Of a DNA stretch of 64,000 nt, positions 1 through 64,000 are shown in pieces (position 1 is the first letter of the stretch; the number at the start of each line of letters is the position of its first letter). The DNA is taken from contig DVID01000007.1 in assembly GCA_018711625.1 (NCBI GenBank), positions 1 through 64,000 of the forward strand, in the 5' to 3' direction. The DNA is from Candidatus Limicola stercorigallinarum. Lineage in GTDB: Bacteria; Actinomycetota; Coriobacteriia; Coriobacteriales; Coriobacteriaceae. Both the position numbers and the translations under genes were made by a program. Below the pieces are notes generated by a model, which ran no database searches, was not told the DNA's origin, and worked only from the letters and a program-made list of their open reading frames with translations.

Positions 1-633
1 TTACGCCTCGGGCGCCTCGCTCTCGGCACCCTCGTCCTCATCGCCCAGGCAGGCCTCCTCGATGCGCCGCTTGAGCACATCGATACCCAAGCCCGTCTCG
101 GAGCTCGTGACGATCACGTCCTCGGCAGGCACGTTGAGCTGCCGCTTGATAGCAGCCGCCTGCTGGCCCTGCTTTGAGCGGCTGAGTTTATCGGCCTTGG
201 TGAGGCAGACCACAAAGTTGAACTCGTTTTCTTGCAGGTACTCAATCATCTGGTGATCGAGCGTACTTGGATCGTGCCGAATGTCTACAAGCGAAACAAC
301 TAGGTTGAAGCTGCGCTCAGAGTTGAAGAAGTCGCCGATGAGCTTGGCCCAGCGGTCGCGCTCAGCCTTGGAACGGCGCGCAAAGCCGTAGCCCGGCAGG
401 TCAACAAAGTGCACGTCATCGGCCTCGAAGAAGTTGATGTTTGCCGTTTTGCCCGGCGTGCTCGACACCTTGACCAGGCCTTTGCGCTGGAAAATCTTGT
501 TCATAATGGACGACTTGCCCACGTTCGAGCGACCCACAAAGCTCACCTCGGGGCAGGTCGAAGGCGGAATCTGCGACACCTTGCCGTAGCTGGCAACAAA
601 GTGGGCAAGCTGGTAGTTGATGGTGTTTGCCAT
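1..633 (-). CDS. engB: EngB/YsxC/YihA ribosome-biogenesis GTPase
   Basis: 210 aa, the usual size for this P-loop GTPase, which acts in late assembly of the large ribosomal subunit. The G motifs are clear: G1 GRSNVGKS (34-41), G2 Thr in STPGKT (about 59), G3 DLPG (78-81), G4 TKAD (145-148) and a G5-like TSSE near 178. An open frame extends upstream, but the ATG at 633 is chosen because GGAGGATCC lies directly before it and because homologues begin just before the 'VASYGKVSQIP' region. The C-terminus has a short acidic tail (DEDEGAESEAPEA). The stop codon is at the very first bases of the window, so any downstream partner is out of sight. The nucleosidase gene lies 97 bp upstream on the same strand. 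Confidence 0.95.
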   Translation of the reverse strand: MANTINYQLAHFVASYGKVSQIPPSTCPEVSFVGRSNVGKSSIMNKIFQRKGLVKVSSTPGKTANINFFEADDVHFVDLPGYGFARRSKAERDRWAKLIGDFFNSERSFNLVVSLVDIRHDPSTLDHQMIEYLQENEFNFVVCLTKADKLSRSKQGQQAAAIKRQLNVPAEDVIVTSSETGLGIDVLKRRIEEACLGDEDEGAESEAPEA

Positions 634-730
634 GGATCCTCCAGATTGGGTCGTGGGGCGGGGAAAGGTGCGAGATATGAACCTCGTGCCTTGCGCTCTA
701 TCGGGGCAGCACAGACGCGTGGGCGCCCTG

Positions 731-1552
731 CTAGTCGCGGTATGAAAGCCCGAGGCGAGTTGCCAGGCGGCGCACAATAGCCAAGGTCAGCGCGCTTGCT
801 GTGTGGGCATACTCCTCCAGGTCGAACGAGCGGGCGCTCAGAGCGTCATACTCCTCGTCGCAATTGTCTGAAATGGCGCGCAGCACTAAGCAGTCCACCT
901 GGTTTTTGGCAGCAATATGCGCCACCGCGGCACCTTCCATCTCAGCGCAGTCGGCACGTGTTGCGGCAATCACTGCCTGTTTGAGCTCTTCGCCCGTAAT
1001 AAAACGATTCCCGGTGGCAATCACGCCGCGCAAATAGCGCTGCGGCTCGGCATCGGGGTTGTTACGCCGGAAATACGACGCATCTGCCGCAGCACGCGCC
1101 GCGGTCCCTGCCTCCGAGGCCTCTTCGTCAAGCGCTGCGTTCACAAAGCCGTGCGCCACCAGCGTCTCCTCCGCCACATCGACCAGAAAGTCGGATGACG
1201 CAAACTCCTCTAGATGAGGAGTAGACTCTGCAATAAGTGCTGTATCGGTGTCGATGTAGCGCAGGTGCTCGCCAATCACCACATCGCCGATGTGGAGCGC
1301 CGGGTTAAGCCCGCCCGCAATACCTGAGAAAATCACCGCGTTGGCACCATAGGCACTGATGAGATGCTGTGTTGCCGCTGCAACATTGACAGTACCCATG
1401 CCAGCCGTGGTAGCCACCAGATTGAAGCCATGGTAGCTGCCGCCCATCACAGTGAGGCCCGCCTCGTCGGTAACCGTGCCGTGTTCTACGGAGTGGTAGA
1501 TATGGCGCACCTCTTTATCGAGGGCACCGATGATGGCGATCGTGGGTGTCAT
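731..1552 (-). CDS. mtnN: 5'-methylthioadenosine/S-adenosylhomocysteine nucleosidase
   Basis: 273 aa. It cleaves adenine from MTA and SAH in methyl-cycle and quorum-signal metabolism. Family marks: N-terminal IGALDKEV with the general-acid Glu, FSGIAGGL, AEMEGAA and RAISDNCD containing the catalytic Asp. The start is the ATG at 1552 preceded by GGGGAGACGC; an open frame further upstream is ignored. The protein is about 40 residues longer than typical MTANs (about 230 aa). The extra length is an Ala/Glu-rich insertion around residues 135-175 (for example SEAGTAARAAADASYF) between the core strands. Function is secure; the effect of the insertion is unknown. Confidence 0.92.
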   Translation of the reverse strand: MTPTIAIIGALDKEVRHIYHSVEHGTVTDEAGLTVMGGSYHGFNLVATTAGMGTVNVAAATQHLISAYGANAVIFSGIAGGLNPALHIGDVVIGEHLRYIDTDTALIAESTPHLEEFASSDFLVDVAEETLVAHGFVNAALDEEASEAGTAARAAADASYFRRNNPDAEPQRYLRGVIATGNRFITGEELKQAVIAATRADCAEMEGAAVAHIAAKNQVDCLVLRAISDNCDEEYDALSARSFDLEEYAHTASALTLAIVRRLATRLGLSYRD

Positions 1553-1836
1553 GCGTCTCCCCTGCCTCGGTGTGAACAGTCGTACGTTTTGATTTTTGCT
1601 GTGTGACATGGTACCAGCTGCCTGATTGGCGCGGCAGCGGCATTGGGGCAATCCATAGGGTGTCAACCGCAGGCGGGCGCATGCACGGAAGACCTGCCCA
1701 CCACTAGGATCCATCTGCCACCTCCCGCTGACCGCCGAGTGGCTCTCAGACAACGTTCGGCGATGCAGTACAAGCACGCGCCAGGCACTCGTATACTTTA
1801 TGGGATTGGAACGTCACTCGCGAAAGGAGTCCCACG
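1553..1836. promoter_or_regulatory. Divergent promoter region between mtnN and the ROK kinase
   Basis: This 284-bp gap separates divergently read genes. On the plus strand TATACT at 1792-1797 is a good -10 about 40 bp before the kinase ATG, but no good -35 sits 17 bp upstream. An AAAGGAG ribosome-binding site follows at about 1823-1829. No recognisable operator was found. Confidence 0.35.
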
Positions 1837-2730
1837 ATGGAGCAAGTCCTCTTAGGCGCATTGGAAGCCGGCGGCACCAAGATGGTGTGCGCTGTGGGAT
1901 ACGGCGACGGCACGGTGGTTGAATCGGTGTCCATGCCCACTACAACCCCTGCTGAGACCATGGAGAAGGTGGCCGACTGGTTTGCCGAGAAGGGCATTGC
2001 GGCGCTGGGTATTGGCGCCTTTGGCCCCACCGCCGTCAACCCCGCCGACCCGCGCTTTGGCCAAATTCTGGAAACGCCCAAGACTGCCTGGCGTTATTTT
2101 GACATGCTTGGCTCGGTACGCGACCGCCTGAACGTCCCCTGCGGCTACGATACCGACGTGAACGTTGCCTGCCTGGGCGAAGTCACCTTCGGCTGCGCCA
2201 AAGGCCTTACCGACGTGGTGTATCTCACCATTGGCACCGGTGTAGGCGCCGGCGTGCTTTCGGGCGGCAAACTCGTGCACGGCAACATGCATCCTGAGGC
2301 GGGCCATATTCTGCTGGTGCGCGACCCGCGCGAAACCCTGCCTGTTCAAGAGAGCGGTTGCCCCTATCACAGCGATTGCCTTGAAGGCCTCGTTGCGGGA
2401 CCGGGCATTGCCAAGCGCTGGGATGGTAAGTCGGCCGGCCAGATGGCCGACGACGCCGAGGCCATGGACATGCTTGCCGGATACCTGGGCCAGGCACTTG
2501 CAACCTTCATCCTGTGCTATGCCCCTCAGAAGATCATCATTGGCGGCGGCGTGGCCGACCACACACCCATCGTTCCCCTGTCGCGCAAAAAGTGTGCCGC
2601 AGCGTTGAACGGCTACATCGTGACGCCTGAGTTCGCCGACCTTGATTCTTACATCGTCAACAACTCGCTGGAAGGCAAGCAGGGCATCATGGGCTGTCTG
2701 GAGCTCGCCCGCCGCGCTCTCGAGGCTTAA
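1837..2730 (+). CDS. ROK-family sugar kinase, probably fructokinase
   Basis: 297 aa cytosolic ATP-dependent sugar kinase. The N-terminal ALEAGGTK phosphate-1 loop (residues 8-15), the central IGTGVGAG motif and the ROK zinc site (HPEAGH followed by a Cys/His segment GCPYHSDCLEGL) are visible. The GCPYHxxCLEG form is characteristic of the ScrK/YdhR fructokinase branch rather than glucokinases, hence the preferred substrate fructose (inference). The start ATG has AAAGGAG 8 bp upstream. It is monocistronic, with no PTS or transporter neighbour, and is followed by a strong hairpin at 2781-2808. Other hexoses or mannose remain possible. Confidence 0.85.
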   Translation: MEQVLLGALEAGGTKMVCAVGYGDGTVVESVSMPTTTPAETMEKVADWFAEKGIAALGIGAFGPTAVNPADPRFGQILETPKTAWRYFDMLGSVRDRLNVPCGYDTDVNVACLGEVTFGCAKGLTDVVYLTIGTGVGAGVLSGGKLVHGNMHPEAGHILLVRDPRETLPVQESGCPYHSDCLEGLVAGPGIAKRWDGKSAGQMADDAEAMDMLAGYLGQALATFILCYAPQKIIIGGGVADHTPIVPLSRKKCAAALNGYIVTPEFADLDSYIVNNSLEGKQGIMGCLELARRALEA

Positions 2731-2780
2731 AAACCCGCCAGAGACGCCGTACACCGACGTTGTGACAAGAGCTGTCTCTC

Positions 2781-2808
2781 AAGGGCCATGCGCATGCGCG
2801 TGGCCCTT
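2781..2808 (+). terminator. Terminator of the ROK kinase gene
   Basis: Twelve-bp near-perfect stem (AAGGGCCATGCG with CGCGTGGCCCTT) around a 4-nt CATG loop, 50 bp after the kinase stop. The downstream run is CTTCGTTG, so the U tract is poor. Confidence 0.7.
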
Positions 2809-2847
2809 CTTCGTTGCCCGAGATGCCACGCGGACTCTCGATATAGC

Positions 2848-2876
2848 AAAACGGCCCATCCAAAGTGGACGGGCCG
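2848..2876 (-). terminator. Terminator of tRNA-Asp
   Basis: On the minus strand CGGCCCGTCC pairs with GGATGGGCCG (one G-U pair) across a 5-nt loop and runs into TTTT. It lies 12 nt past the tRNA CCA end. Confidence 0.8.
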
Positions 2877-2887
2877 CTTACATGCAG

Positions 2888-2965
<78 letters not shown>

Positions 2966-2986
2966 TCAGCAGTTGCTGCGAGAGCT

Positions 2987-3016
2987 AGTATACACAGAAG
3001 ACTAGAATTGACGCAA
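2987..3016 (-). promoter_or_regulatory. Probable promoter of tRNA-Asp
   Basis: Minus-strand TTGCGT (3011-3016) and TATACT (2987-2992) with an 18-bp spacer, placing the start about 10-15 nt before the tRNA. Confidence 0.5.
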
Positions 3017-3193
3017 GCATCTTTTTCAAACTTTTTTTCGTCTTATGAAGAAGGGGCTCGCTCCCACAGCCACCAGGTATGACAGAATAACGTTCCAGCA
3101 GCTCAAAGCCACTAACACATCGCACAACAAACCCAGCATCGCCCGGGACGCCCCAAAATTGCACGCCATCTGCGTGCACTATGTGTATCCAGA

Positions 3194-3664
3194 TTATTGA
3201 AGATCGATGATCTCGACCGAAAGCACCTGGCCATCGCGCACCATCAGGCGGGCAATCGTAGGCCCACGGTTACCGCGCGGATACGAAGCCGAACCCGGAT
3301 TCACCACCAGGCAACGACCAGTCTGCACGATCTTTGCGCGATGCGTGTGCCCGCATACACCCACGTTAATCATGCCCACGGGCAAATCTTCGCGGTAGTG
3401 CGCCACAGCAAACTTAAGGCCCTCATAGTCAAACAGCTTCAGCCGTTCAACGTCGGGCCCGTAATCATAGAAGTAATCGTTGTTGCCCTCAACGCCCACA
3501 ATGGACGGGCAAAGCGTGCAGAGATGGTCCCAGTCAGAAGTCGAGGTAATATCTCCCGCGTGGATAACCAAATCGGCCCCTGCGATCGCATCGAGCAAAC
3601 TATCAGACAGATGACCATGCGTATCGGAGATAACGTCGATGCGTTTGGGTGATGCAGTTTCCAC
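3194..3664 (-). CDS. YfcE/MJ0936-type metallophosphoesterase
   Basis: 156 aa, typical of the small stand-alone calcineurin-like phosphodiesterases. Metal ligands are all present: D14 and H16 in SDTHGH, D38 in HAGD, N61/D62 in GNND and the terminal GHTH box. Members cleave phosphodiesters such as bis-pNPP and cyclic nucleotides in vitro; the physiological substrate is unknown. The start is GTG at 3664 behind GAGGAAGG. It lies just upstream of the LytTR regulator (22 bp gap, same strand) but reads as an independent housekeeping gene. Confidence 0.85.
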   Translation of the reverse strand: METASPKRIDVISDTHGHLSDSLLDAIAGADLVIHAGDITSTSDWDHLCTLCPSIVGVEGNNDYFYDYGPDVERLKLFDYEGLKFAVAHYREDLPVGMINVGVCGHTHRAKIVQTGRCLVVNPGSASYPRGNRGPTIARLMVRDGQVLSVEIIDLQ

Positions 3665-3686
3665 GGGCGACCTTCCTCAGCACAAC

Positions 3687-4403
3687 TTATAGGCTCAGAG
3701 CTTTCTTGAGCGGCACAACGCGGCGGCGCGACACCGGAATGCGCTCCTCCACACCGGTCACACCCAGCTGGATAGCGCCCGAGGGCACCGTCTCAACGTC
3801 CTCCACGCACGCCAGGTTCACAATGTAGCGACGGTGCACACGGAAGAACCCAAAATCGCACAACTTTGATTCAAACTGGGCAAGCGACGTAGTGGAGAGA
3901 AAACGATCATCATCGGTGAAGATGCACGAATAGTCATCCTTCGCCATGATGTAGCGGATCTGATCAACGGGGATAAGCACCTTGCGTCCGCCCTTTTCGA
4001 CGGGGATACGCTCGATGGTGACCTTGCTCTCGGAAGCGGGCTTCACGCGGGCAAGAACCTTGTTGAGTGCCTGCTCCAGACGGTCTTCCTCGACTGGCTT
4101 GAGCAGATAGTCCACCGCGTCAACCTCAAACGCCTCGACCGCATGGTCGCTATAGGCCGTCACAAACACAATCGCGGGAGGGTTTTTAAGCTTGTGGAGT
4201 GCCTCTGCCAATTGCAAGCCCGACGCACCCGGCATCGAGATGTCCAAGAAAACCACGTCAACCCGGTTCTCCATGAGCGTCTCAATCGCTGCGCGCACAC
4301 TCGCAGCCTCGGTGATGAAACTCAGTTTGCCTGTCTGCTCAAGCAGAAAGCGCAGCTCAGAACGAGCCGGAGCCTCATCATCGACGATCATCGCACGTAG
4401 CAT
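3687..4403 (-). CDS. LytTR-family response regulator
   Basis: 238 aa. The receiver domain (1-115) has the acidic pair D8/D9, phospho-acceptor D54 (FLDISMPG), T82 and K102 (LLKPVEED). The LytTR DNA-binding domain (about 130-238) carries the typical 'IRYIMAKDDYSCIF' and 'FRVHRRYIVNL' segments. It sits 70 bp downstream of the matching histidine kinase and is surely its partner. Regulators of this type usually bind paired direct repeats and control envelope, bacteriocin or pyruvate-sensing genes. The target here is not evident. Confidence 0.9.
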   Translation of the reverse strand: MLRAMIVDDEAPARSELRFLLEQTGKLSFITEAASVRAAIETLMENRVDVVFLDISMPGASGLQLAEALHKLKNPPAIVFVTAYSDHAVEAFEVDAVDYLLKPVEEDRLEQALNKVLARVKPASESKVTIERIPVEKGGRKVLIPVDQIRYIMAKDDYSCIFTDDDRFLSTTSLAQFESKLCDFGFFRVHRRYIVNLACVEDVETVPSGAIQLGVTGVEERIPVSRRRVVPLKKALSL

Positions 4404-4473
4404 ATCCGATAAAACCCTTCCTCTGGTGCAAAAGCCCCCGCGCCCAACTTACATGCTGGGCGAGATTCTCATT

Positions 4474-5817
4474 TTACCCCTCAACGAAGATACTCTCCAA
4501 CACATCCAGATGCAATGTAACCGTTGTACCCTTGCCGGGCTGAGAATCTACCCGGGCAAAGGATTTGGGGCCATAAAAACGTTTGATGCGTGCGGAGATA
4601 TTCCCCATAGCTACGCCGGCACCACCGCCCTGTGGCAGCTTGGTGTCCACCGGCGATGCATTGGGATTGAACAGGCGGTTAGCCGTCGCCTCGTCCATGC
4701 CCACACCGTCATCGGATACCTCGATGGTAATCGCGTTGTCTTCGCACGACCGCACGCGCACCGCAATATGCAGCGGCTCCTCGTCGCGCATGGCATGCCG
4801 CACCGCGTTTTCAACGAGCGGCTGCACCACAAAGGCGGGAACCAGCATATCGGCCACGCCGTCCTCAACATCAAAGGTGGCGCGAATGCGATCCTCGCCA
4901 AAACGCGCAAGCTCAAACGTAAGGTAGCGCTTGGTCTGGGCGATCTCGCGCTCAACCGGAATGAGGGTACCGGAGTTATCAAGCGTTGAACGATAAAACG
5001 ACGAGAACTCGCGCAGCAGCTCGCGAGCGCGGGCGGGATCGGTACGCGTGAACGACGCGATGGTGTTGAGCGTATTGAACAAGAAATGCGGATTGATCTG
5101 CGCCTGCAGGGCACGCACCTCTGCGCGGGCTGTGAGCTCTTCTTGCTGCTCAAGCGCGTGAATTGCAAGCTGCGTGGACAGAAGCTCCGAGAAGCCCGCA
5201 ACCAGCGCATACTGGGTGCGATTGACCGCACGCGGGCTTGAGAAATAGAACTTGAGCGCACCCACCGTGCGGTTGCGAATCTTGAGCGGAGCCACGATGC
5301 CGGCGGGAATCTTGCGGGTGACGCCGCTCTCCCCCTTCACGCCGATCGTCTGCGTAAACGACTGGGTCATACCATGCTCGAGCACATAGTGCGTAGCCGG
5401 CGTGTGGATGGGCGAGCCCGGTGGAAAGTCATCGGCCATGTTGCCCACGCAGGCAAGCACGTTTTGACAGTCGGTGATGGCGATGCTACAGGCTCGTGTT
5501 TGGGGCAGCAGGCGCTCGCAGATCTTTTGCGCACTTTCGGCGGTAAGGCCCTCTTTGAGGTCATCAAGCATGTTGGATGCCACAAAAAGCGTCTCTTCGG
5601 TATAGCGAGACCGTAACATATCGGGATTGAGGCAGAAGAACGCGAAAATGGCAAACAGCACGCAGAGCACCGAGCATGAAACGGCGATATACACCGGCTC
5701 ATTCCCCACCACAACCAGATGAATCACATAGAGAAACAACGCTAACAGCAGTGCGCCAAATGCAAGCTGCACGCGCAGAAGCGTATCGGTTCGAGTAGAC
5801 GGCGAACGTGGGTTCAT
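4474..5817 (-). CDS. LytS/YpdA-like sensor histidine kinase (reduced membrane part)
   Basis: 447 aa. Two closely spaced membrane helices (about 17-37 and 42-62) replace the 5-6 helix 5TM-LYT module seen in LytS, and are followed by a GAF-like cytosolic sensor (about 75-220, with FVASNMLDDLKEGLT at its start). The His_kinase box QINPHFLFNTLNTI puts the phospho-histidine at H244. The HATPase part has LVENAVRHA, SDDGVGMD and a GGGAGVAMGNI lid. Its ATG overlaps the glycosyltransferase stop (ATGA), so the two are translationally coupled. With so few helices the input is probably cytosolic or carried by the GAF domain (inference). Confidence 0.88.
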   Translation of the reverse strand: MNPRSPSTRTDTLLRVQLAFGALLLALFLYVIHLVVVGNEPVYIAVSCSVLCVLFAIFAFFCLNPDMLRSRYTEETLFVASNMLDDLKEGLTAESAQKICERLLPQTRACSIAITDCQNVLACVGNMADDFPPGSPIHTPATHYVLEHGMTQSFTQTIGVKGESGVTRKIPAGIVAPLKIRNRTVGALKFYFSSPRAVNRTQYALVAGFSELLSTQLAIHALEQQEELTARAEVRALQAQINPHFLFNTLNTIASFTRTDPARARELLREFSSFYRSTLDNSGTLIPVEREIAQTKRYLTFELARFGEDRIRATFDVEDGVADMLVPAFVVQPLVENAVRHAMRDEEPLHIAVRVRSCEDNAITIEVSDDGVGMDEATANRLFNPNASPVDTKLPQGGGAGVAMGNISARIKRFYGPKSFARVDSQPGKGTTVTLHLDVLESIFVEG

Positions 5818-7001
5818 CGAGCCCCCTTGAACATACTGGCAAGCTCCCGATTACGCCACAGGCCGTCCATGATGGCGGGCCAGAAGCTCTGGAATTTAAG
5901 ATAGCTGCTTTCGTGTTCGCGCGCATAGCGCAGCGCATCCTCGCGACCGGTGCGCAAGATACGCCGATACCCCGCGTGCTCGCGGGTAACGAGCGACCGC
6001 ACCAAAGCCGTACGCTGCACACGCTCGTCCAGCTCATCAGAGATCCACGGACCAGGATACGGCATGAGCGAAGCGGCGGTCACGGGCGTCAGATCGTTTT
6101 GGCGGTTGGCATACGCAAGTTTGGCTCGCTCGTAATACCAGCGGTACACATCTTGCATAAAGCGCGGCGACCGCTGATGCTGCTCAGGCGGCAGATGGTT
6201 GACCGCCCATTCGTTGTCAAACCACACATCAAGCCCCTGCAGGCGCAGGTTAAAGAGGTAGTCGAGGTCCTCGCCGCGCGTGATGAACGGATCGAAGGCA
6301 ACCCGCATGAACACACGCGCATGGAGCGCCATAAGGCCGCCGCATACATAGTTGGAGCGCGAGATGCGCGTCGCCGCAAGCGCGCGCCGCATCCAGCGGT
6401 TGAATTCAAACCGTTTGGTCCACCACTTCTGGGTGATGCCGGCCTTGGAGGTATCGGCAAACGGGGAGCCCGTGCGGTCGTAGAAAAAGCCCGTCTTGGC
6501 CAGAATGGGCAGCTGAGCGCGGGTCTCTTGGCCAAGGGCGTAGAGCGCCTTCTTCATGAAGTCAGGACCAAGCACCACTTCGTCATCGTCGAGGAAGATC
6601 ACCGCATCGTGACCAAGAACGGCAGCAACGGCAAGCCCCATGTTGCGGATGGCACCATATCCGCGCAGCGAGATGCACTCGCCCGAGCCGCGCGGCATCA
6701 TGCGGTTAACCACGTCAATTACGCGAGCTGCCTCGGTATTGGTGACCACGGTGATCGACAGCTTGGGATGGCCCTCGCAGATGAAGCGGATACGGCGGGA
6801 AACCTCCACGGTTGCCGAAATGGGACAAACCACCAGCAAGATGATGGGCGCTAAGTCTCGCACCTGCTCAAGCGATGCCAGGCAACGCTCAAGCTCTGGA
6901 TGTGGGGCGTGCAGTTCGGTTGCGTGATCGTAGGCGCCGGGAGCATAGGCGCCCATGCGCTCATCTGCCCAATATGTTGGTATTACGATCGCGGCGTTCA
7001 C
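5814..7001 (-). CDS. Family-2-type glycosyltransferase
   Basis: About 395 aa from a GTG at 7001, chosen because GAGGAG lies 8 bp upstream; an in-frame GTG at 7025 is also open but lacks a good site. NAAIVIPTYWADERMG begins a GT-A fold, VIFLDDDEVV (near residue 140) is the metal and sugar-nucleotide DxD region, and a GEDLDYLFNLRLQGLDVW segment (about 260-280) is the acceptor-side acidic motif found in GT2 enzymes. There are no membrane helices. Substrate cannot be read. It is the first gene of a three-gene unit with a LytS/LytTR-like two-component system, linking an envelope-sugar enzyme to its regulators by a 4-bp overlap. Confidence 0.75.
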   Translation of the reverse strand: MNAAIVIPTYWADERMGAYAPGAYDHATELHAPHPELERCLASLEQVRDLAPIILLVVCPISATVEVSRRIRFICEGHPKLSITVVTNTEAARVIDVVNRMMPRGSGECISLRGYGAIRNMGLAVAAVLGHDAVIFLDDDEVVLGPDFMKKALYALGQETRAQLPILAKTGFFYDRTGSPFADTSKAGITQKWWTKRFEFNRWMRRALAATRISRSNYVCGGLMALHARVFMRVAFDPFITRGEDLDYLFNLRLQGLDVWFDNEWAVNHLPPEQHQRSPRFMQDVYRWYYERAKLAYANRQNDLTPVTAASLMPYPGPWISDELDERVQRTALVRSLVTREHAGYRRILRTGREDALRYAREHESSYLKFQSFWPAIMDGLWRNRELASMFKGAR

Positions 7002-7184
7002 GGCCAACACTCCTCGTCCCTGCACGACCGGGTCTCCCGGGGTTCGAGCTAAGATGACCGCTTGCGGTTTGTTCGTTCACCAGTGGGCTCACAGCCAACC
7101 AGCCGCACCTTCCTATGTCTGCCGCTACCAAATGACGCGGCGTCGCCATTTGGTAGCCAGCATAAGCGCAGTGCCTAAGAGCGT

Positions 7185-7769
7185 CTACGCTCGCTGCTGT
7201 GGCAGTTCGAAGGGCGACATACCCTTGAAGTACGGGGTGCGGGCAAGCGAACGCGCCAGCGGATATCCCAGCACATACATGATAACCGCTTCGCCCAAAC
7301 CCGTGCTCACCAGACCAAAGACATACATGAGTCCCCAGGCACCATCAAGCGAGATGGACGTGAAGGGAATGGTGTAGAAGCCGGTTGCCTGGAGCAACAG
7401 AGGCAGGTACGCGGGCACGATGATGGCGTTTGCCAGCACCGGTCCCAGAAGGGCGATTGCCGGATGCTTGCGCATGCGCCAGGTAAACCACGCGCCGACG
7501 CAGGTGGCAAGCGAGCCAAAAACTACGTCGAGCATGCCGAGCATGCCGGTGCCTGAAAGTGCGATGTTGGCGATATTGGCAAGGGCGCAGCCCAGTGTGA
7601 GTCCGGGCACCGCGTGCGGCGTAAAGAGTGCAAGCACGCACAGCGCCTCAGACACGCGAAACTGCACGGGACCCCAGGCGAGGTTGCCCAAAAAGAGCAT
7701 CGTCACCAGAGTGCATGCTGCATAGAGCGCAGCGATGGCGCCCACGCGTACCACATCATTCGATTTCAT
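7185..7769 (-). CDS. queT: QueT-family transporter (predicted queuosine-precursor uptake)
   Basis: 194 aa, hydrophobic, about six helices. The sequence LAWGPVQFRVSEALCVLALFTP is the hallmark of the QueT (DUF988) S-component family, which takes up queuosine precursors with a shared ECF module. A second conserved segment is PAYLPLLLQATGFYTIP. The ATG at 7769 has AAGGTGA 8 bp upstream. Just upstream lies a 10-bp perfect hairpin (7791-7821). No EcfA/EcfT genes are nearby, consistent with a shared energising module elsewhere. Confidence 0.85.
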   Translation of the reverse strand: MKSNDVVRVGAIAALYAACTLVTMLFLGNLAWGPVQFRVSEALCVLALFTPHAVPGLTLGCALANIANIALSGTGMLGMLDVVFGSLATCVGAWFTWRMRKHPAIALLGPVLANAIIVPAYLPLLLQATGFYTIPFTSISLDGAWGLMYVFGLVSTGLGEAVIMYVLGYPLARSLARTPYFKGMSPFELPQQRA

Positions 7770-7790
7770 TGAGAATCACCTTCTATGTTT

Positions 7791-7821
7791 GGAGGGCTTT
7801 ACTAACGCTGGAAAGCCCTCC
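7791..7821 (-). promoter_or_regulatory. Leader hairpin before queT, possible translational switch
   Basis: On the minus strand GGAGGGCTTT pairs perfectly with AAAGCCCTCC around an 11-nt loop CCAGCGTTAGT. The hairpin ends about 21 nt before the start codon and is followed by AAACATAGAAGGTGA containing the ribosome-binding site. Position and size recall preQ1 leaders, but the conserved preQ1-I tail (ACUAAGG) and loop bases do not match. Confidence 0.4.
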
Positions 7822-7902
7822 GTACAAGGTGAGATGCATCGCAGGAGGGTAGCAATCTTACGCGTGCACGCCGACACGCGCTCCTGCACCCATGCATGCG
7901 CT

Positions 7903-9153
7903 TTAAGCAACGCCTCTCATGCGGGCAAGCCTTACCAGCATGACAAAGCCCACAACCAGCAAGATCCCGATGGAAAGCACTCCTAAAGAAGGATCGCCCG
8001 TGAGCGATGTCACGACAGATACTAGCAGAGTTCCCATCACGCTGGCGTAACGACCAAAGATGTCGAAGAAGCCATAGTATTCGTTGGAGCGCTCCTTGGG
8101 GATGAGCTTGCCAAAGTAGCTGCGCGAAAGCGCCTGGATGCCACCTTGGAACATGCCCACCACAATGGCCAAGATCCAAAACTCCACAGCGGTCTTCAGG
8201 AAGAACGCCGCAAAAAGCACGATGCCCACGTAAGCCGCGACTGCGATGATGATCATGCGAAGCGTGCCATAGCGCTGAGAAAGCTTGCCGTAGGCAATGG
8301 CCGACGGAAAAGCCACAAACTGCGTCACAAGCAACGCCAAGATGAGCTGCGTGGAATCGATGCCGAGCGAGGTGCCATAGGTTGTTGCCATAGAGATAAC
8401 CGTGTGCACGCCGTCGATATAGAAGAAGAAGGCGATCATGTAGATGAGGATCACCTTATCGGCCACGATGCGCTTCAGCGTGGTAACAAGGCCTTTGAAC
8501 GTCTTGGCGACCTCGCTGGCAAAGGTCTCGCCCGGGGCAAGCTCCTTGGAATAACGCTGCTTGTAGCTGCGCACCAACGGCACGGTGAAGGCAAGCCACC
8601 AAGCGCCCGTGATGATGAACGAAAGCCGCGTGCAGAGCATCATGTCGAGCCCCAGCACCGCCGGACCGCCCATAATGAGGGCGATGCACACGATAAACGG
8701 CACGCACGAGCCCACATAGCCCCAGGCATAGCCCGAAGACGACACGGCATCCATACGCTCGTCGGTAGTGACATCGGGGAGCATCGCATCGTAGAAGGTC
8801 ATGGACGAATTAAGGCCGATGGTGCAGAGCACATACACCACCAAGAAGGGCATAGCACCCATGGGGATGGCCTGTGCAAAGCACAGCACCAAGCCAGTAA
8901 AGAAGAACCCCAGGAAGAACTTGATTTTGTTGCCCGCGAAATCGGCCAGCGAGCCCAAGATGGGCATGAGGAGCGCCACCACCAACGAGGCCACCGTCTG
9001 CGCGTTGGCCCACGCGGTTACCAGCTCGGCGGAGTTGGCCGCCGTGTTGATAGCATCAAAATAGATGGGCACCACCGAGGTGTTGAGCAGCACCAGGGCC
9101 GAGTTGCCCACGTCATACATAACCCAGTTACGCTCTTGCGTTGTGTATTTCAT
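7903..9153 (-). CDS. UMF1/Atg22-type major facilitator transporter
   Basis: 416 aa, about 12 membrane helices. The start NWVMYDVGNSALVLLNTSVVPIYF is typical of the UMF1 family (related to yeast vacuolar amino-acid effluxer Atg22). A cytosolic loop (KQRYSKELAPGETF) lies between helices 6 and 7. The ATG at 9153 follows GGAAGGA; the longer frame upstream has no better site. Substrate is unknown. It is separated from its upstream neighbour by the 9250-9320 palindrome, so it is probably transcribed alone. Confidence 0.8.
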   Translation of the reverse strand: MKYTTQERNWVMYDVGNSALVLLNTSVVPIYFDAINTAANSAELVTAWANAQTVASLVVALLMPILGSLADFAGNKIKFFLGFFFTGLVLCFAQAIPMGAMPFLVVYVLCTIGLNSSMTFYDAMLPDVTTDERMDAVSSSGYAWGYVGSCVPFIVCIALIMGGPAVLGLDMMLCTRLSFIITGAWWLAFTVPLVRSYKQRYSKELAPGETFASEVAKTFKGLVTTLKRIVADKVILIYMIAFFFYIDGVHTVISMATTYGTSLGIDSTQLILALLVTQFVAFPSAIAYGKLSQRYGTLRMIIIAVAAYVGIVLFAAFFLKTAVEFWILAIVVGMFQGGIQALSRSYFGKLIPKERSNEYYGFFDIFGRYASVMGTLLVSVVTSLTGDPSLGVLSIGILLVVGFVMLVRLARMRGVA

Positions 9154-9249
9154 ACCATGGTCCTTCCTGCATGTGCATACGAAGTCTATGGTAGAACAGG
9201 GCACGGGTATCACGGGTTAGGAATTGGTAAAGGGTGCTGCGCGCAAACA

Positions 9250-9320
9250 GGGGCGGGCCATATCGTCCCGTGCTCAAACAGCGCTGCGCGAACTGCGTGC
9301 GGAACGATATGGCCCGCCCC
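9250..9320. repeat. 17-bp perfect inverted repeat with 37-nt loop
   Basis: GGGGCGGGCCATATCGT (9250-9266) is perfectly complementary to 9304-9320. The loop contains repeated bits of the left flank (CAAACAG, GCTGCGCG). It lies 24 bp past the stop of the zinc-phospholipase gene and about 97 bp upstream of the UMF1 start, so it may end the former transcript. Confidence 0.8.
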
Positions 9321-9344
9321 TTTCAGAGCAGCGACCTTACATGC

Positions 9345-10259
9345 CTAAACTTGCTTGCCGGAATAGTCCAGCCCCTCGGTAACGAGCTCCATGGCTGCAC
9401 CCTCCATAAAGAGCTCGGCGGTATGGGCGTAGTCATCGAGCGCCCGGTCAAACACCTCGGGGAAGCTCTCGTGCGAGACCTGGCCAGTAAATGGGTTCTC
9501 CCAGGCATAGTGGTTGAGGTTTCCTGCGCGCACTGGGGCCGTGCGCGTCACACGATGCGCCAGCGCGCCCAAAAGCGAGTGCCCACGCGCCATGCCCTCA
9601 AAGATTCCGATGGCGGCAGATACCGGAGAGCCCGCTGGCTCGATGAGGCGATAAGCCAGCTTCATATCGGCCACGGCGCCACCGTACTCGTTGGCACCCA
9701 CATCAAGCCCATACACACTCAGCGCCATGTAGCTCGTCAGAGCTCCCGCCACCTTGTTGACGCGTTCGGTGGTAACCAGCTCGCTCTCGGGCGGATAATC
9801 GGCCACGGTAGCGCCGTTGCGTTTGCGCTGCAGCATGAGCACGTCCAGGTCAGACTCGATGATGGCATGCACCTCGTCGCCTGCCTCGGCAAGCGTTGTA
9901 TCTGCCTCCTGCACACCCCACTGCTGTGCATACACATACGGATGCGCATTGCGGTCGAGCACATAGTGCGAGAGCAGGCCCAACACAAAGGCGCGCCCTA
10001 CCCCTGCGTCGTGCTGGTTAAGATGCTCCACGCCTGAGCGCAGAGCTGCCAGCTGCTCGGGGATGCGCTCGCTGTGCATGCGGTGCCCCAAGCTCATGCA
10101 ACTCTTGAGGTTAGGGGTGCGCACGCGGAAGAAGAAGGGATCGGGGCCCTGGTTGGCAATAAGAAAGGCACACCGCTCGTCTTCGGTGGAAATGATGCCC
10201 TGCGGCAGGCGGCACATGCTTTCCTCACCAAAGAGGTGATGGGTGATCAAAGCAGGCAT
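9345..10259 (-). CDS. Zinc-dependent phospholipase C-like protein
   Basis: 304 aa, cytosolic (no signal peptide). The zinc-site pattern of the P1-nuclease/PLC fold is complete and in order: ITHHLFGEE (His7/His8), NQGPDPFFF, LLSHYVLDRNAHPY and DEVHAIIESDLD (His and Glu). The ATG at 10259 has AAAGGAG upstream. Family members in Firmicutes and Coriobacteria are mostly uncharacterised; a secreted toxin role is unlikely without an export signal. It is monocistronic. Confidence 0.85.
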   Translation of the reverse strand: MPALITHHLFGEESMCRLPQGIISTEDERCAFLIANQGPDPFFFRVRTPNLKSCMSLGHRMHSERIPEQLAALRSGVEHLNQHDAGVGRAFVLGLLSHYVLDRNAHPYVYAQQWGVQEADTTLAEAGDEVHAIIESDLDVLMLQRKRNGATVADYPPESELVTTERVNKVAGALTSYMALSVYGLDVGANEYGGAVADMKLAYRLIEPAGSPVSAAIGIFEGMARGHSLLGALAHRVTRTAPVRAGNLNHYAWENPFTGQVSHESFPEVFDRALDDYAHTAELFMEGAAMELVTEGLDYSGKQV

Positions 10260-10572
10260 GAGGCTCCTTTCGTAAGGGAGTTGGCGGCGGGCCGAACCCC
10301 CGGGAGATGCACACGGCGCCGCGTCGCTTACGCGAGGCAGCCCACGTCCATCCCATTATTCCCCAAAGGTGCCCTACGACAATCCCAGGCGCTCACGAAC
10401 GGCGGCCGTGCGACGGCGCGCAGGGCGAAACAGTTTTGAGGGGCCGCAGGCGGCACGCTTTTGAACGGCAAGCGGATGCAACCATGCACGTAGCTGAGAT
10501 ACCGCCGCCAACTGCGCAATATCGAGTAGTATTGATGTGTGGCAATTCCCAAGCAGCGAGGAGGCGGTCAGG
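10260..10572. other. Divergent intergenic region, no gene recognised
   Basis: About 310 bp between the minus-strand phospholipase gene and the plus-strand peptidase gene. I see no tRNA, convincing promoter pair, or long palindrome. Confidence 0.4.
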
Positions 10573-11925
10573 GTGGTACGTGATTCAAACGGTAACCGCA
10601 CAGGCATGCCACGTCGTGATTCCCAGCCCACGCCGGAGCGCAACACGGCTGGCGCCCCTCCGTCAAGCCGCTCTTCTTATGCCTCAAGCGATGCTGTACC
10701 CCGCTCCCGTTCGCCGCGTCTGGCCTCCTTCCGTGCGCCCCGTACCTCTGAGGCACCCTCAGGCCGACAAACCGCATCCTCAGGGCGAGGCGATGCCGGC
10801 AGGAACGCAGCGCGCGCGGCTGGCAGACCTGGCAGGCCCGGCCGCACTGGCTCATCGGCAGGTTTAGTGCCCTCCCCTGCTGCGACGCCCCGGCAACGCA
10901 GCCGCAGCAATCCACCCGCTTCCGCCGCCCCCTCACGCGACGGTAGACGGGACCAACGCGGTGCTGAACGCTCTCCGCGCAACGATGACGCGCGTGCCCA
11001 GCGGGGCTCACGCAATCGCCCACAGAATCCCTCCTATCTCAGAGGCAACCGACCCGGACAGCCTGGGGCCAGCGGACGCGCGCCCCGTCGCGGACGCGGG
11101 CCAGCCCGGAGGCCCCAGGGTATTTTCCTCCCCTTGAATGGCCCGCGCACGCGCGACAATCGCCAAATATATCTCTCGCATCCGCAGCGCGGCGGCAGAA
11201 GGCCATATCAAAATCGGGGGTTCTACCTCACGCAGTCCCGCCAATCGTTCAGTAGCTTCTTCAGGGGCGAAATCCTCGTTCGCGCTTTCTTATGCTTTGT
11301 GGTGGTGGGACTGCTTTCTGCCTTTATCTCGGTACCTTCTGCCGGCATAACATCCGAGCAGGAGCAGCTTCTCTTTGATATGAAAGAGCTTGATAGCACG
11401 TCGCTTATGGTTTCTACGCCGCGCTCTGCGTGGAAGCAGGGCAGTATGCCCTATCTCTACCAAACCGATCCTTTGTGGAGCACCAAACCCTACGGCGGAG
11501 ACACCGTGCGCGTTAACGGCTGCGGTCCCACCTGCCTTTCAATGGTCTACATTTACCTCACGGGCGACACCTCGCTGGATCCCGGGCAGATGAGCGCCTA
11601 TGCCGACCAGGGCAACTACGCCCCCACCGGCGCTACCGAGTGGAGCTTCATGACGCGCGGTGCTTCGGGTTTAGGCATTGCCGGACGCGCCATCTCGCCT
11701 GATGTGGCGACGATAACCACGGCGCTTGAGGCGGGCACACCGGTGATCTGCGCCATGCGCCCCGGCGATTTCACCACTGTTGGCCATTACATTGTGCTGG
11801 CCGGCATCGATGACCGCGGCATGGTTGAGGTGCACGACCCCAACAGCCAGCTCCGCAGCGCCCAAGGCTGGCGCCTCGACTGGGTGCTGCGCCAGGTGAG
11901 CAACAGCTGGGCGTTCACGGTGTAG
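10573..11925 (+). CDS. Membrane-anchored C39-like peptidase with long basic N-terminal tail
   Basis: 450 aa from GTG 10573, chosen because AGGAGG sits 8 bp before it. Residues 1-230 are low-complexity and rich in Arg, Pro, Ser and Gly; one membrane helix follows (about 236-256, FLCFVVVGLLSAFISV). The outside part is a Peptidase_C39_2 domain: Cys317 in NGCGPTCLSM, His in GHYIVLAG and Asp in HDPNS form the papain-like triad. Topology is predicted N-in, with about 230 basic residues in the cytosol. Substrate and partner are unknown. It is convergent with the giant surface protein; the 12107-12279 palindrome may separate the transcripts. Confidence 0.8.
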   Translation: MVRDSNGNRTGMPRRDSQPTPERNTAGAPPSSRSSYASSDAVPRSRSPRLASFRAPRTSEAPSGRQTASSGRGDAGRNAARAAGRPGRPGRTGSSAGLVPSPAATPRQRSRSNPPASAAPSRDGRRDQRGAERSPRNDDARAQRGSRNRPQNPSYLRGNRPGQPGASGRAPRRGRGPARRPQGIFLPLNGPRTRDNRQIYLSHPQRGGRRPYQNRGFYLTQSRQSFSSFFRGEILVRAFLCFVVVGLLSAFISVPSAGITSEQEQLLFDMKELDSTSLMVSTPRSAWKQGSMPYLYQTDPLWSTKPYGGDTVRVNGCGPTCLSMVYIYLTGDTSLDPGQMSAYADQGNYAPTGATEWSFMTRGASGLGIAGRAISPDVATITTALEAGTPVICAMRPGDFTTVGHYIVLAGIDDRGMVEVHDPNSQLRSAQGWRLDWVLRQVSNSWAFTV

Positions 11926-12106
11926 GTAGACTCGGTTCTCCTGCGTGCCCTATCGCGCGCGGATATAGTTGGCAGGACGGGCAGCGGCGCAACACATCGC
12001 CGGCAGCTTTGATGCGTTCCACCATCCCTGCTCCCCCTCAACAATCCTCGACAAATCTGGTTGACGGGAACTGCTCCGGCGCGTTGGCTGAACCGGACGG
12101 ACCGGA

Positions 12107-12279
12107 TGGTCCAGATGGACAAAAAATCGAGAAGTCGGCGATTTTGGGCTGTCGGGAGTGCCCATGCATAAACTTATCCTGCGCTTTTGTTGCCAGGATC
12201 TCCTCGATGGGGATTCCGCACCTCAAAAACCCGGGACGTGCCGCCGACTTCTCGGACTTTTGTCCACTTGGGCGGACCA
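12107..12279. repeat. Long inverted repeat, about 35-bp arms
   Basis: Left arm 12107-12140 and right arm 12242-12279 share TGGTCC, TGGACAAAA and CGAGAAGTCGGCG blocks in inverted order, with small length differences between blocks. The loop is about 101 nt. It looks like a mobile palindrome, possibly also acting as a transcript end. Confidence 0.75.
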
Positions 12280-12415
12280 CGCTGGAAAACCGTCGATTTC
12301 CCGCCGTTTTGTCGAAAACCATATACAATATGCAGATCATTTTATGCATCTTTCATCGACATGCTCCTTCTCGACGTTTGCACCATGGGGTTACGAGCAT
12401 CAATGGCAGGGTGAG

Positions 12416-12453
12416 CAAAAAATGGGCGCCCTGAGAGGCTTCCCAGGACGCCC
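12416..12453 (-). terminator. Terminator of the giant surface-protein gene
   Basis: On the minus strand GGGCGTCCTG pairs over all 10 positions (one G-U) with CAGGGCGCCC, loop 10 nt, followed by ATTTTTTG. It lies 37 bp after the stop codon. Confidence 0.9.
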
Positions 12454-12490
12454 AGCTGTGAGTAGCTGCTACCTTGTCGCTGCTTCCCTC

Positions 12491-15400
12491 TTACTTTGTT
12501 GCCACGTTGTCCCACCAGTTGAGCACCATGGCGGCAACTTCAGCACGCGAGGCCATCGACGTGGGTCGGAGCAGGTTCTCGGGCTGGAAGCCGTTGATGA
12601 TGCCCTGCTCAACCGCCCAGCGCATACCCTCTTCAGCAAATGCGCTCACCCGGCTGGCGTCCGCATACGCGTCGATGCGCGTGCCGGAGGTGTCCTGATC
12701 GCCTGAGATACGCAGGAGCATCACCGCCAGCTGCTCGCGGCTGATGGGATCGAGCGGCCCGTAATAGGTGCCGTCGCCATAGCCCTCGACGGCGCCTTCC
12801 GCCTCGCACCAGGCGAGCGCCTCAGCGTAGTAGGCGTTCTGGTCAACGTCCGCGAAGGTGGCGACCACCCCCTCATCCACGGAGGGACGCCCGCAGATGT
12901 TGTAGACAACAGCCGCCATCATGGCACGGTTGACCTGGTCGTCGGGACCAAAGGTCACGCCATCCGCGTACCCGGACATAAAGCCCAGAGCAGTTATGCG
13001 GTCGACGGTCGAATCGTACCAAGCGCCTTCAGCAACATCCGCAAACGGCGTGTGGGGCGTGGGCTCGCGATAGGTGACCGTCACGGTCGCCTCGTCCGCA
13101 GGCATCTCGAACCAGTACGCGTTCACGCCGCTGTAGTGCACGTGCACGGTCTTGCCCTGCGCATCCGTGACGATGATGCGGTCGACCACGCCGCCCTCGG
13201 CAGGCTTTGTGGAAATGGTCACCGTGTCGCCCTTGGCAGCATAGCGGTCGCTCACCTCGGCCGTGCCGCCCTGGGCAGGCTCGACGGTGACCGTGGGCCG
13301 CCTCGTCGGCGGATCGGGCGTGGGATCGGGGTTTGGATCGGGGCTGGGCTCTGATCCGCCCTGGTCAGCCCATGTCATCACGAAGGGGCTGAACCCGGCC
13401 CGATCCACCTGGAAGCTCACGTAGCCGTCGGCGGCATGCGTCGTGTCGAGCTGCATCTCCTCCACCTTGCACGCGTTGATCTGGTTCTGCAGGTCGTCGG
13501 CGTCCACGCCGTACTCGCGGTGCAGGTCCTTGAAATGCAGCACCTTGATGCTGGCGGGATCCGCGCCCTCAGGCACCTTCCAGTAGACCGTCGCGCCGGC
13601 AGAGGAGCTGACCCACAGGTTGGACTGCGCCGCATCCACCAGGTCGAGGTACTGGAAGTCGGCGTTGTCGCCGATCTCGAAGCCGAAATTGGCGGCGCGG
13701 TCCTTCAGCGCCTGCAGACGGTCGACACCATCCGATTCCGCTGCGCTTAGCAGCTCGTCGGAGAATAGGCGGACACCGGAAAGGTCGCCGCCGGTCAGCT
13801 CGGCGGCTTCGCGGTCGTTCACGTAGATCTTCGTGCCCGCCGGAAGCTGCGCCGCAACGCCGCCCTTCGCCGCTGCCACGGCGTCGGCGATGCTGCTGGC
13901 ATCCGCGTCGGAGCCGAGCAGCTCCACGCCGAGCGCACCGGATTCGGCGTCCGTGGCGTCCGACACGCTGCGGACGGTGAGCGTCGACGGCTCAAGCGCG
14001 AAGCGGTAGTCCGCGTCGCCCACGTTCACGTTGACGGAATCCCCGGCGGAGGCATCCGCCGCGAACGTGGTTGTCCCCGCGCTCTCGATTACGATACGCG
14101 CCGTGTAGACACCCGGCTTTCTGTCGTCGGAGATCTCCTTGCCATCGGCGTCGAAGTAGGCGACGCGCGCGACCTCGCCCTCGTCCAGCAGCGCGTTGAG
14201 CTGCTCGAGCGTGTAGACGTTGCCCTGCCCGTCGACCACGCGGGCGTCCGGGAAGTGGCTCTGGTCGCCGGCCTCGCCGCCCGCGTACTTCACGAGCTCC
14301 GCCGGGCGCAGCGTCAGGCAGGTGATGTCGAAGGTGTAAGCGGCGTTTTCGCCTTCAGCGAGCTTCCACGCATGCGCCTCCTCGTCGAGCACGAGCGAGA
14401 AGCTGCGCGCACCCGTCTCGTCCTTGCTCGCGAAATAGTGCGTACCGTAGGCGAAATCGTCCATCGCCGCATAGGCGTCGAGATACTTCCGCGCATCGAG
14501 TGTCACCTTGACCGTCCACATGCCGTCGGTACCCCGTTGGGGCTGCCCGATCGCGAAACTGCCGGCGAGGAGCGCCTGCGCGTTGTCGCCTGACGCCGCG
14601 AACGTGACATCAGGATGCGTGCCGCCCGCATCGGCACTGTTGAGGTCGTTCACGTCGCCGAGCGTGACCGAGATGCCCGCGAGCCCCGCAACATAGTCGC
14701 CCGTGGGGGCCGCCGGCGTCATCACGCCGGGCGCCACACTCCACTGCGCCGTCGCTGTCACGTTCTCCTTGACCGCCGTCAGCGCCGTGAGCTTCTTGCC
14801 GCCCGCCAGCTGCCAGCCGAGGAACTCGTGGTCCTCCCATTCGACGGCGGGCAGACCGCCCCAGCTGTTCAGACACTGGCCTTTCGGCAGCAGCACCTGG
14901 GCCGCACCCTTCGTGAACGTGGCGCCCTCGGTCTCGTCCGCGCCGTCCACGCCGTCGTTGTCGTCGAAACTCACCTGCACGATAGTCGCACTGGCAAGGT
15001 CGCTGTCCTCGTGGTTGACGTCACCCGCGCCCCATGCGTAGTACGTGCCCGGCTTGCTCACCTCGAAGCTCGCATCCTCCGCCTTGACGGCATCGGACTT
15101 GTTGTCGCTTTTGCTCCAATAGTATTTGTCGGCATTCCCGTTCTGCAGGAGGACCTTGATTCTGCCGGGCACATCTCCCTCGGTGTAGCGCACGTCGGGC
15201 GTCGCGGACTTCGCTTTAGCGATCTTCACGCCGCCCTCGAACGTCTGGGAGAACGCCGCGTAGGTGCCGTCCTTAGCGCGCGTCACGCGTACATCGTAGG
15301 AGCCGGCGTTCACCGGTGGCTCGGTTGTCCAGGCATCCTTGTCGGTCGAGGTGGCCAGACGGTACTCCATCGTGAAGCCCTCAAGTTCGGCCGGGGTCGT

Positions 15401-18400
15401 GGTGAACGCGAAGGACTTGCCGGACCCGTCGTAGACATAGGACGTGTTGTCCTCGTCGGGCGTGACGGTTATCCCCGGTCTCGCCACCCATTTGCCATAG
15501 AGCGTCGTGTCTTCGTTGATGGCGCTGTCGTCGTAGGCGTTTTCGCAATCCTCGTCGGTGAACCAGCCGACGAACTCGTAGCCCTCGGGCGCCTTCGGCT
15601 CCGGGAGTTTGTTACCCAGCGTGCCGCCGGCGGGAACCGTCACCGGCTCCGAATCATCCGTGCCCTCGGGCGCGTCAACGTAGGCGAAGCTCACCTGCAC
15701 GGTTTCGCATGCCACCTGGTACTCGATGGTGCTCGTCGAGCCCGCGTCGAGCGACCACGTGCCCGCCGCCTCGTCGTACACCAGCGTCACGGTCTTGTCG
15801 GCCTGCTCGCCCTTGGCAAGCACGTGCTCGACGTCGCCTGCCTGCTCGCTCTCGTTGTACGCGGCCACGTACGGCGCGGCATGCACGGTCACGTTTACCT
15901 TCCAGATCTTCGCCGGCTCGGTGAGCCCCACGAAGTCGGTGAGCATCTGCACCGGGTTGGAGGCCGGCGCGTCCACGCGGTAGGTGGAGCTGACGGTGTA
16001 GGAATCCTGCTGCCCCTCGGTGTTGGCAAGCAGATCGGACGTCAGGTCACCGTGACCGACGTTGCTCGTGTCGGCCAGCTTGACATCGATCAGGCCGACA
16101 AGCACATCATATTCCGGCGCCGCGATGACCTCTTCAAGCGAGATGCCCTTGCTCGCCGTGACGCCCGTAGGCTGGCCGTCCTTCATGAGCGTCGCCGTCA
16201 GCGTGAGCGTAGACGCGTCGTTGCTGGTGCGCTCGAGCAGCGCGCGCAGCTGGTTGCCCGATGTGGGCGCGACCTTCGCGGCGGCGCCATCGGAAAGCGA
16301 CCACGCGACCGTGTAGCCCTCCGGCAGCGCAGTCAAGTTGATGTCGCCCATGCCCAGCTTCAGCTCGTACGTCTGCCCCTCGGCGGAATCGGCGCTGAAG
16401 ATCTCGCTGCCCTCAAGCGCGGGCTCGACCGCGTAGAACGTCATCGTCTCCGTGGCGCCCGTGGAAACATGTGTCACCGTGATGGTCACCCGGCCGGGCT
16501 TCTTGAAGGTCACTTCGCCTTCGCCATCGACCGTCGCCACACCCGCGTCGCTGGACTGCCAGGTGATGAGCTTGGTCGCATCGCCGTCAACCGTGGCGGT
16601 CATCTTCACCGTGGGCCACGTGCCCTCGCCGTCAGCCGCGACAACAGGCCCCATATTGGCGGAAAGCTTCAGATTCGCCCGCGGATTGGCGAGCATCGTG
16701 TAGCCGCTGTAGGCGTATAGCCCGTCGGTGGCGCCGTCAACGTAGCCGGCAAGCGCGCTGCCAGGCGCCGCATGGTACTTGGCGTACGCGTACGCGGTCT
16801 GGTCGGCGGAAAGCTGCGCCGTTGCAGAAAGCGTGTCGCCGCTCACCTGCGTGGTCAGACCGCCCTGGCTGTTGGCAGCCATGCCCTGCATGGACGTGAT
16901 CTGCTGCCCCACCTGGAAGATGGTGCCGTCCTGGTTCTCTCCCAGGCCTGTCGCCGTGGCCGTGAGCGGCCAGCCGTCGGTTGTGGCGGCGTCGGCGACA
17001 AGGTCGAGGCTCAAGCCGCTTCCGAGCTTCGCGAGGGCGTCGCTTGAGATATGCAGCTCGGAGCCCAAACGGAACACTTTGCCGCTTGTTCCCGCCGTGA
17101 ACGAATCGGCGTTCTTCACGTAGAGGTTGGCGCCCTCACCCATCCAGATGGGGTAATCGACGCTGCTCCCGTTGAACGCGCCCCCGTTGATGACGAGGTC
17201 CTCATTCGACGTGACCTTGGTGAAGGTGCCACCGTCGATCTGAAGCTGGCAGGACAGGTTCACCGAGCTGTTGCCGCCGTAAATCGTGTTGTAGGTGCCG
17301 CCGTTGAGGTAAACGTGGTCGTTCTCGCTTGAGCTGGCCTCATGCTGCACGACCGAATCGCGCAGGCCGGAGATGGTGCCCGTGGTGTTGAGGTACACCG
17401 TGCGCTCGCCCGTCGCCGTGCTGTTGTCGGGGTTGCCCACGATGATGGCGTGGCCGCGCCAGCCCTCGTCTTTGAAGCCGTCCGTGGAGCCGTCATCGCG
17501 GTTCACGAGCACCGACGTGTTGCCGTTCGCGATGAGCGTGCCATCCTCCACGCGGACCATGTTCATGGGCGTCGTGTTGCCGCCAATGGGCTTCTTCTGC
17601 CACGCCTGCAGCTTCACGTCCTCCAGAACGAGCGTTGCGCCGTTGGTGACGATGAACCCGCAGAGGCGCAGGTCGGCAAAGCCCTGGGAGCCTGCCGCAG
17701 CCTTGATGACCACGTTGTGGTCGACGGTGTAGTACTGGCCATCGAGCGTGTTGCCGAGGAATCCGCCATACTCGCCAATGGCAGTAGACCAATCGCCGGG
17801 GAAGATGATCGTGCCCACGTTCGGATTGGCGATAGCCTCCTTGAAGGCTGCCCTGCGCTGAGCCTCGTCGTCATCCTGGCCGTCGTAGTAGATGCCCGTC
17901 GAGAGGTCGACGGTTTCCTTGCCGTTGATGTCCTGGTACACCACGATGAGCTGTTCAAGCTGCTCCAGTTTGGCGAGGTTGCTCACCTGCGCCCGTTCTT
18001 CCTCGGTCAGCGCATCGTAAGCGGCGCGCGCCTCCTCCACCGCCGGCCTGGCCGCATCGGCCGCTTCGCGGCTGTTGACGGTCTCGGGCGCAGGCAGCGC
18101 GTCGATCATCTGCATGACCTTTTCGGCGGCCGTCAGGTTGTCGTCCTTCTTGATGGCGAAGCTGTCGTAGAGCGTGCCCGTGCCGCTCGCCGCGTCGTAG
18201 GTGTACGCGCGCCAGAACAGCGTGTCGTCCTCGATGGAAAGCGTCGAGTAGATGGGCTGGTAGGGCTGGCCCGACTTTGCCGTGGGCAGGTCGTTCTCCA
18301 CGATGTCGTAGAACTTGGTGCCCGAGGTGGAGGGGATCACGAACGTCGTGCCCGCAGGATTCACCTGCGCCTCGTAGGCGTTGCCCGCAGAGTCGGTCAC

Positions 18401-21400
18401 CTGCTGCGTGGTCACGCTCGCCTCGGTGCCATTGGTGAGCGACGGCGTGCGCATATAGGTGTGGTCGTGGCCCGAGAGCACAAGGTCGATGTCGTGCTGC
18501 GTGGCGAATGTGCTCAGCCACGAGCGCAACGCCACCACGTCGGAGTCGTTCTGGTGCGAGCCCTTCGAGTAGGGCGCCTTGTGCGTGACGAGGATCTTCC
18601 ACGTGGTGTCTGCGGAATCGGCAACTTCGGCCGCCCACTGCTTCTGCGCCTCGCCCACGGCGGCATCGCCGTCGTTGGTGTTCAGCACGATGTAGGTGAC
18701 GTCGCCGTAAACGAAGGAGTAGTACAGGCCCGTGGAGGTGTCCTGATTGGGGATGTCCACGTTGTAGTGCGCGGCGATGGCATTGGCGAGCTGGTTGTCG
18801 TCCTGGCGCGCCTCGTGGTTGCCCGCCACCGGCATGGTGGCCACAGCCTCGGAGGCATCGGTGTTCATGAGCCAACTCCAGTAGTTCTCGTTCACGCCGT
18901 CGTCCACCATGTCGCCCAGATGCAGGGCGAACGCTTCCCCGTCCGTCTGCTCTTCCGCCTTGGCGAGCACCGCCTCGTACGCCTCGTAGTCCGCCTCGGA
19001 AGCGCCCTGCGAATCGGCCACGACGAGCGCCGTGTAGCCGTCGGCGGGATTGTCCTCGCCGTCCACGTACACGGGATCACTCCAGTAGCCGTCATCGGAC
19101 GAGCCCACGCGGTAGTAGAAGTCGCCCGCCGGCACGGTGGCCGTCGCCGTGTGGCGGTTCTCCTTCACGATGTCGTAGTTGGTGATGAGCACGAGGTTGA
19201 GGGTGATCTTCGCCTTGTTGACCTCCTGCGCGGCGCCGTCGAACGATGTAACGGAGGAATCTTGCGCATCCATCTTCGCCTTCGCGTCGTCGGCGTTGCT
19301 TGCCGCGCTGGCGGGAATCACCTGCACGTCGGTGTCATCGACGTCGGTGGAGGTGTACCAGCTGAACTGGCGCGACGTGGCGCTGCTCTCGGAATCGAGC
19401 GACATGCTCACCTGGTCGGGCAGCGCACCGTTTTCCACCGTGGGGTTGGGCTCGGGGTTCATCGTGGCGCCCAGCTGCACGGCCACACCGCCAACCACGT
19501 CGTCAAGCGTATCGGCATCGCCCGCAAAGCCCGTCACCATGGCCACGACGAGCCCGCCGATCTGCTGGTACACGCTGTCGGTGAGATACTGGTCCAGCAG
19601 GCCCGTCACCAGGCCGCCGTCGCCGAACAGGTCAAGGCCGAACTTGTCGAGCACCGTGGCGATGGAGGGGTTGTCGCTGCCAAGCAGCGCCTGCACGGCG
19701 GTGTGCCACAGCGTGTTGCGCCCGAAAAGGTTGTCTACGCTGATGGTGGTGTTGCCCAGCACATCTTCGATAAGCGGGACGAGCGTACCGTTCAGAACGT
19801 GCGTCACCTCGTTTTTGAGGATGTCGCTGCTCTGCAGGTTCTCAAGCGCGTGCTGCATGTTCTCTGGCATCGACTCCTTGTCGGCGCCGGAGTTGTGGCG
19901 CTGGAACATGTCCTGCAGCAGCTGGCGCAGGGTGTAGCAGTTGCCCGAGGTGTCGTTCGGATTGTCCGGGTTCAACAGGTTGACATCGCCCACGCTTTCG
20001 AGCAGTTTCGAGATCTCCTGCTCGAGGCGACCGTTGGCGATGTAGTTGACCTCGATCTGATCGAGGACGCTCTGCACTTCCTCTTTGATGTCCTCGTTGC
20101 GGATCGTGAAGCTGGAAAGCAGCCCCGCCGTGCCCGACGGGTTGAGGTTCACGCCCGAGGTGTTGAATTCGCCGGTATCGTTCCACGAAATGTAGATGGA
20201 GCCGAGGCTGTCGAGGTCGACGGTCGTTCCGCCTCCCAGCAGGCCGGGCAGCGCGTCGAAGAGCGTGTCGTACAGGTCAAGCCCCGCGATGCTCTCCAGC
20301 GCCGCAGGGATGTCGGTCAGCTGGTCGAGGTAGCGCGCCGCATAGCGCATGACAAGGCGCGTGATGAAGGATTCGCCGTCTTCGTTCTTGTCGCCGTACA
20401 TGGCGTCCTTCATGTACTCCGACACGTCCACCTTGTCGGTGTTCGTGAGGATGCCGTTCGGCGCATCGAGCTTCTGGTTCATGGCCGCCTGCTTCACGCC
20501 GACGGACCGCAGGCCAAGCGTCATCTCGCCCGTGTCCTGCGTGGTGAGGCTCGCGTAGCGGTACGGCGCGGGGTAGGCGCACAGGCCGCCGGTTTCCATG
20601 TCGTAGATGGTGTTGCCCGCCGCCGTGGTATAGCTGGCGATGTCGTTCTCGTGCATGTGGCCCGAGAAGATGTAGTGAATGCCCGCGTCGGCAAGCTGCG
20701 TGGCGATGAAGCGGGAGTTGTCGGTGGAGCGCGTGCCGTCACCGTTGTCCACGTCCACGCGGTCGGTGATGAACTCGGTCTCGGCCGTGGCCTGATGCTC
20801 CAGCACGGGATGATGGATGCCCGCGACGATGTTGTAGCCCTCTTCGGTGAGCTGGGCCGCCTGATCCTTTACCCATGCAAGCAGGTCGTTGCTCATCATG
20901 CCGGCGCCCTGCCCCCATGCCTGGTCCTTGCCGTTCCAGTCGGCGGTGTACACCTCGGAGTCGATCATGATGAAAGCGACGCCCGCAGTGGTCTTGGCCA
21001 CGTAGGACAGGCCGCCCTGGCAGTCGGCGATGCCGTCTTCGCCCAGGTCTTCCACAAAGTAGTCGATGCTCTCAATAGTGCCGCTCGAAGCAGCCTTCGT
21101 GGCTTCCTCGTCAAGGCCCATCGACGCGTAGATGCTGCGGAAGTCGGCCTCGGTGGTCCAAAGGCTGCCCGCGCCGCCGTCCTTCACCTGCGTGTCGTTC
21201 TGGAAGGTCATGGCGTCGTAGTTGTAGAGGTCATGGTTGCCGGGGATCACGAGCACGGTCGTGCCCGCCTCCTGCAGGCGCTTCATCTGCGCGGCGAAGC
21301 CCTCGTGGCCCGCCTTCTCGCCCTCGCTCGTCAGGTCGCCCGTGACGAGCAGCACCTTCGGCAGTTTGCGCGCGCCGCTTTCAGCATCGGCGAGCATCTG

Positions 21401-21760
21401 GTCGACGGCAGCCGCCGTCAGCGCCCCGTTCTCTCCCATCAGGCGCAGGTCGCCGGAGGTCTGGTTCTGGTATGCCTCCGCGCGCGTGCCCTGGTACTCC
21501 GCGGGAAAGTAATGCGGGTCGCTCATGACGCCGAACAAGAAGCCATTCACCGCGCGCGTCGCCACTGTCGGCGCGCCCGCGTTCGTCTCCTCTGCCACGG
21601 CCTCCACAACCGGCACCGCCGTAACGGAGAGCAATGCCATTAAAAGCACGGTGGCGACCGCCCCCATGCGCCTGCGCAACCAGGCAAGGGCCGTGCTCAC
21701 CTTATCCGTGAGCACCCTCTCCCGGCAGCGTTTTTTCGTCTTGCCCGGCATCTCGTGCAT
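12491..21760 (-). CDS. Giant S-layer-anchored protein with two metallophosphoesterase domains
   Basis: 3089 aa, exported. A long basic N-region and hydrophobic core (about 33-53, cleavage near 'VEA-VAEE') form the signal peptide. Phosphoesterase 1 (about 72-400) has D81/H83 (SDPHY), TGD, GNHD (174-177), H316/H317 and GHMH (367-370). A purple-acid-phosphatase-like N-domain leads into phosphoesterase 2 (about 900-1160: HLGDMVDD, AGNHE, GHDH near 1095). Then come a helical FIVAR-like stretch (about 1180-1270), a beta-helix-like region (about 1280-1550), a bacterial Ig-like domain (about 1700-1775), two InlB-type repeats (about 2023-2093, 2263-2347), a Pro/Asp linker and three SLH domains (about 2905-3086) that bind cell-wall polymer. 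The ATG at 21760 follows GGAG. It probably hydrolyses extracellular phosphate esters or nucleotides, substrate unknown. Confidence 0.9.
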   Translation of the reverse strand: MHEMPGKTKKRCRERVLTDKVSTALAWLRRRMGAVATVLLMALLSVTAVPVVEAVAEETNAGAPTVATRAVNGFLFGVMSDPHYFPAEYQGTRAEAYQNQTSGDLRLMGENGALTAAAVDQMLADAESGARKLPKVLLVTGDLTSEGEKAGHEGFAAQMKRLQEAGTTVLVIPGNHDLYNYDAMTFQNDTQVKDGGAGSLWTTEADFRSIYASMGLDEEATKAASSGTIESIDYFVEDLGEDGIADCQGGLSYVAKTTAGVAFIMIDSEVYTADWNGKDQAWGQGAGMMSNDLLAWVKDQAAQLTEEGYNIVAGIHHPVLEHQATAETEFITDRVDVDNGDGTRSTDNSRFIATQLADAGIHYIFSGHMHENDIASYTTAAGNTIYDMETGGLCAYPAPYRYASLTTQDTGEMTLGLRSVGVKQAAMNQKLDAPNGILTNTDKVDVSEYMKDAMYGDKNEDGESFITRLVMRYAARYLDQLTDIPAALESIAGLDLYDTLFDALPGLLGGGTTVDLDSLGSIYISWNDTGEFNTSGVNLNPSGTAGLLSSFTIRNEDIKEEVQSVLDQIEVNYIANGRLEQEISKLLESVGDVNLLNPDNPNDTSGNCYTLRQLLQDMFQRHNSGADKESMPENMQHALENLQSSDILKNEVTHVLNGTLVPLIEDVLGNTTISVDNLFGRNTLWHTAVQALLGSDNPSIATVLDKFGLDLFGDGGLVTGLLDQYLTDSVYQQIGGLVVAMVTGFAGDADTLDDVVGGVAVQLGATMNPEPNPTVENGALPDQVSMSLDSESSATSRQFSWYTSTDVDDTDVQVIPASAASNADDAKAKMDAQDSSVTSFDGAAQEVNKAKITLNLVLITNYDIVKENRHTATATVPAGDFYYRVGSSDDGYWSDPVYVDGEDNPADGYTALVVADSQGASEADYEAYEAVLAKAEEQTDGEAFALHLGDMVDDGVNENYWSWLMNTDASEAVATMPVAGNHEARQDDNQLANAIAAHYNVDIPNQDTSTGLYYSFVYGDVTYIVLNTNDGDAAVGEAQKQWAAEVADSADTTWKILVTHKAPYSKGSHQNDSDVVALRSWLSTFATQHDIDLVLSGHDHTYMRTPSLTNGTEASVTTQQVTDSAGNAYEAQVNPAGTTFVIPSTSGTKFYDIVENDLPTAKSGQPYQPIYSTLSIEDDTLFWRAYTYDAASGTGTLYDSFAIKKDDNLTAAEKVMQMIDALPAPETVNSREAADAARPAVEEARAAYDALTEEERAQVSNLAKLEQLEQLIVVYQDINGKETVDLSTGIYYDGQDDDEAQRRAAFKEAIANPNVGTIIFPGDWSTAIGEYGGFLGNTLDGQYYTVDHNVVIKAAAGSQGFADLRLCGFIVTNGATLVLEDVKLQAWQKKPIGGNTTPMNMVRVEDGTLIANGNTSVLVNRDDGSTDGFKDEGWRGHAIIVGNPDNSTATGERTVYLNTTGTISGLRDSVVQHEASSSENDHVYLNGGTYNTIYGGNSSVNLSCQLQIDGGTFTKVTSNEDLVINGGAFNGSSVDYPIWMGEGANLYVKNADSFTAGTSGKVFRLGSELHISSDALAKLGSGLSLDLVADAATTDGWPLTATATGLGENQDGTIFQVGQQITSMQGMAANSQGGLTTQVSGDTLSATAQLSADQTAYAYAKYHAAPGSALAGYVDGATDGLYAYSGYTMLANPRANLKLSANMGPVVAADGEGTWPTVKMTATVDGDATKLITWQSSDAGVATVDGEGEVTFKKPGRVTITVTHVSTGATETMTFYAVEPALEGSEIFSADSAEGQTYELKLGMGDINLTALPEGYTVAWSLSDGAAAKVAPTSGNQLRALLERTSNDASTLTLTATLMKDGQPTGVTASKGISLEEVIAAPEYDVLVGLIDVKLADTSNVGHGDLTSDLLANTEGQQDSYTVSSTYRVDAPASNPVQMLTDFVGLTEPAKIWKVNVTVHAAPYVAAYNESEQAGDVEHVLAKGEQADKTVTLVYDEAAGTWSLDAGSTSTIEYQVACETVQVSFAYVDAPEGTDDSEPVTVPAGGTLGNKLPEPKAPEGYEFVGWFTDEDCENAYDDSAINEDTTLYGKWVARPGITVTPDEDNTSYVYDGSGKSFAFTTTPAELEGFTMEYRLATSTDKDAWTTEPPVNAGSYDVRVTRAKDGTYAAFSQTFEGGVKIAKAKSATPDVRYTEGDVPGRIKVLLQNGNADKYYWSKSDNKSDAVKAEDASFEVSKPGTYYAWGAGDVNHEDSDLASATIVQVSFDDNDGVDGADETEGATFTKGAAQVLLPKGQCLNSWGGLPAVEWEDHEFLGWQLAGGKKLTALTAVKENVTATAQWSVAPGVMTPAAPTGDYVAGLAGISVTLGDVNDLNSADAGGTHPDVTFAASGDNAQALLAGSFAIGQPQRGTDGMWTVKVTLDARKYLDAYAAMDDFAYGTHYFASKDETGARSFSLVLDEEAHAWKLAEGENAAYTFDITCLTLRPAELVKYAGGEAGDQSHFPDARVVDGQGNVYTLEQLNALLDEGEVARVAYFDADGKEISDDRKPGVYTARIVIESAGTTTFAADASAGDSVNVNVGDADYRFALEPSTLTVRSVSDATDAESGALGVELLGSDADASSIADAVAAAKGGVAAQLPAGTKIYVNDREAAELTGGDLSGVRLFSDELLSAAESDGVDRLQALKDRAANFGFEIGDNADFQYLDLVDAAQSNLWVSSSAGATVYWKVPEGADPASIKVLHFKDLHREYGVDADDLQNQINACKVEEMQLDTTHAADGYVSFQVDRAGFSPFVMTWADQGGSEPSPDPNPDPTPDPPTRRPTVTVEPAQGGTAEVSDRYAAKGDTVTISTKPAEGGVVDRIIVTDAQGKTVHVHYSGVNAYWFEMPADEATVTVTYREPTPHTPFADVAEGAWYDSTVDRITALGFMSGYADGVTFGPDDQVNRAMMAAVVYNICGRPSVDEGVVATFADVDQNAYYAEALAWCEAEGAVEGYGDGTYYGPLDPISREQLAVMLLRISGDQDTSGTRIDAYADASRVSAFAEEGMRWAVEQGIINGFQPENLLRPTSMASRAEVAAMVLNWWDNVATK

Positions 21761-21777
21761 ACGCCTCGCTCCATCCT

Positions 21778-21812
21778 AGAAGACCACCGGGGGGTCACCC
21801 GGTGGTCTTCTT
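21778..21812. terminator. Hairpin between arcC and the giant gene
   Basis: AGAAGACCACCGG (with extra G residues) pairs with CCGGTGGTCTTCTT; a very stable stem of about 14 bp. It lies downstream of arcC and only 18 bp before the giant gene's ATG, so it may both end the arcC transcript and structure the giant gene's 5' leader. Confidence 0.6.
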
Positions 21813-21995
21813 GCTCGTCACCTGCTATCAGCAGACAGCTCATACCAGGGTGAAACGATAGGGATGGATTGTTAGGAGGCGCCAACCTCGTCGTAAGGAC
21901 TTCTCCAGCGATATGTAAGCCGCCTGGTCAGAAGCCATTTACATATGCCGTCTACCGCGAATTCGTGCTCGCACGGCAGAACGCTCTGCGCCAGC

Positions 21996-22976
21996 TTATG
22001 CGTAGATGCGCGTGCCGGAGAGGCCGGCCATGGTCTCAGCCGCCTTGTCGAGCGAACCAATAATGCAGACGCGCTCCTTCTTGCTCTTGCTGCGCGCGAA
22101 CTTAATGGCAGCACGCACTTTGGGCTCCATGGAGCCCTTGCCGAACTGGCCCTCGTCAGCCAGGCGCTCAGCCTCATCGGCCGAGAGCTCGGTGAGGTCC
22201 TGCTGGTCGGGCTTGCCAAAGTTGATTGCTACATGCTCAACGGCGGTGAGGAGGAAGAGCACGTCGGCATCGCAGTTCTCGGCCAGAAGCTCGCCGGCCA
22301 TGTCCTTGTCGATAACAGCAGCAACGCCCTTGTAGCGACCCTTGTTGGGCTTGTAGTCATACTCGCGCACCACAGGGATGCCGCCGCCACCGCAGGCGAT
22401 AACGATGAACTCGTTGTCGAGAAGATTAAGAATCGAGGAGGCCTCGACAATCTTCTTGGGCTCGGGAGACGCCACCACGCGGCGCCAACCACGACCAGAG
22501 TCCTCAACAAAGGTCATCTCGGGATTCTCCTCCATGAGTGCCTTTGCCTGCTCCTCGGTATAGAAGGGGCCGATGGGCTTGGTAGGATTGGCGAACGCCG
22601 GGTCGTCCGGGTCGCACTCGACCTGGGTCACTACAGTGGCCACGTGCCAGCTCTTGTAGCGACGATGCATCTCGCGGCCGATGCCCTGCTGCAGGTGATA
22701 GCCAATGTAACCCTGGCTCATGGCACCACACTCAGGCAGGTCCATCGCCGGAATGGCCTGATCGGCCTCGTGAGCGGCAGCGAAGGCATTTTGAATCATG
22801 CCAACCTGCGGACCATTGCCGTGGGTGATAATGATCTCGTTACCCTGTTCAATGAGACCAATAAGCGCATGGGCAGCGTTGTTTACGCGCTCAATCTGTT
22901 CGGCGGGATTATCACCCAGGGCGTTACCACCCAGCGCAACGACGATGCGATCGGGCTTGCCAAACGGCTTAGACAT
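21996..22976 (-). CDS. arcC: Carbamate kinase
   Basis: 326 aa. It transfers phosphate between carbamoyl phosphate and ADP to make ATP, the last step of arginine or purine-derived carbamoyl catabolism. Motifs: VVALGGNALG (residues 12-21), THGNGPQVG, a VIACGGGGIPV segment and VIDKDMAGELLA. ATG 22976 follows GAGAGGAA. There is no arginine deiminase or ornithine carbamoyltransferase beside it, so it either serves a pathway encoded elsewhere or an allantoin/agmatine-type route. Its upstream region has TATACT at minus-strand 23036-23041 as a possible -10, giving a leader of about 55 nt. Confidence 0.95.
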   Translation of the reverse strand: MSKPFGKPDRIVVALGGNALGDNPAEQIERVNNAAHALIGLIEQGNEIIITHGNGPQVGMIQNAFAAAHEADQAIPAMDLPECGAMSQGYIGYHLQQGIGREMHRRYKSWHVATVVTQVECDPDDPAFANPTKPIGPFYTEEQAKALMEENPEMTFVEDSGRGWRRVVASPEPKKIVEASSILNLLDNEFIVIACGGGGIPVVREYDYKPNKGRYKGVAAVIDKDMAGELLAENCDADVLFLLTAVEHVAINFGKPDQQDLTELSADEAERLADEGQFGKGSMEPKVRAAIKFARSKSKKERVCIIGSLDKAAETMAGLSGTRIYA

Positions 22977-23203
22977 GGCGGTTCCTCTCGTCTCGGAATG
23001 GCACGTAAACGCGCCCGGCTGTTAGGATGCAGGAAAGTATATTCTCATTTGACTCAGTTTTATACATTTTGTATCGATAGAACCGGGTGAACGGTAGCTT
23101 CTTGCCGCCCAACGTAAAGGATGTCATTTTGCCTGTTTAACCACATTACCCTGCTAAAGTATACGCGTGATGCATGAAGTTACCACGCTTTTCCACCTCT
23201 ATG

Positions 23204-23268
23204 GATGCTGCAACCCCCTCAGTTACTTTTATGCATATCTTCTGAGGTCCATTCACATTTGCAGCATC
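23204..23268. repeat. Nested hairpin (10 + 6 bp stems)
   Basis: GATGCTGCAA (23204-23213) pairs with 23259-23268, and CCTCAG (23216-23221) with CTGAGG (about 23241-23246), giving a stacked stem with a roughly 19-nt apical loop. Confidence 0.55.
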
Positions 23269-23414
23269 ACAGGGCAGCATCGGCTCAGACGGTAGCCGCT
23301 TCCTGGTGCCGTATGTGACCGCGTCGAGATCTTTTACGCAAGAAAGCCCCGGAGGGATTTCCTAAGCGGACATTCCGCAGCCACACTAAACTATCAACCT
23401 TGCCTGCATCGAGT

Positions 23415-23526
23415 GCGTTAACGCAGGGAAGCCCCCGAAGGGATTTCCCGGTCGTAATCCGCAACCGCAAAGCGGCGAGGACATCGACCGGGAACCCTTC
23501 GGGGGCTTCCCGTTGGGAGCTAACGC
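23415..23526. repeat. Long palindrome after the PFOR gene, plus a partial direct copy
   Basis: Arms 23426-23454 and 23485-23511 pair through blocks GGGAAGCCCCCGAAGGG and CCCGGTCG; GCGTTA/TAACGC extend them outward to 23415 and 23526. A diverged copy of the left arm (AAAGCCCCGGAGGGATTTCC) lies at about 23343-23362. The right end is 12 bp from the PFOR stop, so the structure probably ends that transcript. Confidence 0.75.
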
Positions 23527-23537
23527 TCTAGATCAGC

Positions 23538-27086
<3,549 letters not shown>

Positions 27087-27350
27087 ATACCCTCTCCTCT
27101 CGTGTAGGTATACAGTTCCCGGCAACGCCGTGCTGCCGGGTGATCTTTGGCGCTTGTGGTGCCGTCTGTCCGGTGGGGCAACCGGTCGGGCGATGTCGCC
27201 GGCCTGCGTACGCCGCCCCGCCCGTGAGCAAGGCAGCGCCGGAGCCCCTAGGCAGAAGACCCACATGCACGGATATTGTACCGCGTCTGATGCACACACA
27301 TACGTAAAACTGTGGGCCAGACACGTTGATTTTGACCCCGCTGGTAGACG
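27087..27350 (-). promoter_or_regulatory. PFOR upstream region with leader hairpin
   Basis: A possible -10 (TACAAT, minus strand 27275-27280) would give a leader of about 180 nt. That leader contains a CCCGGCA/TGCCGGG hairpin at 27118-27140 shortly before the ribosome-binding site. No good -35 was found. Confidence 0.35.
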
Positions 27351-27775
27351 CTATTGTGCAAGGTGCCGCATGCGCCGGCGCATTGCAAGGTACCTAGCCG
27401 CATGCCCGTTGAACTGCGGAAATGATGCTCTGGGCAGCATGTGGTAGTAAAAACAGGCGTGCGAGGCGAGCTGCCTTTGCCCGCCTTCAACCTGACCGGG
27501 CACTTCGAGGCTCTCGGACGCGCCCGGCGCATCCGGCACGCCCGGCTCTGAGGGGTCTGTCGTTCAACATATTCAACCGTGCCCGTAAGCTCCTCAACCA
27601 GATGCTCCCAGTTGGCGGTCGAAACAAGTTCGCGCAACGCCTCCTCGCAGGTGCCCCACTCCTGCGCGAGCGTCATGTTTGCAAACGCCGGATACTCGTC
27701 AGATTTGCTGGGAAATAGCTGTTCATCGCAAAGAAGAGCCGTTGCAACAAGCGCCGCTGCGCCCAAAAGGCGCAC
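27351..27775 (-). pseudogene. Frameshifted small gene of unknown function
   Basis: Two overlapping minus-strand frames together read like one protein of about 140 aa. The upstream frame gives a hydrophobic start (VRLLGAAALVATALL) then DEYPAFANMTLAQEWGTCEE and a helical part ending VEYVERQT. The downstream frame continues PSEPGVPDAPG and ends with FNGHAARYLAMRRRMRHLAQ at a TAG at 27351. One extra base in the C4 run (GGGG at 27552-27555 on plus) would join them. The 5' end abuts the 27781 direct repeats, so the true start may be lost. Function not recognised; a base-calling error is an alternative. Confidence 0.45.
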
Positions 27776-27780
27776 CAAAC

Positions 27781-28014
27781 GCGCGGCGCCCGAAAGCCTG
27801 GGCTGCCGCGTGGCCCGCGCTCTGAGGCGGCGAAGCTCGCCCGAACGAGGCGGGAACGCACCCCTTATCAGCGGTCCGCGCGCTCTGAGGTGCCCGAGGT
27901 TGCCGCGAAAGCCGAGGGCGCACGCCTCATGCGCGGCGCCCGAAAGCCTGGACGGCCGCGTGGCCCGCGCGCTCTGAGGCGGTGAAGCTCGCCCGAACGA
28001 GGAGGGAACGCACC
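27781..28014. repeat. About 83-bp imperfect direct repeat (two copies)
   Basis: 27781-27862 and 27931-28014 share GCGCGGCGCCCGAAAGCCTG and run together through CTCTGAGGCGG and GCCCGAACGAGG to GGGAACGCACC with few differences. The CGCGCTCTGAGGCGG part is also the recR 3' end in inverted orientation (28051-28068), giving an 18-bp perfect inverted repeat with 27965-27982. Confidence 0.8.
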
Positions 28015-28055
28015 TGGCGGTGGTGACCGACGAGTGAGGGATGAGATTCGCCGCC

Positions 28056-28652
28056 TCAGAGCGCGCGGCGTGCCTCGATGGCGCGGCCGAGGGTAAGCTC
28101 ATCCGCATACTCAAGGTCACCGCCCACGGGCAGCCCGCTCGCTAGGCGCGTCACCGTGATACCCAACGGCTTGATGGTACGGGCCAGATAGCTCGCCGTG
28201 GTCTCCCCCTCAATATTGGGGTTGGTGGCGATGATGACTTCCTGTATGTCCTCAGAACCCAGACGGGCCAGCAGCTCGCGCACATGCAACTGGTCGGGAC
28301 CTATCTTGTCCATGGGCGAGATCACACCGCCCAGCACGTGGTAAAGGCCGTGGTAGGAGCCGGTACGCTCGATGGCGCTTACATCGCGCGGCTCGCCCAC
28401 AACGCAGATCCGCGTGCGGTCACGCGTGCTGTCCTGGCAAATGGGGCACTCGTCTGCCGTGGCGTAGTTAAAGCAACGGCTGCAGAAATGCACGTGCTCT
28501 TTGACGTCGATGATTGCGTCGGCGAGACGGCGCGCCTCCTGCGGATCGCATTCAAGCAGATGATAGGCAATGCGCTGTGCCGATTTTGGACCGATGCCGG
28601 GTAAACGCCCCAGCTCATCCAGCAAACGCTGCAAATCTCGTTCGGTCCCCAT
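28056..28652 (-). CDS. recR: Recombination mediator RecR
   Basis: 198 aa, normal length. It loads RecA at gaps together with RecFO. Helix-hairpin-helix [20 protein letters not shown] (about 11-30), Cys4 zinc finger ([17 protein letters not shown], about 57-73), Toprim segment with [17 protein letters not shown] and the '[13 protein letters not shown]' motif, and C-terminal [25 protein letters not shown] 28652 follows GAGGTGCT. Classically it follows ybaB directly; here 799 bp of palindromic DNA intervene, so it may need its own promoter. Confidence 0.97.
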
Positions 28653-28800
28653 AGCACCTCGCTCTTCGTAACGCCCTCGTCATGCCACAGCAACGCACAT
28701 CCATAGGCCGCGCGCCTGACAAAATCCGCACCCCATTGTACGATACCGCCCCGCGCGCGCCATGGGAGACCAGCGCGGATGGCAAACTGCTCGCTCCTTG

Positions 28801-28864
28801 CATCGATGCGCTACATTTCGGTCAAGAACCGGCCTCAAAATGACCGAAACGTAGTGCATCGACG
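28801..28864. repeat. 24-bp inverted repeat, 16-nt loop
   Basis: 28801-28824 and 28841-28864 are complementary with three mismatches (CATCGATGCGCTACATTTCG against CGAAACGTAGTGCATCGACG). Confidence 0.75.
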
Positions 28865-28891
28865 ACGAGCGAAGCCGCAGCGGACAGGCCC

Positions 28892-29207
28892 GAAAAACTC
28901 GTCGATATATTGCAGTTTGACGGGATGGAACGGCCCCGCCTCCACCCGCCTCCAGAAAAAACTGCGCCATTTCAGAACGTACTTCAAATTATTGCTGGAA
29001 GACGTGACCTGGAGGCGCCCGCCAACTGGGGTTTTGTCGAGCGCGGGCGGCGGTGTACCCGGCAAAACGCGAATCACGTACTGAAATGGCGCACTTTTTT
29101 CCAGCGGGCGGCCCCCGCGCGGAACGGGAAGGCAGGGCGGAGCGCTTCGCCCCCCTCTGCGTGTTTTGCGGACCGGCCTCAAACTGCAACTTATCGAAAA
29201 GTTTTTT
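28892..29207. repeat. Outer palindrome interrupted by a second element
   Basis: Left arm 28892-28920 and right arm 29179-29207 match as inverted copies through AAAAACT, TCGATA and TTGCAGTTTGA blocks. The 145-bp palindrome at 28952-29102 lies between them. Confidence 0.7.
28952..29102. repeat. 145-bp palindromic element, copy 1
   Basis: Ends are inverted (AAAAAACTGCGCCATTTCAG and CTGAAATGGCGCACTTTTTT) and the middle (TGGGGTTTTGTCGAG) matches the copy at 48682-48828 in the same orientation, about 80% identity by eye. A-run and T-run flanks would make it terminator-like in both directions. Confidence 0.8.
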
Positions 29208-29451
29208 ATCAGACGGGTGGGGACAGGCTTTTGTCATCCCATCAGGCCGCGTTATATCGCTGTACTGGTACAACGATGAGCCCAGGAACTGCCAATCCGT
29301 CCGGAAAACGCAGGCGGGCACACCATCAGGCCCACTACGCAGGACGGGGGCACAGCACGGATGCTGCACCCCCGTTTCATACATAAACAATAAAATCCAT
29401 GCTTCGAGCCGAGCACACCATAAAGTGCTCCGGCAATCAGAAAAATCCGAG

Positions 29452-29772
29452 CTAGAACGGCATGCCCGGGATGTTGAGGTCGCCCGTGATGGCGCCCATC
29501 TGGCGGTTGGCCACGTCGTTGATGCCACGGATAGCCTCGTTCACGGCGGCCATGATCATGTCCTCGAGCATCTCCACATCCTCGGGGTCGATGGCCTCGG
29601 GATCAATCTTGATCGAGGTGATCTGCATGTCGCCGCGCGCGGTAACCTTCACCATGCCACCGCCAGCCGAGGCGTCAACGGTAGTCTCGGCGAGGCTCTC
29701 CTGAGCGGCAGCAAGCTGCTCCTGCATCTTGCGCGCCTGCTTCATCATCTGCTGCATATTCATACCGGCCAT
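29452..29772 (-). CDS. ybaB: YbaB/EbfC nucleoid-associated protein
   Basis: 106 aa, standard size. It binds DNA as a dimer and is conserved between dnaX and recR. The N-terminal helix MQQMMKQARKMQEQLAAAQE, the sheet VTARGDMQITSIKIDPEAID and the C-terminal LEDMIMAAVNEAIR helix are typical. ATG 29772 has GGAAGGA 8 bp before it. It lies 122 bp after dnaX on the same strand. Confidence 0.95.
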   Translation of the reverse strand: MAGMNMQQMMKQARKMQEQLAAAQESLAETTVDASAGGGMVKVTARGDMQITSIKIDPEAIDPEDVEMLEDMIMAAVNEAIRGINDVANRQMGAITGDLNIPGMPF

Positions 29773-29894
29773 GTCGGAATTCCTTCCAGTTGCTCTGTCA
29801 TTAGCTGCTTATCCTACCATGAGCGATGTGTGCCCCGCAGCTTCACGCCAACCATTCAGCGAGCACGTGAGGCAATCGCACCGGCACCATTACC

Positions 29895-32687
29895 TTATCC
29901 CTCATCTGGGCCTTTGAGCACCACGCCGGCGCCGAAGATGCTGCTCAGCAGCTCCTGCGCCTCCTCTTTGCTGTGTGGGACCTCGTCGGATACTGTGGCG
30001 TTGGCGTAGGGTGAGTTGGTGCTAAACGGCACCGCCGAGCCGCCCGAGGGCGCGCCCGCCGCGGGTACGGGCGGTGCCTGGGGCACCGTCGAAGCATTGG
30101 ACGCGGTCGGCTGAACTGGCGAGGCCTGGGCCGGCGTTGCGGCGGACACTTGAGGCGCGGGCGAAGGGGCTGGGGCAGCTGTGGACACCGCAGGCTTCGC
30201 CGATGGCGTTGCAGGCACCTCCTCAAAAGGCATATCGAAAGGCGGCAGATCCTCCTCTTCATACGCGGCGATGGTGGCATCGTCGTAGGGCACCTGCTCG
30301 TCTTCCCACGCGCGACGGTCGGCCTCGATATCGCCCGGCTCGAGGATAAACGTAGGACCGCTCACCTGGTCGGCGGCCTGCGGGGCATGCGACGGCGTGG
30401 ACGATGTTGAGGCTGCGGGAGAAGCCTGAGCGATGCTGGCGGCTGGAGCTTCACCATGCATCGTAGGGGCGGGAATAGGAGCACGAGCAGCTTCGGGAAC
30501 ATGCGCCTCCGAAGCGGGAGCGGCACCTGGGGCAGCAGATTCGACCACCTGAGTGCCGGGCTCTCCAGCCATGCGGGTGCGCTCGGCCTCGGCAGGCGTA
30601 GGCGTGGCCGGAGCAGCAACCGGCTTGGCAGGTGCATCGGTGGGCTCGGCGAACTTCGCAACCGCAGGCACCGAAGCCGGCTTCGCCGCTACAGGCACCT
30701 CGGCAGGTGCAGACGCGGCGGCAGGCGTCGCAGCTACAGGCGCCGAACCCTCCATGACGTAGGTCACCGTGCGCGGGCCAAACACCTCCCTGATGATGGG
30801 CAGCACGACGCTCTTGGTGTCTTCGCGGCCAAGCATCTTGATGGCGAACGACGACCCCTTGGGGAACGTCACCGTAAGCGTCGACCCGTCATCAGCCGTG
30901 GCGCGGGCGCTTTGCAGCAGCGCGCCGCGCGAAGCCTGCTTGGCAACAACACGTCGCACGGCCTCGGACCACTTGCGTTGCAGATCGCCGGCATCGGCGG
31001 AGGGAGCAGAAGATGCTGATGTGACCTCGCTACCGACGGGAGCCGCCGCAGAAGCTTCCGGCGCAGGTGCGGATTCAGCAGATACCTCAGAAGAAGGAGC
31101 TACTGGAGCTGCTGGGGCCGCAACGGGCGCAGCAGAAACGGAGGTCGTAGATGTAAAAGTTGGCGCAGCAGGTTCGTAAGAATCAGTCACCGCTGGCGCA
31201 GACACGGCACTTGCAGGCCGTGCTGTCACAGCGGCCGCACCACGTGCGGGTGCCGCCACAGGGGTAGCCACAGCCTCAACACGGGCAGAGGCGGGTGTCG
31301 CCGCAGCAGACTCGACACGCGCAGAGCCGGCCGTAGATGTGGCAGCGCGCCTGGTGACCGAAGCCTCCGTGGGCGCAGCAGCGTCCACACGAGCAGCCGC
31401 GCTACCACCCGCCGCCTGCGCCTCTCGCGCCCCGGCAGCGGCCCCGTCACGACCCGCCGAGGCGCCCATGAGCTCTGCCGCAGCCTGCGCATCAAGCGGG
31501 CCCGCCGGCACGCCAGAGGCCAGGCGCGCCTCAAGCCGCTCCACCCGCTCGGCCAGCGCCTCCAGGGTAAGATCAGCCTCGGGGCGAGCCAAGCGCGTCA
31601 GCGCCACCTCAAGCACCAACCGCGTGTCCGCCGCCGTGCGCATCTCAAGCGCGGCATCATCAAGCACCGTCAGCACGCGTGCCAGCCGGTCGGCAGAAGC
31701 AAAGCGCTCAGCCTCCTGCACCAAGGCAGCGGCCTCCTCGGGCGTGGCATCGAGCACCTCGGCCCGCGCACCCGCCATGTGCGCCACATACGCATCGCGC
31801 ACGTGCGCAATCAAGTCGCGCGTAAGCTCAAGCAGGTCGTTGCCCTCGTCTACCTGCGTGCGCACCAGCGAGAACAACTCGGGCACGTCGCGTGCTGCAA
31901 GCGCATTCGAGAAGTCGGTAAGCACCGTCTGCGCAACCTCGCCCAAAAGCGCCCGTGCATCGGCAGCGTGCACCGCGCCGTTGCCAAACACCGAGAGCTG
32001 CTCCAGCGTGGAAAGCGCGTCGCGCATGCCGCCGCGGGCGTGCCGGGCCACAATCTCCAGCGCCTCGGGCTCGGTATCAAACCCCTCCCGCTCGCAGATG
32101 TAGGCCAGCCGCCCCACAATGTCCTCATTGGAGATGCGATGGAAGTCAAACCGCTGGCAGCGCGACAGAATGGTCTCGGGAATCTTTTGCGGATCGGTGG
32201 TACACAGCACGAACACCACGTGCGCCGGCGGCTCTTCGAGCGTCTTGAGCAGCGCGTTGAACGCCGCCGTGGTGAGCATGTGAACCTCGTCGATGATGTA
32301 GATCTTGTACGCGCCGCGCACCGGGGCAAAGTTCACCGAACCAATGATCTCTTCGCGCACGTTATCCACGCCTGTGCGCGACGCGGCGTCCAACTCGTAC
32401 ACGTCGGGGTGCGTGCCCTCGGCAATTTGCGTGCATTCAGAGCAGGTGCCATCGGGCATGCAGCCCGAGGCGCCCGTCTCACGTGCCGCCGCAGCATGCT
32501 CGCACAAAAGCGCCTTGGCAAGAATGCGCGCCATGGTGGTCTTGCCCGTTCCGCGCGGCCCGCAGAAGAGGTACGCGTGGCTCAGCCGCCCCTCAAGCAC
32601 GGCGTGCTCCAGCGTAGAGACGATATGTTGCTGCCCCACAACGCTCTCAAACGTTAGCGGGCGATAGGTTCTGTAGAGCGACTCCAT
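29895..32687 (-). CDS. dnaX: DNA polymerase III gamma/tau subunit
   Basis: 930 aa from ATG 32687 (MESLYRTYRPLTFESVVGQ) behind GGAGAGGG. The AAA+ clamp-loader ATPase occupies about 1-370: Walker A CGPRGTGKTT, a Cys zinc module (CEH...C...CSEC, about 65-90), DEVHML, and the LSRCQRF sensor region. It is followed by a collar domain and a very long Ala/Pro/Ser-rich linker (roughly 370-640 and 700-900), with a structured island between (about 640-720: QRKWSEAVRRVVAKQ...SFAIKMLGRED, tau-like). Total length is greater than usual for dnaX. Head of a dnaX-ybaB-recR cluster; a 64-residue gene precedes it. Confidence 0.95.
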   Translation of the reverse strand: MESLYRTYRPLTFESVVGQQHIVSTLEHAVLEGRLSHAYLFCGPRGTGKTTMARILAKALLCEHAAAARETGASGCMPDGTCSECTQIAEGTHPDVYELDAASRTGVDNVREEIIGSVNFAPVRGAYKIYIIDEVHMLTTAAFNALLKTLEEPPAHVVFVLCTTDPQKIPETILSRCQRFDFHRISNEDIVGRLAYICEREGFDTEPEALEIVARHARGGMRDALSTLEQLSVFGNGAVHAADARALLGEVAQTVLTDFSNALAARDVPELFSLVRTQVDEGNDLLELTRDLIAHVRDAYVAHMAGARAEVLDATPEEAAALVQEAERFASADRLARVLTVLDDAALEMRTAADTRLVLEVALTRLARPEADLTLEALAERVERLEARLASGVPAGPLDAQAAAELMGASAGRDGAAAGAREAQAAGGSAAARVDAAAPTEASVTRRAATSTAGSARVESAAATPASARVEAVATPVAAPARGAAAVTARPASAVSAPAVTDSYEPAAPTFTSTTSVSAAPVAAPAAPVAPSSEVSAESAPAPEASAAAPVGSEVTSASSAPSADAGDLQRKWSEAVRRVVAKQASRGALLQSARATADDGSTLTVTFPKGSSFAIKMLGREDTKSVVLPIIREVFGPRTVTYVMEGSAPVAATPAAASAPAEVPVAAKPASVPAVAKFAEPTDAPAKPVAAPATPTPAEAERTRMAGEPGTQVVESAAPGAAPASEAHVPEAARAPIPAPTMHGEAPAASIAQASPAASTSSTPSHAPQAADQVSGPTFILEPGDIEADRRAWEDEQVPYDDATIAAYEEEDLPPFDMPFEEVPATPSAKPAVSTAAPAPSPAPQVSAATPAQASPVQPTASNASTVPQAPPVPAAGAPSGGSAVPFSTNSPYANATVSDEVPHSKEEAQELLSSIFGAGVVLKGPDEG

Positions 32688-32846
32688 GTCCCTCTCCTCA
32701 CTCATCATACGTCGGGCAAACACCGCCGGGGTGTACAGCGGCTCGTGAAGCCGCCTCTCGCAGCCGGGCAAGCGGCGCTGCCCCAAGCGCGCCCCGCCGG
32801 CATGCCAACCCAGGCAGACCGTCCGCGAGCCCATCCGGCCCGCGCG

Positions 32847-33041
32847 CTACAACCCCTGGTCGGCCAAGCGGCGGTCAATCTCCTTCAAGGTGATGCGGCT
32901 CGCAAAGAGCTGACGGTAGGTGGCCGTCTTTACTTTGTTCTGCGCCTTGAGCTCGTCCATCTGCTCCGTGATGCGCGCAAGGTCCTCGCGCACACCACGC
33001 GCAAACGCGTCGAATGCGATCAGCCGCTCGTGGTCGTCCAT
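32847..33041 (-). CDS. Small conserved-looking protein upstream of dnaX
   Basis: 64 aa, soluble, mostly helical and charged (MDDHERLIAFDAFARGVRED ... RRLADQGL). AAGGAGG lies 7 bp before the ATG at 33041, one of the best ribosome sites in the window, which argues that it is real. The gap to dnaX is 159 bp on the same strand, so it may be the first gene of the dnaX unit. I do not recognise the family; a small helical adaptor is conceivable only as a guess. Confidence 0.7.
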   Translation of the reverse strand: MDDHERLIAFDAFARGVREDLARITEQMDELKAQNKVKTATYRQLFASRITLKEIDRRLADQGL

Positions 33042-33206
33042 GGGTACGCCTCCTTGCCGTGCACCTTAGGTATACTGGTTGGTGCGGACGTCCAGCAGGG
33101 GCAGCGGCAGCGCCGTGCTCTCGCCAGACAGCCTTCCGTCTATGATACCTTCTGTCACGAGTGCCCTCGCCCCGCGCGAAAAGTCGCCTCCCATTGAAAG
33201 AACACT

Positions 33207-33767
33207 ATGAACGACTGCGCCACACCCCCAGCAACCGCCTCCGCCGTCGATGACGGCATTCTCTTTTTGAACGAATACCTCTACGAGAATGACCTCATTA
33301 CCGAGTTTGCGCGCCTACAAGCCTCGCGCGGGCGGCGGGCGGCTATGGTGCTTGCAGGAGTTGCTTTCCTCGCAGGTGGCGCGTGGCTTTTGGTGCGCGG
33401 CGGCGCGTGGAACTGGTTGGGCTTCGTCTGCATCTTGGTTGCCCTGTATTTGTTCTGGCGCTGCAAGAACCTGCGCCACGACTTCGCACGCATGTTCATC
33501 GACGCCGTCGACAAGGACCCCTCGCCGTTTGGCGACCGGTACCGCCGGGTGGCCGTGGGCCCCGAAGGCATTATGGTGTTTGCCCGCACGGGCGCCTCGC
33601 GCTATTACCGCTTTGAAGATATGAGCCGCTGCCAGCACAACGACCGCATTATCGTGGCGGTTTTTGGCGGTGACGGCGTGTGCATTCCGCGCGACACATT
33701 CCAGCGCGGTACCGCCGAAGAGCTCGAGCGTTTTCTGGAGGAGCACGCGGGGCACCGGCGCCGCTAA
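33207..33767 (+). CDS. YcxB-like membrane protein
   Basis: 186 aa. Two adjacent membrane helices (about 45-62 and 66-83: AAMVLAGVAFLAGGAWLL, WLGFVCILVALYLFW) are followed by a soluble domain with the YcxB pattern (AVGPEGIMVFARTGASRYYRFEDMSR ... CIPRDTF) and a charged tail. Proteins with this domain have no established function. ATG 33207 has GAAAGAAC upstream, a weak site. It is divergent from the dnaX cluster and 180 bp before the signalling operon. Confidence 0.7.
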   Translation: MNDCATPPATASAVDDGILFLNEYLYENDLITEFARLQASRGRRAAMVLAGVAFLAGGAWLLVRGGAWNWLGFVCILVALYLFWRCKNLRHDFARMFIDAVDKDPSPFGDRYRRVAVGPEGIMVFARTGASRYYRFEDMSRCQHNDRIIVAVFGGDGVCIPRDTFQRGTAEELERFLEEHAGHRRR

Positions 33768-33826
33768 GCGCATCCGGCCAGCGCGCACAATGAATCGCAC
33801 CGTGTCGTCCGCGCAACGCGCGACCA

Positions 33827-33861
33827 ATGGGGCGAAATGAACCCGTCCCCATCCACCCCAT
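33827..33861. repeat. Conserved-core hairpin, copy 1
   Basis: Stem ATGGGG (33827-33832) with CCCCAT (33856-33861) around the core AATGAACCCGTCCCCATCC. It lies about 85 bp upstream of the kinase start. Confidence 0.65.
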
Positions 33862-33947
33862 CCAAAGCCGCAGCGTCGCGCGTGGTAAAATGCGGGAATC
33901 ATCTAACACGGCCCTATCGTAAACGCAGCTCAATCGCAGAGGACACT

Positions 33948-35888
33948 ATGCCGTTGTTCCCGCCACATCTTCCCCGCTTGCGCCGGCCCAACCCTGGCAC
34001 CGCCACGCCCCAGCCGCGTGCAGATGCCAACCAGGGCGTAGCTCCCGATGCGCTGCCCACCCGGGTTGTTGTGCGCGGTCGCCGTATCCAAGACGAGGTA
34101 CCCTCGTCGGGGGCCACCGCGGCGGCGCTCCTCAAGCGCTACCGCCCGCTCGAAACCCGCGCTACCGGCGGTTTTGGCAGCGTCGAGGTGTGCCTCGACA
34201 CCCGCCTGCAGCGTCGCGTGGCCATCAAGCGCATCCCTCTCGCCGCACCCATGAGCTCAACCCCGACAGCCGTACGCTCGGCGGCGCTTGCCGAGGCACG
34301 CACGGCGAGCATGCTGCAACACCCCAATATCGTCTCGGTCATCGACTTCACCTACGACAACGCCTATGCCTACCTTGTTATGGAGTATGTAGACGGCATG
34401 TCGCTCGAGGAGTTCCTGGCCCAGGTTGACGGCAATTCGCTCACCTACGACGAGTGCGCCTGCATCGCCGACGCCCTTACGCAGGCGCTCGCGTTTGCGC
34501 ACGAAAACGGCGTGCTCCACCTCGATATCAAGCCTGCGAACGTGCTCATCGACCACAGCGGCCACGTCAAGCTCACCGATTTTGGCATGGCCACGCTCAC
34601 AAGCGCCGCTGGCTTTGGTGGCGCGCGCGGCGGCACGTTGGGATACATGGCGCCCGAGCAGCTGTCGGGCGAGATGGTGGACGAGCGGTCGGACATCTTT
34701 TCGCTGGCAGCGCTCCTGTATGAGTCGCTCTGCGCCACGGCGCCCTTTCGCGCTGGCACACCGGCTGACTCCCTCAAGCGCATCGAGGAGGGCGTGGTCA
34801 TCCCCAACCTCCTGCTGCCCGATATCCCCGAAGCAACAGAAGACGCCCTGCTCTCCGCGCTGGATCCCGACCCTTCCGGCCGGCCCTTCAGCATTGATGA
34901 GTTTGCCGAGAGCTTCCTCGACGGCCTGGGCGACGCGCGCGAAGGGCGCCGCAGCCTGGCGCGTATCATCGCTCGCCTCACGCGCGACGACGAAGAGGAA
35001 GCCCCTGAAGAGTACAGGGGTGCCGCCTGGGAGCTCGACCCCGCCGAGGGCTGGTGGGGTAGCCGCACCAAGCGCGCCCGCACCTATACAACAGGGGTTA
35101 TCTGCGGAATCTCCGCCCTTGTCGCGACGGCATACCTGCTTGCCTCTTCCGGCACCATTGCCACAGCCGCTCTTGCGGCCGCTGCGGCAGCAACTGGCCT
35201 GGCCGCGTTCATCGCGCCGCAGATAGGCTCGGCGCTGCTAGCATGCGCCCTGGTGATGACCGCCGCGGGCGCCACCGAGGTGCTACCCTTGCTTGCCACC
35301 CTGCTCGTGCTCTGCCCCCTCTTTGCGGGCTGGTGGTACGTGTGGGGCCGTACGCACGCCGCGTCCTCCGCCGTGGTGGCCGTGTGCATGGCGGCGGCAC
35401 TCGCCACGGAAAGCACGCCCGCCGCGCTCGTGTTGGCCTCACCACTCGCCACCTACCTGCTGCCCCCGGTGGCCGCCGCGGCATCGTGTGCCATGGGCGC
35501 CTTCCTGGCACAGCTTGCCGTTGCCGCCCACGCCGCCGGCGGGGCGCTCCCCGGCCCTGTGGCCCTCTCTGCGCTGGCAGAGCCCCGCGTTCTCGTAGCC
35601 GTCATCATCCTCGCCGCCCTTGCGGCGTTAGCTTCCATGGGCTTTGAGCGCGCCGCGGCCCGCGCCGCAAACGGACGCGGGCAGAGCCTTGTGTGGGGCG
35701 TCTGCGCCGCCGTGGGAATTGTGGTTCTTTTGCTGTTCTGGCTTGCAAACCCTATGGAAAATACCCCCCTTGGGCTTGCCGGACCCGTCACGGCCCTGGG
35801 TGCTGGCGCGCTATCAACTATAATCCTCGGTATATGTGTCTATTTGCTCGGATACCGCAAAGAACCGTCGGAAGGTGATCGTTCGTGA
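33948..35888 (+). CDS. Polytopic Ser/Thr protein kinase
   Basis: 646 aa from ATG 33948 (GAGGACACT upstream). Hanks-type kinase at about 65-330: Gly loop ATGGFGSV, K94 (VAIKR), catalytic D193 in HLDIKPANV (HLD instead of HRD), DFGMA (211-215), and LSGEMVDERSDIFSLAALLYE. After a charged linker (DDEEEAPEEY) the C-terminal 260 residues form about seven or eight membrane helices rich in Ala, with no PASTA or other extracellular sensor. It overlaps fhaA (GTGA). FHA proteins next door are likely phosphothreonine-binding targets. The multi-helix C-terminus is unusual for bacterial kinases. Confidence 0.88.
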   Translation: MPLFPPHLPRLRRPNPGTATPQPRADANQGVAPDALPTRVVVRGRRIQDEVPSSGATAAALLKRYRPLETRATGGFGSVEVCLDTRLQRRVAIKRIPLAAPMSSTPTAVRSAALAEARTASMLQHPNIVSVIDFTYDNAYAYLVMEYVDGMSLEEFLAQVDGNSLTYDECACIADALTQALAFAHENGVLHLDIKPANVLIDHSGHVKLTDFGMATLTSAAGFGGARGGTLGYMAPEQLSGEMVDERSDIFSLAALLYESLCATAPFRAGTPADSLKRIEEGVVIPNLLLPDIPEATEDALLSALDPDPSGRPFSIDEFAESFLDGLGDAREGRRSLARIIARLTRDDEEEAPEEYRGAAWELDPAEGWWGSRTKRARTYTTGVICGISALVATAYLLASSGTIATAALAAAAAATGLAAFIAPQIGSALLACALVMTAAGATEVLPLLATLLVLCPLFAGWWYVWGRTHAASSAVVAVCMAAALATESTPAALVLASPLATYLLPPVAAAASCAMGAFLAQLAVAAHAAGGALPGPVALSALAEPRVLVAVIILAALAALASMGFERAAARAANGRGQSLVWGVCAAVGIVVLLLFWLANPMENTPLGLAGPVTALGAGALSTIILGICVYLLGYRKEPSEGDRS

Positions 35889-36901
35889 ACTTCCTGAATA
35901 TATTTGAGAACCATGTCGCCGGCATCCTTGGTGCCGCGCAGGCGCCCTTTTCATTCAAGAAGCTCGCCAAGCAGACCGCCCGCGAGATGGAAGAGCAGAC
36001 CCTTGTGGTAAACGGGGTCAACACGGCACCCGCGCTTTACACCGTACTTATCGCCAACGACGACGACCCGCTCATGGCCCCCTACTATCCTGAGCTCACG
36101 CGCGAGCTCAGCGAATTTGTGAAGGCCCAGGCCCAGCGACGCCATTACAGCTTTGTGGGCGAGCCGCTCGTGCGCTTTATGATCGATCCTTCGCTCAAGG
36201 CGGGCAAGTTCTCGGTCTTTGGCGAGAACGTGGACGCCCCCACCTTGGCTCGCCTGTATGAGGAGGAGCGCGCCTACCAAAGCGGCATCTCCGAGAACAT
36301 CAGCACGCCGTCAGAGCCCCTCGCGGCGGAGCCCGAGCCCGAAGTGGAGCCGCAGCCCAGCAAGCAGCGCCCCACCCCGCGCAAGGCAAGCGCTGGTGTG
36401 AGCGCGCGCGTGCCCGAGGTTGCCTCCGCTGGCGCCGGCTTTGCTGGTGCCGCCGAGAGCGCCTTTGCATCCTCCATTCCCGAGGTTGCGCCCATCCCGG
36501 TGCCTAAGACCGTCTCGCGCGAGATGCTCTCTGGCATGGGTGGCGCTGCCGCCACCGCGGGCACGATGGCGGGCACCAGCATCGCATCTAACATGGCCAA
36601 TGCTCGTGCCCAGGCCCAGCCTACGGCTCAGCTGGTAGACGTGGTAACGGGTGATGTGTTTGAGGTGCGCGGCTCCCAAAGCACCATTGGCCGCGAGCGC
36701 GCACTCTGCGATATCGCCCTCACCGATCCCAACGTGTCGCGCCGCCATGCGCAGCTCATCTACGCCGCCGGAGCCTGGTCGCTCGAAGACCTCAACTCCA
36801 CCAACGGCACCATGGTCAACAACCGCCGCATCACGCGATGCCCGCTGCGCGATGGCGACATCCTCACTCTTGGCCTTAGTACCTTCGAATTTAGGGGTTG
36901 A
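35885..36901 (+). CDS. fhaA: FhaA-type protein (DUF3662 + FHA)
   Basis: 338 aa from GTG 35885, overlapping the kinase stop by 4 bp. The N-terminal DUF3662 domain (about 1-112, NHVAGILGAAQAPFSFKKLA) is followed by a disordered Ala/Pro/Glu linker and a C-terminal FHA domain (about 245-338) with STIGRERALCDI, SRRHAQL and LNSTNGTMVN, the phosphothreonine-binding residues. In mycobacteria FhaA binds phosphorylated MviN/MurJ-type proteins and controls peptidoglycan synthesis, and the neighbours fit that role. Confidence 0.9.
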   Translation: MNFLNIFENHVAGILGAAQAPFSFKKLAKQTAREMEEQTLVVNGVNTAPALYTVLIANDDDPLMAPYYPELTRELSEFVKAQAQRRHYSFVGEPLVRFMIDPSLKAGKFSVFGENVDAPTLARLYEEERAYQSGISENISTPSEPLAAEPEPEVEPQPSKQRPTPRKASAGVSARVPEVASAGAGFAGAAESAFASSIPEVAPIPVPKTVSREMLSGMGGAAATAGTMAGTSIASNMANARAQAQPTAQLVDVVTGDVFEVRGSQSTIGRERALCDIALTDPNVSRRHAQLIYAAGAWSLEDLNSTNGTMVNNRRITRCPLRDGDILTLGLSTFEFRG

Positions 36902-36909
36902 TCCGCTCT

Positions 36910-37323
36910 ATGATCGACATCATCCTCTTTGTGGGCAGGATCGTTTTAGTGGTCTTGCTGTACATCTTCCTCTTCGCCGTTATGAAAACCGGCGTGGGAC
37001 TGGTACGCGGCCAGCGGCGCGACTCCGCCATCTGGACCATCGATGTCGACAAAGGCCCGCGTGGCATCCGCGGCATCCACGTGGATATGCTCGGCCCGGT
37101 CATCGTAGGCCGCTCCCCTTCTTCAGACATCTGCATCAACGAGCCCTTTGTCTCCGCCTCGCATGCGCGTTTCTCGCTGCAGGGGCCGGCTCTTGTGATT
37201 GAAGACCTCAACTCGCTTAACGGCACACTGGTAAACGGCCGCCCACTGCTCGACCCCGCCACGCTGCGCGAGGGTGACGAAGTGCAGATTGGCGACGTGG
37301 TGATGAAAGTGAATCGCCGATGA
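36910..37323 (+). CDS. fhaB: FhaB-type membrane FHA protein
   Basis: 137 aa. One N-terminal membrane helix (IILFVGRIVLVVLLYIFLF) and a C-terminal FHA domain (about 60-137): VIVGRSPSSDI, SASHARF, LNSLNGTLVN. ATG 36910 is preferred; a TTG at 36898 overlapping the fhaA stop is possible. Its stop overlaps the phosphatase start (ATGA). FhaB/FipA homologues link the kinase to divisome proteins. Confidence 0.88.
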   Translation: MIDIILFVGRIVLVVLLYIFLFAVMKTGVGLVRGQRRDSAIWTIDVDKGPRGIRGIHVDMLGPVIVGRSPSSDICINEPFVSASHARFSLQGPALVIEDLNSLNGTLVNGRPLLDPATLREGDEVQIGDVVMKVNRR

Positions 37324-39065
37324 CGGACGAAGTCCGAACATACTCGTTTAACCCGGGCGAAGATGAGCCCCGCGAGCAGGCAGTGCCTCGCGAGCCTTCC
37401 GTACCCGCCGACGCACCCTCATGGGACGCGTACGCGGCCCACGCGGAAGCAGCCGAGGCCGCGTCGCCTGCGCCGGCGCACGCCGCTCATGCCGGCATGA
37501 GCGAGACAAGCACAGGTGCTGCCCCCAGTGCCCCAGATGCTGCGGTGGCCGCGCCCTTCCCCGCCCATGAGCAGAGCGCAGACCCGGCAACGGGCACAGC
37601 CGAGGCACCCCTCGCCGCCGCGCTTACAGCAGAAGACGAGCGCGCAGGCGCTGAAGCTCCTGCCACCCCGCTCGCCGAGGACGCACCCGCGAACAGCTCC
37701 GCCGCAGACGAGCCGGAAGCCTCGGTGCCCACACCGCCCGACACCACCGCAGAGATTGACACGGCCGTGGTGGAGTCGCGCCTTAACGACCCCGGCTCCA
37801 CGCAGAGCTTCCCGGCCATCACCGAGGAGCGCATCGACACCGATTCCACCTACGACGCCGGCACCACCATGTCGCTCATGTGGGGTGCCCGCTCCGACGT
37901 GGGCTGCGTACGCACCCACAACGAGGACTCCTACCTTGTGCAGTCGCCGCTTTTCTGCGTGAGCGACGGCATGGGCGGACACGCGGCCGGCGAGGTGGCC
38001 TCTTCCATTGCTGTTGAGACCATCGCCCGCATGGCGCCCAAGGCAGCCGACCCCACCCTGCTCGCTGCGGCGGTTGAGGCCGCCAATGCCGCTATCATCG
38101 AGGCCGCGGCAAACGGCCTGGGCAAGCCCGGCATGGGCTGCACGGCCACCGTCGCCTACATTGAGGGCGACGTGGTGGCGCTCGCGCACGTGGGCGACTC
38201 GCGGGCTTACCTTGTGCACGAGGGCACGCTCATTCGCGTCACGCGCGACCACTCCTTCGTGGAGGAACTTGTGGACGCTGGCGAAATCACTGCCGACGAG
38301 GCTCGCGTGCACCCCAATCGCTCGGTTATCACCCGTGCGCTTGGTTCCGACCCGGCTATGTATGCGGACCACTTCCAGCTCAACATCGAGGAGGGCGACC
38401 GGCTCATCCTGTGCTCGGACGGCCTCTCGAGCATGATCCCCGACGGCGAGATTGAGCAGATTTCCAACCAGTCCAGCACCGCGCAGATGTGCGTCGACAA
38501 CCTGGTAGATGCGGCACTTGCCGCAGGAGGCTCGGATAACGTCACCGTTGTTGCGGTGGATGTGGTGGACGACGGCCGCCTGCGCGAGATCACGCGCCGG
38601 CGCAAACGCAACATCATCATCGCCCTTGTGGCGGTGCTTGCCACCTTTGCCATCGCCGCCATAGCCCTCACGGTCTCCATCACGCAGTCCGTCTTTTTGG
38701 GCGTGTGCAACGACCACGTAGCCATCTACAACGGCATCCCCGAATCGTTTATGGGGGTCAACCTGTACTGGCTTAACGACGAAACTGCCATTGACCTCGA
38801 CGACCTGCCTGAAGATACGCAGAAGCGTCTGAGCGAGGGCATCCCGCAATCGTCGATGGACGCTGCACGCGACACCGTTTCGAGCTACTGGAAGCAGATT
38901 GACGAGGCCCAAACACGCCAGGCAATCGATGCCGCGGTGATCGAAGGTGCCACCGAAGGCGGCGGTGCCGGTGCTTCAGCCGACGGTGCTGCCAACGCCT
39001 CTACACCACCGGCAGCAGACCCCACCCCATCCACCGCAACCACGGAAGGAGGCACCGATGAGTAG
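37320..39065 (+). CDS. pstP: PP2C-family Ser/Thr phosphatase, membrane-anchored
   Basis: 581 aa. It counteracts the operon's kinases. The first 180 residues are an acidic, Ala/Pro-rich disordered tail absent from typical PstP. The PP2C domain (about 185-428) has the metal ligands in [28 protein letters not shown] and GGSDNVTVV. One membrane helix (about 433-457, [19 protein letters not shown]) leads to a roughly 120-residue outer domain. Start overlaps fhaB, and the SEDS-PBP fusion begins within its last codons, behind GGAAGGAGG. Confidence 0.92.
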
Positions 39066-41979
39066 CCGTCGCAACACCGAACTTATGCTTCTGATCGCAG
39101 CCGCCTTTCCGGTGACGCTGCTCTATGCGCTCTATGTGGTCACCACAGGCACGGCGCTCACCTTTGGCACGCTTGCCGTGCCGCTTGGCCTTTTTGCCGG
39201 CTTCGCCGCCGCCCATATTGGCGTGCGCATCCTTGCCCCCGGGGCAGACCCAGCGCTTCTGCCCGTTGTGTTTGCGCTCTCGGGCGTGGGCATCACGTTT
39301 GTCACGCGCCTCAACCCCGACGCCGCCCTCAACCAGGTGGTGTTCCTCTTTGTAGGCATCGCCCTCATGGTGGGCACGCTTGCTGTGGTGAAAAACCTCG
39401 ACATCGTCAAACGCTATAAATACACGCTAGGTCTTGCGGGCATCATCCTGCTTATCCTGCCTATCTTTATTGGTGTGGACCGCTGGGGTTCCAAGCTGTG
39501 GATCCAGATTGGCTCCTTCACCATCCAGCCCGGCGAGTTTGCCAAGGTCTTCATCGTGCTCTTCCTGGCCGGCTACCTGGCCGAAAACCGCGAGCTGCTC
39601 TCCATTGCCAACCACAACATCCTGGGCTTCAAGCTGCCGCGTCTGCGCCTGTTTGCCCCGCTTTTTGTGGTGTGGGGTGTGTGCCTGGTTATCGTGGCCT
39701 TCGAGCGCGACCTGGGAAGCGCCCTTTTGTTCTACACGCTCTTCCTCATCATGCTCTATGTGGCCACTGGCCGCATATCCTATGTTGTTATAGGCATCGC
39801 GCTGCTTGCGATAGGCGGCTTTGGCGCCTACCAGGTGATGGGCCACGTGCAAACGCGTTTCCAGATTTGGCTTGACCCCTTCTCCGAGGCACAGGGCTCG
39901 GGCTACCAGCTTGTGCAGTCGCTCTACTCGCTTGCCGATGGCGGCCTTGTAGGTACGGGCATTGGCAAAGGCATGGCCACGCTCATCCCTGTGGTGGAGA
40001 GCGACTTCATCTTCTCTGCCATCGGTGAGGAGATGGGCCTTCTGGGCGCCGCGGCCGTGCTCCTTCTGTTCATGCTTTTCGCCGTACGCGGCCTCACCAC
40101 AGCGGCGCGCGCCAAGAGTGACCTTGCCGCTTTCTCGGCCACGGGCCTTACTGCGGCCATCTCGTTCCAGGCCTTCCTCATCGTGGGCGGCGTAACACGC
40201 CTCATCCCGCTCACGGGTGTGACGCTGCCCTTCATGAGCCAGGGCGGCTCGTCCTTGCTGGCGAGCTTTATTATCGTGGCCCTGCTCATGCGTGCGGGAG
40301 ACGAGGCTACCGGCCGTCAGACCGACCTTGCAGGCACGGGCACCATGGTGCCGCTTGCCGCGGGTAACGCTGGCGCCGCCGGAGCACAGGGAGCGGGAGC
40401 CGCCGCTTCCCTTGCCAAGGCGGGCACCCGCTTCTTTGCGGGCAAGGCTAACTCCGACGCCCCCGCCACTACGGGCGGCTCGCACGCCCGTCCAGGCTCG
40501 CGCTTGCGCCGCCGCCTCCTCGACACACCGGAATCGGGCGTGCTGGGCCGCGTGGCTCTCGCCAAGCGCCTTACGCGCACCGTCTTTTTGTTCACCGCGC
40601 TCTTTGCCGTGCTCATTGGCAACCTCACCTACATTCAGGTGATCAAGGCCGACGAGTACCAGAGCATGCCCAGCAACAACCACACCATCGCAAAGGCCGC
40701 CTACATCAAGCGTGGCTCTATCATCACCTCTGACGGTGTAACGCTGGCCGAGTCTCTGCAGCAGGAAGATGGCACCTACGCGCGCTCCTACCCCAACGGC
40801 AACCTTGCCGCGCACACCGTGGGCTACTACTCCACGCAGTATGGCTCTGCAGGTGTTGAGAACACCATGAACGACACGCTCACCGGCTCTAAGGACTACT
40901 CGAGCTGGGAGAATGCACTGTCCTCGCTCGCCGGCTCCACCCAGCCGGGAAACTCTGTGATGCTCACCATCGATTCGCGCATCCAGACGGCAGCCGAGCA
41001 GGCACTCCAGGGGCTGCGTGGCGCCGTGGTGGTGCTCGATCCGCGCACGGGTGCGGTGCTTGCACGCGCAAGTTCGCCCACCTACGACAACACCAACATC
41101 GCTGCCGCCCTCGCCGACGAATCTGGTGAATCGGCGCTCTATGATCGTGCCACCCAGGCGCTCTACACCCCGGGTTCCACGTTCAAGACGGTGACGCTTT
41201 CCGCTGCGCTTGAGACGGGTACGGCCACGCTGGAGACGCGCTACGACGCACGCGGCCGCATGGAGATCGGTGGCGCCGACGTAACCAACATCGACGAATC
41301 CAACTTTGGCACCATCAGCCTTGAGCGCGCCTTCGCCGTATCGTCCAACGTGGCGTTTGGCCAGCTCGCTGTTGACGTGGGGGCCGATTCGCTCGTAACC
41401 TACGCCCGTGCCTTTGGCTTTGGCCAGTCGCTGGGCCAAGACTTCTCCACCACGCCTTCGCTCATGCCCGACCCCGACGTTATGACCGAGTGGGAGCTTG
41501 CCTGGGCGGGCGCCGGCCAGCCGGTGGGCCAGGGCCATACCCCCGGCCCGCAGGTCACGGTCATGCAAAACGCCGTGGTCGCCGCAGCGGTGGCCAATGG
41601 CGGCATCGCCATGAACCCCTACGTGGTAGCGCAAATCCTCTCCCCCGACGGCACGGTGGTCAACACCACGCAGCCGCGCGCGCTTGGCCAGGCCATCAGC
41701 GCCGACACGGCCAACCAGGTTAAAGAAGCCATGCTCGCCGTGGTGCAAAACGGCACCGGCTATGAGGCCCGCGTGTCGGGCGTGCAGGTGGCGGGCAAAA
41801 CCGGCACCGGCGAGACCTCCAAGGAAAACGCCAACTCCACGTTCATCGGGTTTGCACCGTACGATACGCCTACGGTTGCAATCTCGGTGTGCATTGAGAA
41901 CTATTACGACACCGACGTCTCGGCAGCATCGGTTGCCGGGCGCGTCTTGGCTGCGGCGCTGGCCGCGCAGGGGTCGTGA
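39058..41979 (+). CDS. Fused SEDS glycosyltransferase and class B penicillin-binding protein
   Basis: 973 aa. Residues 1-415 are an FtsW/RodA/SpoVE protein: ten helices, the GWGSKLW-like [18 protein letters not shown] segment, [11 protein letters not shown] and the C-terminal [16 protein letters not shown] Gly/Ala linker (about 420-490) joins a second membrane helix (about 502-522) and a PBP2/PbpA-type transpeptidase: S707-x-x-K710 (TPGSTFK), S762-S-N and K914-T-G-T. Normally these are two proteins that work as a pair; here polymerase and crosslinker are one chain. ATG 39058 has GGAGG 6 bp before it and overlaps pstP. The whole frame is open with no internal start of comparable quality. Confidence 0.93.
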
Positions 41980-42171
41980 TGGGTCGTGATGCGATGACGA
42001 GAGTTGCGTTGCCGGGACGGGCAGACCCAAGGCCTCAAGCGGAGATCCCCCGAGGGACCCCGTGCTATGAGGTGTTACGCGAGCCGGGACTATCGCCCCG
42101 GCGTGAGGATGTACATGAATCCGGCGGGCAGGCGCCTGCGGATATAGGTGAGACGGTTAGGAGCTTGTAAG
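41980..42171. other. Spacer before pknB
   Basis: 192 bp between two co-oriented operon genes; a second GGGTCGTGATG block repeats that at the preceding stop. No terminator or clear promoter. Confidence 0.4.
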
Positions 42172-44163
42172 ATGGAGCAGCAGGTTCTGGGAGGACGGTA
42201 CCTCCTCAAAGATAAAGTTGGTTCTGGTGGCATGGCCACGGTGTACCGTGCACAAGATCAGGTGCTCGACCGTACGGTTGCCGTAAAGATCATGCTGCCG
42301 CAATACGCCGCTGATGCCACGTTTGCCGCACGCTTTAAGCAGGAGGCGCAGGCGGCAGCTGGCCTGCAGAGCCCCTACATCGTGGGTGTGTACGACTGGG
42401 GTAAAGAGGGCGAGACCTACTACATTGTTATGGAATACCTGCGTGGCACCGACCTTAAGAGCGGTATCCGCAGCCATGGCGCCCTCGACCCCAAGAAGGT
42501 GGCGCAGATTGGCTCGCAGATTTGCGCGGCTCTCTCGGTGGCACACAAGCACGAGATCATCCACCGCGACATCAAGCCGCAAAACATCATGGTGCAGCCC
42601 GATGGCAACATCAAGGTGATGGACTTTGGCATCGCGCGCGCCAAGAATAGCCAGCTCACACAGGACAACAACGTGCTGGGCACGGCGCACTACGTCTCGC
42701 CCGAGCAAACGCGCGGCCAGGACCTGGGCCCCACCTCGGACATCTACTCGCTGGGCGTGGTGATGTACGAGTGCGCCACCGGCAAGGTGCCCTTCGACGG
42801 CGACGACGCCATCTCGGTAGCGCTCAAGCAGGTGAACGAGCTGCCCGTGCCGCCCTCGCAGGTGAACCCCCGTGTGGACCCCGACCTTGAGCGCATCATC
42901 CTGCGCTGCATGGAGAAGGACCCTGCCAACCGCTTCCAAACGGCCGACGAGCTGCGTCAGGTGCTCAACGCCTACCTCGCAGGTCATACGGTGGACGTAC
43001 CCGAACCCACGCGCGTGATTGCCGGCGCAGCGGCCGTGGGCGCCACCGAGACCCGCGTGATGTCCGACCAGACGCGCGCCATGGTGCGCCCAGTTGCTGA
43101 ATCGAGCCGCACTGCTGGCCGCACGTCTGTTGCCAGCAGCCCCAACGGCTACGGTGAATACGGCGAGCCCGAGCATCCCTCGGGCGGCAAGGGCAAGATC
43201 GTTGCCGGCGTGATCGCCATCATCGCGCTTCTGGGCGTGATTGTGGCGCTCGCTGTGAACCTCTTTGGCTCAGGCGGCGGCGACACCTTCCCCATGCCGA
43301 GTATCATCAACATGACGGAAGAAGAGGCTCGCACCGAGCTTGAGCAGTATGGCCTCGACATCGCCCGCGTAACCGAGGGCTATGATGACGAGATCCCCGA
43401 GGGCAACATCATGGCCCAGACCCCAAGCGAGAACACACCTGTGCGCGAGGGTGACACGGTGGATATCACCATCTCGAAGGGTCCCGACCCCAGCGCCACG
43501 GTGGAGATGCCCGACCTGCTGAACGACACCCAAGAAGAGGCAGAAGATAAGCTTGACGAGCTGGGCATTTCCTACAAAGTTGAGTCCAAGGCGAGCGACG
43601 ACGACAGCGTTGAGCCCGGCACCGTCATCGACCAGGACCCCACCGCGGGCACCCAGGTTAATAAGGACGAGGACACCGTTACCATCACCGTGGCAGCCGA
43701 GCCCGATAGCACGCAGGTTCCCGACCTGACCGATATGACTGAGTCCGAGGCCCGCGATGCCCTTGGTGATGCCGGCTTTGGCATGAGCGTCACCCGCTCC
43801 TACAGCGACGACGTTGCCAAGGGGCACGTGATTGAGTGGAACCCGAGCGGCGCACAGCCTGCTGGCACCCAGATCACCGTGGTTATCTCCAATGGTAAGG
43901 AGCCCGACCCTGAGACGGGAATCACAGGTAACGGCGACAACGACGATTCGAACAACGGCAACGGCGGCCAAACCGGCAGCTTTGACCCGAAGTCGCTCGT
44001 AGGCGCCTGGGAATCCAACCTTTCGAGCCTGATTCCCAGCGGGTACACCCTCGCGCCCGTGGAATACGTTGAAAGCGGCGACTACGAGACAGGCCGCGTA
44101 GTCAACGCCACCGTCAGCGGCACGACCGTGCATGTTACCGTCTCAAAGGGATCCGGCGAATAG
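42172..44163 (+). CDS. pknB: PASTA-domain Ser/Thr kinase (PknB/PrkC type)
   Basis: 663 aa. The kinase domain (about 9-270) has VGSGGMATVY, K39 (VAVKI), HRDIKPQNI, DFGIARAK and the GTAHYVSPEQ activation end. A juxtamembrane linker and one helix (about 340-363, IVAGVIAIIALLGVIVALAVNL) lead outside to three PASTA repeats (about 374-442, 444-512, 513-580), then a Gly/Asn linker and about 75 extra residues (LVGAWESNLSSLIPSGYTL) resembling no domain I recognise. PASTA repeats bind muropeptides, so this is the peptidoglycan sensor of the operon. ATG 42172 follows TTAGGAG. Confidence 0.95.
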   Translation: MEQQVLGGRYLLKDKVGSGGMATVYRAQDQVLDRTVAVKIMLPQYAADATFAARFKQEAQAAAGLQSPYIVGVYDWGKEGETYYIVMEYLRGTDLKSGIRSHGALDPKKVAQIGSQICAALSVAHKHEIIHRDIKPQNIMVQPDGNIKVMDFGIARAKNSQLTQDNNVLGTAHYVSPEQTRGQDLGPTSDIYSLGVVMYECATGKVPFDGDDAISVALKQVNELPVPPSQVNPRVDPDLERIILRCMEKDPANRFQTADELRQVLNAYLAGHTVDVPEPTRVIAGAAAVGATETRVMSDQTRAMVRPVAESSRTAGRTSVASSPNGYGEYGEPEHPSGGKGKIVAGVIAIIALLGVIVALAVNLFGSGGGDTFPMPSIINMTEEEARTELEQYGLDIARVTEGYDDEIPEGNIMAQTPSENTPVREGDTVDITISKGPDPSATVEMPDLLNDTQEEAEDKLDELGISYKVESKASDDDSVEPGTVIDQDPTAGTQVNKDEDTVTITVAAEPDSTQVPDLTDMTESEARDALGDAGFGMSVTRSYSDDVAKGHVIEWNPSGAQPAGTQITVVISNGKEPDPETGITGNGDNDDSNNGNGGQTGSFDPKSLVGAWESNLSSLIPSGYTLAPVEYVESGDYETGRVVNATVSGTTVHVTVSKGSGE

Positions 44164-44213
44164 CCGCTCGCCCCTCGGGCACATACCAGCCTCTACCCCA
44201 CCACAGCTTGCTT

Positions 44214-44236
44214 AAGGCCCCGTTCGCGGGGCCTTT
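44214..44236 (+). terminator. Terminator of the envelope-signalling operon
   Basis: AAGGCCCCG with CGGGGCCTT around a TTCG tetraloop, followed by TTC. It lies 50 bp after pknB. Confidence 0.9.
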
Positions 44237-44345
44237 TCGCTGACAAGACAACACAGTCGCCGGGAAACCCAAACCGCAGGCGCCGCCCCACCCGCAAAAA
44301 GAAAGCAGGCCAAGAGCGCAGATGCCCTGGCCTGCCGGCTTTTGA

Positions 44346-44421
44346 TGGTGCCCCCGGGCGGATTCGAACCGTCGACACCCGCTTTAGGAGAGCGGTGCTC
44401 TATCCCCTGAGCTACGGAGGC
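44346..44421 (-). tRNA. tRNA-Arg (anticodon CCT)
   Basis: On the minus strand a full cloverleaf folds: acceptor GCCUCCG with CGGGGGC, D stem GCUC/GAGC, anticodon stem CCGCU/AGCGG around CUCCUAA (anticodon CCU), T arm GACGG-UUCGAAU-CCGCC. Discriminator A, CCA encoded at 44346-44348. Confidence 0.95.
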
Positions 44422-44432
44422 ATGTCATATCG

Positions 44433-44460
44433 ATTCTAGCAGAAGCGCATGTGGTGTACA
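44433..44460 (-). promoter_or_regulatory. Possible promoter of tRNA-Arg
   Basis: Minus-strand TGTACA (44455-44460) and TAGAAT (44433-44438), spacer 16; start expected a few bases before the tRNA. Confidence 0.4.
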
Positions 44461-44505
44461 GCACCACCATTTGCGGAGCGGAGCCATCGCTTGGGCGAAT
44501 GGCAA

Positions 44506-44532
44506 TTGACGCGCGGACGCGGCGGTTAGAAT
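44506..44532 (+). promoter_or_regulatory. Possible promoter of the TetR gene
   Basis: TTGACG (44506-44511) and TAGAAT (44527-44532), but the spacer is only 15 bp. The leader to the GTG start would be about 95 nt. Confidence 0.35.
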
Positions 44533-44631
44533 GTGGTAAATAACCCCACCGACATGGTGGAAGATTCCATCGAGCAGGCAACCAAGCAGGCAACCATGCC
44601 GTCGCGAGCATACGCAAAGGAGGTACCCGTC

Positions 44632-45243
44632 GTGGATATCGAGCAAACTCCCCGGGCGCATCAAACCCGGCTCAGCCACGACGTCCGCCGGGAGCGGCTC
44701 CTCCAAGCAGTGATTGACGTATGCAGCGCCGAAGGCATCGGCAAGCTCTCGGTTTCAAACGTCACCCGCCAAGCTGGCTGCACGCGGTCGCTGTTCTACC
44801 ACTATTTCCCCAGCAAAGAGGCGGCCCTCGAAGCCGCGCTCGACTACACCATCGACTCATTCATTGAACAGCTGCGCGACTGGAACACCCGCCGCGTGCC
44901 CGGCGACATCGAGGGCGCGCTCGAGATGTTTGTTGAGCAGCTTCGCACCTCTGTTATCAAAACGCCCAAACTCTCATACACCATCGCCGTTGGCAGCAAC
45001 GCCGTACTTTTCGCCGATTTCGTTGACCGCGTGGCCGCGCGCTGCGCCCGCTACATCTGCGACACCACCCTTGAGGACTTTAAGCGTCGCCACGAGGTCC
45101 GAATCGACCACATCTACGAGACGCTTTACGTGCTCATCAGCGGCCTCATCATGTTTGTGCGCTACAACCCCGACGCTTCGCCGTCGATGGTGAAAGACAT
45201 TGTGGCAAGCACGCTCCATATTGACGATTTACTCAAAGCATAG
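44632..45243 (+). CDS. TetR-family transcriptional regulator
   Basis: 203 aa from GTG 44632, fixed by AAAGGAGG 8 bp upstream; the frame stays open another 99 bp upstream without such a site. The N-terminal helix-turn-helix (about 18-65: RLLQAVIDVCSAEGIGKLSV, VTRQAGCTRSLFYHYFPSKE) is classical, followed by an all-helical ligand domain. No divergent transporter or enzyme adjoins it, so target and inducer are unknown. It converges with the clpB unit through a shared hairpin at 45365-45398. Confidence 0.88.
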   Translation: MDIEQTPRAHQTRLSHDVRRERLLQAVIDVCSAEGIGKLSVSNVTRQAGCTRSLFYHYFPSKEAALEAALDYTIDSFIEQLRDWNTRRVPGDIEGALEMFVEQLRTSVIKTPKLSYTIAVGSNAVLFADFVDRVAARCARYICDTTLEDFKRRHEVRIDHIYETLYVLISGLIMFVRYNPDASPSMVKDIVASTLHIDDLLKA

Positions 45244-45364
45244 GCTACAGCAAGCGCTTTGCAGAGCCGCTGCCTGCCTAGTACCGCTTCATCGCCGCGT
45301 GCCGAATCACCGCGCGCCGCCACGGGCCGAACTGCCACACACCGCAAGCGTCTCCACACCAAAG

Positions 45365-45398
45365 CGCCCGCACCCGGCTCAACAGCCAGGCGCGGGCG
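45365..45398. terminator. Hairpin between converging tetR and clpB units
   Basis: CGCCCGC with GCGGGCG plus an inner CCGGCT/AGCC stem, four-nt loop. U tract is poor on both strands. Confidence 0.5.
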
Positions 45399-45428
45399 TC
45401 ATCACATCAATGTCCAATCCAGCGGAGT

Positions 45429-45653
45429 CTAGCTCCAGGGGTCGCGTTCAAAGAGCGGCTCGGGGTCGGGCCGACGGTCGGAGTACGGATCGTACCCGTC
45501 ATCATCCTCGTTCTCCGCCCGCACAAACGGGTCGCGTGCGCGGTCCGGCTCCGCGGCACGGGCTGGAGCCGCCGAAGCCGCCGGCCGTGCGGCACCCTCG
45601 CCTGCCGCCTGCTTGCTCGCGTCCACCTGCCCCATATCATCTGCCCTTGTCAC
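45429..45653 (-). CDS. Small acidic protein after clpB
   Basis: About 74 aa from GTG 45653 (AGGAG 7 bp upstream). It is Ala-rich in the first half and ends in an acidic, Asp/Pro/Tyr-rich tail (EDDDGYDPYSDRRPDPEPLF). No membrane segment or known domain, probably disordered. It lies 56 bp after clpB on the same strand and may be co-transcribed. Weaker than other calls because composition is biased. Confidence 0.5.
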   Translation of the reverse strand: MTRADDMGQVDASKQAAGEGAARPAASAAPARAAEPDRARDPFVRAENEDDDGYDPYSDRRPDPEPLFERDPWS

Positions 45654-45709
45654 CACATCACTCCTATACTCCGCTGCCGCCAGCACATCTCAATCGAGCG
45701 CCGGGGCCT

Positions 45710-48337
45710 TTACGCCTCAGGCACCTCATACGTAGGCGACGGGGCCGTGTCGCCCTCAACCACAAAGAAGCTGCCGTCGGTGTCCACGTCAATCGTAACC
45801 TGATCGCCCTCGCGCACCACACCATCGATGATAGCGCGCGCGATGCAGTCCACCACCTCGGTTTGCACCAGGCGCTTGAGCGGGCGCGCGCCGTACACCG
45901 GGTCAAGGCCGCCCACGGCAAGCATCTGCTTCGCGCCAGGCGTAATCACCAGCGTCATGCGCTCCTTCGCCATACGGGCACGCACGTCGTCGAGCTGGAT
46001 GTCCACGATCTTCTCAATCTCATGCATGCCAAGCGGATGGAACACCACAATGTCGTCAATACGGTTCAAGAACTCGGGACGGAAGGTCGCACGCATGGCT
46101 TCGTCAACCTGGCGGCGCATCTCCTCGTCATCCTTGCCCGCAAGCTCGGCGATGGCAGTAGAGCCCACGTTGGACGTCATGATGATGATCGTGTTCTTAA
46201 AACTCACCTGGCGGCCCTGACCGTCGGTCAGGCGTCCATCATCAAGCACCTGCAGAAGCACGTTGAACACATCCGGGTGCGCCTTCTCCATCTCGTCAAG
46301 CAAGATCACGCTGTACGGGCGCCTGCGAACGGCCTCGGTAAGCTGGCCGCCCTCCTCGTAGCCCACGTATCCCGGAGGCGCGCCGATGAGGCGCTGGACC
46401 GAGAACTTCTCCATGTACTCCGACATGTCGATGCGCACGAGTGCGCGTTCGTCGTCAAAGAGGCTCGCCGCGAGCGTCTTGGCAAGCTGGGTCTTGCCCA
46501 CGCCGGTGGGGCCAAGGAAGAAGAAGCTGCCGATGGGCTTATCGGGGTCGGCAAGTCCCGCCCTGCTACGGCGCACGGCCGCCGCCACGGCGCTCACCGC
46601 CTCGTCCTGGCCAATCACATGCTTGTGAAGCTCGTCTTCGAGGCCTCGCAGCTTGTCGAGCTCGCCCTGCATCATCTTAGATACCGGCACGCCCGTCCAG
46701 GCAGAAACCACCTCGGCGATCTCGTCGGAGGTCACCTGCTCGTTCAAGGCCTTCTCGTCCTGGCTGCGCTGGACCGCCAGGTCGTCCTCGGCCTGCGCGA
46801 TCTGGCGCTCAAGCTCGGGGATCCGTGCGTAGCGCAGCTCCGAGGCACGGGCCAGGTCGCCATCGCGCGTGGCGCGCTCCTCCTCGCCGCGAGCGTCGTC
46901 AAGCTGGCTCTTGAGCTCCTGCACATGGTCGATGGCGTTCTTTTGGTTAAGCCAGCCGGCCTTCTGCACGTTGAGCTTCTCCTGCACCTCGGCAATCTCT
47001 TGGCGCAAAGCCTCCAAGCGCTCCTTCGAGGCGTCGTCCGTCTCCTTCATAAGCGCCTGCTCCTCAATTTGGAGCTGCGTGAGCTGGCGCTCTGTCTGGT
47101 CAATCTCGGCCGGCATGGAGTCAAGCTCCATACGCAGGCGGCTCGCCGCTTCATCCACCAGATCGATGGCCTTATCAGGCAGGAAGCGGTCGGCGATGTA
47201 GCGGTCGGAAAGGTCAGCCGCCGCCACCAGCGCGCTATCGGTGATATGCACGCCGTGAAAGATCTCGTACTTTTCCTTGAGGCCACGCAGGATGGAGATG
47301 GTGTCCTCTACGCTGGGCTCGGGCACCATGACCGTCTGGAAACGACGCGCAAGAGCGGCGTCTTTCTCGATGTACTTACGGTACTCGTCAAGCGTGGTGG
47401 CACCGATAGCATGCAGGTCACCGCGGGCAAGCGCCGGCTTCAAGATGTTGCCGGCATCCATGGAGCCCTCGGTGGCGCCAGCGCCCACGATGGTGTGAAG
47501 CTCGTCGATGAAGAGGATGACCTTGCCCTCCGACTTCTCGACTTCCTTGAGCACGGCCTTCAGACGATCCTCAAACTCGCCACGGTACTTGGCGCCTGCC
47601 ACGAGCGCGCTCATGTCGAGCTCGATGAGGTCACGGTCACGCAGGGTGCTCGGCACGTCGCCCGCCACAATACGCTGGGCGATGCCTTCCACAATGGCCG
47701 TTTTGCCCACGCCCGGCTCGCCGATAAGCACCGGGTTGTTCTTGGTGCGGCGACTGAGCACCTGGATGGTACGGCGAATCTCGTCCGTACGGCCAATAAC
47801 CGGGTCGAGCTTGCCGGCACGTGCGAGGTCGCAGATGTTGCGGCCGTACTGCTCGAGCGCCTCGTACTGAGGCTTAGCATCAGCCGAGGTCACGCGGTCA
47901 TCGCCTCGCAGCTCCTGATACACCTCCTCAACGCGCTCCGGCGTAACACCGGCCGCCTTGAGCACGCGACCCGCCTCGCCCTTATCCTCAGACAGGGCCA
48001 TGAGCAGGTGCTCCGTGATAACAAAGTTGTCTTCCATCTTGGCAGCATGCTTCTCGGCACGCTCGAGCACGCGCACCAAATCGCGCGAGAGCCCCATCTC
48101 GGCGCCATCGCCTGAGACCTTAGGGGCGCGGTCGATAACATCTTGCGTTGCGCGGGCAAGCTGAGACGGCTCGGCACCGATGCGCTCGATGATGACGGAA
48201 ATGTTGCGTTCTCCTGCCGTGAGCAGCGCGGAAAGCAGGTGGATGGGCTCCACCGCGCCTGCTTGCGCGTCGCTCGCAATGCCCATGGCTGTCTGCAGGG
48301 CCTCGCGCGAGGTCATAGCCAGTTTGTCGATTCTCAT
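45710..48337 (-). CDS. clpB: ClpB disaggregase
   Basis: 875 aa, standard length. It works with DnaK to rescue aggregated proteins. Clp-N repeat (about 1-145), AAA-1 with Walker [14 protein letters not shown] and [15 protein letters not shown], the coiled-coil middle domain (about 395-525, [20 protein letters not shown]), AAA-2 with [15 protein letters not shown] and [15 protein letters not shown], then the C-terminal D2-small domain. ATG 48337 is chosen (GAGG 8 bp upstream) over an in-frame GTG at 48346. No CIRCE or clear HAIR box is seen upstream; the 24-bp-spaced TCTAAGT repeats are the only candidate operator. Confidence 0.97.
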
Positions 48338-48462
48338 ATCGATCACCTCTCTTGGGGTGCGCCGGGCCGGGTTGTAGCACCGCGGCTCGGTGCGCCGCCC
48401 TACGGGGCGGCATGCGTCTGTTCGAGAGGTATTATCACCGCTTTATGAGCATCCTATACCAA

Positions 48463-48495
48463 AATCTAAGTCTCTATATATAAGATTTTCTAAGT
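48463..48495 (-). promoter_or_regulatory. Direct repeat and dyad upstream of clpB
   Basis: TCTAAGT occurs at 48465-48471 and 48489-48495 (24 bp apart), and AATCT...AGATT forms an AT-rich dyad at 48463-48487. The first lies about 128 bp upstream of the clpB start. Role unproven. Confidence 0.35.
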
Positions 48496-48972
48496 GTCTT
48501 TTTGTGGCAGACAGTGGCACAACCGCGAATATGGGATGAAACGACCCCACCTCATTCGCCGCGCAGTTATCGCGAGCTGTAGTGCGAAGCCGACAGGTCC
48601 CCCACGCGCCAAGTCCGGGATTTCTTTAGGCGGGCGCAGCCCTATCGAGTAGTTCCCGGCACCCTGCAAAGCGTTCCGCAAGAAAAAAGTACGCCATTTC
48701 AGTACGTACTTCAGAATTTTGCCGGAAGACACGACTTGGCATGAGGCGCCAACTGGGGTTTTATCGAGTCCAGGCAGGGGTCTACTCAGCCAAACACGAA
48801 GTACGTACTGAAATGGCGTAGTTTTTTCCAAACGGCGGAGCCGGCACCGCCACGACCGGCGCCACGGAGCCACGCGGCGGCGCAACCGGCTCCCGAGCGG
48901 CCACACACGCCCCGCCTGGAAAACAGGAGGGTTGCGCAGGAATGGGTTGGAATGACCCCGTCCCCATCCAAC
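48496..48972. other. Intergenic region between clpB and the reductase operon
   Basis: About 480 bp. It carries a degenerate conserved-core hairpin motif (about 48534-48560), the second 145-bp palindrome (48682-48828), and a good conserved-core hairpin at 48940-48978. No supported gene. Confidence 0.6.
48682..48828. repeat. 145-bp palindromic element, copy 2
   Basis: Arms 48691-48712 and 48798-48819 are a perfect 22-bp inverted repeat (ACGCCATTTCAGTACGTACT...), flanked by an A run on the left and TTTTTT on the right. The interior matches copy 1 at 28952-29102, including CAACTGGGGTTTT and a shared GGAAGAC block. Confidence 0.85.
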
Positions 48973-48978
48973 CTATTC
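48940..48978. repeat. Conserved-core hairpin, copy 2
   Basis: GAATGGGTTGG (48940-48950) pairs with CCAACCTATTC (48968-48978), 11 bp with one G-U, around AATGACCCCGTCCCCAT. The right arm includes the last codons and stop of the reductase gene. Confidence 0.75.
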
Positions 48979-50070
48979 ACCAAAATACGCGGCGATCTCG
49001 CGCATGCGCGCGGACTGTTCAACGCCAAAGGGGCAGCGGCGGTCACAATGGCCGCAGCTCACACACTCACTCGCATGATGGGCAAGGTTGCGGTAATGCT
49101 CCACCGCCAGGTCGTCGCCCACACGCGCCAGGTCGTAATACTTGTTGATAAGGCCAATCTGCAAGCCCGCCGGACACGGCTGGCAATGGCTGCAGTACAC
49201 GCAGCGTGCCTCACGCGACTGCGGCGCCATGTCGGCCAGCATTGAGTAGTCGCGCTCCTCAGGCGCTGCATTAAAGTACGAGAGCAAATCATGCAGGTCG
49301 TCCACCCCGTGCACACCCGGCAGCACCGTTACCACACCCGGTTTGTCGAGCGCATACTGAATGCACTGCGTACGTGTAAGGGCCTGGCCAAAGGGCGATT
49401 GCGAAGCGTCGAGCAACTGACCACCCGCAAACGGCTTCATTACGCTCACGCCCACACCAGCGTGCTCGAACTCGCGCAGCAGCGCCATACGGTCGGCTGC
49501 CTCGCCCTGCCCATATTCCGACTCGTCTGTGTAGTCATACATGGGGTTCAAGCTGAACATGGCAAGATCGAAGGCGCCGGTTGCCAGCAGCCGGCGCGCA
49601 ATATGCGGGTTATGCGTTGAGAATGCCAGATGACGGATGGTGCCGTCCGCTTTGCGCGTCTGCGCATAATCCCAAATGCCGCCGTTCATCACGCGGTCAA
49701 GGTCGGCGTCCTCGTCGATGCAATGGATGAAGCCGAAATCTGCGTAGTCGGTGCCGATGGTCGCGAGCCGCTGCTCAAACTCGGCGATAGCAGGCGCGGC
49801 CTCCGTGGTCCACGCGTAGTCTCCACCGTCATACATCGCTCCAATGTGCACCTGGATGTGCACGTTAGCCCGATGGCGATGCAGGGCGCGCCCCATAGCT
49901 GCCAGCGGCTTGGCCTCGCTGGGAATGAAGTCGAAGTGGTTGATACCCGCTTCAACCGCCTCATCGATAGTGCGCTCAACCTCGGCATCGCTCGCATTAT
50001 GCAATCCTGCTGAGCCAAGACCAATCACGCTTATCTTGTCACCGCCGTGCGGCAGGATGCGATAGTCCAT
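48973..50070 (-). CDS. Aldo/keto reductase-fold protein with C-terminal 2x4Fe-4S module
   Basis: 365 aa. A TIM-barrel of the AKR superfamily (about 1-270) is followed by two ferredoxin-type motifs: CVYCSHCQPCPAGL and CVSCGHCDRRCPFG. D47 (NHFDF) and H117 (FIHCID) align with the AKR Asp and His, but the usual Tyr position (about 52) is Glu, in PSEAKPL, and the barrel-strand Lys is missing (HIQVHIG). The tetrad is therefore incomplete and ordinary carbonyl reduction is doubtful. Last gene of a seven-gene operon, 43 bp after the cyclophilin-like gene; ATG 50070 follows TTGGAGG. Iron-sulfur clusters suggest electron exchange with ferredoxin (inference). Confidence 0.85.
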   Translation of the reverse strand: MDYRILPHGGDKISVIGLGSAGLHNASDAEVERTIDEAVEAGINHFDFIPSEAKPLAAMGRALHRHRANVHIQVHIGAMYDGGDYAWTTEAAPAIAEFEQRLATIGTDYADFGFIHCIDEDADLDRVMNGGIWDYAQTRKADGTIRHLAFSTHNPHIARRLLATGAFDLAMFSLNPMYDYTDESEYGQGEAADRMALLREFEHAGVGVSVMKPFAGGQLLDASQSPFGQALTRTQCIQYALDKPGVVTVLPGVHGVDDLHDLLSYFNAAPEERDYSMLADMAPQSREARCVYCSHCQPCPAGLQIGLINKYYDLARVGDDLAVEHYRNLAHHASECVSCGHCDRRCPFGVEQSARMREIAAYFGE

Positions 50071-50113
50071 GGTTTTCCTCCAAACGAATCACGTCGTTGT
50101 GAACAGGTGCGGA

Positions 50114-50722
50114 TTAGCCCCAGACAACGGTGGCAGAGCCGCCGCCCAGTGCCTCGGCTAGGCCGGACGGGTCATCCACATGCCCAATGCGCGTGTAGCT
50201 GTAACTTGTTGAGAAACTCTCGTAAAACAGCACGAGGCAGTCGCTGCCGAACAGCATGATGTCGCCGGCCTCAATGGCGCCGGGGCGCTCTGCGGTAGCC
50301 GGCAGCGTCTCATCCAGATAGAAATACTTCTCGTTACCGTTAAGCTCAGACATCTCAAGCGTCATGGGCAGGCGCGCGGCGAGCGCCGCGGCCGTATCGT
50401 TGTCCTCAAGGGTTGCTTCAAACTGCACACCATTGATATCCAGGGTGATTGATGCCATGGCTGCCCCCTCTTCCTTTTCCAGTGCCTCGCCTTGCGCGCC
50501 TGTCGAATCCTCCGCTTGCCGAGAGCTCCCGGGAGCGGCGGCAACGCCCCGCGACGCGCCGCCGTTCTGCGTGCCCGCCGCCGAACCTGATGCGGCAGCA
50601 GCCGCCGCGCTTCCCGCGGCATCCCCCGCGCCCGAGCATCCGACCATCCCTGCTGCGCCAACAAGCAGCGCGCCGGCAAGGCCAAGCGAAAGCAAATGGC
50701 CCAGCGCTCTTTTCCGCGACAT
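50114..50722 (-). CDS. Cyclophilin-like fold lipoprotein
   Basis: 202 aa. A signal peptide ends at a lipobox-like MVGC (Cys29), then a disordered Ala/Gly/Ser stretch (30-90) and a C-terminal domain (about 91-202) of the small cyclophilin_like family: ITLDINGVQFEATLEDNDTA, AARLPMTLEM, RPGAIEAGDIMLFGSDCLVLFYE. The same domain occurs without a signal at 60997-61389. ATG 50722 lies 4 bp after the hydrolase stop with no strong ribosome site, so it probably depends on coupling. The domain has no established reaction. Two Cys in the mature protein (the lipobox Cys and one in GSDCLVLF) are notable. Confidence 0.8.
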   Translation of the reverse strand: MSRKRALGHLLSLGLAGALLVGAAGMVGCSGAGDAAGSAAAAAASGSAAGTQNGGASRGVAAAPGSSRQAEDSTGAQGEALEKEEGAAMASITLDINGVQFEATLEDNDTAAALAARLPMTLEMSELNGNEKYFYLDETLPATAERPGAIEAGDIMLFGSDCLVLFYESFSTSYSYTRIGHVDDPSGLAEALGGGSATVVWG

Positions 50723-50726
50723 CGCG

Positions 50727-51731
50727 CTAACCCAGGTTCGTCGCAAAGAAGGCCTGGATCTTGTCCCAGGGGATCGCATCTTTGCCGCCGCCGTCGTACA
50801 AGTCGGTGTGCACCGCGCCCGAAACCAGCACGAGCTCCTTGTTCTCGCCTTTGAGCTGCGCAAACGCATCCTTACCCATGTAGCACGAATGCGCCGCGTC
50901 ACCATGAAGCACCATGACCGCGTTCTCAATCTCGCCCGCATAGGCCAAAATCGGCTGGTTGAGGAAGGACATCGTGCCCGTCACGTTCCAGCCCTCGTTG
51001 GAGTTGAGCGACCGAGGATGATAGCCGCGCGGCGTCTTGTAGTAGTCGTAGTAATCCTTCACGAACCACGGCGCGTCCTCGGGCAGCGGGTCAACCACGC
51101 CGCCCGCTCGATCGTAGGCGCCCGACGCGTAATCCTTCGTACGCTGAGCGACGTACGCGTGGCGCTGCGTCATACGCGCCTCCGGGCTATCCGCCTCGTC
51201 GAAATACCCCTTGGCAGCGATGCGACTCATGTCGTACATGGTGCTCGCCACTGTCGCTTTGATGCGTGGGTCGAGCGCAGCCGCGTTGAGGGCGAGACCG
51301 CCCCAGCCACAAATACCGATGATGCCAATACGTTCCACGTCCACGTCGCCGCGGCAGGAGAGGTAATCCACCGCAGCCATGAAATCCTCGGTGTTGATAT
51401 CCGGGCTGGCCATATAGCGTGGCTCGCCGCCCGACTCGCCGCAGTACGACGGATCGAACGCAATGGTTAGAAAACCGCGCTCCGCCATGGTCTGCGCATA
51501 GAGCCCCGAGCACTGCTCCTTCACGGCGCCGAAGGGGCCGCACACGGCTATCGCCGCAAGCTTGCCGTCCGCCGCGTCCTGGTTGGCAACGGCGCCTTTG
51601 GGCTTGTAGAGGTCGGCCGCCAGCGTGATGCCGTAGCGGTTGTGGAAGGTGACCTTGCTGTGATCAACCTTGTCTGACAGGGGGAACGTCTTATCCCATT
51701 CCTGCGTCAACGTGAGCTCTGCGTTCTGCAT
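50727..51731 (-). CDS. Alpha/beta hydrolase (dienelactone-hydrolase-like, Cys nucleophile)
   Basis: 334 aa, cytosolic. The fold shows PFGAVKEQ (oxyanion side), the strand RIGIIGICGWGGLALNAA with Cys141 in the nucleophile elbow where most hydrolases have Ser, a late Asp region (VLHGDAAHS) and His in SGAVHTDLYDG. Cys at the elbow is known in dienelactone hydrolases. ATG 51731 follows AAAGGAG. It sits 131 bp downstream of the solute-binding protein and 4 bp before the cyclophilin-like lipoprotein. Substrate unknown; ester, thioester or peptide-like compounds imported by the transporter are plausible (inference). Confidence 0.82.
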   Translation of the reverse strand: MQNAELTLTQEWDKTFPLSDKVDHSKVTFHNRYGITLAADLYKPKGAVANQDAADGKLAAIAVCGPFGAVKEQCSGLYAQTMAERGFLTIAFDPSYCGESGGEPRYMASPDINTEDFMAAVDYLSCRGDVDVERIGIIGICGWGGLALNAAALDPRIKATVASTMYDMSRIAAKGYFDEADSPEARMTQRHAYVAQRTKDYASGAYDRAGGVVDPLPEDAPWFVKDYYDYYKTPRGYHPRSLNSNEGWNVTGTMSFLNQPILAYAGEIENAVMVLHGDAAHSCYMGKDAFAQLKGENKELVLVSGAVHTDLYDGGGKDAIPWDKIQAFFATNLG

Positions 51732-51782
51732 GATTGTGCTCCTTTCTAGCGAGCTTCATAGGATGAAATGGCCTCGTCTAAA

Positions 51783-51815
51783 GTGGATGAAATGACCCCG
51801 TCCCCATCCGTCCAC
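51783..51815. repeat. Conserved-core hairpin, copy 3 (with partial tandem copy)
   Basis: GTGGATGAAATGACCCCGTC followed by CCCATCC and TCCAC; GTGGA (51783-51787) can pair with TCCAC (51811-51815), or GGATG with CATCC. A partial copy GGATGAAATGGCCTCGTC lies at about 51761-51778. It falls in the spacer between binding-protein and hydrolase genes. Confidence 0.65.
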
Positions 51816-51861
51816 CCATCTGTCCAATTGGAGATGGATACCAGGCGCGGGGCGCGTTGCT

Positions 51862-52722
51862 TTACGCCTCGGTGATGTCGATACCAAAGAACTCCTGCGA
51901 GAGTTCGGAAAGCGTGCCGTCGTCGCGGAGCGCCGCAATGGCGTCGTTCATGGCATCAAGCAGGCTTTCGGTTGCCGCCTCGCGACGCAGCGGAAACGCC
52001 ACATGCGTGGGCTCGTCGTTCTCCGCCGCCACTTTGAGCTCTGCCTCGGGATGCTGGTTCATGTAATCCTGGAACACCACCTCGTCGTTTAAGGTGGCGT
52101 CGATGCGCCCGCTTTCAAGCAGCTGGATGGTCTGGTTGAAGTCATCCACGCCCGTGTTGGTGGCGCCATAGCTCTCGGCAAGCGTGGCGTAGCTCGACCC
52201 AAGCGTGTTCGCCGTGGTCTTGCCATCAAGGTCTTCCATTGAGGCAATGTCAGAATCGCTCCGGGTAATCACCACGATGCGGTTGTAGGCGTACGGCTCG
52301 GTGAAGTCGTATTTCTTCTCGCGCTCCGGTGTCACCGAAACGCCGTTTGCCATGGTGTCGTAGCGGCCCGAATCAAGACCGGCAAGCAGGCCGTCCCATT
52401 CGCCCTCGGCAAAGGTCGTCTCCACGCCCAGGCGCCCAGCAATAGCGCGCGCGACCTCGATATCGAAGCCGGTAAGCTCACCCGCCTCGTTGTGGAACGT
52501 CCAAGGGCTCCAAGTGCCCTCGGTGGCAAAAACCATCTCGCCGCGGCCTTTGATCTGGGCAAGCAGGTCATCACCCGATTCCGCCGCGCCTGCAGAGCCG
52601 CCGTCCGTCGCGCCGCCATTGCCCGCGGAGCAACCAGCAAGGCAAAGCAGCGCCGTTCCCGCAAGCACGGAAAGAAACGAGCGACGGTTGAGGTCCAGAT
52701 CGAGAGTATTGAGCTTGTTCAT
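51862..52722 (-). CDS. Amino-acid ABC transporter substrate-binding lipoprotein
   Basis: 286 aa from ATG 52722 (AAGGA upstream); an ATG 18 bp earlier lacks a site. The export signal has NRRSFLSVLAG before the hydrophobic core, a Tat-like twin arginine, and lipobox LAGC (Cys31). The mature part is a family-3 (PBPb) binding protein: LTGFDIEVARAIAGRLGVE, EGEWDGLLAGLDSGRYDTMA, FTEPYAYNRIVV, LLESGRIDATLNDEV. The family binds polar amino acids, cystine or arginine. A 27-bp perfect hairpin precedes it, which could raise its expression relative to the upstream ATPase and permease. Confidence 0.92.
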   Translation of the reverse strand: MNKLNTLDLDLNRRSFLSVLAGTALLCLAGCSAGNGGATDGGSAGAAESGDDLLAQIKGRGEMVFATEGTWSPWTFHNEAGELTGFDIEVARAIAGRLGVETTFAEGEWDGLLAGLDSGRYDTMANGVSVTPEREKKYDFTEPYAYNRIVVITRSDSDIASMEDLDGKTTANTLGSSYATLAESYGATNTGVDDFNQTIQLLESGRIDATLNDEVVFQDYMNQHPEAELKVAAENDEPTHVAFPLRREAATESLLDAMNDAIAALRDDGTLSELSQEFFGIDITEA

Positions 52723-52772
52723 GGCTTTGATTCCTTTCATTGAAGCCTATTGCCCCGTCCACGTGGTTCATT

Positions 52773-52848
52773 TGGGGACGTGTTCGCTTTGCCCCATTCG
52801 CCCCCCCCTCATCAGACAGGAGAATGGGGCAAAGCGAACACGTCCCCA
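52773..52848. repeat. 27-bp perfect inverted repeat in the ABC operon
   Basis: 52773-52799 and 52822-52848 are perfectly complementary (left arm TGGGGACGTGTTCGCTTTGC...), 22-nt loop. It lies between the ATPase stop and the binding-protein start. The sequence CGTCCCCATCCAACC at its right edge matches the conserved-core hairpin family. Confidence 0.9.
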
Positions 52849-52871
52849 TCCAACCCCCATCCGACCCACGG

Positions 52872-53621
52872 CTATGCGCCAGCAACGGTACGCAAGAAGG
52901 CACGCACACGGTCATTGGCCGGGTGCTCAAAGAACTCACGCGCCGGCGCTTCCGTCACCACGGAGCCGCCTTCCATAAACACCACGCGGTCGGCCACGTT
53001 TTTGGCAAATGTCATCTCGTGCGTCACCGCGAGCATGGTCATGCCATCCTCGGCAAGCGCACGCATGACACCCAGCACTTCAACCGTGAGCTCCGGATCG
53101 AGCGCCGAGGTGGGCTCGTCAAAATAGATAATCTCGGGATCCGTTGCCACGGCGCGCGCAATGGCCACACGTTGCTGCTGGCCGCCCGAAAGCTGCACGG
53201 GAAACGCATCCGCACGATCCGCCATGCCCACGCGCTCAAGGCACGCCCTTGCCTTAGCCTCGGCCTTCGCGCGCGCCATATGCCGCGCCACCACCAAGCC
53301 TTCGGTCACATTGCCCAGCACGGTGCGGTTGCGGAACAGGTTGTAGCTCTGGAACACAAAGGCCGTACGCCGCCGCGCCTCGGAAATTTCGCGCTTGGTC
53401 GCGTGCGCCAGGTCGATGCGCTCGCTCCCTAGGGTCAACGTGCCCGCATCCGCGTGCTCAAGAAAGTTCGCGCAACGGAGCAGCGTCGTCTTGCCTGAGC
53501 CAGACGGCCCCAGAATGGCAACAACCTCGCCACGCCGGACCGTCAGGTCGATCCCGTGCAGCACCTCAACGCCGCCAAACGCCTTGTGCACGCCCTCAAG
53601 CCGAAGCATATCCTCCGCCAT
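52872..53621 (-). CDS. Amino-acid ABC transporter ATP-binding protein
   Basis: 249 aa, GlnQ/HisP type. Walker [11 protein letters not shown] loop in [14 protein letters not shown], signature [14 protein letters not shown], Walker [17 protein letters not shown] loop [17 protein letters not shown] 53621 is 2 bp before the permease stop region, with GGAGAGGGG inside the permease 3' end, so the two are tightly coupled. Confidence 0.95.
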
Positions 53622-53623
53622 GG

Positions 53624-54298
53624 CTATCCCCTCTCCATGCCAAACGAGGCAAGCCTGCGCTCGCCCACGCCCTGCAGCCAGGTGAGCACCGTAGAAAACA
53701 GCAGGTAAATCACGGCAACCTCCAGATACAACGGCAGTGCCTCGTAGGTGCGCGACACAATCTGCTGCGTGGCCATAAGCATCTCGAGCACGGTGATGTT
53801 GGCCGCAAGCGAGGTGTCTTTCACGAGTGCGATGAGCTCGTTGGAAAGCGGCGGGAACGCGGCACGGAGTGCCTGGGGCAGAAGGATCCTGCGCATGACC
53901 TGCATAAAGCTCATGCCCACGCAGTAGCCCGCCTCAAGCTGACCCGCCGGCACCGACTCCAGCGCGCCACGAATCGTCTCGGCAGAATAGGCGCCCGTAT
54001 TGATGGAAAACACGATGATAGCCGTTGGGAAGGGGTCGAGGACGATACCAAAATCGGGCAGGCCGTAGAACACCACGTAGAGCTGAACAAGCAGTGGTGT
54101 TCCGCGGATGATCCATATGTAGAAGCGCGCGAGTTGCGTGAGCACGGGCACGCGCGCGTACTGCACCAGCGCCACCGCAATGGCAATCACCAGTGCGATG
54201 GCAAACGAGATGAGTGCCAGCGGGATGGTGGCGGCGAGGCCCGGGATGAGAATTTTCGAAAAGGAATCGAGCAAAATCTGGGCTACGCGATCACTCAT
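53624..54298 (-). CDS. Amino-acid ABC transporter permease
   Basis: 224 aa from ATG 54298 (MSDRVAQILLDSFSKIL), 8 bp overlap with the Cys-rich gene (ATGAGTGA); ATG 54304 is an alternative. Five helices; HisM/GlnP features RGTPLLVQL and the EAA loop YSAETIRGALESVPAGQLEAG. With the ATPase and binding protein it makes a complete polar amino-acid importer (type I). Confidence 0.94.
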   Translation of the reverse strand: MSDRVAQILLDSFSKILIPGLAATIPLALISFAIALVIAIAVALVQYARVPVLTQLARFYIWIIRGTPLLVQLYVVFYGLPDFGIVLDPFPTAIIVFSINTGAYSAETIRGALESVPAGQLEAGYCVGMSFMQVMRRILLPQALRAAFPPLSNELIALVKDTSLAANITVLEMLMATQQIVSRTYEALPLYLEVAVIYLLFSTVLTWLQGVGERRLASFGMERG

Positions 54299-54566
54299 GG
54301 GCATCCTCGCCCCCCGACGAAGCAGCGGACGGCGCAGCACCGCATCCGCACTCGCAGCTCACCCGGTGCAGCATATGGTCGATGGCATCAATGCCCCGCT
54401 GCGAGATGTGCATCGCATCGAGCAGACGCTGCCGCTCATGCAGCAGCACGCGCTTTGTTTCGCGCACGCGCCCCGCCTCGCACGAGGTTTTCGCGCGCTC
54501 CGCGGTGGCGCGGTCGCAGGCGCAATCGGCCAAGCAGCGCTCAACATCTTCGCTCAAATCGCCCAT
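54291..54566 (-). CDS. Cys-rich helical small protein leading the ABC operon
   Basis: 91 aa. Seven cysteines cluster at the ends: C11, C15, C17, C29 and C71, C73, C75 (CECGCG), around a charged helical core (RETKRVLLHERQRLLDAMHISQ ... IDAIDHMLHRV). ATG 54566 has GAGAGGAG upstream, and the stop overlaps the permease start, so it is genuine and coupled. The pattern suggests metal or thiol binding, and a sensor or regulator of the downstream transporter is an attractive guess. I do not recognise the family. Confidence 0.65.
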   Translation of the reverse strand: MGDLSEDVERCLADCACDRATAERAKTSCEAGRVRETKRVLLHERQRLLDAMHISQRGIDAIDHMLHRVSCECGCGAAPSAASSGGEDAHE

Positions 54567-54761
54567 AGCGGCAGCTCCTCTCTGGTTGGATAGGCTTGAT
54601 AAGCAGGACGATCAACGAAGGGTCAATTCCTTCGCCTCCTTAATTGATATGGTAGGTTTCTGTTTGAACTAGGTAAAAGACCTATATTGCATGCTCAACT
54701 ATGCCTGTTAGCTATGGTTTGAACCCGCCACCACGGAACCTCATAATGAGTTGAGGCGAAG

Positions 54762-54794
54762 GTGGATGAAACGACCCCGTCGCCATCCATCCAC
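54762..54794. repeat. Conserved-core hairpin, copy 4
   Basis: GTGGATG (54762-54768) pairs with CATCCAC (54788-54794) around AAACGACCCCGTCGCCATC. It ends 3 bp before the AGGAGG of the DUF218 gene, where it could mask or expose that ribosome site. Confidence 0.7.
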
Positions 54795-54808
54795 TTAGGA
54801 GGTGGACT

Positions 54809-55576
54809 GTGCTCATAGTGCTTGGCGCGGTGTGCCTGGGTTACGGCTGCGCGCTCGCGCGTGCCATGCACCGCGTACGTTCACGGTCGCGCTTCCATAT
54901 GGTGTGGCTTGTCCTCGGCACGGCGCTGGCGGTCTTAGGCATCTTGCTGCACGCACTCGCTCCCACCGCGCTTGAAGATAACGCTGCATGCAGAATGGCG
55001 CTAACTGCCGTACGCGCGGCAAGCGGTATGTTGCTCGCACTGATGGCCGCGTTTGTATTATTGAGCTGTCGCATTATGGCCACAGCACGCCGCACACCGC
55101 CCGCCGAGCTTGATGTGATCATCGTGCTCGGGGCGCAAGTGCGCCGCGATGGCCTACCCACTAAGGCGCTGCGCTTTAGACTCGAAGCCGCTCGGGCCTA
55201 TCTAAGAAAGCATCCGCGTACCCGCGTCGTGGTTTCCGGCGGACAGGGCCCCGACGAGCCCGAAACCGAAGCCTCTGCCATGGCGCGCTGGCTCGTACAG
55301 CACGGCGTAAACAAGCAGCGCATTACCCTTGAAGACGCATCAACAACTACAGCGGAGAACATCGCTTTTGCAAGCCAGTTTATTGATATGAATCGTGAAC
55401 ACGTGGGCATTGTCACCAACGATTTCCACCTCTACCGCGCGCTTCGCATTGCACGCCGGGCGGGCGTCGCTCACGCCTATGGCATCAGCGCCTACTCAAC
55501 GCCGTGGTATCTGCCCAACAACCTGCTGCGCGAATGCTGCGCCGTGATTAAGAACGTCTATGCAGGAACAATGTAG
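54809..55576 (+). CDS. YdcF/SanA-type DUF218 membrane protein
   Basis: 255 aa from GTG 54809 with AGGAGG 6 bp before it. Two or three N-terminal helices (about 1-14, 30-50, 68-90) then a DUF218 domain: VIIVLGAQVRRDGLP, VVVSGGQGPDEPETEASAM, DASTTTAENI, TNDFHLYRA. Family members ElyC and SanA affect envelope or peptidoglycan precursor metabolism; the biochemical activity is not settled. Monocistronic. Confidence 0.85.
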   Translation: MLIVLGAVCLGYGCALARAMHRVRSRSRFHMVWLVLGTALAVLGILLHALAPTALEDNAACRMALTAVRAASGMLLALMAAFVLLSCRIMATARRTPPAELDVIIVLGAQVRRDGLPTKALRFRLEAARAYLRKHPRTRVVVSGGQGPDEPETEASAMARWLVQHGVNKQRITLEDASTTTAENIAFASQFIDMNREHVGIVTNDFHLYRALRIARRAGVAHAYGISAYSTPWYLPNNLLRECCAVIKNVYAGTM

Positions 55577-55626
55577 ACCAAACGCCGGAACACGAGCGAC
55601 CGGCGAGTGCCGTGAGCGGCGCGGCG

Positions 55627-55696
55627 CACCTAGTACCCGGCACCTAGTACCCGGCACCTAGTACCCGGCACCTAGTATCCGGCACCTGGTATCTGG
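55627..55696. repeat. Five tandem copies of a 14-bp unit
   Basis: CACCTAGTACCCGG occurs three times exactly, then CACCTAGTATCCGG and CACCTGGTATCTGG, decaying toward the right. It lies between converging genes. Confidence 0.95.
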
Positions 55697-55726
55697 CGCC
55701 CAACACCCATCGCCAAACACCGCCTC

Positions 55727-56968
55727 CTACATCCTCCGCACGCGCACAGCCGCAAGCACACTGGGAACGGCCGCTACAAGCGCAAGCGCTGGCCACAAGC
55801 ACGCCAGCGTACTGAATGTTGTCACCACACTCGAAACCCCCGTTGCCACCAGACCGCCCGCGCGAAGCGCGATGGACTGAATCGACATCATCCCAGTACG
55901 CTCTTCTGAGGGCGCCGCCTCGTGGAGCAGCGTCTGTTCAAAGACGGTGCGCACGCCAAGAAGCAGGTAAAAGGCCACATAGGCTGCCACAAAAAGGCCC
56001 GGCACCGTCACCGCGCCCAACACCACAACCATGAGCACAGCCCCCGCAAGCGTACCGAGCATCCACACCGAACGTCCGTGGGCACCCCATCCGCCCGTCT
56101 GTGGGCCACGCATGCGCGACGCAGCAACGCTCCCCAACGCCGCTGCCGCCTGACCGGCGCAGCTCACCGGCCCAAGCAGCCAGGTCATTCCGTCACCCGC
56201 AAGCGCCAAAAGTGCCGGCTGCCAGTATGTCTCAACCGTGAGCATGACCACGCCGGCAGCCGCCGATGCCAGCAGCACCATCTTGAGCGTACCGCCATCT
56301 TTGATTGCAGCGATTATCTGATGGAGCGCCTCGCCAACCGAGGGACGCCGAGGCCCTTCTTGGAATTCCGCATGCACCGAGCAAGCACTACGCTCGTCGC
56401 GCGGATAAACCAGGAGCGCAACCACAAGAGCGCCCGCGTTGACCACGCACACGGCGGCAATCACCAGCAGATAGCTCGCGTCAAGCGTGGCCAGCACGCC
56501 GCCCGCCAGCGCACCCGCGCCAACACCCACTGTCTCAAGCACGGCAAACATGCTGTTGAGCTTGTCCAGAGCACTCAGACGCAGGCCTGGGTGTTTGGCA
56601 TGTGCCGCCATCACGCGGTCAACCTCTATTGATTCGAGCGTACCTGTGCGCGCGGCCAGCGCGATGCCGCGCAGCACCGAAGACGCCACCACAAGCCACA
56701 CGTTCACACCCAAGGCAAGCAACACATAGACCGCAATACCCAAGACCATGGAGCATACAAAGAGCCGCCGGCGCCCCAGCACATCTGCTGCCACACCGCT
56801 TGGCACCTCGAGCGCAACGGTCACAACAAGCGTTACGCCCATCACAAGCGGCAACGTTTCCAGCGTGGCTCCACGGGCCATGAGCAAAAGCGATAGCACG
56901 GGCACCGTGATGCCGGTTCCAAAGTTCATGAGGGCAAATGCAAGCATGTGCGAAACGGGCATAGTCAT
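55727..56968 (-). CDS. Major facilitator transporter (drug-exporter-like)
   Basis: About 413 aa from ATG 56968 (GAGAGGTGGGG upstream; ATG 56962 is an alternative). Twelve predicted helices; EVPSGVAADVLGRRR is the family's cytoplasmic A-loop motif between helices 2 and 3. A FEQTLLHEAAPSEERTGMMS segment marks the second-half loop. Substrate unknown. It follows an ArsR-type regulator by 187 bp on the same strand and may be its target. Confidence 0.82.
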   Translation of the reverse strand: MTMPVSHMLAFALMNFGTGITVPVLSLLLMARGATLETLPLVMGVTLVVTVALEVPSGVAADVLGRRRLFVCSMVLGIAVYVLLALGVNVWLVVASSVLRGIALAARTGTLESIEVDRVMAAHAKHPGLRLSALDKLNSMFAVLETVGVGAGALAGGVLATLDASYLLVIAAVCVVNAGALVVALLVYPRDERSACSVHAEFQEGPRRPSVGEALHQIIAAIKDGGTLKMVLLASAAAGVVMLTVETYWQPALLALAGDGMTWLLGPVSCAGQAAAALGSVAASRMRGPQTGGWGAHGRSVWMLGTLAGAVLMVVVLGAVTVPGLFVAAYVAFYLLLGVRTVFEQTLLHEAAPSEERTGMMSIQSIALRAGGLVATGVSSVVTTFSTLACLWPALALVAAVPSVLAAVRVRRM

Positions 56969-57155
56969 CCCCACCTCTCGGGCTCGAGTTATGTGCATTC
57001 AAATGAACTTGTTTGAAGGGAAATCGTACTGGTGCCCCACAGAGCAGCGCTCAGCCACACAGGCGCGCCACGCCGGGCTGCGACGAGCCAGGCTCCGCCG
57101 AGCCGCAGCGCTCACAGCACCTGCCGCCTCACGACCAACGCTCTTATGTCAAAAG

Positions 57156-57917
57156 CTAGGCTTCCGTGTCCCCCGCCTGAGAATCCGCTCGATGGGGAAC
57201 CCACATCAGCGAAAACTCCCACGGCACGGCCCCATCGCGCGGAGCATCATGCCGCACCAAAAATGCGGTCACCACATCTTGCAGCTCGCGCGCCTCCTCC
57301 TCGGTGAGGTACACAAAACCCGTCCTCAGATCGCCCGTCGGCACGCCACGCGCCTCGTCGCGCCGGGCGCCCCCCTCTCGCACATAGCGCCGCAGCTGGT
57401 CGTAAACCGCCTGGTGCAGATAATCTACCAGCAGACTTTTCTCGCTGTGAAGGTCGTCCTGGATACCCATCCGCACGTTCACGTTGGTCGGAGGCGCCAC
57501 CCAAAAGCGCGCGACAACACCGCGGATGCGCTCGGTGTGATCGAGCAGCACAAGGCCCAACTGCTCAAGCTTTTTCATGTGGTGCGTCACCGATGAGGCA
57601 GAAATGCCCAAGCGGTCTGCCAGCTCCTTGCACGTGGCTGGCCGCGCAATGAGCGCCATCTCGCGCAGCAGGCGCTGGCGCTGCGGGTTCATATAAATAT
57701 CAAGCTGCTCGCTCGTGGTGATGTCGAGCTCACGCCGCTGTGGTGCAGGCGTTGCATCCCCACTGTCTTGCAACACGGAGCCTTGACCTACCGTCTCTGG
57801 AACCGAGGTGTCACCATGAGCCGCAGCGTCCTGAGACACCGCATATGGCATTGCAGCTCCGCTGCCTGCGACAACCTTGCTTTTTACATCTTCAATGCCA
57901 CGCGTTCGACCTGCCAT
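57156..57917 (-). CDS. ArsR-like winged-helix regulator
   Basis: 253 aa from ATG 57917 (GAGAGGGG upstream). A disordered N-terminus (about 1-60) precedes the helix-turn-helix (about 70-135): YMNPQRQRLLREMALIARPA, CKELADRLGISASSVTHHMKK, then a C-terminal part of about 110 residues with FWVAPPTNVNVRMGIQDDLHSEK and TGFVYLTEEEARELQDVV, larger than a classic ArsR and probably a ligand domain. Two TTACA-N5-TGTAA operators overlap its own promoter, so it likely represses itself and perhaps the downstream MFS gene. Confidence 0.85.
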   Translation of the reverse strand: MAGRTRGIEDVKSKVVAGSGAAMPYAVSQDAAAHGDTSVPETVGQGSVLQDSGDATPAPQRRELDITTSEQLDIYMNPQRQRLLREMALIARPATCKELADRLGISASSVTHHMKKLEQLGLVLLDHTERIRGVVARFWVAPPTNVNVRMGIQDDLHSEKSLLVDYLHQAVYDQLRRYVREGGARRDEARGVPTGDLRTGFVYLTEEEARELQDVVTAFLVRHDAPRDGAVPWEFSLMWVPHRADSQAGDTEA

Positions 57918-57950
57918 GGGCACCCCTCTCATCTTTGGGTACCTATTATG

Positions 57951-58001
57951 TTACACACTATGTAATATTGTGGCAAGCGATTATTACATGCTTTGTAATA
58001 A
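57951..58001 (-). promoter_or_regulatory. Promoter with two operators before the ArsR-like gene
   Basis: Minus-strand TTGCCA (57971-57976) and TAACAT (-10, about 57948-57953) are 17 bp apart. Operator 1, TTACA-CACTA-TGTAA (57951-57965), lies between the -35 and the -10; operator 2, TTATTACA-TGCTT-TGTAATAA (57981-58001), is just upstream. Centres are 33 bp apart, about three helical turns. Confidence 0.7.
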
Positions 58002-58055
58002 CGAATACGGTGCATTCGATGCACGCTGGCGCCCCATTTCGGTGCGCCCAGAAAA

Positions 58056-58196
58056 AATCGATGCGGTTTGCCGACGTTTTGCCCCAATCCTCCGAATACA
58101 CAACGAGAGCCCAACGCTTCTACCTGCGCTTTTTTTCGATGCATAGTGAGGTCTACTCGTGGCATTCGGCTAAAACGTCGGCAAACCGCATTGATT
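58056..58196. repeat. 25-bp inverted repeat between two units
   Basis: 58056-58080 and 58172-58196 are inverted copies with one mismatch (ATGCGGTTTGCCGACGTTTT shared), loop about 91 nt. Positioned downstream of the redox operon and upstream of the ArsR promoter. Confidence 0.85.
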
Positions 58197-58304
58197 TTAT
58201 TTTGAGCACGTCATGCACGAGTTTCGAAGGGCAAAACGCCCCGGCTGCACGTGGCCCAGCATCTCAAGCCTCTCGCGAGCGCCCGGCACCCGGCCCTTAA
58301 CGTC

Positions 58305-58580
58305 TTACTGACCTGAAGATACTCGTTTCTGCAGCTCGGCGAGCTTCCGCATGATGTAGTCGTAGTTCTCGCGGCGATGGGGCACAGTGCACGCAGAACA
58401 ATCCTTGATGTCGCCGGCTTCGCCCACATAGGAAAAGTTGCCCCCGCAGTCGGGGCCGAGCGCGTAGAGCGGGCAAAAACAAAAGAGGCAGTTTAGGTCC
58501 TCCGCCGGCATGTTGTGACAGGGGTAGAACTCGCAGGTAGCATGGTTAAAAAACGTGTAGTTCTTCGCTGTGGTATCCAT
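58305..58580 (-). CDS. Cysteine-rich small domain protein
   Basis: 91 aa from ATG 58580 (GGGAGACAAC). NHATCEFYPCHNMP, LNCLFCFCPLYALGPDCGG and IKDCSACTVPH give eight cysteines in the pattern of the 'cysteine-rich small domain' family (PF04071). It probably binds a metal or Fe-S cluster; family members often sit near cobalamin or redox genes. Last gene of the redox operon, 89 bp after the cupin gene. Confidence 0.82.
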   Translation of the reverse strand: MDTTAKNYTFFNHATCEFYPCHNMPAEDLNCLFCFCPLYALGPDCGGNFSYVGEAGDIKDCSACTVPHRRENYDYIMRKLAELQKRVSSGQ

Positions 58581-58669
58581 GTTGTCTCCCGCGATCACTT
58601 GCCGGCGCCCAAGCAAAAGGGCAAGAGACATCATAGCCTCTTGCCCACGCCCTACGCACGCTGCATGCG

Positions 58670-59086
58670 TTATGCCGGATAATCTGCATCCTCCACCGGC
58701 TCAAGCCACTCGTTGGAGGTTTCCTCGCCCGGAGCCTCAAACGCCACATGGCTAAACCAGCTATCGGCGGCGGCACCATGCCAGTGCTTTACACCAGCAG
58801 GAATGTACACCACCGAACCCGGCTTGAGCTCCTGCGGCTCCTTGCCCCACTCCTGATACCAGCCGCGACCATCGGTGCACAAAAGAATCTGCCCACCGCC
58901 CTTCGAGGCATGGTGGATGTGCCAGTTGTTGCGGCACCCCGGCTCAAACGTAACGTTTGAAATGGCAAGGCCGCACTCGTCGGCCAAAAGCAGACCGTTC
59001 AAATACGACTCACCAATAAAGAACTCGCCATAAGGATTCGAGACGCCCATGCCAAACATTGGCTCAAACTCAGCTGCGTAGTCCAT
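58670..59086 (-). CDS. Cupin-domain protein
   Basis: 138 aa single-domain cupin. Motif 1 shows FEPGCRNNWHIHHASKGGGQ (two His plus a later Glu/Gln ligand area), motif 2 PAGVKHWHGAAADSWFSH. Ligands are as in metal-binding cupins found beside carboxymuconolactone decarboxylase-like proteins. Ribosome site AAGGAGG before ATG 59086. Probably acts on a small organic acid or quinone-like compound with its neighbours (inference). Confidence 0.88.
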   Translation of the reverse strand: MDYAAEFEPMFGMGVSNPYGEFFIGESYLNGLLLADECGLAISNVTFEPGCRNNWHIHHASKGGGQILLCTDGRGWYQEWGKEPQELKPGSVVYIPAGVKHWHGAAADSWFSHVAFEAPGEETSNEWLEPVEDADYPA

Positions 59087-59175
59087 GTTGTCCTCCTTGT
59101 TCTCAATGATGTTGTTGTGCTCGGTGGCATGCGGCAGGAATGGCCCCGCCGCGGGAACGCCTCAATATGCCACTC

Positions 59176-59907
59176 CTACGCGCGGGCAGCGGCCGCGTTG
59201 TCAATACAGGAAAGTGCGTTCAAGCTGCGCGGATAGCCAATATAGGGCAGCATCTGCAGGACCACGCGATAGAGAAAGTCCTTGGTGCGGCCGAGGTTCA
59301 TGTTGCCCCCGGCGTGCGCCGTTGCCTGCGGCTCGCATCCGCCCTGCGCTGCGATATAGCAAAACGTCACGAGCTCACGATCAAGGTCGGAAAGGCCTCT
59401 GCGTGTGTAATAGTCGCCAAAGCAGTTCTCCGCAAGCCAGCGATTGACGACGACACGCTCGGCAGGACCGGTCTCCCAGGCGCGGCGCATGCCCTCGCCA
59501 AAGTAGTCAACCTGCTTTTGGTTGCCCGCATCGCGGCGCGTCTCGAGCGTCGTGGTCCCCTGGGGTGCAAGCGGCAGCTCCACACCGCGCTCGCCCAGAA
59601 GCTCGTTCGTCGCATCAATAAACGGCCGCACGCGCCCGATACCCAAATATGCACATGCCTGATACACGACCTCCTTAAGCTCAACGGGGGTTATGCCCTC
59701 ATCAAGCGCCTCTGCCGCCATAAGGCGGAACTCGTCCAAACCCTGACAGCCCAAGAGCGCCGCCAGCACCGCAAGATAGCGCTCACGCGTGGGCAACGCT
59801 GCTGCCGGCTCGGCCGGAACCTCCTCGCCAGCAAAATAGGCAAACCGCTTCGAAAACTCAGGGTCGGTACCCTCAAGACCAGCCACTCCCCGATAAGCTG
59901 CCATCAT
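59176..59907 (-). CDS. Carboxymuconolactone decarboxylase-family protein (two CMD domains)
   Basis: 243 aa, double-length member. First CMD unit about 45-110 (LAALLGCQGLDEFRLMAAEA, EVVYQACAYLGIGR), second about 160-235 (LSDLDRELVTFCYIAAQGGC, ATAHAGGNMNLG). AhpD-like CxxC is absent; single Cys remain at AAQGGCE. ATG 59907 follows GAGAGGCGG. In this gene neighbourhood the family commonly pairs with cupin and AKR genes, but its reaction is not established. Confidence 0.87.
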   Translation of the reverse strand: MMAAYRGVAGLEGTDPEFSKRFAYFAGEEVPAEPAAALPTRERYLAVLAALLGCQGLDEFRLMAAEALDEGITPVELKEVVYQACAYLGIGRVRPFIDATNELLGERGVELPLAPQGTTTLETRRDAGNQKQVDYFGEGMRRAWETGPAERVVVNRWLAENCFGDYYTRRGLSDLDRELVTFCYIAAQGGCEPQATAHAGGNMNLGRTKDFLYRVVLQMLPYIGYPRSLNALSCIDNAAAARA

Positions 59908-59952
59908 ATCCGCCTCTCTCTACGCGCGCCGTCAAACCAGCGGCGCCCTGCC

Positions 59953-60969
59953 CTACTTTGCGTTGGGATTCGTGGTACCAGCAAGCTGCTTCTCGCCCGG
60001 ACGCGCCGCCGGCCCCACGAGCTCGTGCGCGGTATAGGGCTCCTCAAGGTAGGCCACCTCGTCGGCCGTGAGCTCGACGTCAAGTGCGGCAACCGCGTCG
60101 TCCACACGCTCGGGCTTAGAGCAACCCACGATGGGCGCCGCCACGCCGCGCGCCCAGTGCCACGCAAGCGCCACCCGCGCCATAGGTACACCATGCTTCT
60201 CGGCAACCTCAGCCACGCGCGCGATGATGGGCATGTCCTGCGCCTCGGCCGCGTCGTACTTGTTGCGCATGGTGCTGTCCGTCGTGCTGCGCTTGCTCTC
60301 AGAATTCCAAGTCGGGCGGCACAGATGGCCCGAAGCCATGGGGCTATAGGGCGTGAGCGCCACATCATACTGGCGGCACACCGGGATCATCTCGCGCTCG
60401 TCCTCGCGATAGAGCAGGTTGTAATGGTTCTGCATGCTCGTAAACTGCGTCCATCCGTTCTGCTCGGCCACGAGCTGCAGGTTATGGAACTGGTAAGCGT
60501 ACATCGCGCTCGCACCGAGGGCGCGGACCTTGCCCACGCGCACCAAGCCATCGAGCGCCTCCATGGTCTCCTCCATGGGGACGTTGTAATCAAAGCGATG
60601 GATGATGTAGAGATCCAGGTAGTCCGTTCCAAGGCGGCGGAGGGTCCCGTCAATCTCGCGGTTGATAGCCTCGCGGGAAAGCCCTCCCTCGTTGAAGAAG
60701 ACCTTGCTCGCAAGTACCACCTCGTCACGCGGCACGCTCAGCTCGTGCAAAGCGGTACCAATAAACTCCTCGCTCGAGCCGTGCGCGTAGCAGTTGGCGG
60801 TGTCGATGAAGTTGATTCCCTGCTCAAGCGCCCGTGCAATCACGGCACGCGTCTCATCTGGGCCAATCGTCCACTGATGGAAGTCGCTTGAGGGCCGGCC
60901 AAAGCTCATGCCGCCCAAGCAGATAGGGCTAATCTTGATGCCAGAATGGCCGAGTGTGGTGTAGCGCAT
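59953..60969 (-). CDS. Aldo/keto reductase
   Basis: 338 aa. NADPH-dependent carbonyl reductase of the YajO/YccK-like group. The tetrad is intact: D56 and Y61 (NFIDTANCYAHG), K89 (VVLASK), H124 (YIIHRFD); cofactor-binding WHWARGVAAPIVGCSKPERV toward the C-terminus. GGAGG lies 7 bp before ATG 60969. Compare the 48973-50070 protein, which lacks Tyr and Lys. Substrate is probably shared with the cupin and CMD proteins. Confidence 0.92.
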   Translation of the reverse strand: MRYTTLGHSGIKISPICLGGMSFGRPSSDFHQWTIGPDETRAVIARALEQGINFIDTANCYAHGSSEEFIGTALHELSVPRDEVVLASKVFFNEGGLSREAINREIDGTLRRLGTDYLDLYIIHRFDYNVPMEETMEALDGLVRVGKVRALGASAMYAYQFHNLQLVAEQNGWTQFTSMQNHYNLLYREDEREMIPVCRQYDVALTPYSPMASGHLCRPTWNSESKRSTTDSTMRNKYDAAEAQDMPIIARVAEVAEKHGVPMARVALAWHWARGVAAPIVGCSKPERVDDAVAALDVELTADEVAYLEEPYTAHELVGPAARPGEKQLAGTTNPNAK

Positions 60970-60996
60970 GTAAACCTCCTGATTCTTCGTGGAATG

Positions 60997-61389
60997 TTAT
61001 GAGCGCGAGCCAGCCGGAATGTCTTTCGCAACGCGATCGATCCGAACGTCCAGCGGGCCCGTGAGCGCATGCAAGGGCTCAAGCGAACCCTCTATACAGC
61101 CAATCGTGAGTTGGTCGCCATAGCGCCGAGAGTTTTGCTCGTCATCGAAGAAAATCGCGAGCCAGCCGCCAGACGGGTTGTAATTGATATCGCCGTCCAC
61201 CCAGCCGCGATGAATGCGTACCGGGTCATGCGGAAGAGAGAACGGCAGAGAGCCACAGCAGCCCACCGCTGAGATAGACATACGAAGCGTCAGGGGCAAA
61301 CGTGCAGCAAAAGCGCGGGCAGTCTCGGTGTCATTGAGCACCGCAGGCAACTTCACCTCGCCCAGCTGTACTGTGATGTGCTTCCCCAT
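60997..61389 (-). CDS. Cyclophilin-like fold protein, cytosolic
   Basis: 130 aa, no signal peptide. HITVQLGEVKLPAVLNDTET, AFAARLPLTLRM, NPSGGWLAIFFDDEQNS and IGCIEGSLEPLHALTG match the small cyclophilin-like domain also present in the lipoprotein at 50114-50722. First gene of the minus-strand redox operon (ATG 61389, AAAGGGG upstream), divergent from LysR. Prolyl isomerase activity is unproven for this family. Confidence 0.85.
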   Translation of the reverse strand: MGKHITVQLGEVKLPAVLNDTETARAFAARLPLTLRMSISAVGCCGSLPFSLPHDPVRIHRGWVDGDINYNPSGGWLAIFFDDEQNSRRYGDQLTIGCIEGSLEPLHALTGPLDVRIDRVAKDIPAGSRS

Positions 61390-61538
61390 GGCGCCCCTTT
61401 GTCCTTTTCAAAACCTCGCATTTCTCACTGTCTTAAGTGTGCTCCGCCTTATAACAAAGTACAATTACTTATGTTGCATATCGTGATATGAGAATTCCTT
61501 ATAGCATTGGCATCATTACGGTTACTGCGGGAGACACC
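61390..61538. promoter_or_regulatory. LysR-type divergent control region
   Basis: A perfect dyad CATATC-GT-GATATG (61477-61490), containing a T-N11-A arrangement, lies between the LysR gene and the operon it faces. On the operon side a TTATAA -10-like box (about 61449-61454) has no good -35, as expected for an activator-dependent promoter. Confidence 0.6.
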
Positions 61539-62423
61539 ATGGAACTCAGGGCACTTCGCTATTACCTTGCCGTCTGTGAATGCGGCACCATGTCGCGCGC
61601 GGCGGAGGAGCTGCACGTCACACAGCCCGCTCTCTCGCGGCAGATCGCAGGGCTTGAGCGCGAGCTGGGGTGCGAGCTGCTCGAACGTCACAGCCGCAGT
61701 GTCACACCCACCGAACAGGGGCTTTACCTTAGAAGACGAGCCCAGGAGATTGTAGGACTGGCAGATCAGACTGCGGCGGATTTCTCGCATAACGAGGGAA
61801 TCGTGGCGGGCGACATTCACATTGGCGCCGGCGAAAGTGCGAGCCTGCGCCTCATGGCGCGCTACATCCGTGCGTTTCGCGAACGCTACCCCGAGGTGCG
61901 CTTTCATCTGCATAGCGCTGTGGCAACCGACCTGGTGGAGCGTCTGGAGCACGGCCTCGACGACCTAGCGGTGCTTATGTCGCACCCCGATAACGACCGC
62001 TTTGAACACCTCCGGCTGCCTGTCAGCGATGCCTGGGGCGTTATCATGCGTGCAGACGACCCGCTTGCCGCGCGCGAGGTCATCGGTCCGGGAGACCTCT
62101 TGGAAAGCCCGCTCATCATGCCCGAGCGCTCGTGGACGGGCGAGCGCGCGTGCGGCCCGCTCGGCGCGTGGTTTGGCGACGAGGGCGACGCGCTCGACGT
62201 CGTGGCCACCTATAACCTTTCGTACAACGCGGCCCTGCTTGTTCAGGAGGGCGTGGGCCGCATGATCACACTTGAGGGGCTCGTGAGCACGGGCGCGGAA
62301 AGCGGGCTTGTGTTCAAGCTGCTCTATCCGCCCGCCGTCGCCATCATCGATGTGGCATGGCGGCGCGGCGCCACGCCATCGCGTGCGGTGCGCCTTTTTC
62401 TGGAAAGCCTCCGGGACTCATAA
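61539..62423 (+). CDS. LysR-family regulator of the redox operon
   Basis: 294 aa from ATG 61539 (GGGAGACACC). Winged helix 1-60 (MELRALRYYLAVCECGTMSR, LHVTQPALSRQIAGLERELG) and a type-2 periplasmic-binding-like effector domain (about 90-290). Divergent position next to the cyclophilin-like/AKR/CMD/cupin operon makes it the likely activator, with the effector probably being a pathway compound. Confidence 0.93.
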   Translation: MELRALRYYLAVCECGTMSRAAEELHVTQPALSRQIAGLERELGCELLERHSRSVTPTEQGLYLRRRAQEIVGLADQTAADFSHNEGIVAGDIHIGAGESASLRLMARYIRAFRERYPEVRFHLHSAVATDLVERLEHGLDDLAVLMSHPDNDRFEHLRLPVSDAWGVIMRADDPLAAREVIGPGDLLESPLIMPERSWTGERACGPLGAWFGDEGDALDVVATYNLSYNAALLVQEGVGRMITLEGLVSTGAESGLVFKLLYPPAVAIIDVAWRRGATPSRAVRLFLESLRDS

Positions 62424-62468
62424 GGCGCGCCGCAGGAACGTGAAGGCGCGCCGCAGGAGGGTGAGCCC

Positions 62469-62599
62469 TTACGCTTCGGCGCGCTTCTCTGGGCAAGTCT
62501 TCACGCCAAAGCAGAAGTAAAGGATGTGGAAGGTCCAGACGCACGCCAGCACCATGCCAACGAGCCGAGCACAACAAACAGCACCTTCTTAACCCTCAT
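62469..62599 (-). pseudogene. Frameshifted mini membrane protein after ygbA
   Basis: ATG 62599 overlaps the ygbA-like stop (ATGA) and has AAGGA upstream. The frame gives MRVKKVLFVVLGSL, then shifts; the next frame continues GMVLACVWTFHILYFCFGVK TCPEKRAEA to TAA at 62469. One extra base near 62550 would make a single-helix protein of about 43 aa. Function unknown; sequencing error possible. Confidence 0.5.
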
Positions 62600-62964
62600 G
62601 TCTGGCGTCCTTTCTTGAGTCTTCTCGCCTCCCGCTTGGTCTCGACCATGTGGCGGATGGCAGCAAGGGGATGCCGGAAGATCATGCGCGGTCCTGAGAA
62701 GCGCATGACCACCCGGATCCTCTCGCGCATGTCGGGCCGGTAGCAGTGCACACGGCAGTTGGAGCAAAACGTCTTAGTTTCCATAAGCGGGCAGCAGTCG
62801 CTCCGACGCCGTGCATAGGCGGCGAGCTCGGCGCACTCCGGGCAGAGCTCGCCGGACCGGCTCCCATGGCGTTTCCGGCAGTACAGCTCAATCATCTGGG
62901 AGACCATGCGTTTCTCGCGCTCGCGCTTGGTGGCGACGCGTGCGGTGCTCCTTTGGTCCGCCAT
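62596..62964 (-). CDS. YgbA-like nitrous oxide-stimulated promoter family protein
   Basis: 122 aa, basic. MIELYCRKRH, GELCPECAELAAYARRRSDC and KTFCSNCRVHCYRPDMRERI, followed by VMRFSGPRMIFRHPLAAIRH, match the YgbA_NO family (PF11756). Seven Cys plus His suggest a metal or Fe-S site. In E. coli ygbA is under NsrR and linked to recovery from nitric oxide. Its start overlaps the stop of a decayed ABC gene (TGATG). Confidence 0.88.
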   Translation of the reverse strand: MADQRSTARVATKREREKRMVSQMIELYCRKRHGSRSGELCPECAELAAYARRRSDCCPLMETKTFCSNCRVHCYRPDMRERIRVVMRFSGPRMIFRHPLAAIRHMVETKREARRLKKGRQT

Positions 62965-63441
62965 CAGCTCATCCTCCCTCTCTCAACCGGCACGACGGTG
63001 TCGACGATGCGCATGGTAGACGGGCGATGCGAGACCAGAAGCACCGTACGCCCCGCCCCCTCTTCACGAATCGAGCGCAGAATAGCTCCCTCATGGTAAT
63101 GGAATTGAGCTGCATCGTGAGCACCCGCATGGTGATGCGCCGGAATTTCTCGGCCTGCTCGTTCATCTGGTCCTGCTTGAACCCGTCCGCCTGGTAGACC
63201 TTGAGGGTGGTGAGACCCTGGAGGTTCTCCAAGAAGGTGTCGCCTAGCTCGGCCCCAAGGCCAGAAGCTTCTCGTAGATGCGATGACGCACGGTCCGCTT
63301 GACTTCGCAACTGGCGAGGTGACCCATGCGCGTCACGAGCATGGCGCATCCAGCACGGACAGCCGCCGCAAGCACCATCGCGACGGCAGCACCTATCAGG
63401 TCGTTGAGGGTGCTCGTCCGCTCATAGAGGCGCTCGAGCAC
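62964..63441 (-). pseudogene. Remnant of a CydC/CydD-like ABC transporter
   Basis: Three pieces of one ABC exporter remain in order. N-terminal helices LNDLIGAAVAMVLAAAVRAG to HRIYEKLLALG (63441-63249); then, in another frame, GDTFLENLQGLTTLKVYQAD to MRVLTMQLNSITM (about 63240-63090); then the C-terminal end AILRSIREEGAGRTVLLVSH to ERGRMS, stopping at 62964. Walker A, the signature and most middle helices are missing, so there are at least two internal deletions with frame changes. Non-functional. Confidence 0.85.
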
Positions 63442-63580
63442 GACGCAGAATTTGCCCGCAATCGGTCATAGAAAGGTAGCGACAAAGCGTCTCGTAGTGT
63501 GAGGCGAGCGCGTCGAACGCCCAGCTGTCCGCATTCCAGGCAACCGTGAGCAGCACCGCCTTGAGACGACGCGAAAACCT
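63422..63580 (-). pseudogene. C-terminal fragment of a NADPH-dependent FMN reductase-like protein
   Basis: An open minus-strand stretch without start reads RRLKAVLLTVAWNADSWAFD ALASHYETLCRYLSMTDCGQ, which resembles the C-terminal part of NAD(P)H-dependent flavoprotein oxidoreductases. It ends at TGA 63422, overlapping the ABC remnant. No N-terminal part is present. Confidence 0.55.
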
Positions 63581-63585
63581 TGACG

Positions 63586-64000
63586 CTACAGCTCACGCGC
63601 CCACGCCGCGGCACTCGACACACTCTGCAGCAGCTTGCCGCGCTTCCAATCAAGCGCCGGGTACAGCTCCTTAAGATGCTGCGAGGCGTGGTCGATCCCC
63701 GACCCGCCCGATGTTGCAAAGGGAACCACCGAGGCATAGCCAAGCTGCGGAGCAACCGCATCCAGGAACGTATCCACGCAGCGCGGCTCCACATACCACC
63801 AGATGGGGAATCCCACGAGCACCGTGTCATACGCTGCAACCTTGGGCAGCTCGCCTGCAAGCGCGGGCCGGCAAGCAGGGTCGTTCATCTCGCGAGAACT
63901 ACGGCTGTTGCTGTCGTTCCAGTTCAAATCAGCCGCGGTATAGGGCTCTTGCGGAGTGATCTTGAACGCGTCGGCGCCCATCTCACGCGCGATAGCCTCC
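63586..64000 (-). CDS. Flavodoxin, N-terminus outside the window
   Basis: At least 138 residues, entering from beyond the right edge (EAIAREMGADAFKITPQEPY is the first visible part). AYDTVLVGFPIWWYVEPRCV and FATSGGSGIDHASQHLKELY are the 60s- and 90s-loop FMN regions of the flavodoxin_4 family. The stop at 63586 is intact. It is likely an electron carrier for the nearby reductase genes, but the unseen 5' end prevents a start or operon call. Confidence 0.85.
   Translation of the reverse strand, partial: EAIAREMGADAFKITPQEPYTAADLNWNDSNSRSSREMNDPACRPALAGELPKVAAYDTVLVGFPIWWYVEPRCVDTFLDAVAPQLGYASVVPFATSGGSGIDHASQHLKELYPALDWKRGKLLQSVSSAAAWAREL

Follow-up and report, generated by a model that had tools for sequence, protein, structure and literature searches.

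Most of the surface nucleotidases that have been studied well in Gram-positive bacteria are relatives of CpdB and UshA. YfkN, CpdB, UshA, CdnP and SntA are exported phosphoesterases, YfkN being a wall-associated, multifunctional nucleotide phosphoesterase, and enzymes of the CpdB/UshA type combine a metallophosphoesterase domain with a 5_nucleotid_C domain (PF02872). Purple acid phosphatases (PAPs) are defined by a DxG first motif and by the tyrosine ligand of a GDxxY motif, the tyrosine being the source of their colour. Lmo2642 of Listeria monocytogenes, a 443-residue protein with a single enzyme domain, is a cyclic nucleotide phosphodiesterase according to the title of its structure paper (as given in the reference list of PMC4334965) and has been counted among the potential surface proteins of Listeria (PMC2679221). 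The protein considered here is likewise predicted to be exported, but it carries two other metallophosphoesterase subfamilies, one Lmo2642-type and one PAP-like, and Pfam finds no 5_nucleotid_C domain in it up to an E-value of 1.

The gene occupies positions 12491..21760 on the minus strand of the window, by which we mean the whole 64,000-nt stretch analysed, and encodes 3089 residues from an ATG at 21760, directly preceded by ggatggagcga, to a stop at 12491, with no internal stop. It takes up 14.5% of the window, in agreement with the first-pass annotation, which had put it at 14% and had read the product as an SLH-anchored surface protein with two phosphoesterase domains of different subtypes and with Ig-like, InlB and beta-helix elements. 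Indeed, Pfam recognises two Metallophos stretches (whole-protein E 1.7e-28; PF00149 scores of 41.7 bits for domain 1 and 71 bits for domain 2, against a curated cut-off of 21.5), each with the five-block ligand signature, as well as three SLH repeats (E 1.2e-21), a Big_2 match for the Ig-like module (E 3.9e-6) and a List_Bact_rpt/Flg_new match (E 2e-8), which is what the InlB repeat turned out to be. The chain, all of whose features lie on the minus strand, opens with a putative export signal (aa 1-56, 21593..21760), read by eye as a basic n-region, the hydrophobic core MGAVATVLLMALLSV and a putative AVA/EE cleavage site. Domain 1 (aa 72-410, 20531..21547) is separated from the PAP-like part by a linker region (aa 411-775, 19436..20530) that belongs to no family and appears helical by sequence alone. 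The architecture as a whole is new, while the enzyme families are known ones.

Domain 1 was identified by Pfam, by a structure-sequence profile and by its motifs SDPHY, GDLT, GNHD, HH and GHMH, which supply the ligands D81, H83, D142, N175, H316/H317, H368 and H370. In the comparison with solved structures it matches Lmo2642 (PDB 2xmo) at 2e-22 with the single sequence, and a profile of the eight orthologs described below strengthens the match to an E-value of 3e-49. Profile positions 5-318 of 344 then align with residues 36-328 of the structure's chain, covering almost all of the domain. The D-x-H, GD, GNHD, HH and GHxH motifs are shared by the two proteins. The match stops at residue 328 of the 443 in Lmo2642, and the part behind its catalytic domain showed no match to the query profile, from which aa 441-775 were excluded. 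By profile and motifs, domain 1 is a member of the same metallophosphoesterase family as Lmo2642, with all ligands present, although here it heads a 3089-residue fibre with two enzymes. Nucleotide substrates would fit domain 1, given the phosphodiesterase activity on cyclic nucleotides ascribed to Lmo2642.

Domain 2 (aa 910-1205, 18146..19033), likewise identified by Pfam, profile and motifs (ADSQ, GDMVDDG, GNHE, THK, GHDH), has as its ligands D916-x-Q918, D950, N981, H1060, H1098 and H1100. Its profile matches the solved structures of plant and other PAPs at 7e-12 to 1e-8, and the likeness to these enzymes (plant 1kbp/4dhl, 6git; the diphosphonucleotide phosphatase 3zk4) includes a preceding PAP_N-like Ig domain (aa 781-896, 19073..19420), which at 22.4 bits stays below the Pfam cut-off of 30 in the window protein but scores 62.5 and 59.4 bits in the orthologs L057 and L058. 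The order of PAP_N followed by a metallophosphoesterase domain with GNHE, H and GHxH is thus that of a PAP. In all eight fusions, however, the first motif is DSQ instead of DxG, and the tyrosine of GDxxY is absent (GDMVD, GDFVD or GDYVD), D953 standing at its position in the window protein. These motifs make domain 2 purple-acid-phosphatase-like, not a true PAP, and because it has neither the tyrosine nor DxG we would not expect it to be purple. The earlier claim of full metal ligands in both domains consequently stands for domain 1 and needs qualification for domain 2, where Gln918 is found at the place at which DxH enzymes carry a histidine; this substitution does not preclude a complete site. 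Enzymes of the ADPRibase-Mn family regularly have DxQ, and a docking model makes the carbonyl of this Gln a ligand of metal 1 (PMC4334965). DxQ recurs in single-domain PAP-like relatives within the Coriobacteriia (AGDPQ), so that an active, dinuclear, non-purple site is to be expected. One could also speculate that one of the domains has lost catalysis and now acts as a scaffold or in binding; this would more likely be domain 2, because Q918 and D953 replace the histidine of DxH and the tyrosine of PAPs. We regard such a loss as very improbable: the DxQ of the single-domain relatives and of the active ADPRibase-Mn enzymes speaks against it, as does the invariance in all eight fusions of every other ligand and of the catalytic GNHE histidine (H982 in the window protein). 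An AlphaFold model of domain 2 built from two sequences reached a pLDDT of 38 and hence was not used for metal-site geometry.

Both enzymes are found on one chain in 8 of the 398 Coriobacteriia genomes sampled, the window's included, in three families. The fusion is more than chance, judging by the seven further proteins, which keep the window order of domain 1, linker region and domain 2. Although head identity falls to ~37%, neither domain shows any change in its ligand motifs among the eight, which argues that both sites are under selection. Among 396 genomes sampled from the phylum, no fusion was found outside the Coriobacteriia. The plasmid and phage collections gave single-domain matches only among the matches listed, none of which covered 80% of the query, viral contigs held no relatives, and a contig scan returned the nearest ortholog as its sole match (CALUFC010000001.1, a MAG of an uncultured Coriobacteriaceae, the family of the window genome). 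Within the Coriobacteriia, six relatives have Lmo2642-type matches only and others PAP-type only, their tails being mostly of the LPxTG type, and two genomes (G320, G323) have both domain types on separate contigs. PAP-type domains also occur in tandem on one chain, as in the LPxTG-type proteins L066:7727-10978 and L067:8225-11431, with two PAP_N plus PAP-like units each. These tandem proteins and the Lmo2642-only proteins L059-L062 share the two enzyme families and the surface-protein tails, but have one enzyme type per chain and 820-1090 residues, with SLH repeats and a List_Bact_rpt stalk not detected. A 2192-residue protein (L068:6241-12816) pairs a phosphodiester glycosidase (NAGPA) domain with a PAP-like domain, and an Lmo2642-type gene with two in-frame TAG codons (L046, G060:C3:297932-298909) has probably decayed. 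The anti-phage phosphoesterase DS9_1 was rejected as an identification, the NCBIfam score being 39.8 bits against a cut-off of 420, a superfamily resemblance only.

Behind the enzymes follows a putative FIVAR-like helical spacer (aa 1211-1280, 17921..18130), proposed from sequence and conserved in orthologs, and then a segment (aa 1282-1571, 17048..17917) that is probably a right-handed parallel beta-helix. A model of aa 1282-1700 has a pTM of 0.67, and the VIA-align list for it is led by pectin lyase (Z 18.0, rmsd 3.0, 232 aligned), with pectate lyases, phage tailspikes and the adhesins PfbA and SRRP among the other matches (Z 18 to 13). Foldseek returned nothing for the model at E<=0.001, so the beta-helix of the first-pass annotation gains support from the right-handed beta-helix proteins at the head of the VIA-align list, short of proof. 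The Big_2 Ig-like domain (aa 1718-1770, 16451..16609) precedes a stalk (aa ~1871-2800, 13361..16150), recognised by Pfam and ortholog comparison, within which lie one List_Bact_rpt (15491-15649) and one sub-threshold MBG-like domain (15257-15448).

The three SLH repeats at the C-terminus (12923..13048, 12725..12859 and 12533..12667) make the window protein the only one of the eight fusions with SLH, and its last 290 residues are similar to other SLH proteins encoded in its own genome, reaching 41% across 278 residues. All six other fusions with intact C-termini, the eighth being cut by a contig end, instead have a sortase-type end, in which a short motif (LPTTS, LVQTG, LSSTG, LAETG, LADTG or LASTG) is followed by hydrophobic residues and then by a basic tail. 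The genomes of the window's genus and those of G021, G014 and G009 all encode sortases, whereas SLH repeats number 36, 48 and 56 per genome in the window's genus against 0, 0 and 1 in G021, G014 and G009; the type of anchor thus agrees with the surface system that the genome already has. More generally, SLH repeats are very patchy, with dozens in some Coriobacteriaceae and zero in close relatives, even inside genus g2. SLH binding needs a pyruvylated wall polymer made by CsaB. The window genome has one PF04230 protein, fused to a GT2 domain; such a GT2 glycosyltransferase-polysaccharide pyruvyl transferase fusion adjoins an SLH protein at L115:2474-4753 (G000:C37, minus strand). As a marker of SLH-rich genomes the fusion was rejected, being absent from the other SLH-rich relatives. 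From the repeats we infer attachment to the wall through SLH, and the surface location and the two intact, conserved phosphoesterase sites proposed in the first-pass annotation find support in the sequence.

The heads fall into two classes, A (window, G021, G242) and B (G009, G014, G228, G274, G383), within which identity from domain 1 through the linker to domain 2 is 66-81% and 72-98%, respectively. Between classes, identity drops to ~37% for the heads; the enzyme domains reach 35-46%, linker and beta-helix 24-32%, the linker (24-31%) being among the least conserved head parts. G021 (class A) and G009 (class B) belong to one genus, and in both the gene has typA/bipA on one side and a glycine-transporter gene on the other. 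The proteins encoded around it are mostly 92-98% identical (one 77%), yet the enzyme domains are 35-44% identical, the last 200 stalk residues 72%. Between G021 and G014, the head is 27-44% and the stalk 72-85% identical, with 81% nucleotide identity over 2.1 kb, whereas G009 and G014 give the reverse pattern, 81-90% in the head and down to 39% in the stalk. For the window gene, nucleotide similarity to the closest ortholog falls off at 16148, the head/stalk boundary. As a control, PFOR was compared across the Coriobacteriaceae carriers and the congeners, in which the protein shares 87-94% identity with that of the window. (The listed start of the PFOR ORF, window 23538-27299, is too far upstream, homology suggesting MARKFKSMDG as the start; an in-frame TGA in the PFOR of G009 and G021 was dismissed as an artefact, its position being upstream of the true start.) Judged from these identities, module exchange would explain the mosaic more simply than vertical descent, and head and stalk of the surface enzyme appear to be swapped like interchangeable parts. 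Differential loss of two old paralogs is a possible source of the head classes, but would not account for the stalk pattern. The gene adjoins typA also in G014 and G242, so that both head classes are found beside typA; the typA locus of G009 and G021 (L057 and L114/L056) is a possible hot spot of allele exchange. Tentatively, the head classes could be alternative alleles of one locus, exchanged repeatedly among Coriobacteriia by recombination near the head/stalk boundary, their diversity being maintained by pressure from phages or the host or by a difference in substrates, with a separate swap from sortase tail to SLH anchor upon entry into an SLH-rich lineage; we consider this scenario, in all its parts, somewhat less likely than not.

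In the window the gene does not lie beside typA. Its flanks are retained in the two congeners (74-90% nucleotide identity), which have 1.4-1.5 kb in place of the window's ~10 kb, a comparison by which the congener locus is an empty site, the gene having been gained in the window genome or lost in the congeners. Next to the insertion site lie a Zn-dependent phospholipase C-like protein barely over the cut-off (9345-10259) and a C39-like peptidase (10537-11925); elsewhere in the window, a small separate YfcE-like metallophosphoesterase (Metallophos_2, 3194-3664) is found near a LytTR two-component system (3687-5817). Being absent from both congeners and most relatives, the surface-protein gene is not a core phosphate-scavenging gene. 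In the window's genome (assembly 95% complete) we found neither a member of the PhoA family nor a further metallophosphoesterase frame longer than 297 aa, which leaves no rival of UshA, CpdB or YfkN size; among the PhoA and large metallophosphoesterase kinds, the protein may therefore be the genome's main extracellular phosphatase. At the carrier loci, no nucleotide-uptake genes are adjacent in a conserved way.

Taken together, we favour, at a probability of about 50%, an exported, wall-tethered phosphoesterase with two catalytic sites on one fibre, a modular analogue of a CpdB/YfkN-type surface nucleotidase. Domain 1, with its DxH site, would most likely cleave phosphodiesters such as cyclic nucleotides, and domain 2, with its DxQ site, would most likely take the phosphate off the resulting monoester or similar small molecules, so that outside the cell the pair would release phosphate together with nucleosides or some other dephosphorylated product. 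Extracellular nucleotides or other phosphoesters would most likely be the source; nucleotides or phospho-glycans of the host, proposed in the first-pass annotation, are candidates. That annotation had seen neither the departure of domain 2 from PAPs at two ligand positions nor the recurrence of the fusion in one bacterial class, nor the apparent exchangeability of anchor and head. Activity, substrate, the order of diester before monoester and the benefit to the cell are what we infer from the architecture, and caution about the substrates of both domains is warranted because relatives with one fold differ widely in this respect; PdeM, for instance, does not cleave cNMPs (PMC4320098).

That the substrates might be glycans rather than nucleotides is suggested by the rest of the chain. 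The beta-helix, which resembles pectate lyases, phage tailspikes, PfbA and SRRP, could bind polysaccharide while the enzymes trim glycan phosphate (phospho-mucin, phytate-like or teichoic-type), and the very long repeat stalk and the joining of a PAP-like to a NAGPA domain in the relative L068 would fit such an adhesin or glycan-directed fibre. A shared beta-helix fold does not reveal function, however, Pfam recognises no carbohydrate-binding family on the chain, and the relative of domain 1 is described as a nucleotide phosphodiesterase, so that we consider a glycan-directed role unlikely, if worth bearing in mind. Still less probable, in our estimate, is a role in immune modulation through the destruction, close to host cells, of nucleotides that act as extracellular signals (cyclic dinucleotides, 2',3'-cNMPs, ATP products). 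CdnP and SntA are wall-anchored metallophosphoesterases that act on extrabacterial c-di-AMP, as reported in PMC9958556, and selection by immunity or phages would be in keeping with two divergent head classes at a single locus, but CpdB-like proteins carry the 5_nucleotid_C domain that is missing here.

The two-enzyme architecture is real and well conserved, and it is undescribed in the open-access literature searched, in which we found no paper on such proteins in Coriobacteria. Set beside the CpdB/UshA relatives, the two-enzyme surface phosphoesterase suggests another route, in which two phosphoesterases of different subfamilies are placed on one fibre, restricted to the Coriobacteriia among the genomes sampled. 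The locus also offers a clean case in which the enzymatic head and the anchoring chemistry change while both catalytic sites stay intact, and one that is testable in culturable relatives.

Follow-up and report, generated by a model that had tools for sequence, protein, structure and literature searches.

Short hairpins that share a core and differ in their stems are scattered over the 64,000-nt stretch of DNA analyzed here (the window), which raises the question of what kind of element they are and whether they go together with a transposase. The observation behind the original prediction, dispersed hairpins with a shared core and covarying stems, is confirmed. Its interpretation as REP sequences moved by a RAYT is partly supported: it was right in kind and wrong in type.

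Hairpin Copies in the Window

The window contains four good copies and one convergent pair (52763-52858; Table 1). The four copies were found where they had been predicted, all on a single strand and with a shared core. The sequence GACCCCGTCCCCATCC is matched in full at 48954 and 51794, with one mismatch at 33839 and 54773, and with two at 52836. When up to three mismatches were allowed, eight matches were found in the window compared to 0.9 expected, and none of 100 shuffles reached eight; three of these matches (13391, 43282, and 47290) have three mismatches each and are chance-like. Degenerate copies had been proposed near 28922, 48534, 51761, and 52836. The site at 52836 (minus strand) is one half of the convergent pair, with its partner at 52774, while the other three look like decayed halves and were absent among the window matches even at three mismatches.

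Table 1. Hairpin copies in the window, with arms, core and genomic context (genes assigned by Pfam where indicated).
Feature	Position	Strand	Arms (left / right)	Core	Context
Hairpin copy 1	33827-33861	-	ATGGGGTG / CGCCCCAT	GGGGACGGGTTC (G-rich strand)	Between ORF 33207-33767 and protein kinase gene (Pfam) starting at 33948
Hairpin copy 2	48942-48976	-	ATAGGTTG / CAACCCAT	GGGGACGGGGTC	Overlaps stop codon of aldo/keto reductase gene 48973-50070 (Pfam)
Hairpin copy 3	51782-51816	-	GGTGGACG / CATCCACT	GGGGACGGGGTC	Downstream of solute-binding protein gene 51862-52740 (Pfam)
Convergent pair, left half	52763-52797	+	GTGGTTCA / TGCCCCAT (imperfect)	GGGGACGTGTTC	Core is that of the resident transposase flanks
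Convergent pair, right half	52824-52858	-	GGGGGTTG / TGCCCCAT (imperfect)	GGGGACGTGTTC	
Hairpin copy 4	54761-54795	-	AGTGGATG / CATCCACC	GGCGACGGGGTC (1 change)	Immediately upstream of DUF218 gene 54809-55576 (Pfam)

Genome-Wide Enrichment of the Core

The expected genome-wide enrichment was observed for exact copies. The genome contains 50 exact occurrences of the 12-letter core GGGGACGKGKTC (as read on the G-rich strand) and two of the reversed pattern, and the 16-mer with at most one mismatch was found 28 times and never in the reversed control. With one mismatch allowed, the 12-mer gave 108 matches versus 63 in the control, but one-mismatch 12-mers alone were not in excess (58 versus 61), and the excess is therefore confined to exact copies. 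In the source genome the core reads GGGGACG[TG], with G as the seventh letter, and GGGGAC-tagged cores of other lineages read GGGGACAG. Among 69 matches, 19 of which were one-mismatch picks, neighboring copies within 120 nt were convergent in 10 cases, tandem in six and divergent in none. Two inverted units close together, a REPIN-like feature, are thus present, and the majority of copies are single.

Hairpin Geometry and Covariation of the Arms

The hairpin unit consists of an arm, a GGGGAC-tagged loop and a complementary arm, and the arms pair in a fixed 8-3-12-4-8 geometry. Out of six possible inner pairs, a mean of 4.92 was observed compared to 4.25 when arms were swapped between copies; none of 5000 shuffles reached the observed value, and sliding one arm by 1-3 nt lowered the pairing from 4.92 to 2.08-3.50. 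Of the 50 exact-core copies, 19 have six inner pairs, 15 have five, 11 have four, four have three and one has a single pair, and many copies are mosaic or badly paired. The covariation of the arms is real but imperfect, in agreement with the expectation that the stems differ and still pair.

When copies were sorted into arm and core classes, which were defined post hoc with the data already seen, left and right arm class agreed in 27 of 28 cases (15 and 12 versus one and none) and arm class agreed with core class in 34 of 39. Part of the covariation is due to the coexistence of hairpin classes that belong to different transposase lineages, and to mosaic copies. When both strands of the 50 exact copies were inspected, none had a GT[AG]G foot 0-2 nt from the outer end of the arm; in 13 of them, GT[AG]G lies within the region of the left arm.

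The Resident Y1 Transposase

As anticipated, a Y1 transposase with the same core in its flanks is encoded elsewhere in the genome. In the source genome (95% complete) one Y1 (HUH) gene was found, on contig C44 outside the window, between gpmI- and secG-like genes, a neighborhood seen in 19 of 30 loci of the family. Within about 720 nt, its flanks contain five hairpins with the exact core, among them two convergent pairs. The copies in the window agree with the claim that copies always sit at gene borders; at the transposase gene, one copy makes up the 3' end of the ORF itself.

The ORF contains the motifs SNHVHLL, VFQGRF and YIHENP, which correspond to the NHVH or NH[YF]H, W[EQ] or FQ, and Y---NP motifs of TIRYT and subclass 2.1 enzymes, and residues N59, H60, H62, Y119, N123, and P124 are invariant across 44 relatives. 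Enzymes of this subclass also have a C-terminal helix-turn-helix (HTH) domain. A structure model of one relative (L080) has C-terminal helices at residues 187-245. Pfam matches to HTH domains were weak, belonged to various families and were confined to a minority of the 44 members (HTH_31 in five), and the match in the source-genome protein was below the cut-off. The top Foldseek match was 4er8, the E. coli TnpA-REP with a REP hairpin. The NCBIfam profile for REP-associated tyrosine transposases matched all 44 relatives at E<=0.01 and gave 77.4 bits for the source-genome protein against a cut-off of 80. Judged by its sequence features, the enzyme appears to fit the TIRYT/TnpAY1 subclass 2.1 (RAYT group 1) type.

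Transposase Loci and Stems in Relatives

TIRYT genes are characterized by terminal inverted repeats on either side. Such repeats are present in the flanks of the source-genome gene and were identified in 72 of 78 testable relative loci, where a repeat was called when it scored above 20 single-base shuffles and related loci were counted separately. GGGGAC was found in 52 of these loci, 20 of the 72 had repeats without it, and in six of the 78 no significant inverted repeat was detected. Stem scores of at least 6 around GGGGAC were obtained in 20 of 39 transposase loci, scores that are biased toward the reading preferred here, as the observed value was taken from the best-scoring of several GGGGAC sites in each locus, which does not apply to the swapped null.

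Arm letters are alike only between transposases that are ∼70% identical or more, while pairing persists (few pairs). Protein identity and stem identity were not correlated when each stem was compared in its own register (rho 0.02; 837 of 2000 permutations), whereas register shifts of up to 2 nt resulted in rho 0.23 (5 of 2000 permutations), and the outcome therefore depends on how the arms are aligned.

Across 65 genomes, the core count was correlated with the presence of a close transposase (Spearman 0.53). Grouped by transposase closeness, with a cut-off picked after the list had been seen, the genomes had median core counts of 38 (16 genomes), 1 (36 genomes), and 2 (13 genomes). Exceptions were three genomes with distant enzymes only and 71, 79, and 137 cores, and two genomes with close enzymes and four and five cores. 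Dispersed copies are present in the source genome, G062 and G063: among the cognate classes, TGGATGGATGGGGACG has 21 copies in the source genome, 12 in G063 and 0-2 in the other 63 genomes, and TGACTCATTTGGGGACG has 43 copies in G062. G049 contains 23 TGACTCA copies, yet its listed transposase locus is without such flanks. The gpmI and transposase trees both join the source genome with G003, and exchange of transposase alleles in that lineage is therefore uncertain; the case for such exchange rests on G063, G060, G045, G046, and the G064-G001 pair.

Matching Sites in Sister Species

The sister comparison records presence or absence between species, with gain and loss not polarized by an outgroup. 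Copy 1 is absent from the matching segment in both G063 and G064, and neither GGGAC nor GTCCC was found in the G064 segment matching copy 2 or at the G063 junction matching the convergent pair. For copy 4, the poorly aligned G063 and G064 segments upstream of the neighboring small gene contain no core, and around copy 3 the gene order differs in the sisters. Empty sites in sister species were thus obtained for copy 1, copy 2 and the pair. At one site compared across the Collinsella group, 15 segments carry different GGGGAC hairpins and none is a clean empty site; between orthologous copies in this group, stem changes and mosaics were observed. An origin of the stems from the target site was considered for TAGGTTGGA beside copy 2, which is also present in G064, and was dropped as a single case.

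Proposed Explanation

With a probability of roughly 0.8, the hairpins are non-autonomous elements associated with a TIRYT-type Y1-HUH transposase (subclass 2.1/RAYT group 1), and the stem types are separate populations. The mobility of the hairpins and their recognition by the enzyme are inferred from sequence comparison. The enzyme would recognize single-stranded hairpins through their fold and the GGGGAC tag and would cut and rejoin them at low frequency, by which the genome would have been seeded. The stem types in the source genome would then be separate hairpin populations: GGGTCA/GGGTTG arms with the core GTGTTC would represent the population matching the resident transposase, and GGATG arms with the cores GGGGTC/GGGTTC the one matching the transposase of G063, a species of the same genus. 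The GGATG population would have been left behind by a transposase allele that was present earlier or was exchanged.

It is conceivable, though somewhat doubtful, that RAYT group 1/subclass 2.1 in general is a REP-type system with the GGGGAC tag in the loop and any stem that pairs. In such a system the enzyme would read shape and loop tag, divergence of the enzyme would be accompanied by turnover of the stem, and allele exchange at gpmI-secG would leave fossil hairpin populations that belonged to earlier enzymes.

Alternative Explanations

Template switching inside hairpins corrects imperfect palindromes during replication. Such correction might by itself keep the arms matched and locus-specific, the transposase having spread the units once and the stems having drifted later, an explanation that is compatible with the main one. 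The stem changes and mosaics between orthologous copies in the Collinsella group and within the source genome are in line with it. However, in 20 of 39 loci the hairpins beside the transposase pair with scores of at least 6. In addition, arm classes are shared by many sites and correspond to the flanks of the lineage's own transposase, a pattern not expected from locus-by-locus drift. This explanation is considered unlikely.

Far less probable is a regulatory or terminator role of the hairpins at gene ends, as RNA hairpins or as binding sites for proteins, with shared sequence as their only link to the transposase. The window copies do lie at gene borders, but an Rfam scan of the window identified two tRNAs and nothing else, and a regulatory RNA family was rejected on this result. 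Moreover, copies are missing at matching sister sites, arm letters vary from copy to copy, and hairpins built on the same plan flank the transposases. An origin of the matches by chance or from the composition of a G+C-rich genome, which would account for the one-mismatch 12-mers (58 versus 61), is refuted by the exact-core, 16-mer and arm-slide controls and has a negligible likelihood.

Comparison With Known Systems

IS200/IS605 elements have the same catalytic fold (Foldseek) and hairpin ends. They differ in being multi-copy, near-identical mobile units, whereas here one Y1 copy was found and the neighborhood is conserved in 19 of 30 family loci; the NCBIfam IS200 score was 26, under the cut-off of 55.

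The REP/REPIN and RAYT (TnpA-REP) systems of Proteobacteria resemble the system described here in their single chromosomal Y1 transposase, dispersed hairpins, convergent pairs and hairpins at the transposase flanks. RAYTs are described as single-copy in PMC8049555, and orthologous RAYT genes hold their place while the flanking REPs change and stay palindromic, according to Nunvar et al. (2010; PMC2817692). The hairpins described here differ in lacking a GT[AG]G foot 0-2 nt from the stem (found in none of the 50 exact copies), in having a large loop, which spans 19 nt under the fixed geometry, and in a copy number of tens instead of hundreds. Thus the original interpretation stands as regards a Y1 gene with same-core flanks; the foot is lacking, the tag is in the loop, and the enzyme fits the TIRYT/subclass 2.1 type.

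TIRYTs, as described by Di Nocera et al. (2013; PMC3733652) and in PMC6006769, resemble the present system in having a Y1-HUH transposase with the motifs NHVH, FQ, and Y---NP and an extended C terminus, a gene flanked on either side by inverted repeats, a motif starting with GGGG, and repeat families of which some are dispersed and dimeric and some self-complementary. The motif GGGGWSAS of TIRtrons, published for some repeats only, differs from the source-genome core GGGGACG[TG], whereas GGGGACAG of other lineages fits it.

Subclass 2.1 (RAYT group 1) was reported in PMC6006769 to be without REP-like sequences, a point of published description and not of catalysis. The loci described here do not conform to that description: their repeats are stem-loops that carry the tag in the loop and whose arms differ from one transposase lineage to another. 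The REP search set out in PMC6006769 was designed around a GT[AG]G foot and loops of 2-5 nt, which would explain why no REPs were reported for this subclass, if the general reading is true.

REP/REPIN systems are a prime example of replicating sequence populations maintained inside bacterial chromosomes, and REP hairpins in the literature consulted are mainly GTAG-footed and mostly proteobacterial. If the general reading is true, gut Coriobacteriia would harbor a second design, with a loop tag and changing stems, in which it becomes directly testable whether stem letters, stem pairing or the loop is recognized.

Hairpin Units Are Enriched as Exact Copies

The hairpins are real elements that are enriched as exact copies, covary in their arms and are tied to a transposase. 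Re-examination of the sequence showed that copies 1 to 4 and their arms were as the original prediction had described them. On the G-rich strand, an arm of 8 nt is separated by 3 nt from the 12-nt core GGGGACG[TG]G[TG]TC, and 4 nt lie between this core and the complementary arm. The site at 52836, previously called a degenerate copy, actually forms a convergent pair together with 52774.

Features of the window and of transposase locus L039
Feature	Segment	Positions	Remarks
Copy 1	window	33827-33861	
Copy 2	window	48942-48976	
Copy 3	window	51782-51816	
Copy 4	window	54761-54795	
Convergent pair	window	52763-52797, 52824-52858	
MITE-like dispersed repeat	window	28945-29122	~165 nt, inverted ends
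MITE-like dispersed repeat	window	48670-48850	ends TACGCCATTTCAGTACGTACTTC and its complement
14-bp tandem repeat GCACCTAGTACCCG	window	55612-55722	about six copies, decaying towards one end
Hairpin downstream of transposase	L039	2195-2256	forms last codons (3' end) of the ORF

The draft assembly of this genome (G000; 1.96 Mb, 49 contigs, 95% complete) contained 50 exact cores compared with 2 for the reversed control pattern, and the genome-wide enrichment proposed as a check is thus present for exact cores. With one mismatch allowed, 108 cores were found against 63 in the control; since this leaves 58 against 61, matches with one mismatch show no excess in the genome.

Tandem units spaced by ~27-35 nt, whose neighbours share or overlap arm sequence, were observed at L193 and L194 (compared genome G018), L206 (G062), L200-L203 (same-genus species G063) and L041 and L049 (G000). 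The second dispersed repeat, the MITE-like one, was identified at about 15 further places in G000 and at none in the two same-genus genomes. In G005, an IS-like element lay between hairpin units with its end adjoining a hairpin core at all three places examined (L310, L311 and L312); a Pfam search of L310 identified rve integrase domains in it. The hairpins may be targeted by an insertion sequence.

Arms Covary and Fall Into Classes

All 50 exact cores of G000 were included in the arm analysis. On average 4.92 of the inner six positions were paired, compared with 4.25 (sd 0.12, maximum 4.72) when right arms were swapped among copies; none of 5000 swaps reached 4.92, which upholds the stem covariation claimed originally. 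When only the 35 distinct arm pairs were used, the values were 4.60 and 4.07, and 1 of 5000 swaps reached the observed one. Sliding one arm by 1-3 nt lowered pairing to 2.08-3.50. Pairs 4 and 5 are nearly invariant G-C and little informative, and the changes sit in the other pairs.

Two arm classes were set after inspection of the copies, and the following counts omit copies outside both. GGGTYR arms matched YRACCC right arms 15 to 0, and GGAYG arms matched CATCC right arms 12 to 1. Cores with GTGTTC carried GGGTYR arms in 17 of 18 cases, and other cores GGAYG arms in 17 of 21. Some copies are mosaics.

A Single Y1 Transposase Is Flanked by the Same Hairpins

One Y1_Tnp match was identified in G000, on contig C44 outside the window. 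Its ORF of 264 residues (motifs NHVH, FQ and YIHENP) passed the Pfam Y1_Tnp cut-off and scored 77.4 bits with NCBIfam REP_Tyr_transpos (cut-off 80). The sole PDB match by sequence at E<=0.1 was E. coli TnpA-REP (4er8, E 0.0036). A structure model of the 84%-identical relative L080 (mean pLDDT 88) was again matched best by 4er8 in Foldseek (E 4e-7, target TM 0.73), and IS200/IS605 transposases ranked next. Five exact-core hairpins, including two convergent pairs, lie within ~720 nt of the gene with arms GGGTCAG/CTGACCC or similar, and the predicted Y1 transposase flanked by the same core was thereby found. Hairpin recognition and mobility presumably proceed via this transposase.

Of 30 family loci, 19 have a gpmI- or secG-like sequence (gene names by sequence reading) beside the transposase. 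Transposase and gpmI trees for 17 genomes were discordant: G060, G045 and G046 grouped with G000-G003 in the transposase tree only, and G063 was placed next to G000-G003 in the gpmI tree only. Because of this departure, transposase alleles are taken to have been exchanged, apparently at one genomic place; paralogue sorting is a possible explanation of the same discordance.

Hairpins Accompany Related Transposases

A transposase relative at E<=1e-5 is encoded by 52 of 65 family genomes. A close enzyme (E of about 1e-82 or lower, a limit set post hoc from the list) is encoded in 16 genomes, whose median count of core GGGGACGKGKTC was 38; the median was 1 for the 36 genomes with a distant enzyme and 2 for the 13 that lack one (Mann-Whitney p 7e-8; cut-off-free Spearman 0.53 over 65 genomes). 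Exceptions were three genomes with distant enzymes (71, 79 and 137) and two with close ones (4 and 5). Class TGGATGGATGGGGACG, with one mismatch allowed, occurred 21 times in G000, 12 times in G063, where it is present at the transposase flanks, and 0-2 times in each of the other 63. Class TGACTCATTTGGGGACG occurred 43 times in G062, 23 times in G049, 0-6 times in the other 63 and not in G000; it lies at the transposase flanks in G062 and not at the listed G049 locus.

A scan of genome contigs gave 290 transposase relatives. The best 80 of these 290 loci were retained. Most are from Coriobacteriia, and a few come from records that carry the labels Lachnospiraceae, Clostridiales, Oscillospiraceae or Mogibacterium. 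Two of the 80 were too short, and the other 78 were tested. A motif-free comparison of the upstream flank with the downstream one identified a shared inverted repeat, scoring above 20 single-base shuffles, in 72 of these 78 loci, which are non-independent, several being near-copies within one species group; GGGGAC was present in 52 of the 72. Among 44 aligned transposases, 39 had GGGGAC within 420 nt. The best stem around it scored a mean of 6.7; with flanks swapped the score was 3.2, and the highest value in 200 shuffles was 3.8. This contrast is somewhat flattered because the best site per locus was chosen for the observed value and not for the null. Stems scored at least 6 in 20 of the 39 loci. 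Among these 20, arm similarity was 0.78 above 80% protein identity (5 pairs), 0.71 at 70-80% (3 pairs), 0.51 at 60-70% (9 pairs) and 0.42-0.45 below 60%, at the level of the shuffled baseline of 0.44. Arm similarity thus falls to the shuffled level with protein divergence, and therefore arm letters are replaced while pairing is kept.

At one orthologous intergenic site of the Collinsella group (L254, L270-L275, L279, L282-L286, L288-L290), GGGGAC hairpins and their arms differed between species; visual inspection of 15 segments distinguished five or more arm types.

Copies Are Absent at Matching Sites in Sister Species

The suggested comparison of empty sites was borne out for copy 1, copy 2 and the pair; it carries no polarity, so that absence may be loss or lack of gain. 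No GGGAC or GTCCC was present in the segment matching copy 1 in either of the two same-genus species. Copy 2 had no counterpart in G064, where the Clp-ATPase and aldo/keto reductase genes adjoin. For the pair 52774/52847, no core was found in G063, where the gene for the solute-binding protein lies directly next to the ATPase gene and the aligned parts are ~30 nt apart. Copies 3 and 4 yielded no clear empty site; next to the solute-binding gene, G063 carries two elements of its own.

Comparison With Known Systems

Among the matches listed (titles; open-access literature), no description of these repeats in Coriobacteriia was found. In the excerpts available, orthologous RAYT genes are described with flanking REPs that differ by at most three changes and are still palindromic (Nunvar 2010, PMC2817692), and RAYTs as single-copy and vertically inherited (PMC8049555). 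TIRYT is the name for Y1 transposases with flanking inverted repeats, some containing GGGGWSAS, some self-complementary and some in moderately abundant dimeric families (Di Nocera 2013, PMC3733652, in part). Subclass 2.1, which contains 291 of 292 RAYT group 1 sequences, probably corresponds to TIRYTs, and neither automatic nor manual searching reportedly turned up REP-like sequences for it (PMC6006769). The original REP/RAYT reading stands for the REP/REPIN-like working and the Y1 transposase, and fails on the canonical REP definition: the elements behave like REPs and REPINs, yet miss that definition. The elements fit the TIRYT kind and have a hairpin design that the excerpted descriptions do not spell out.
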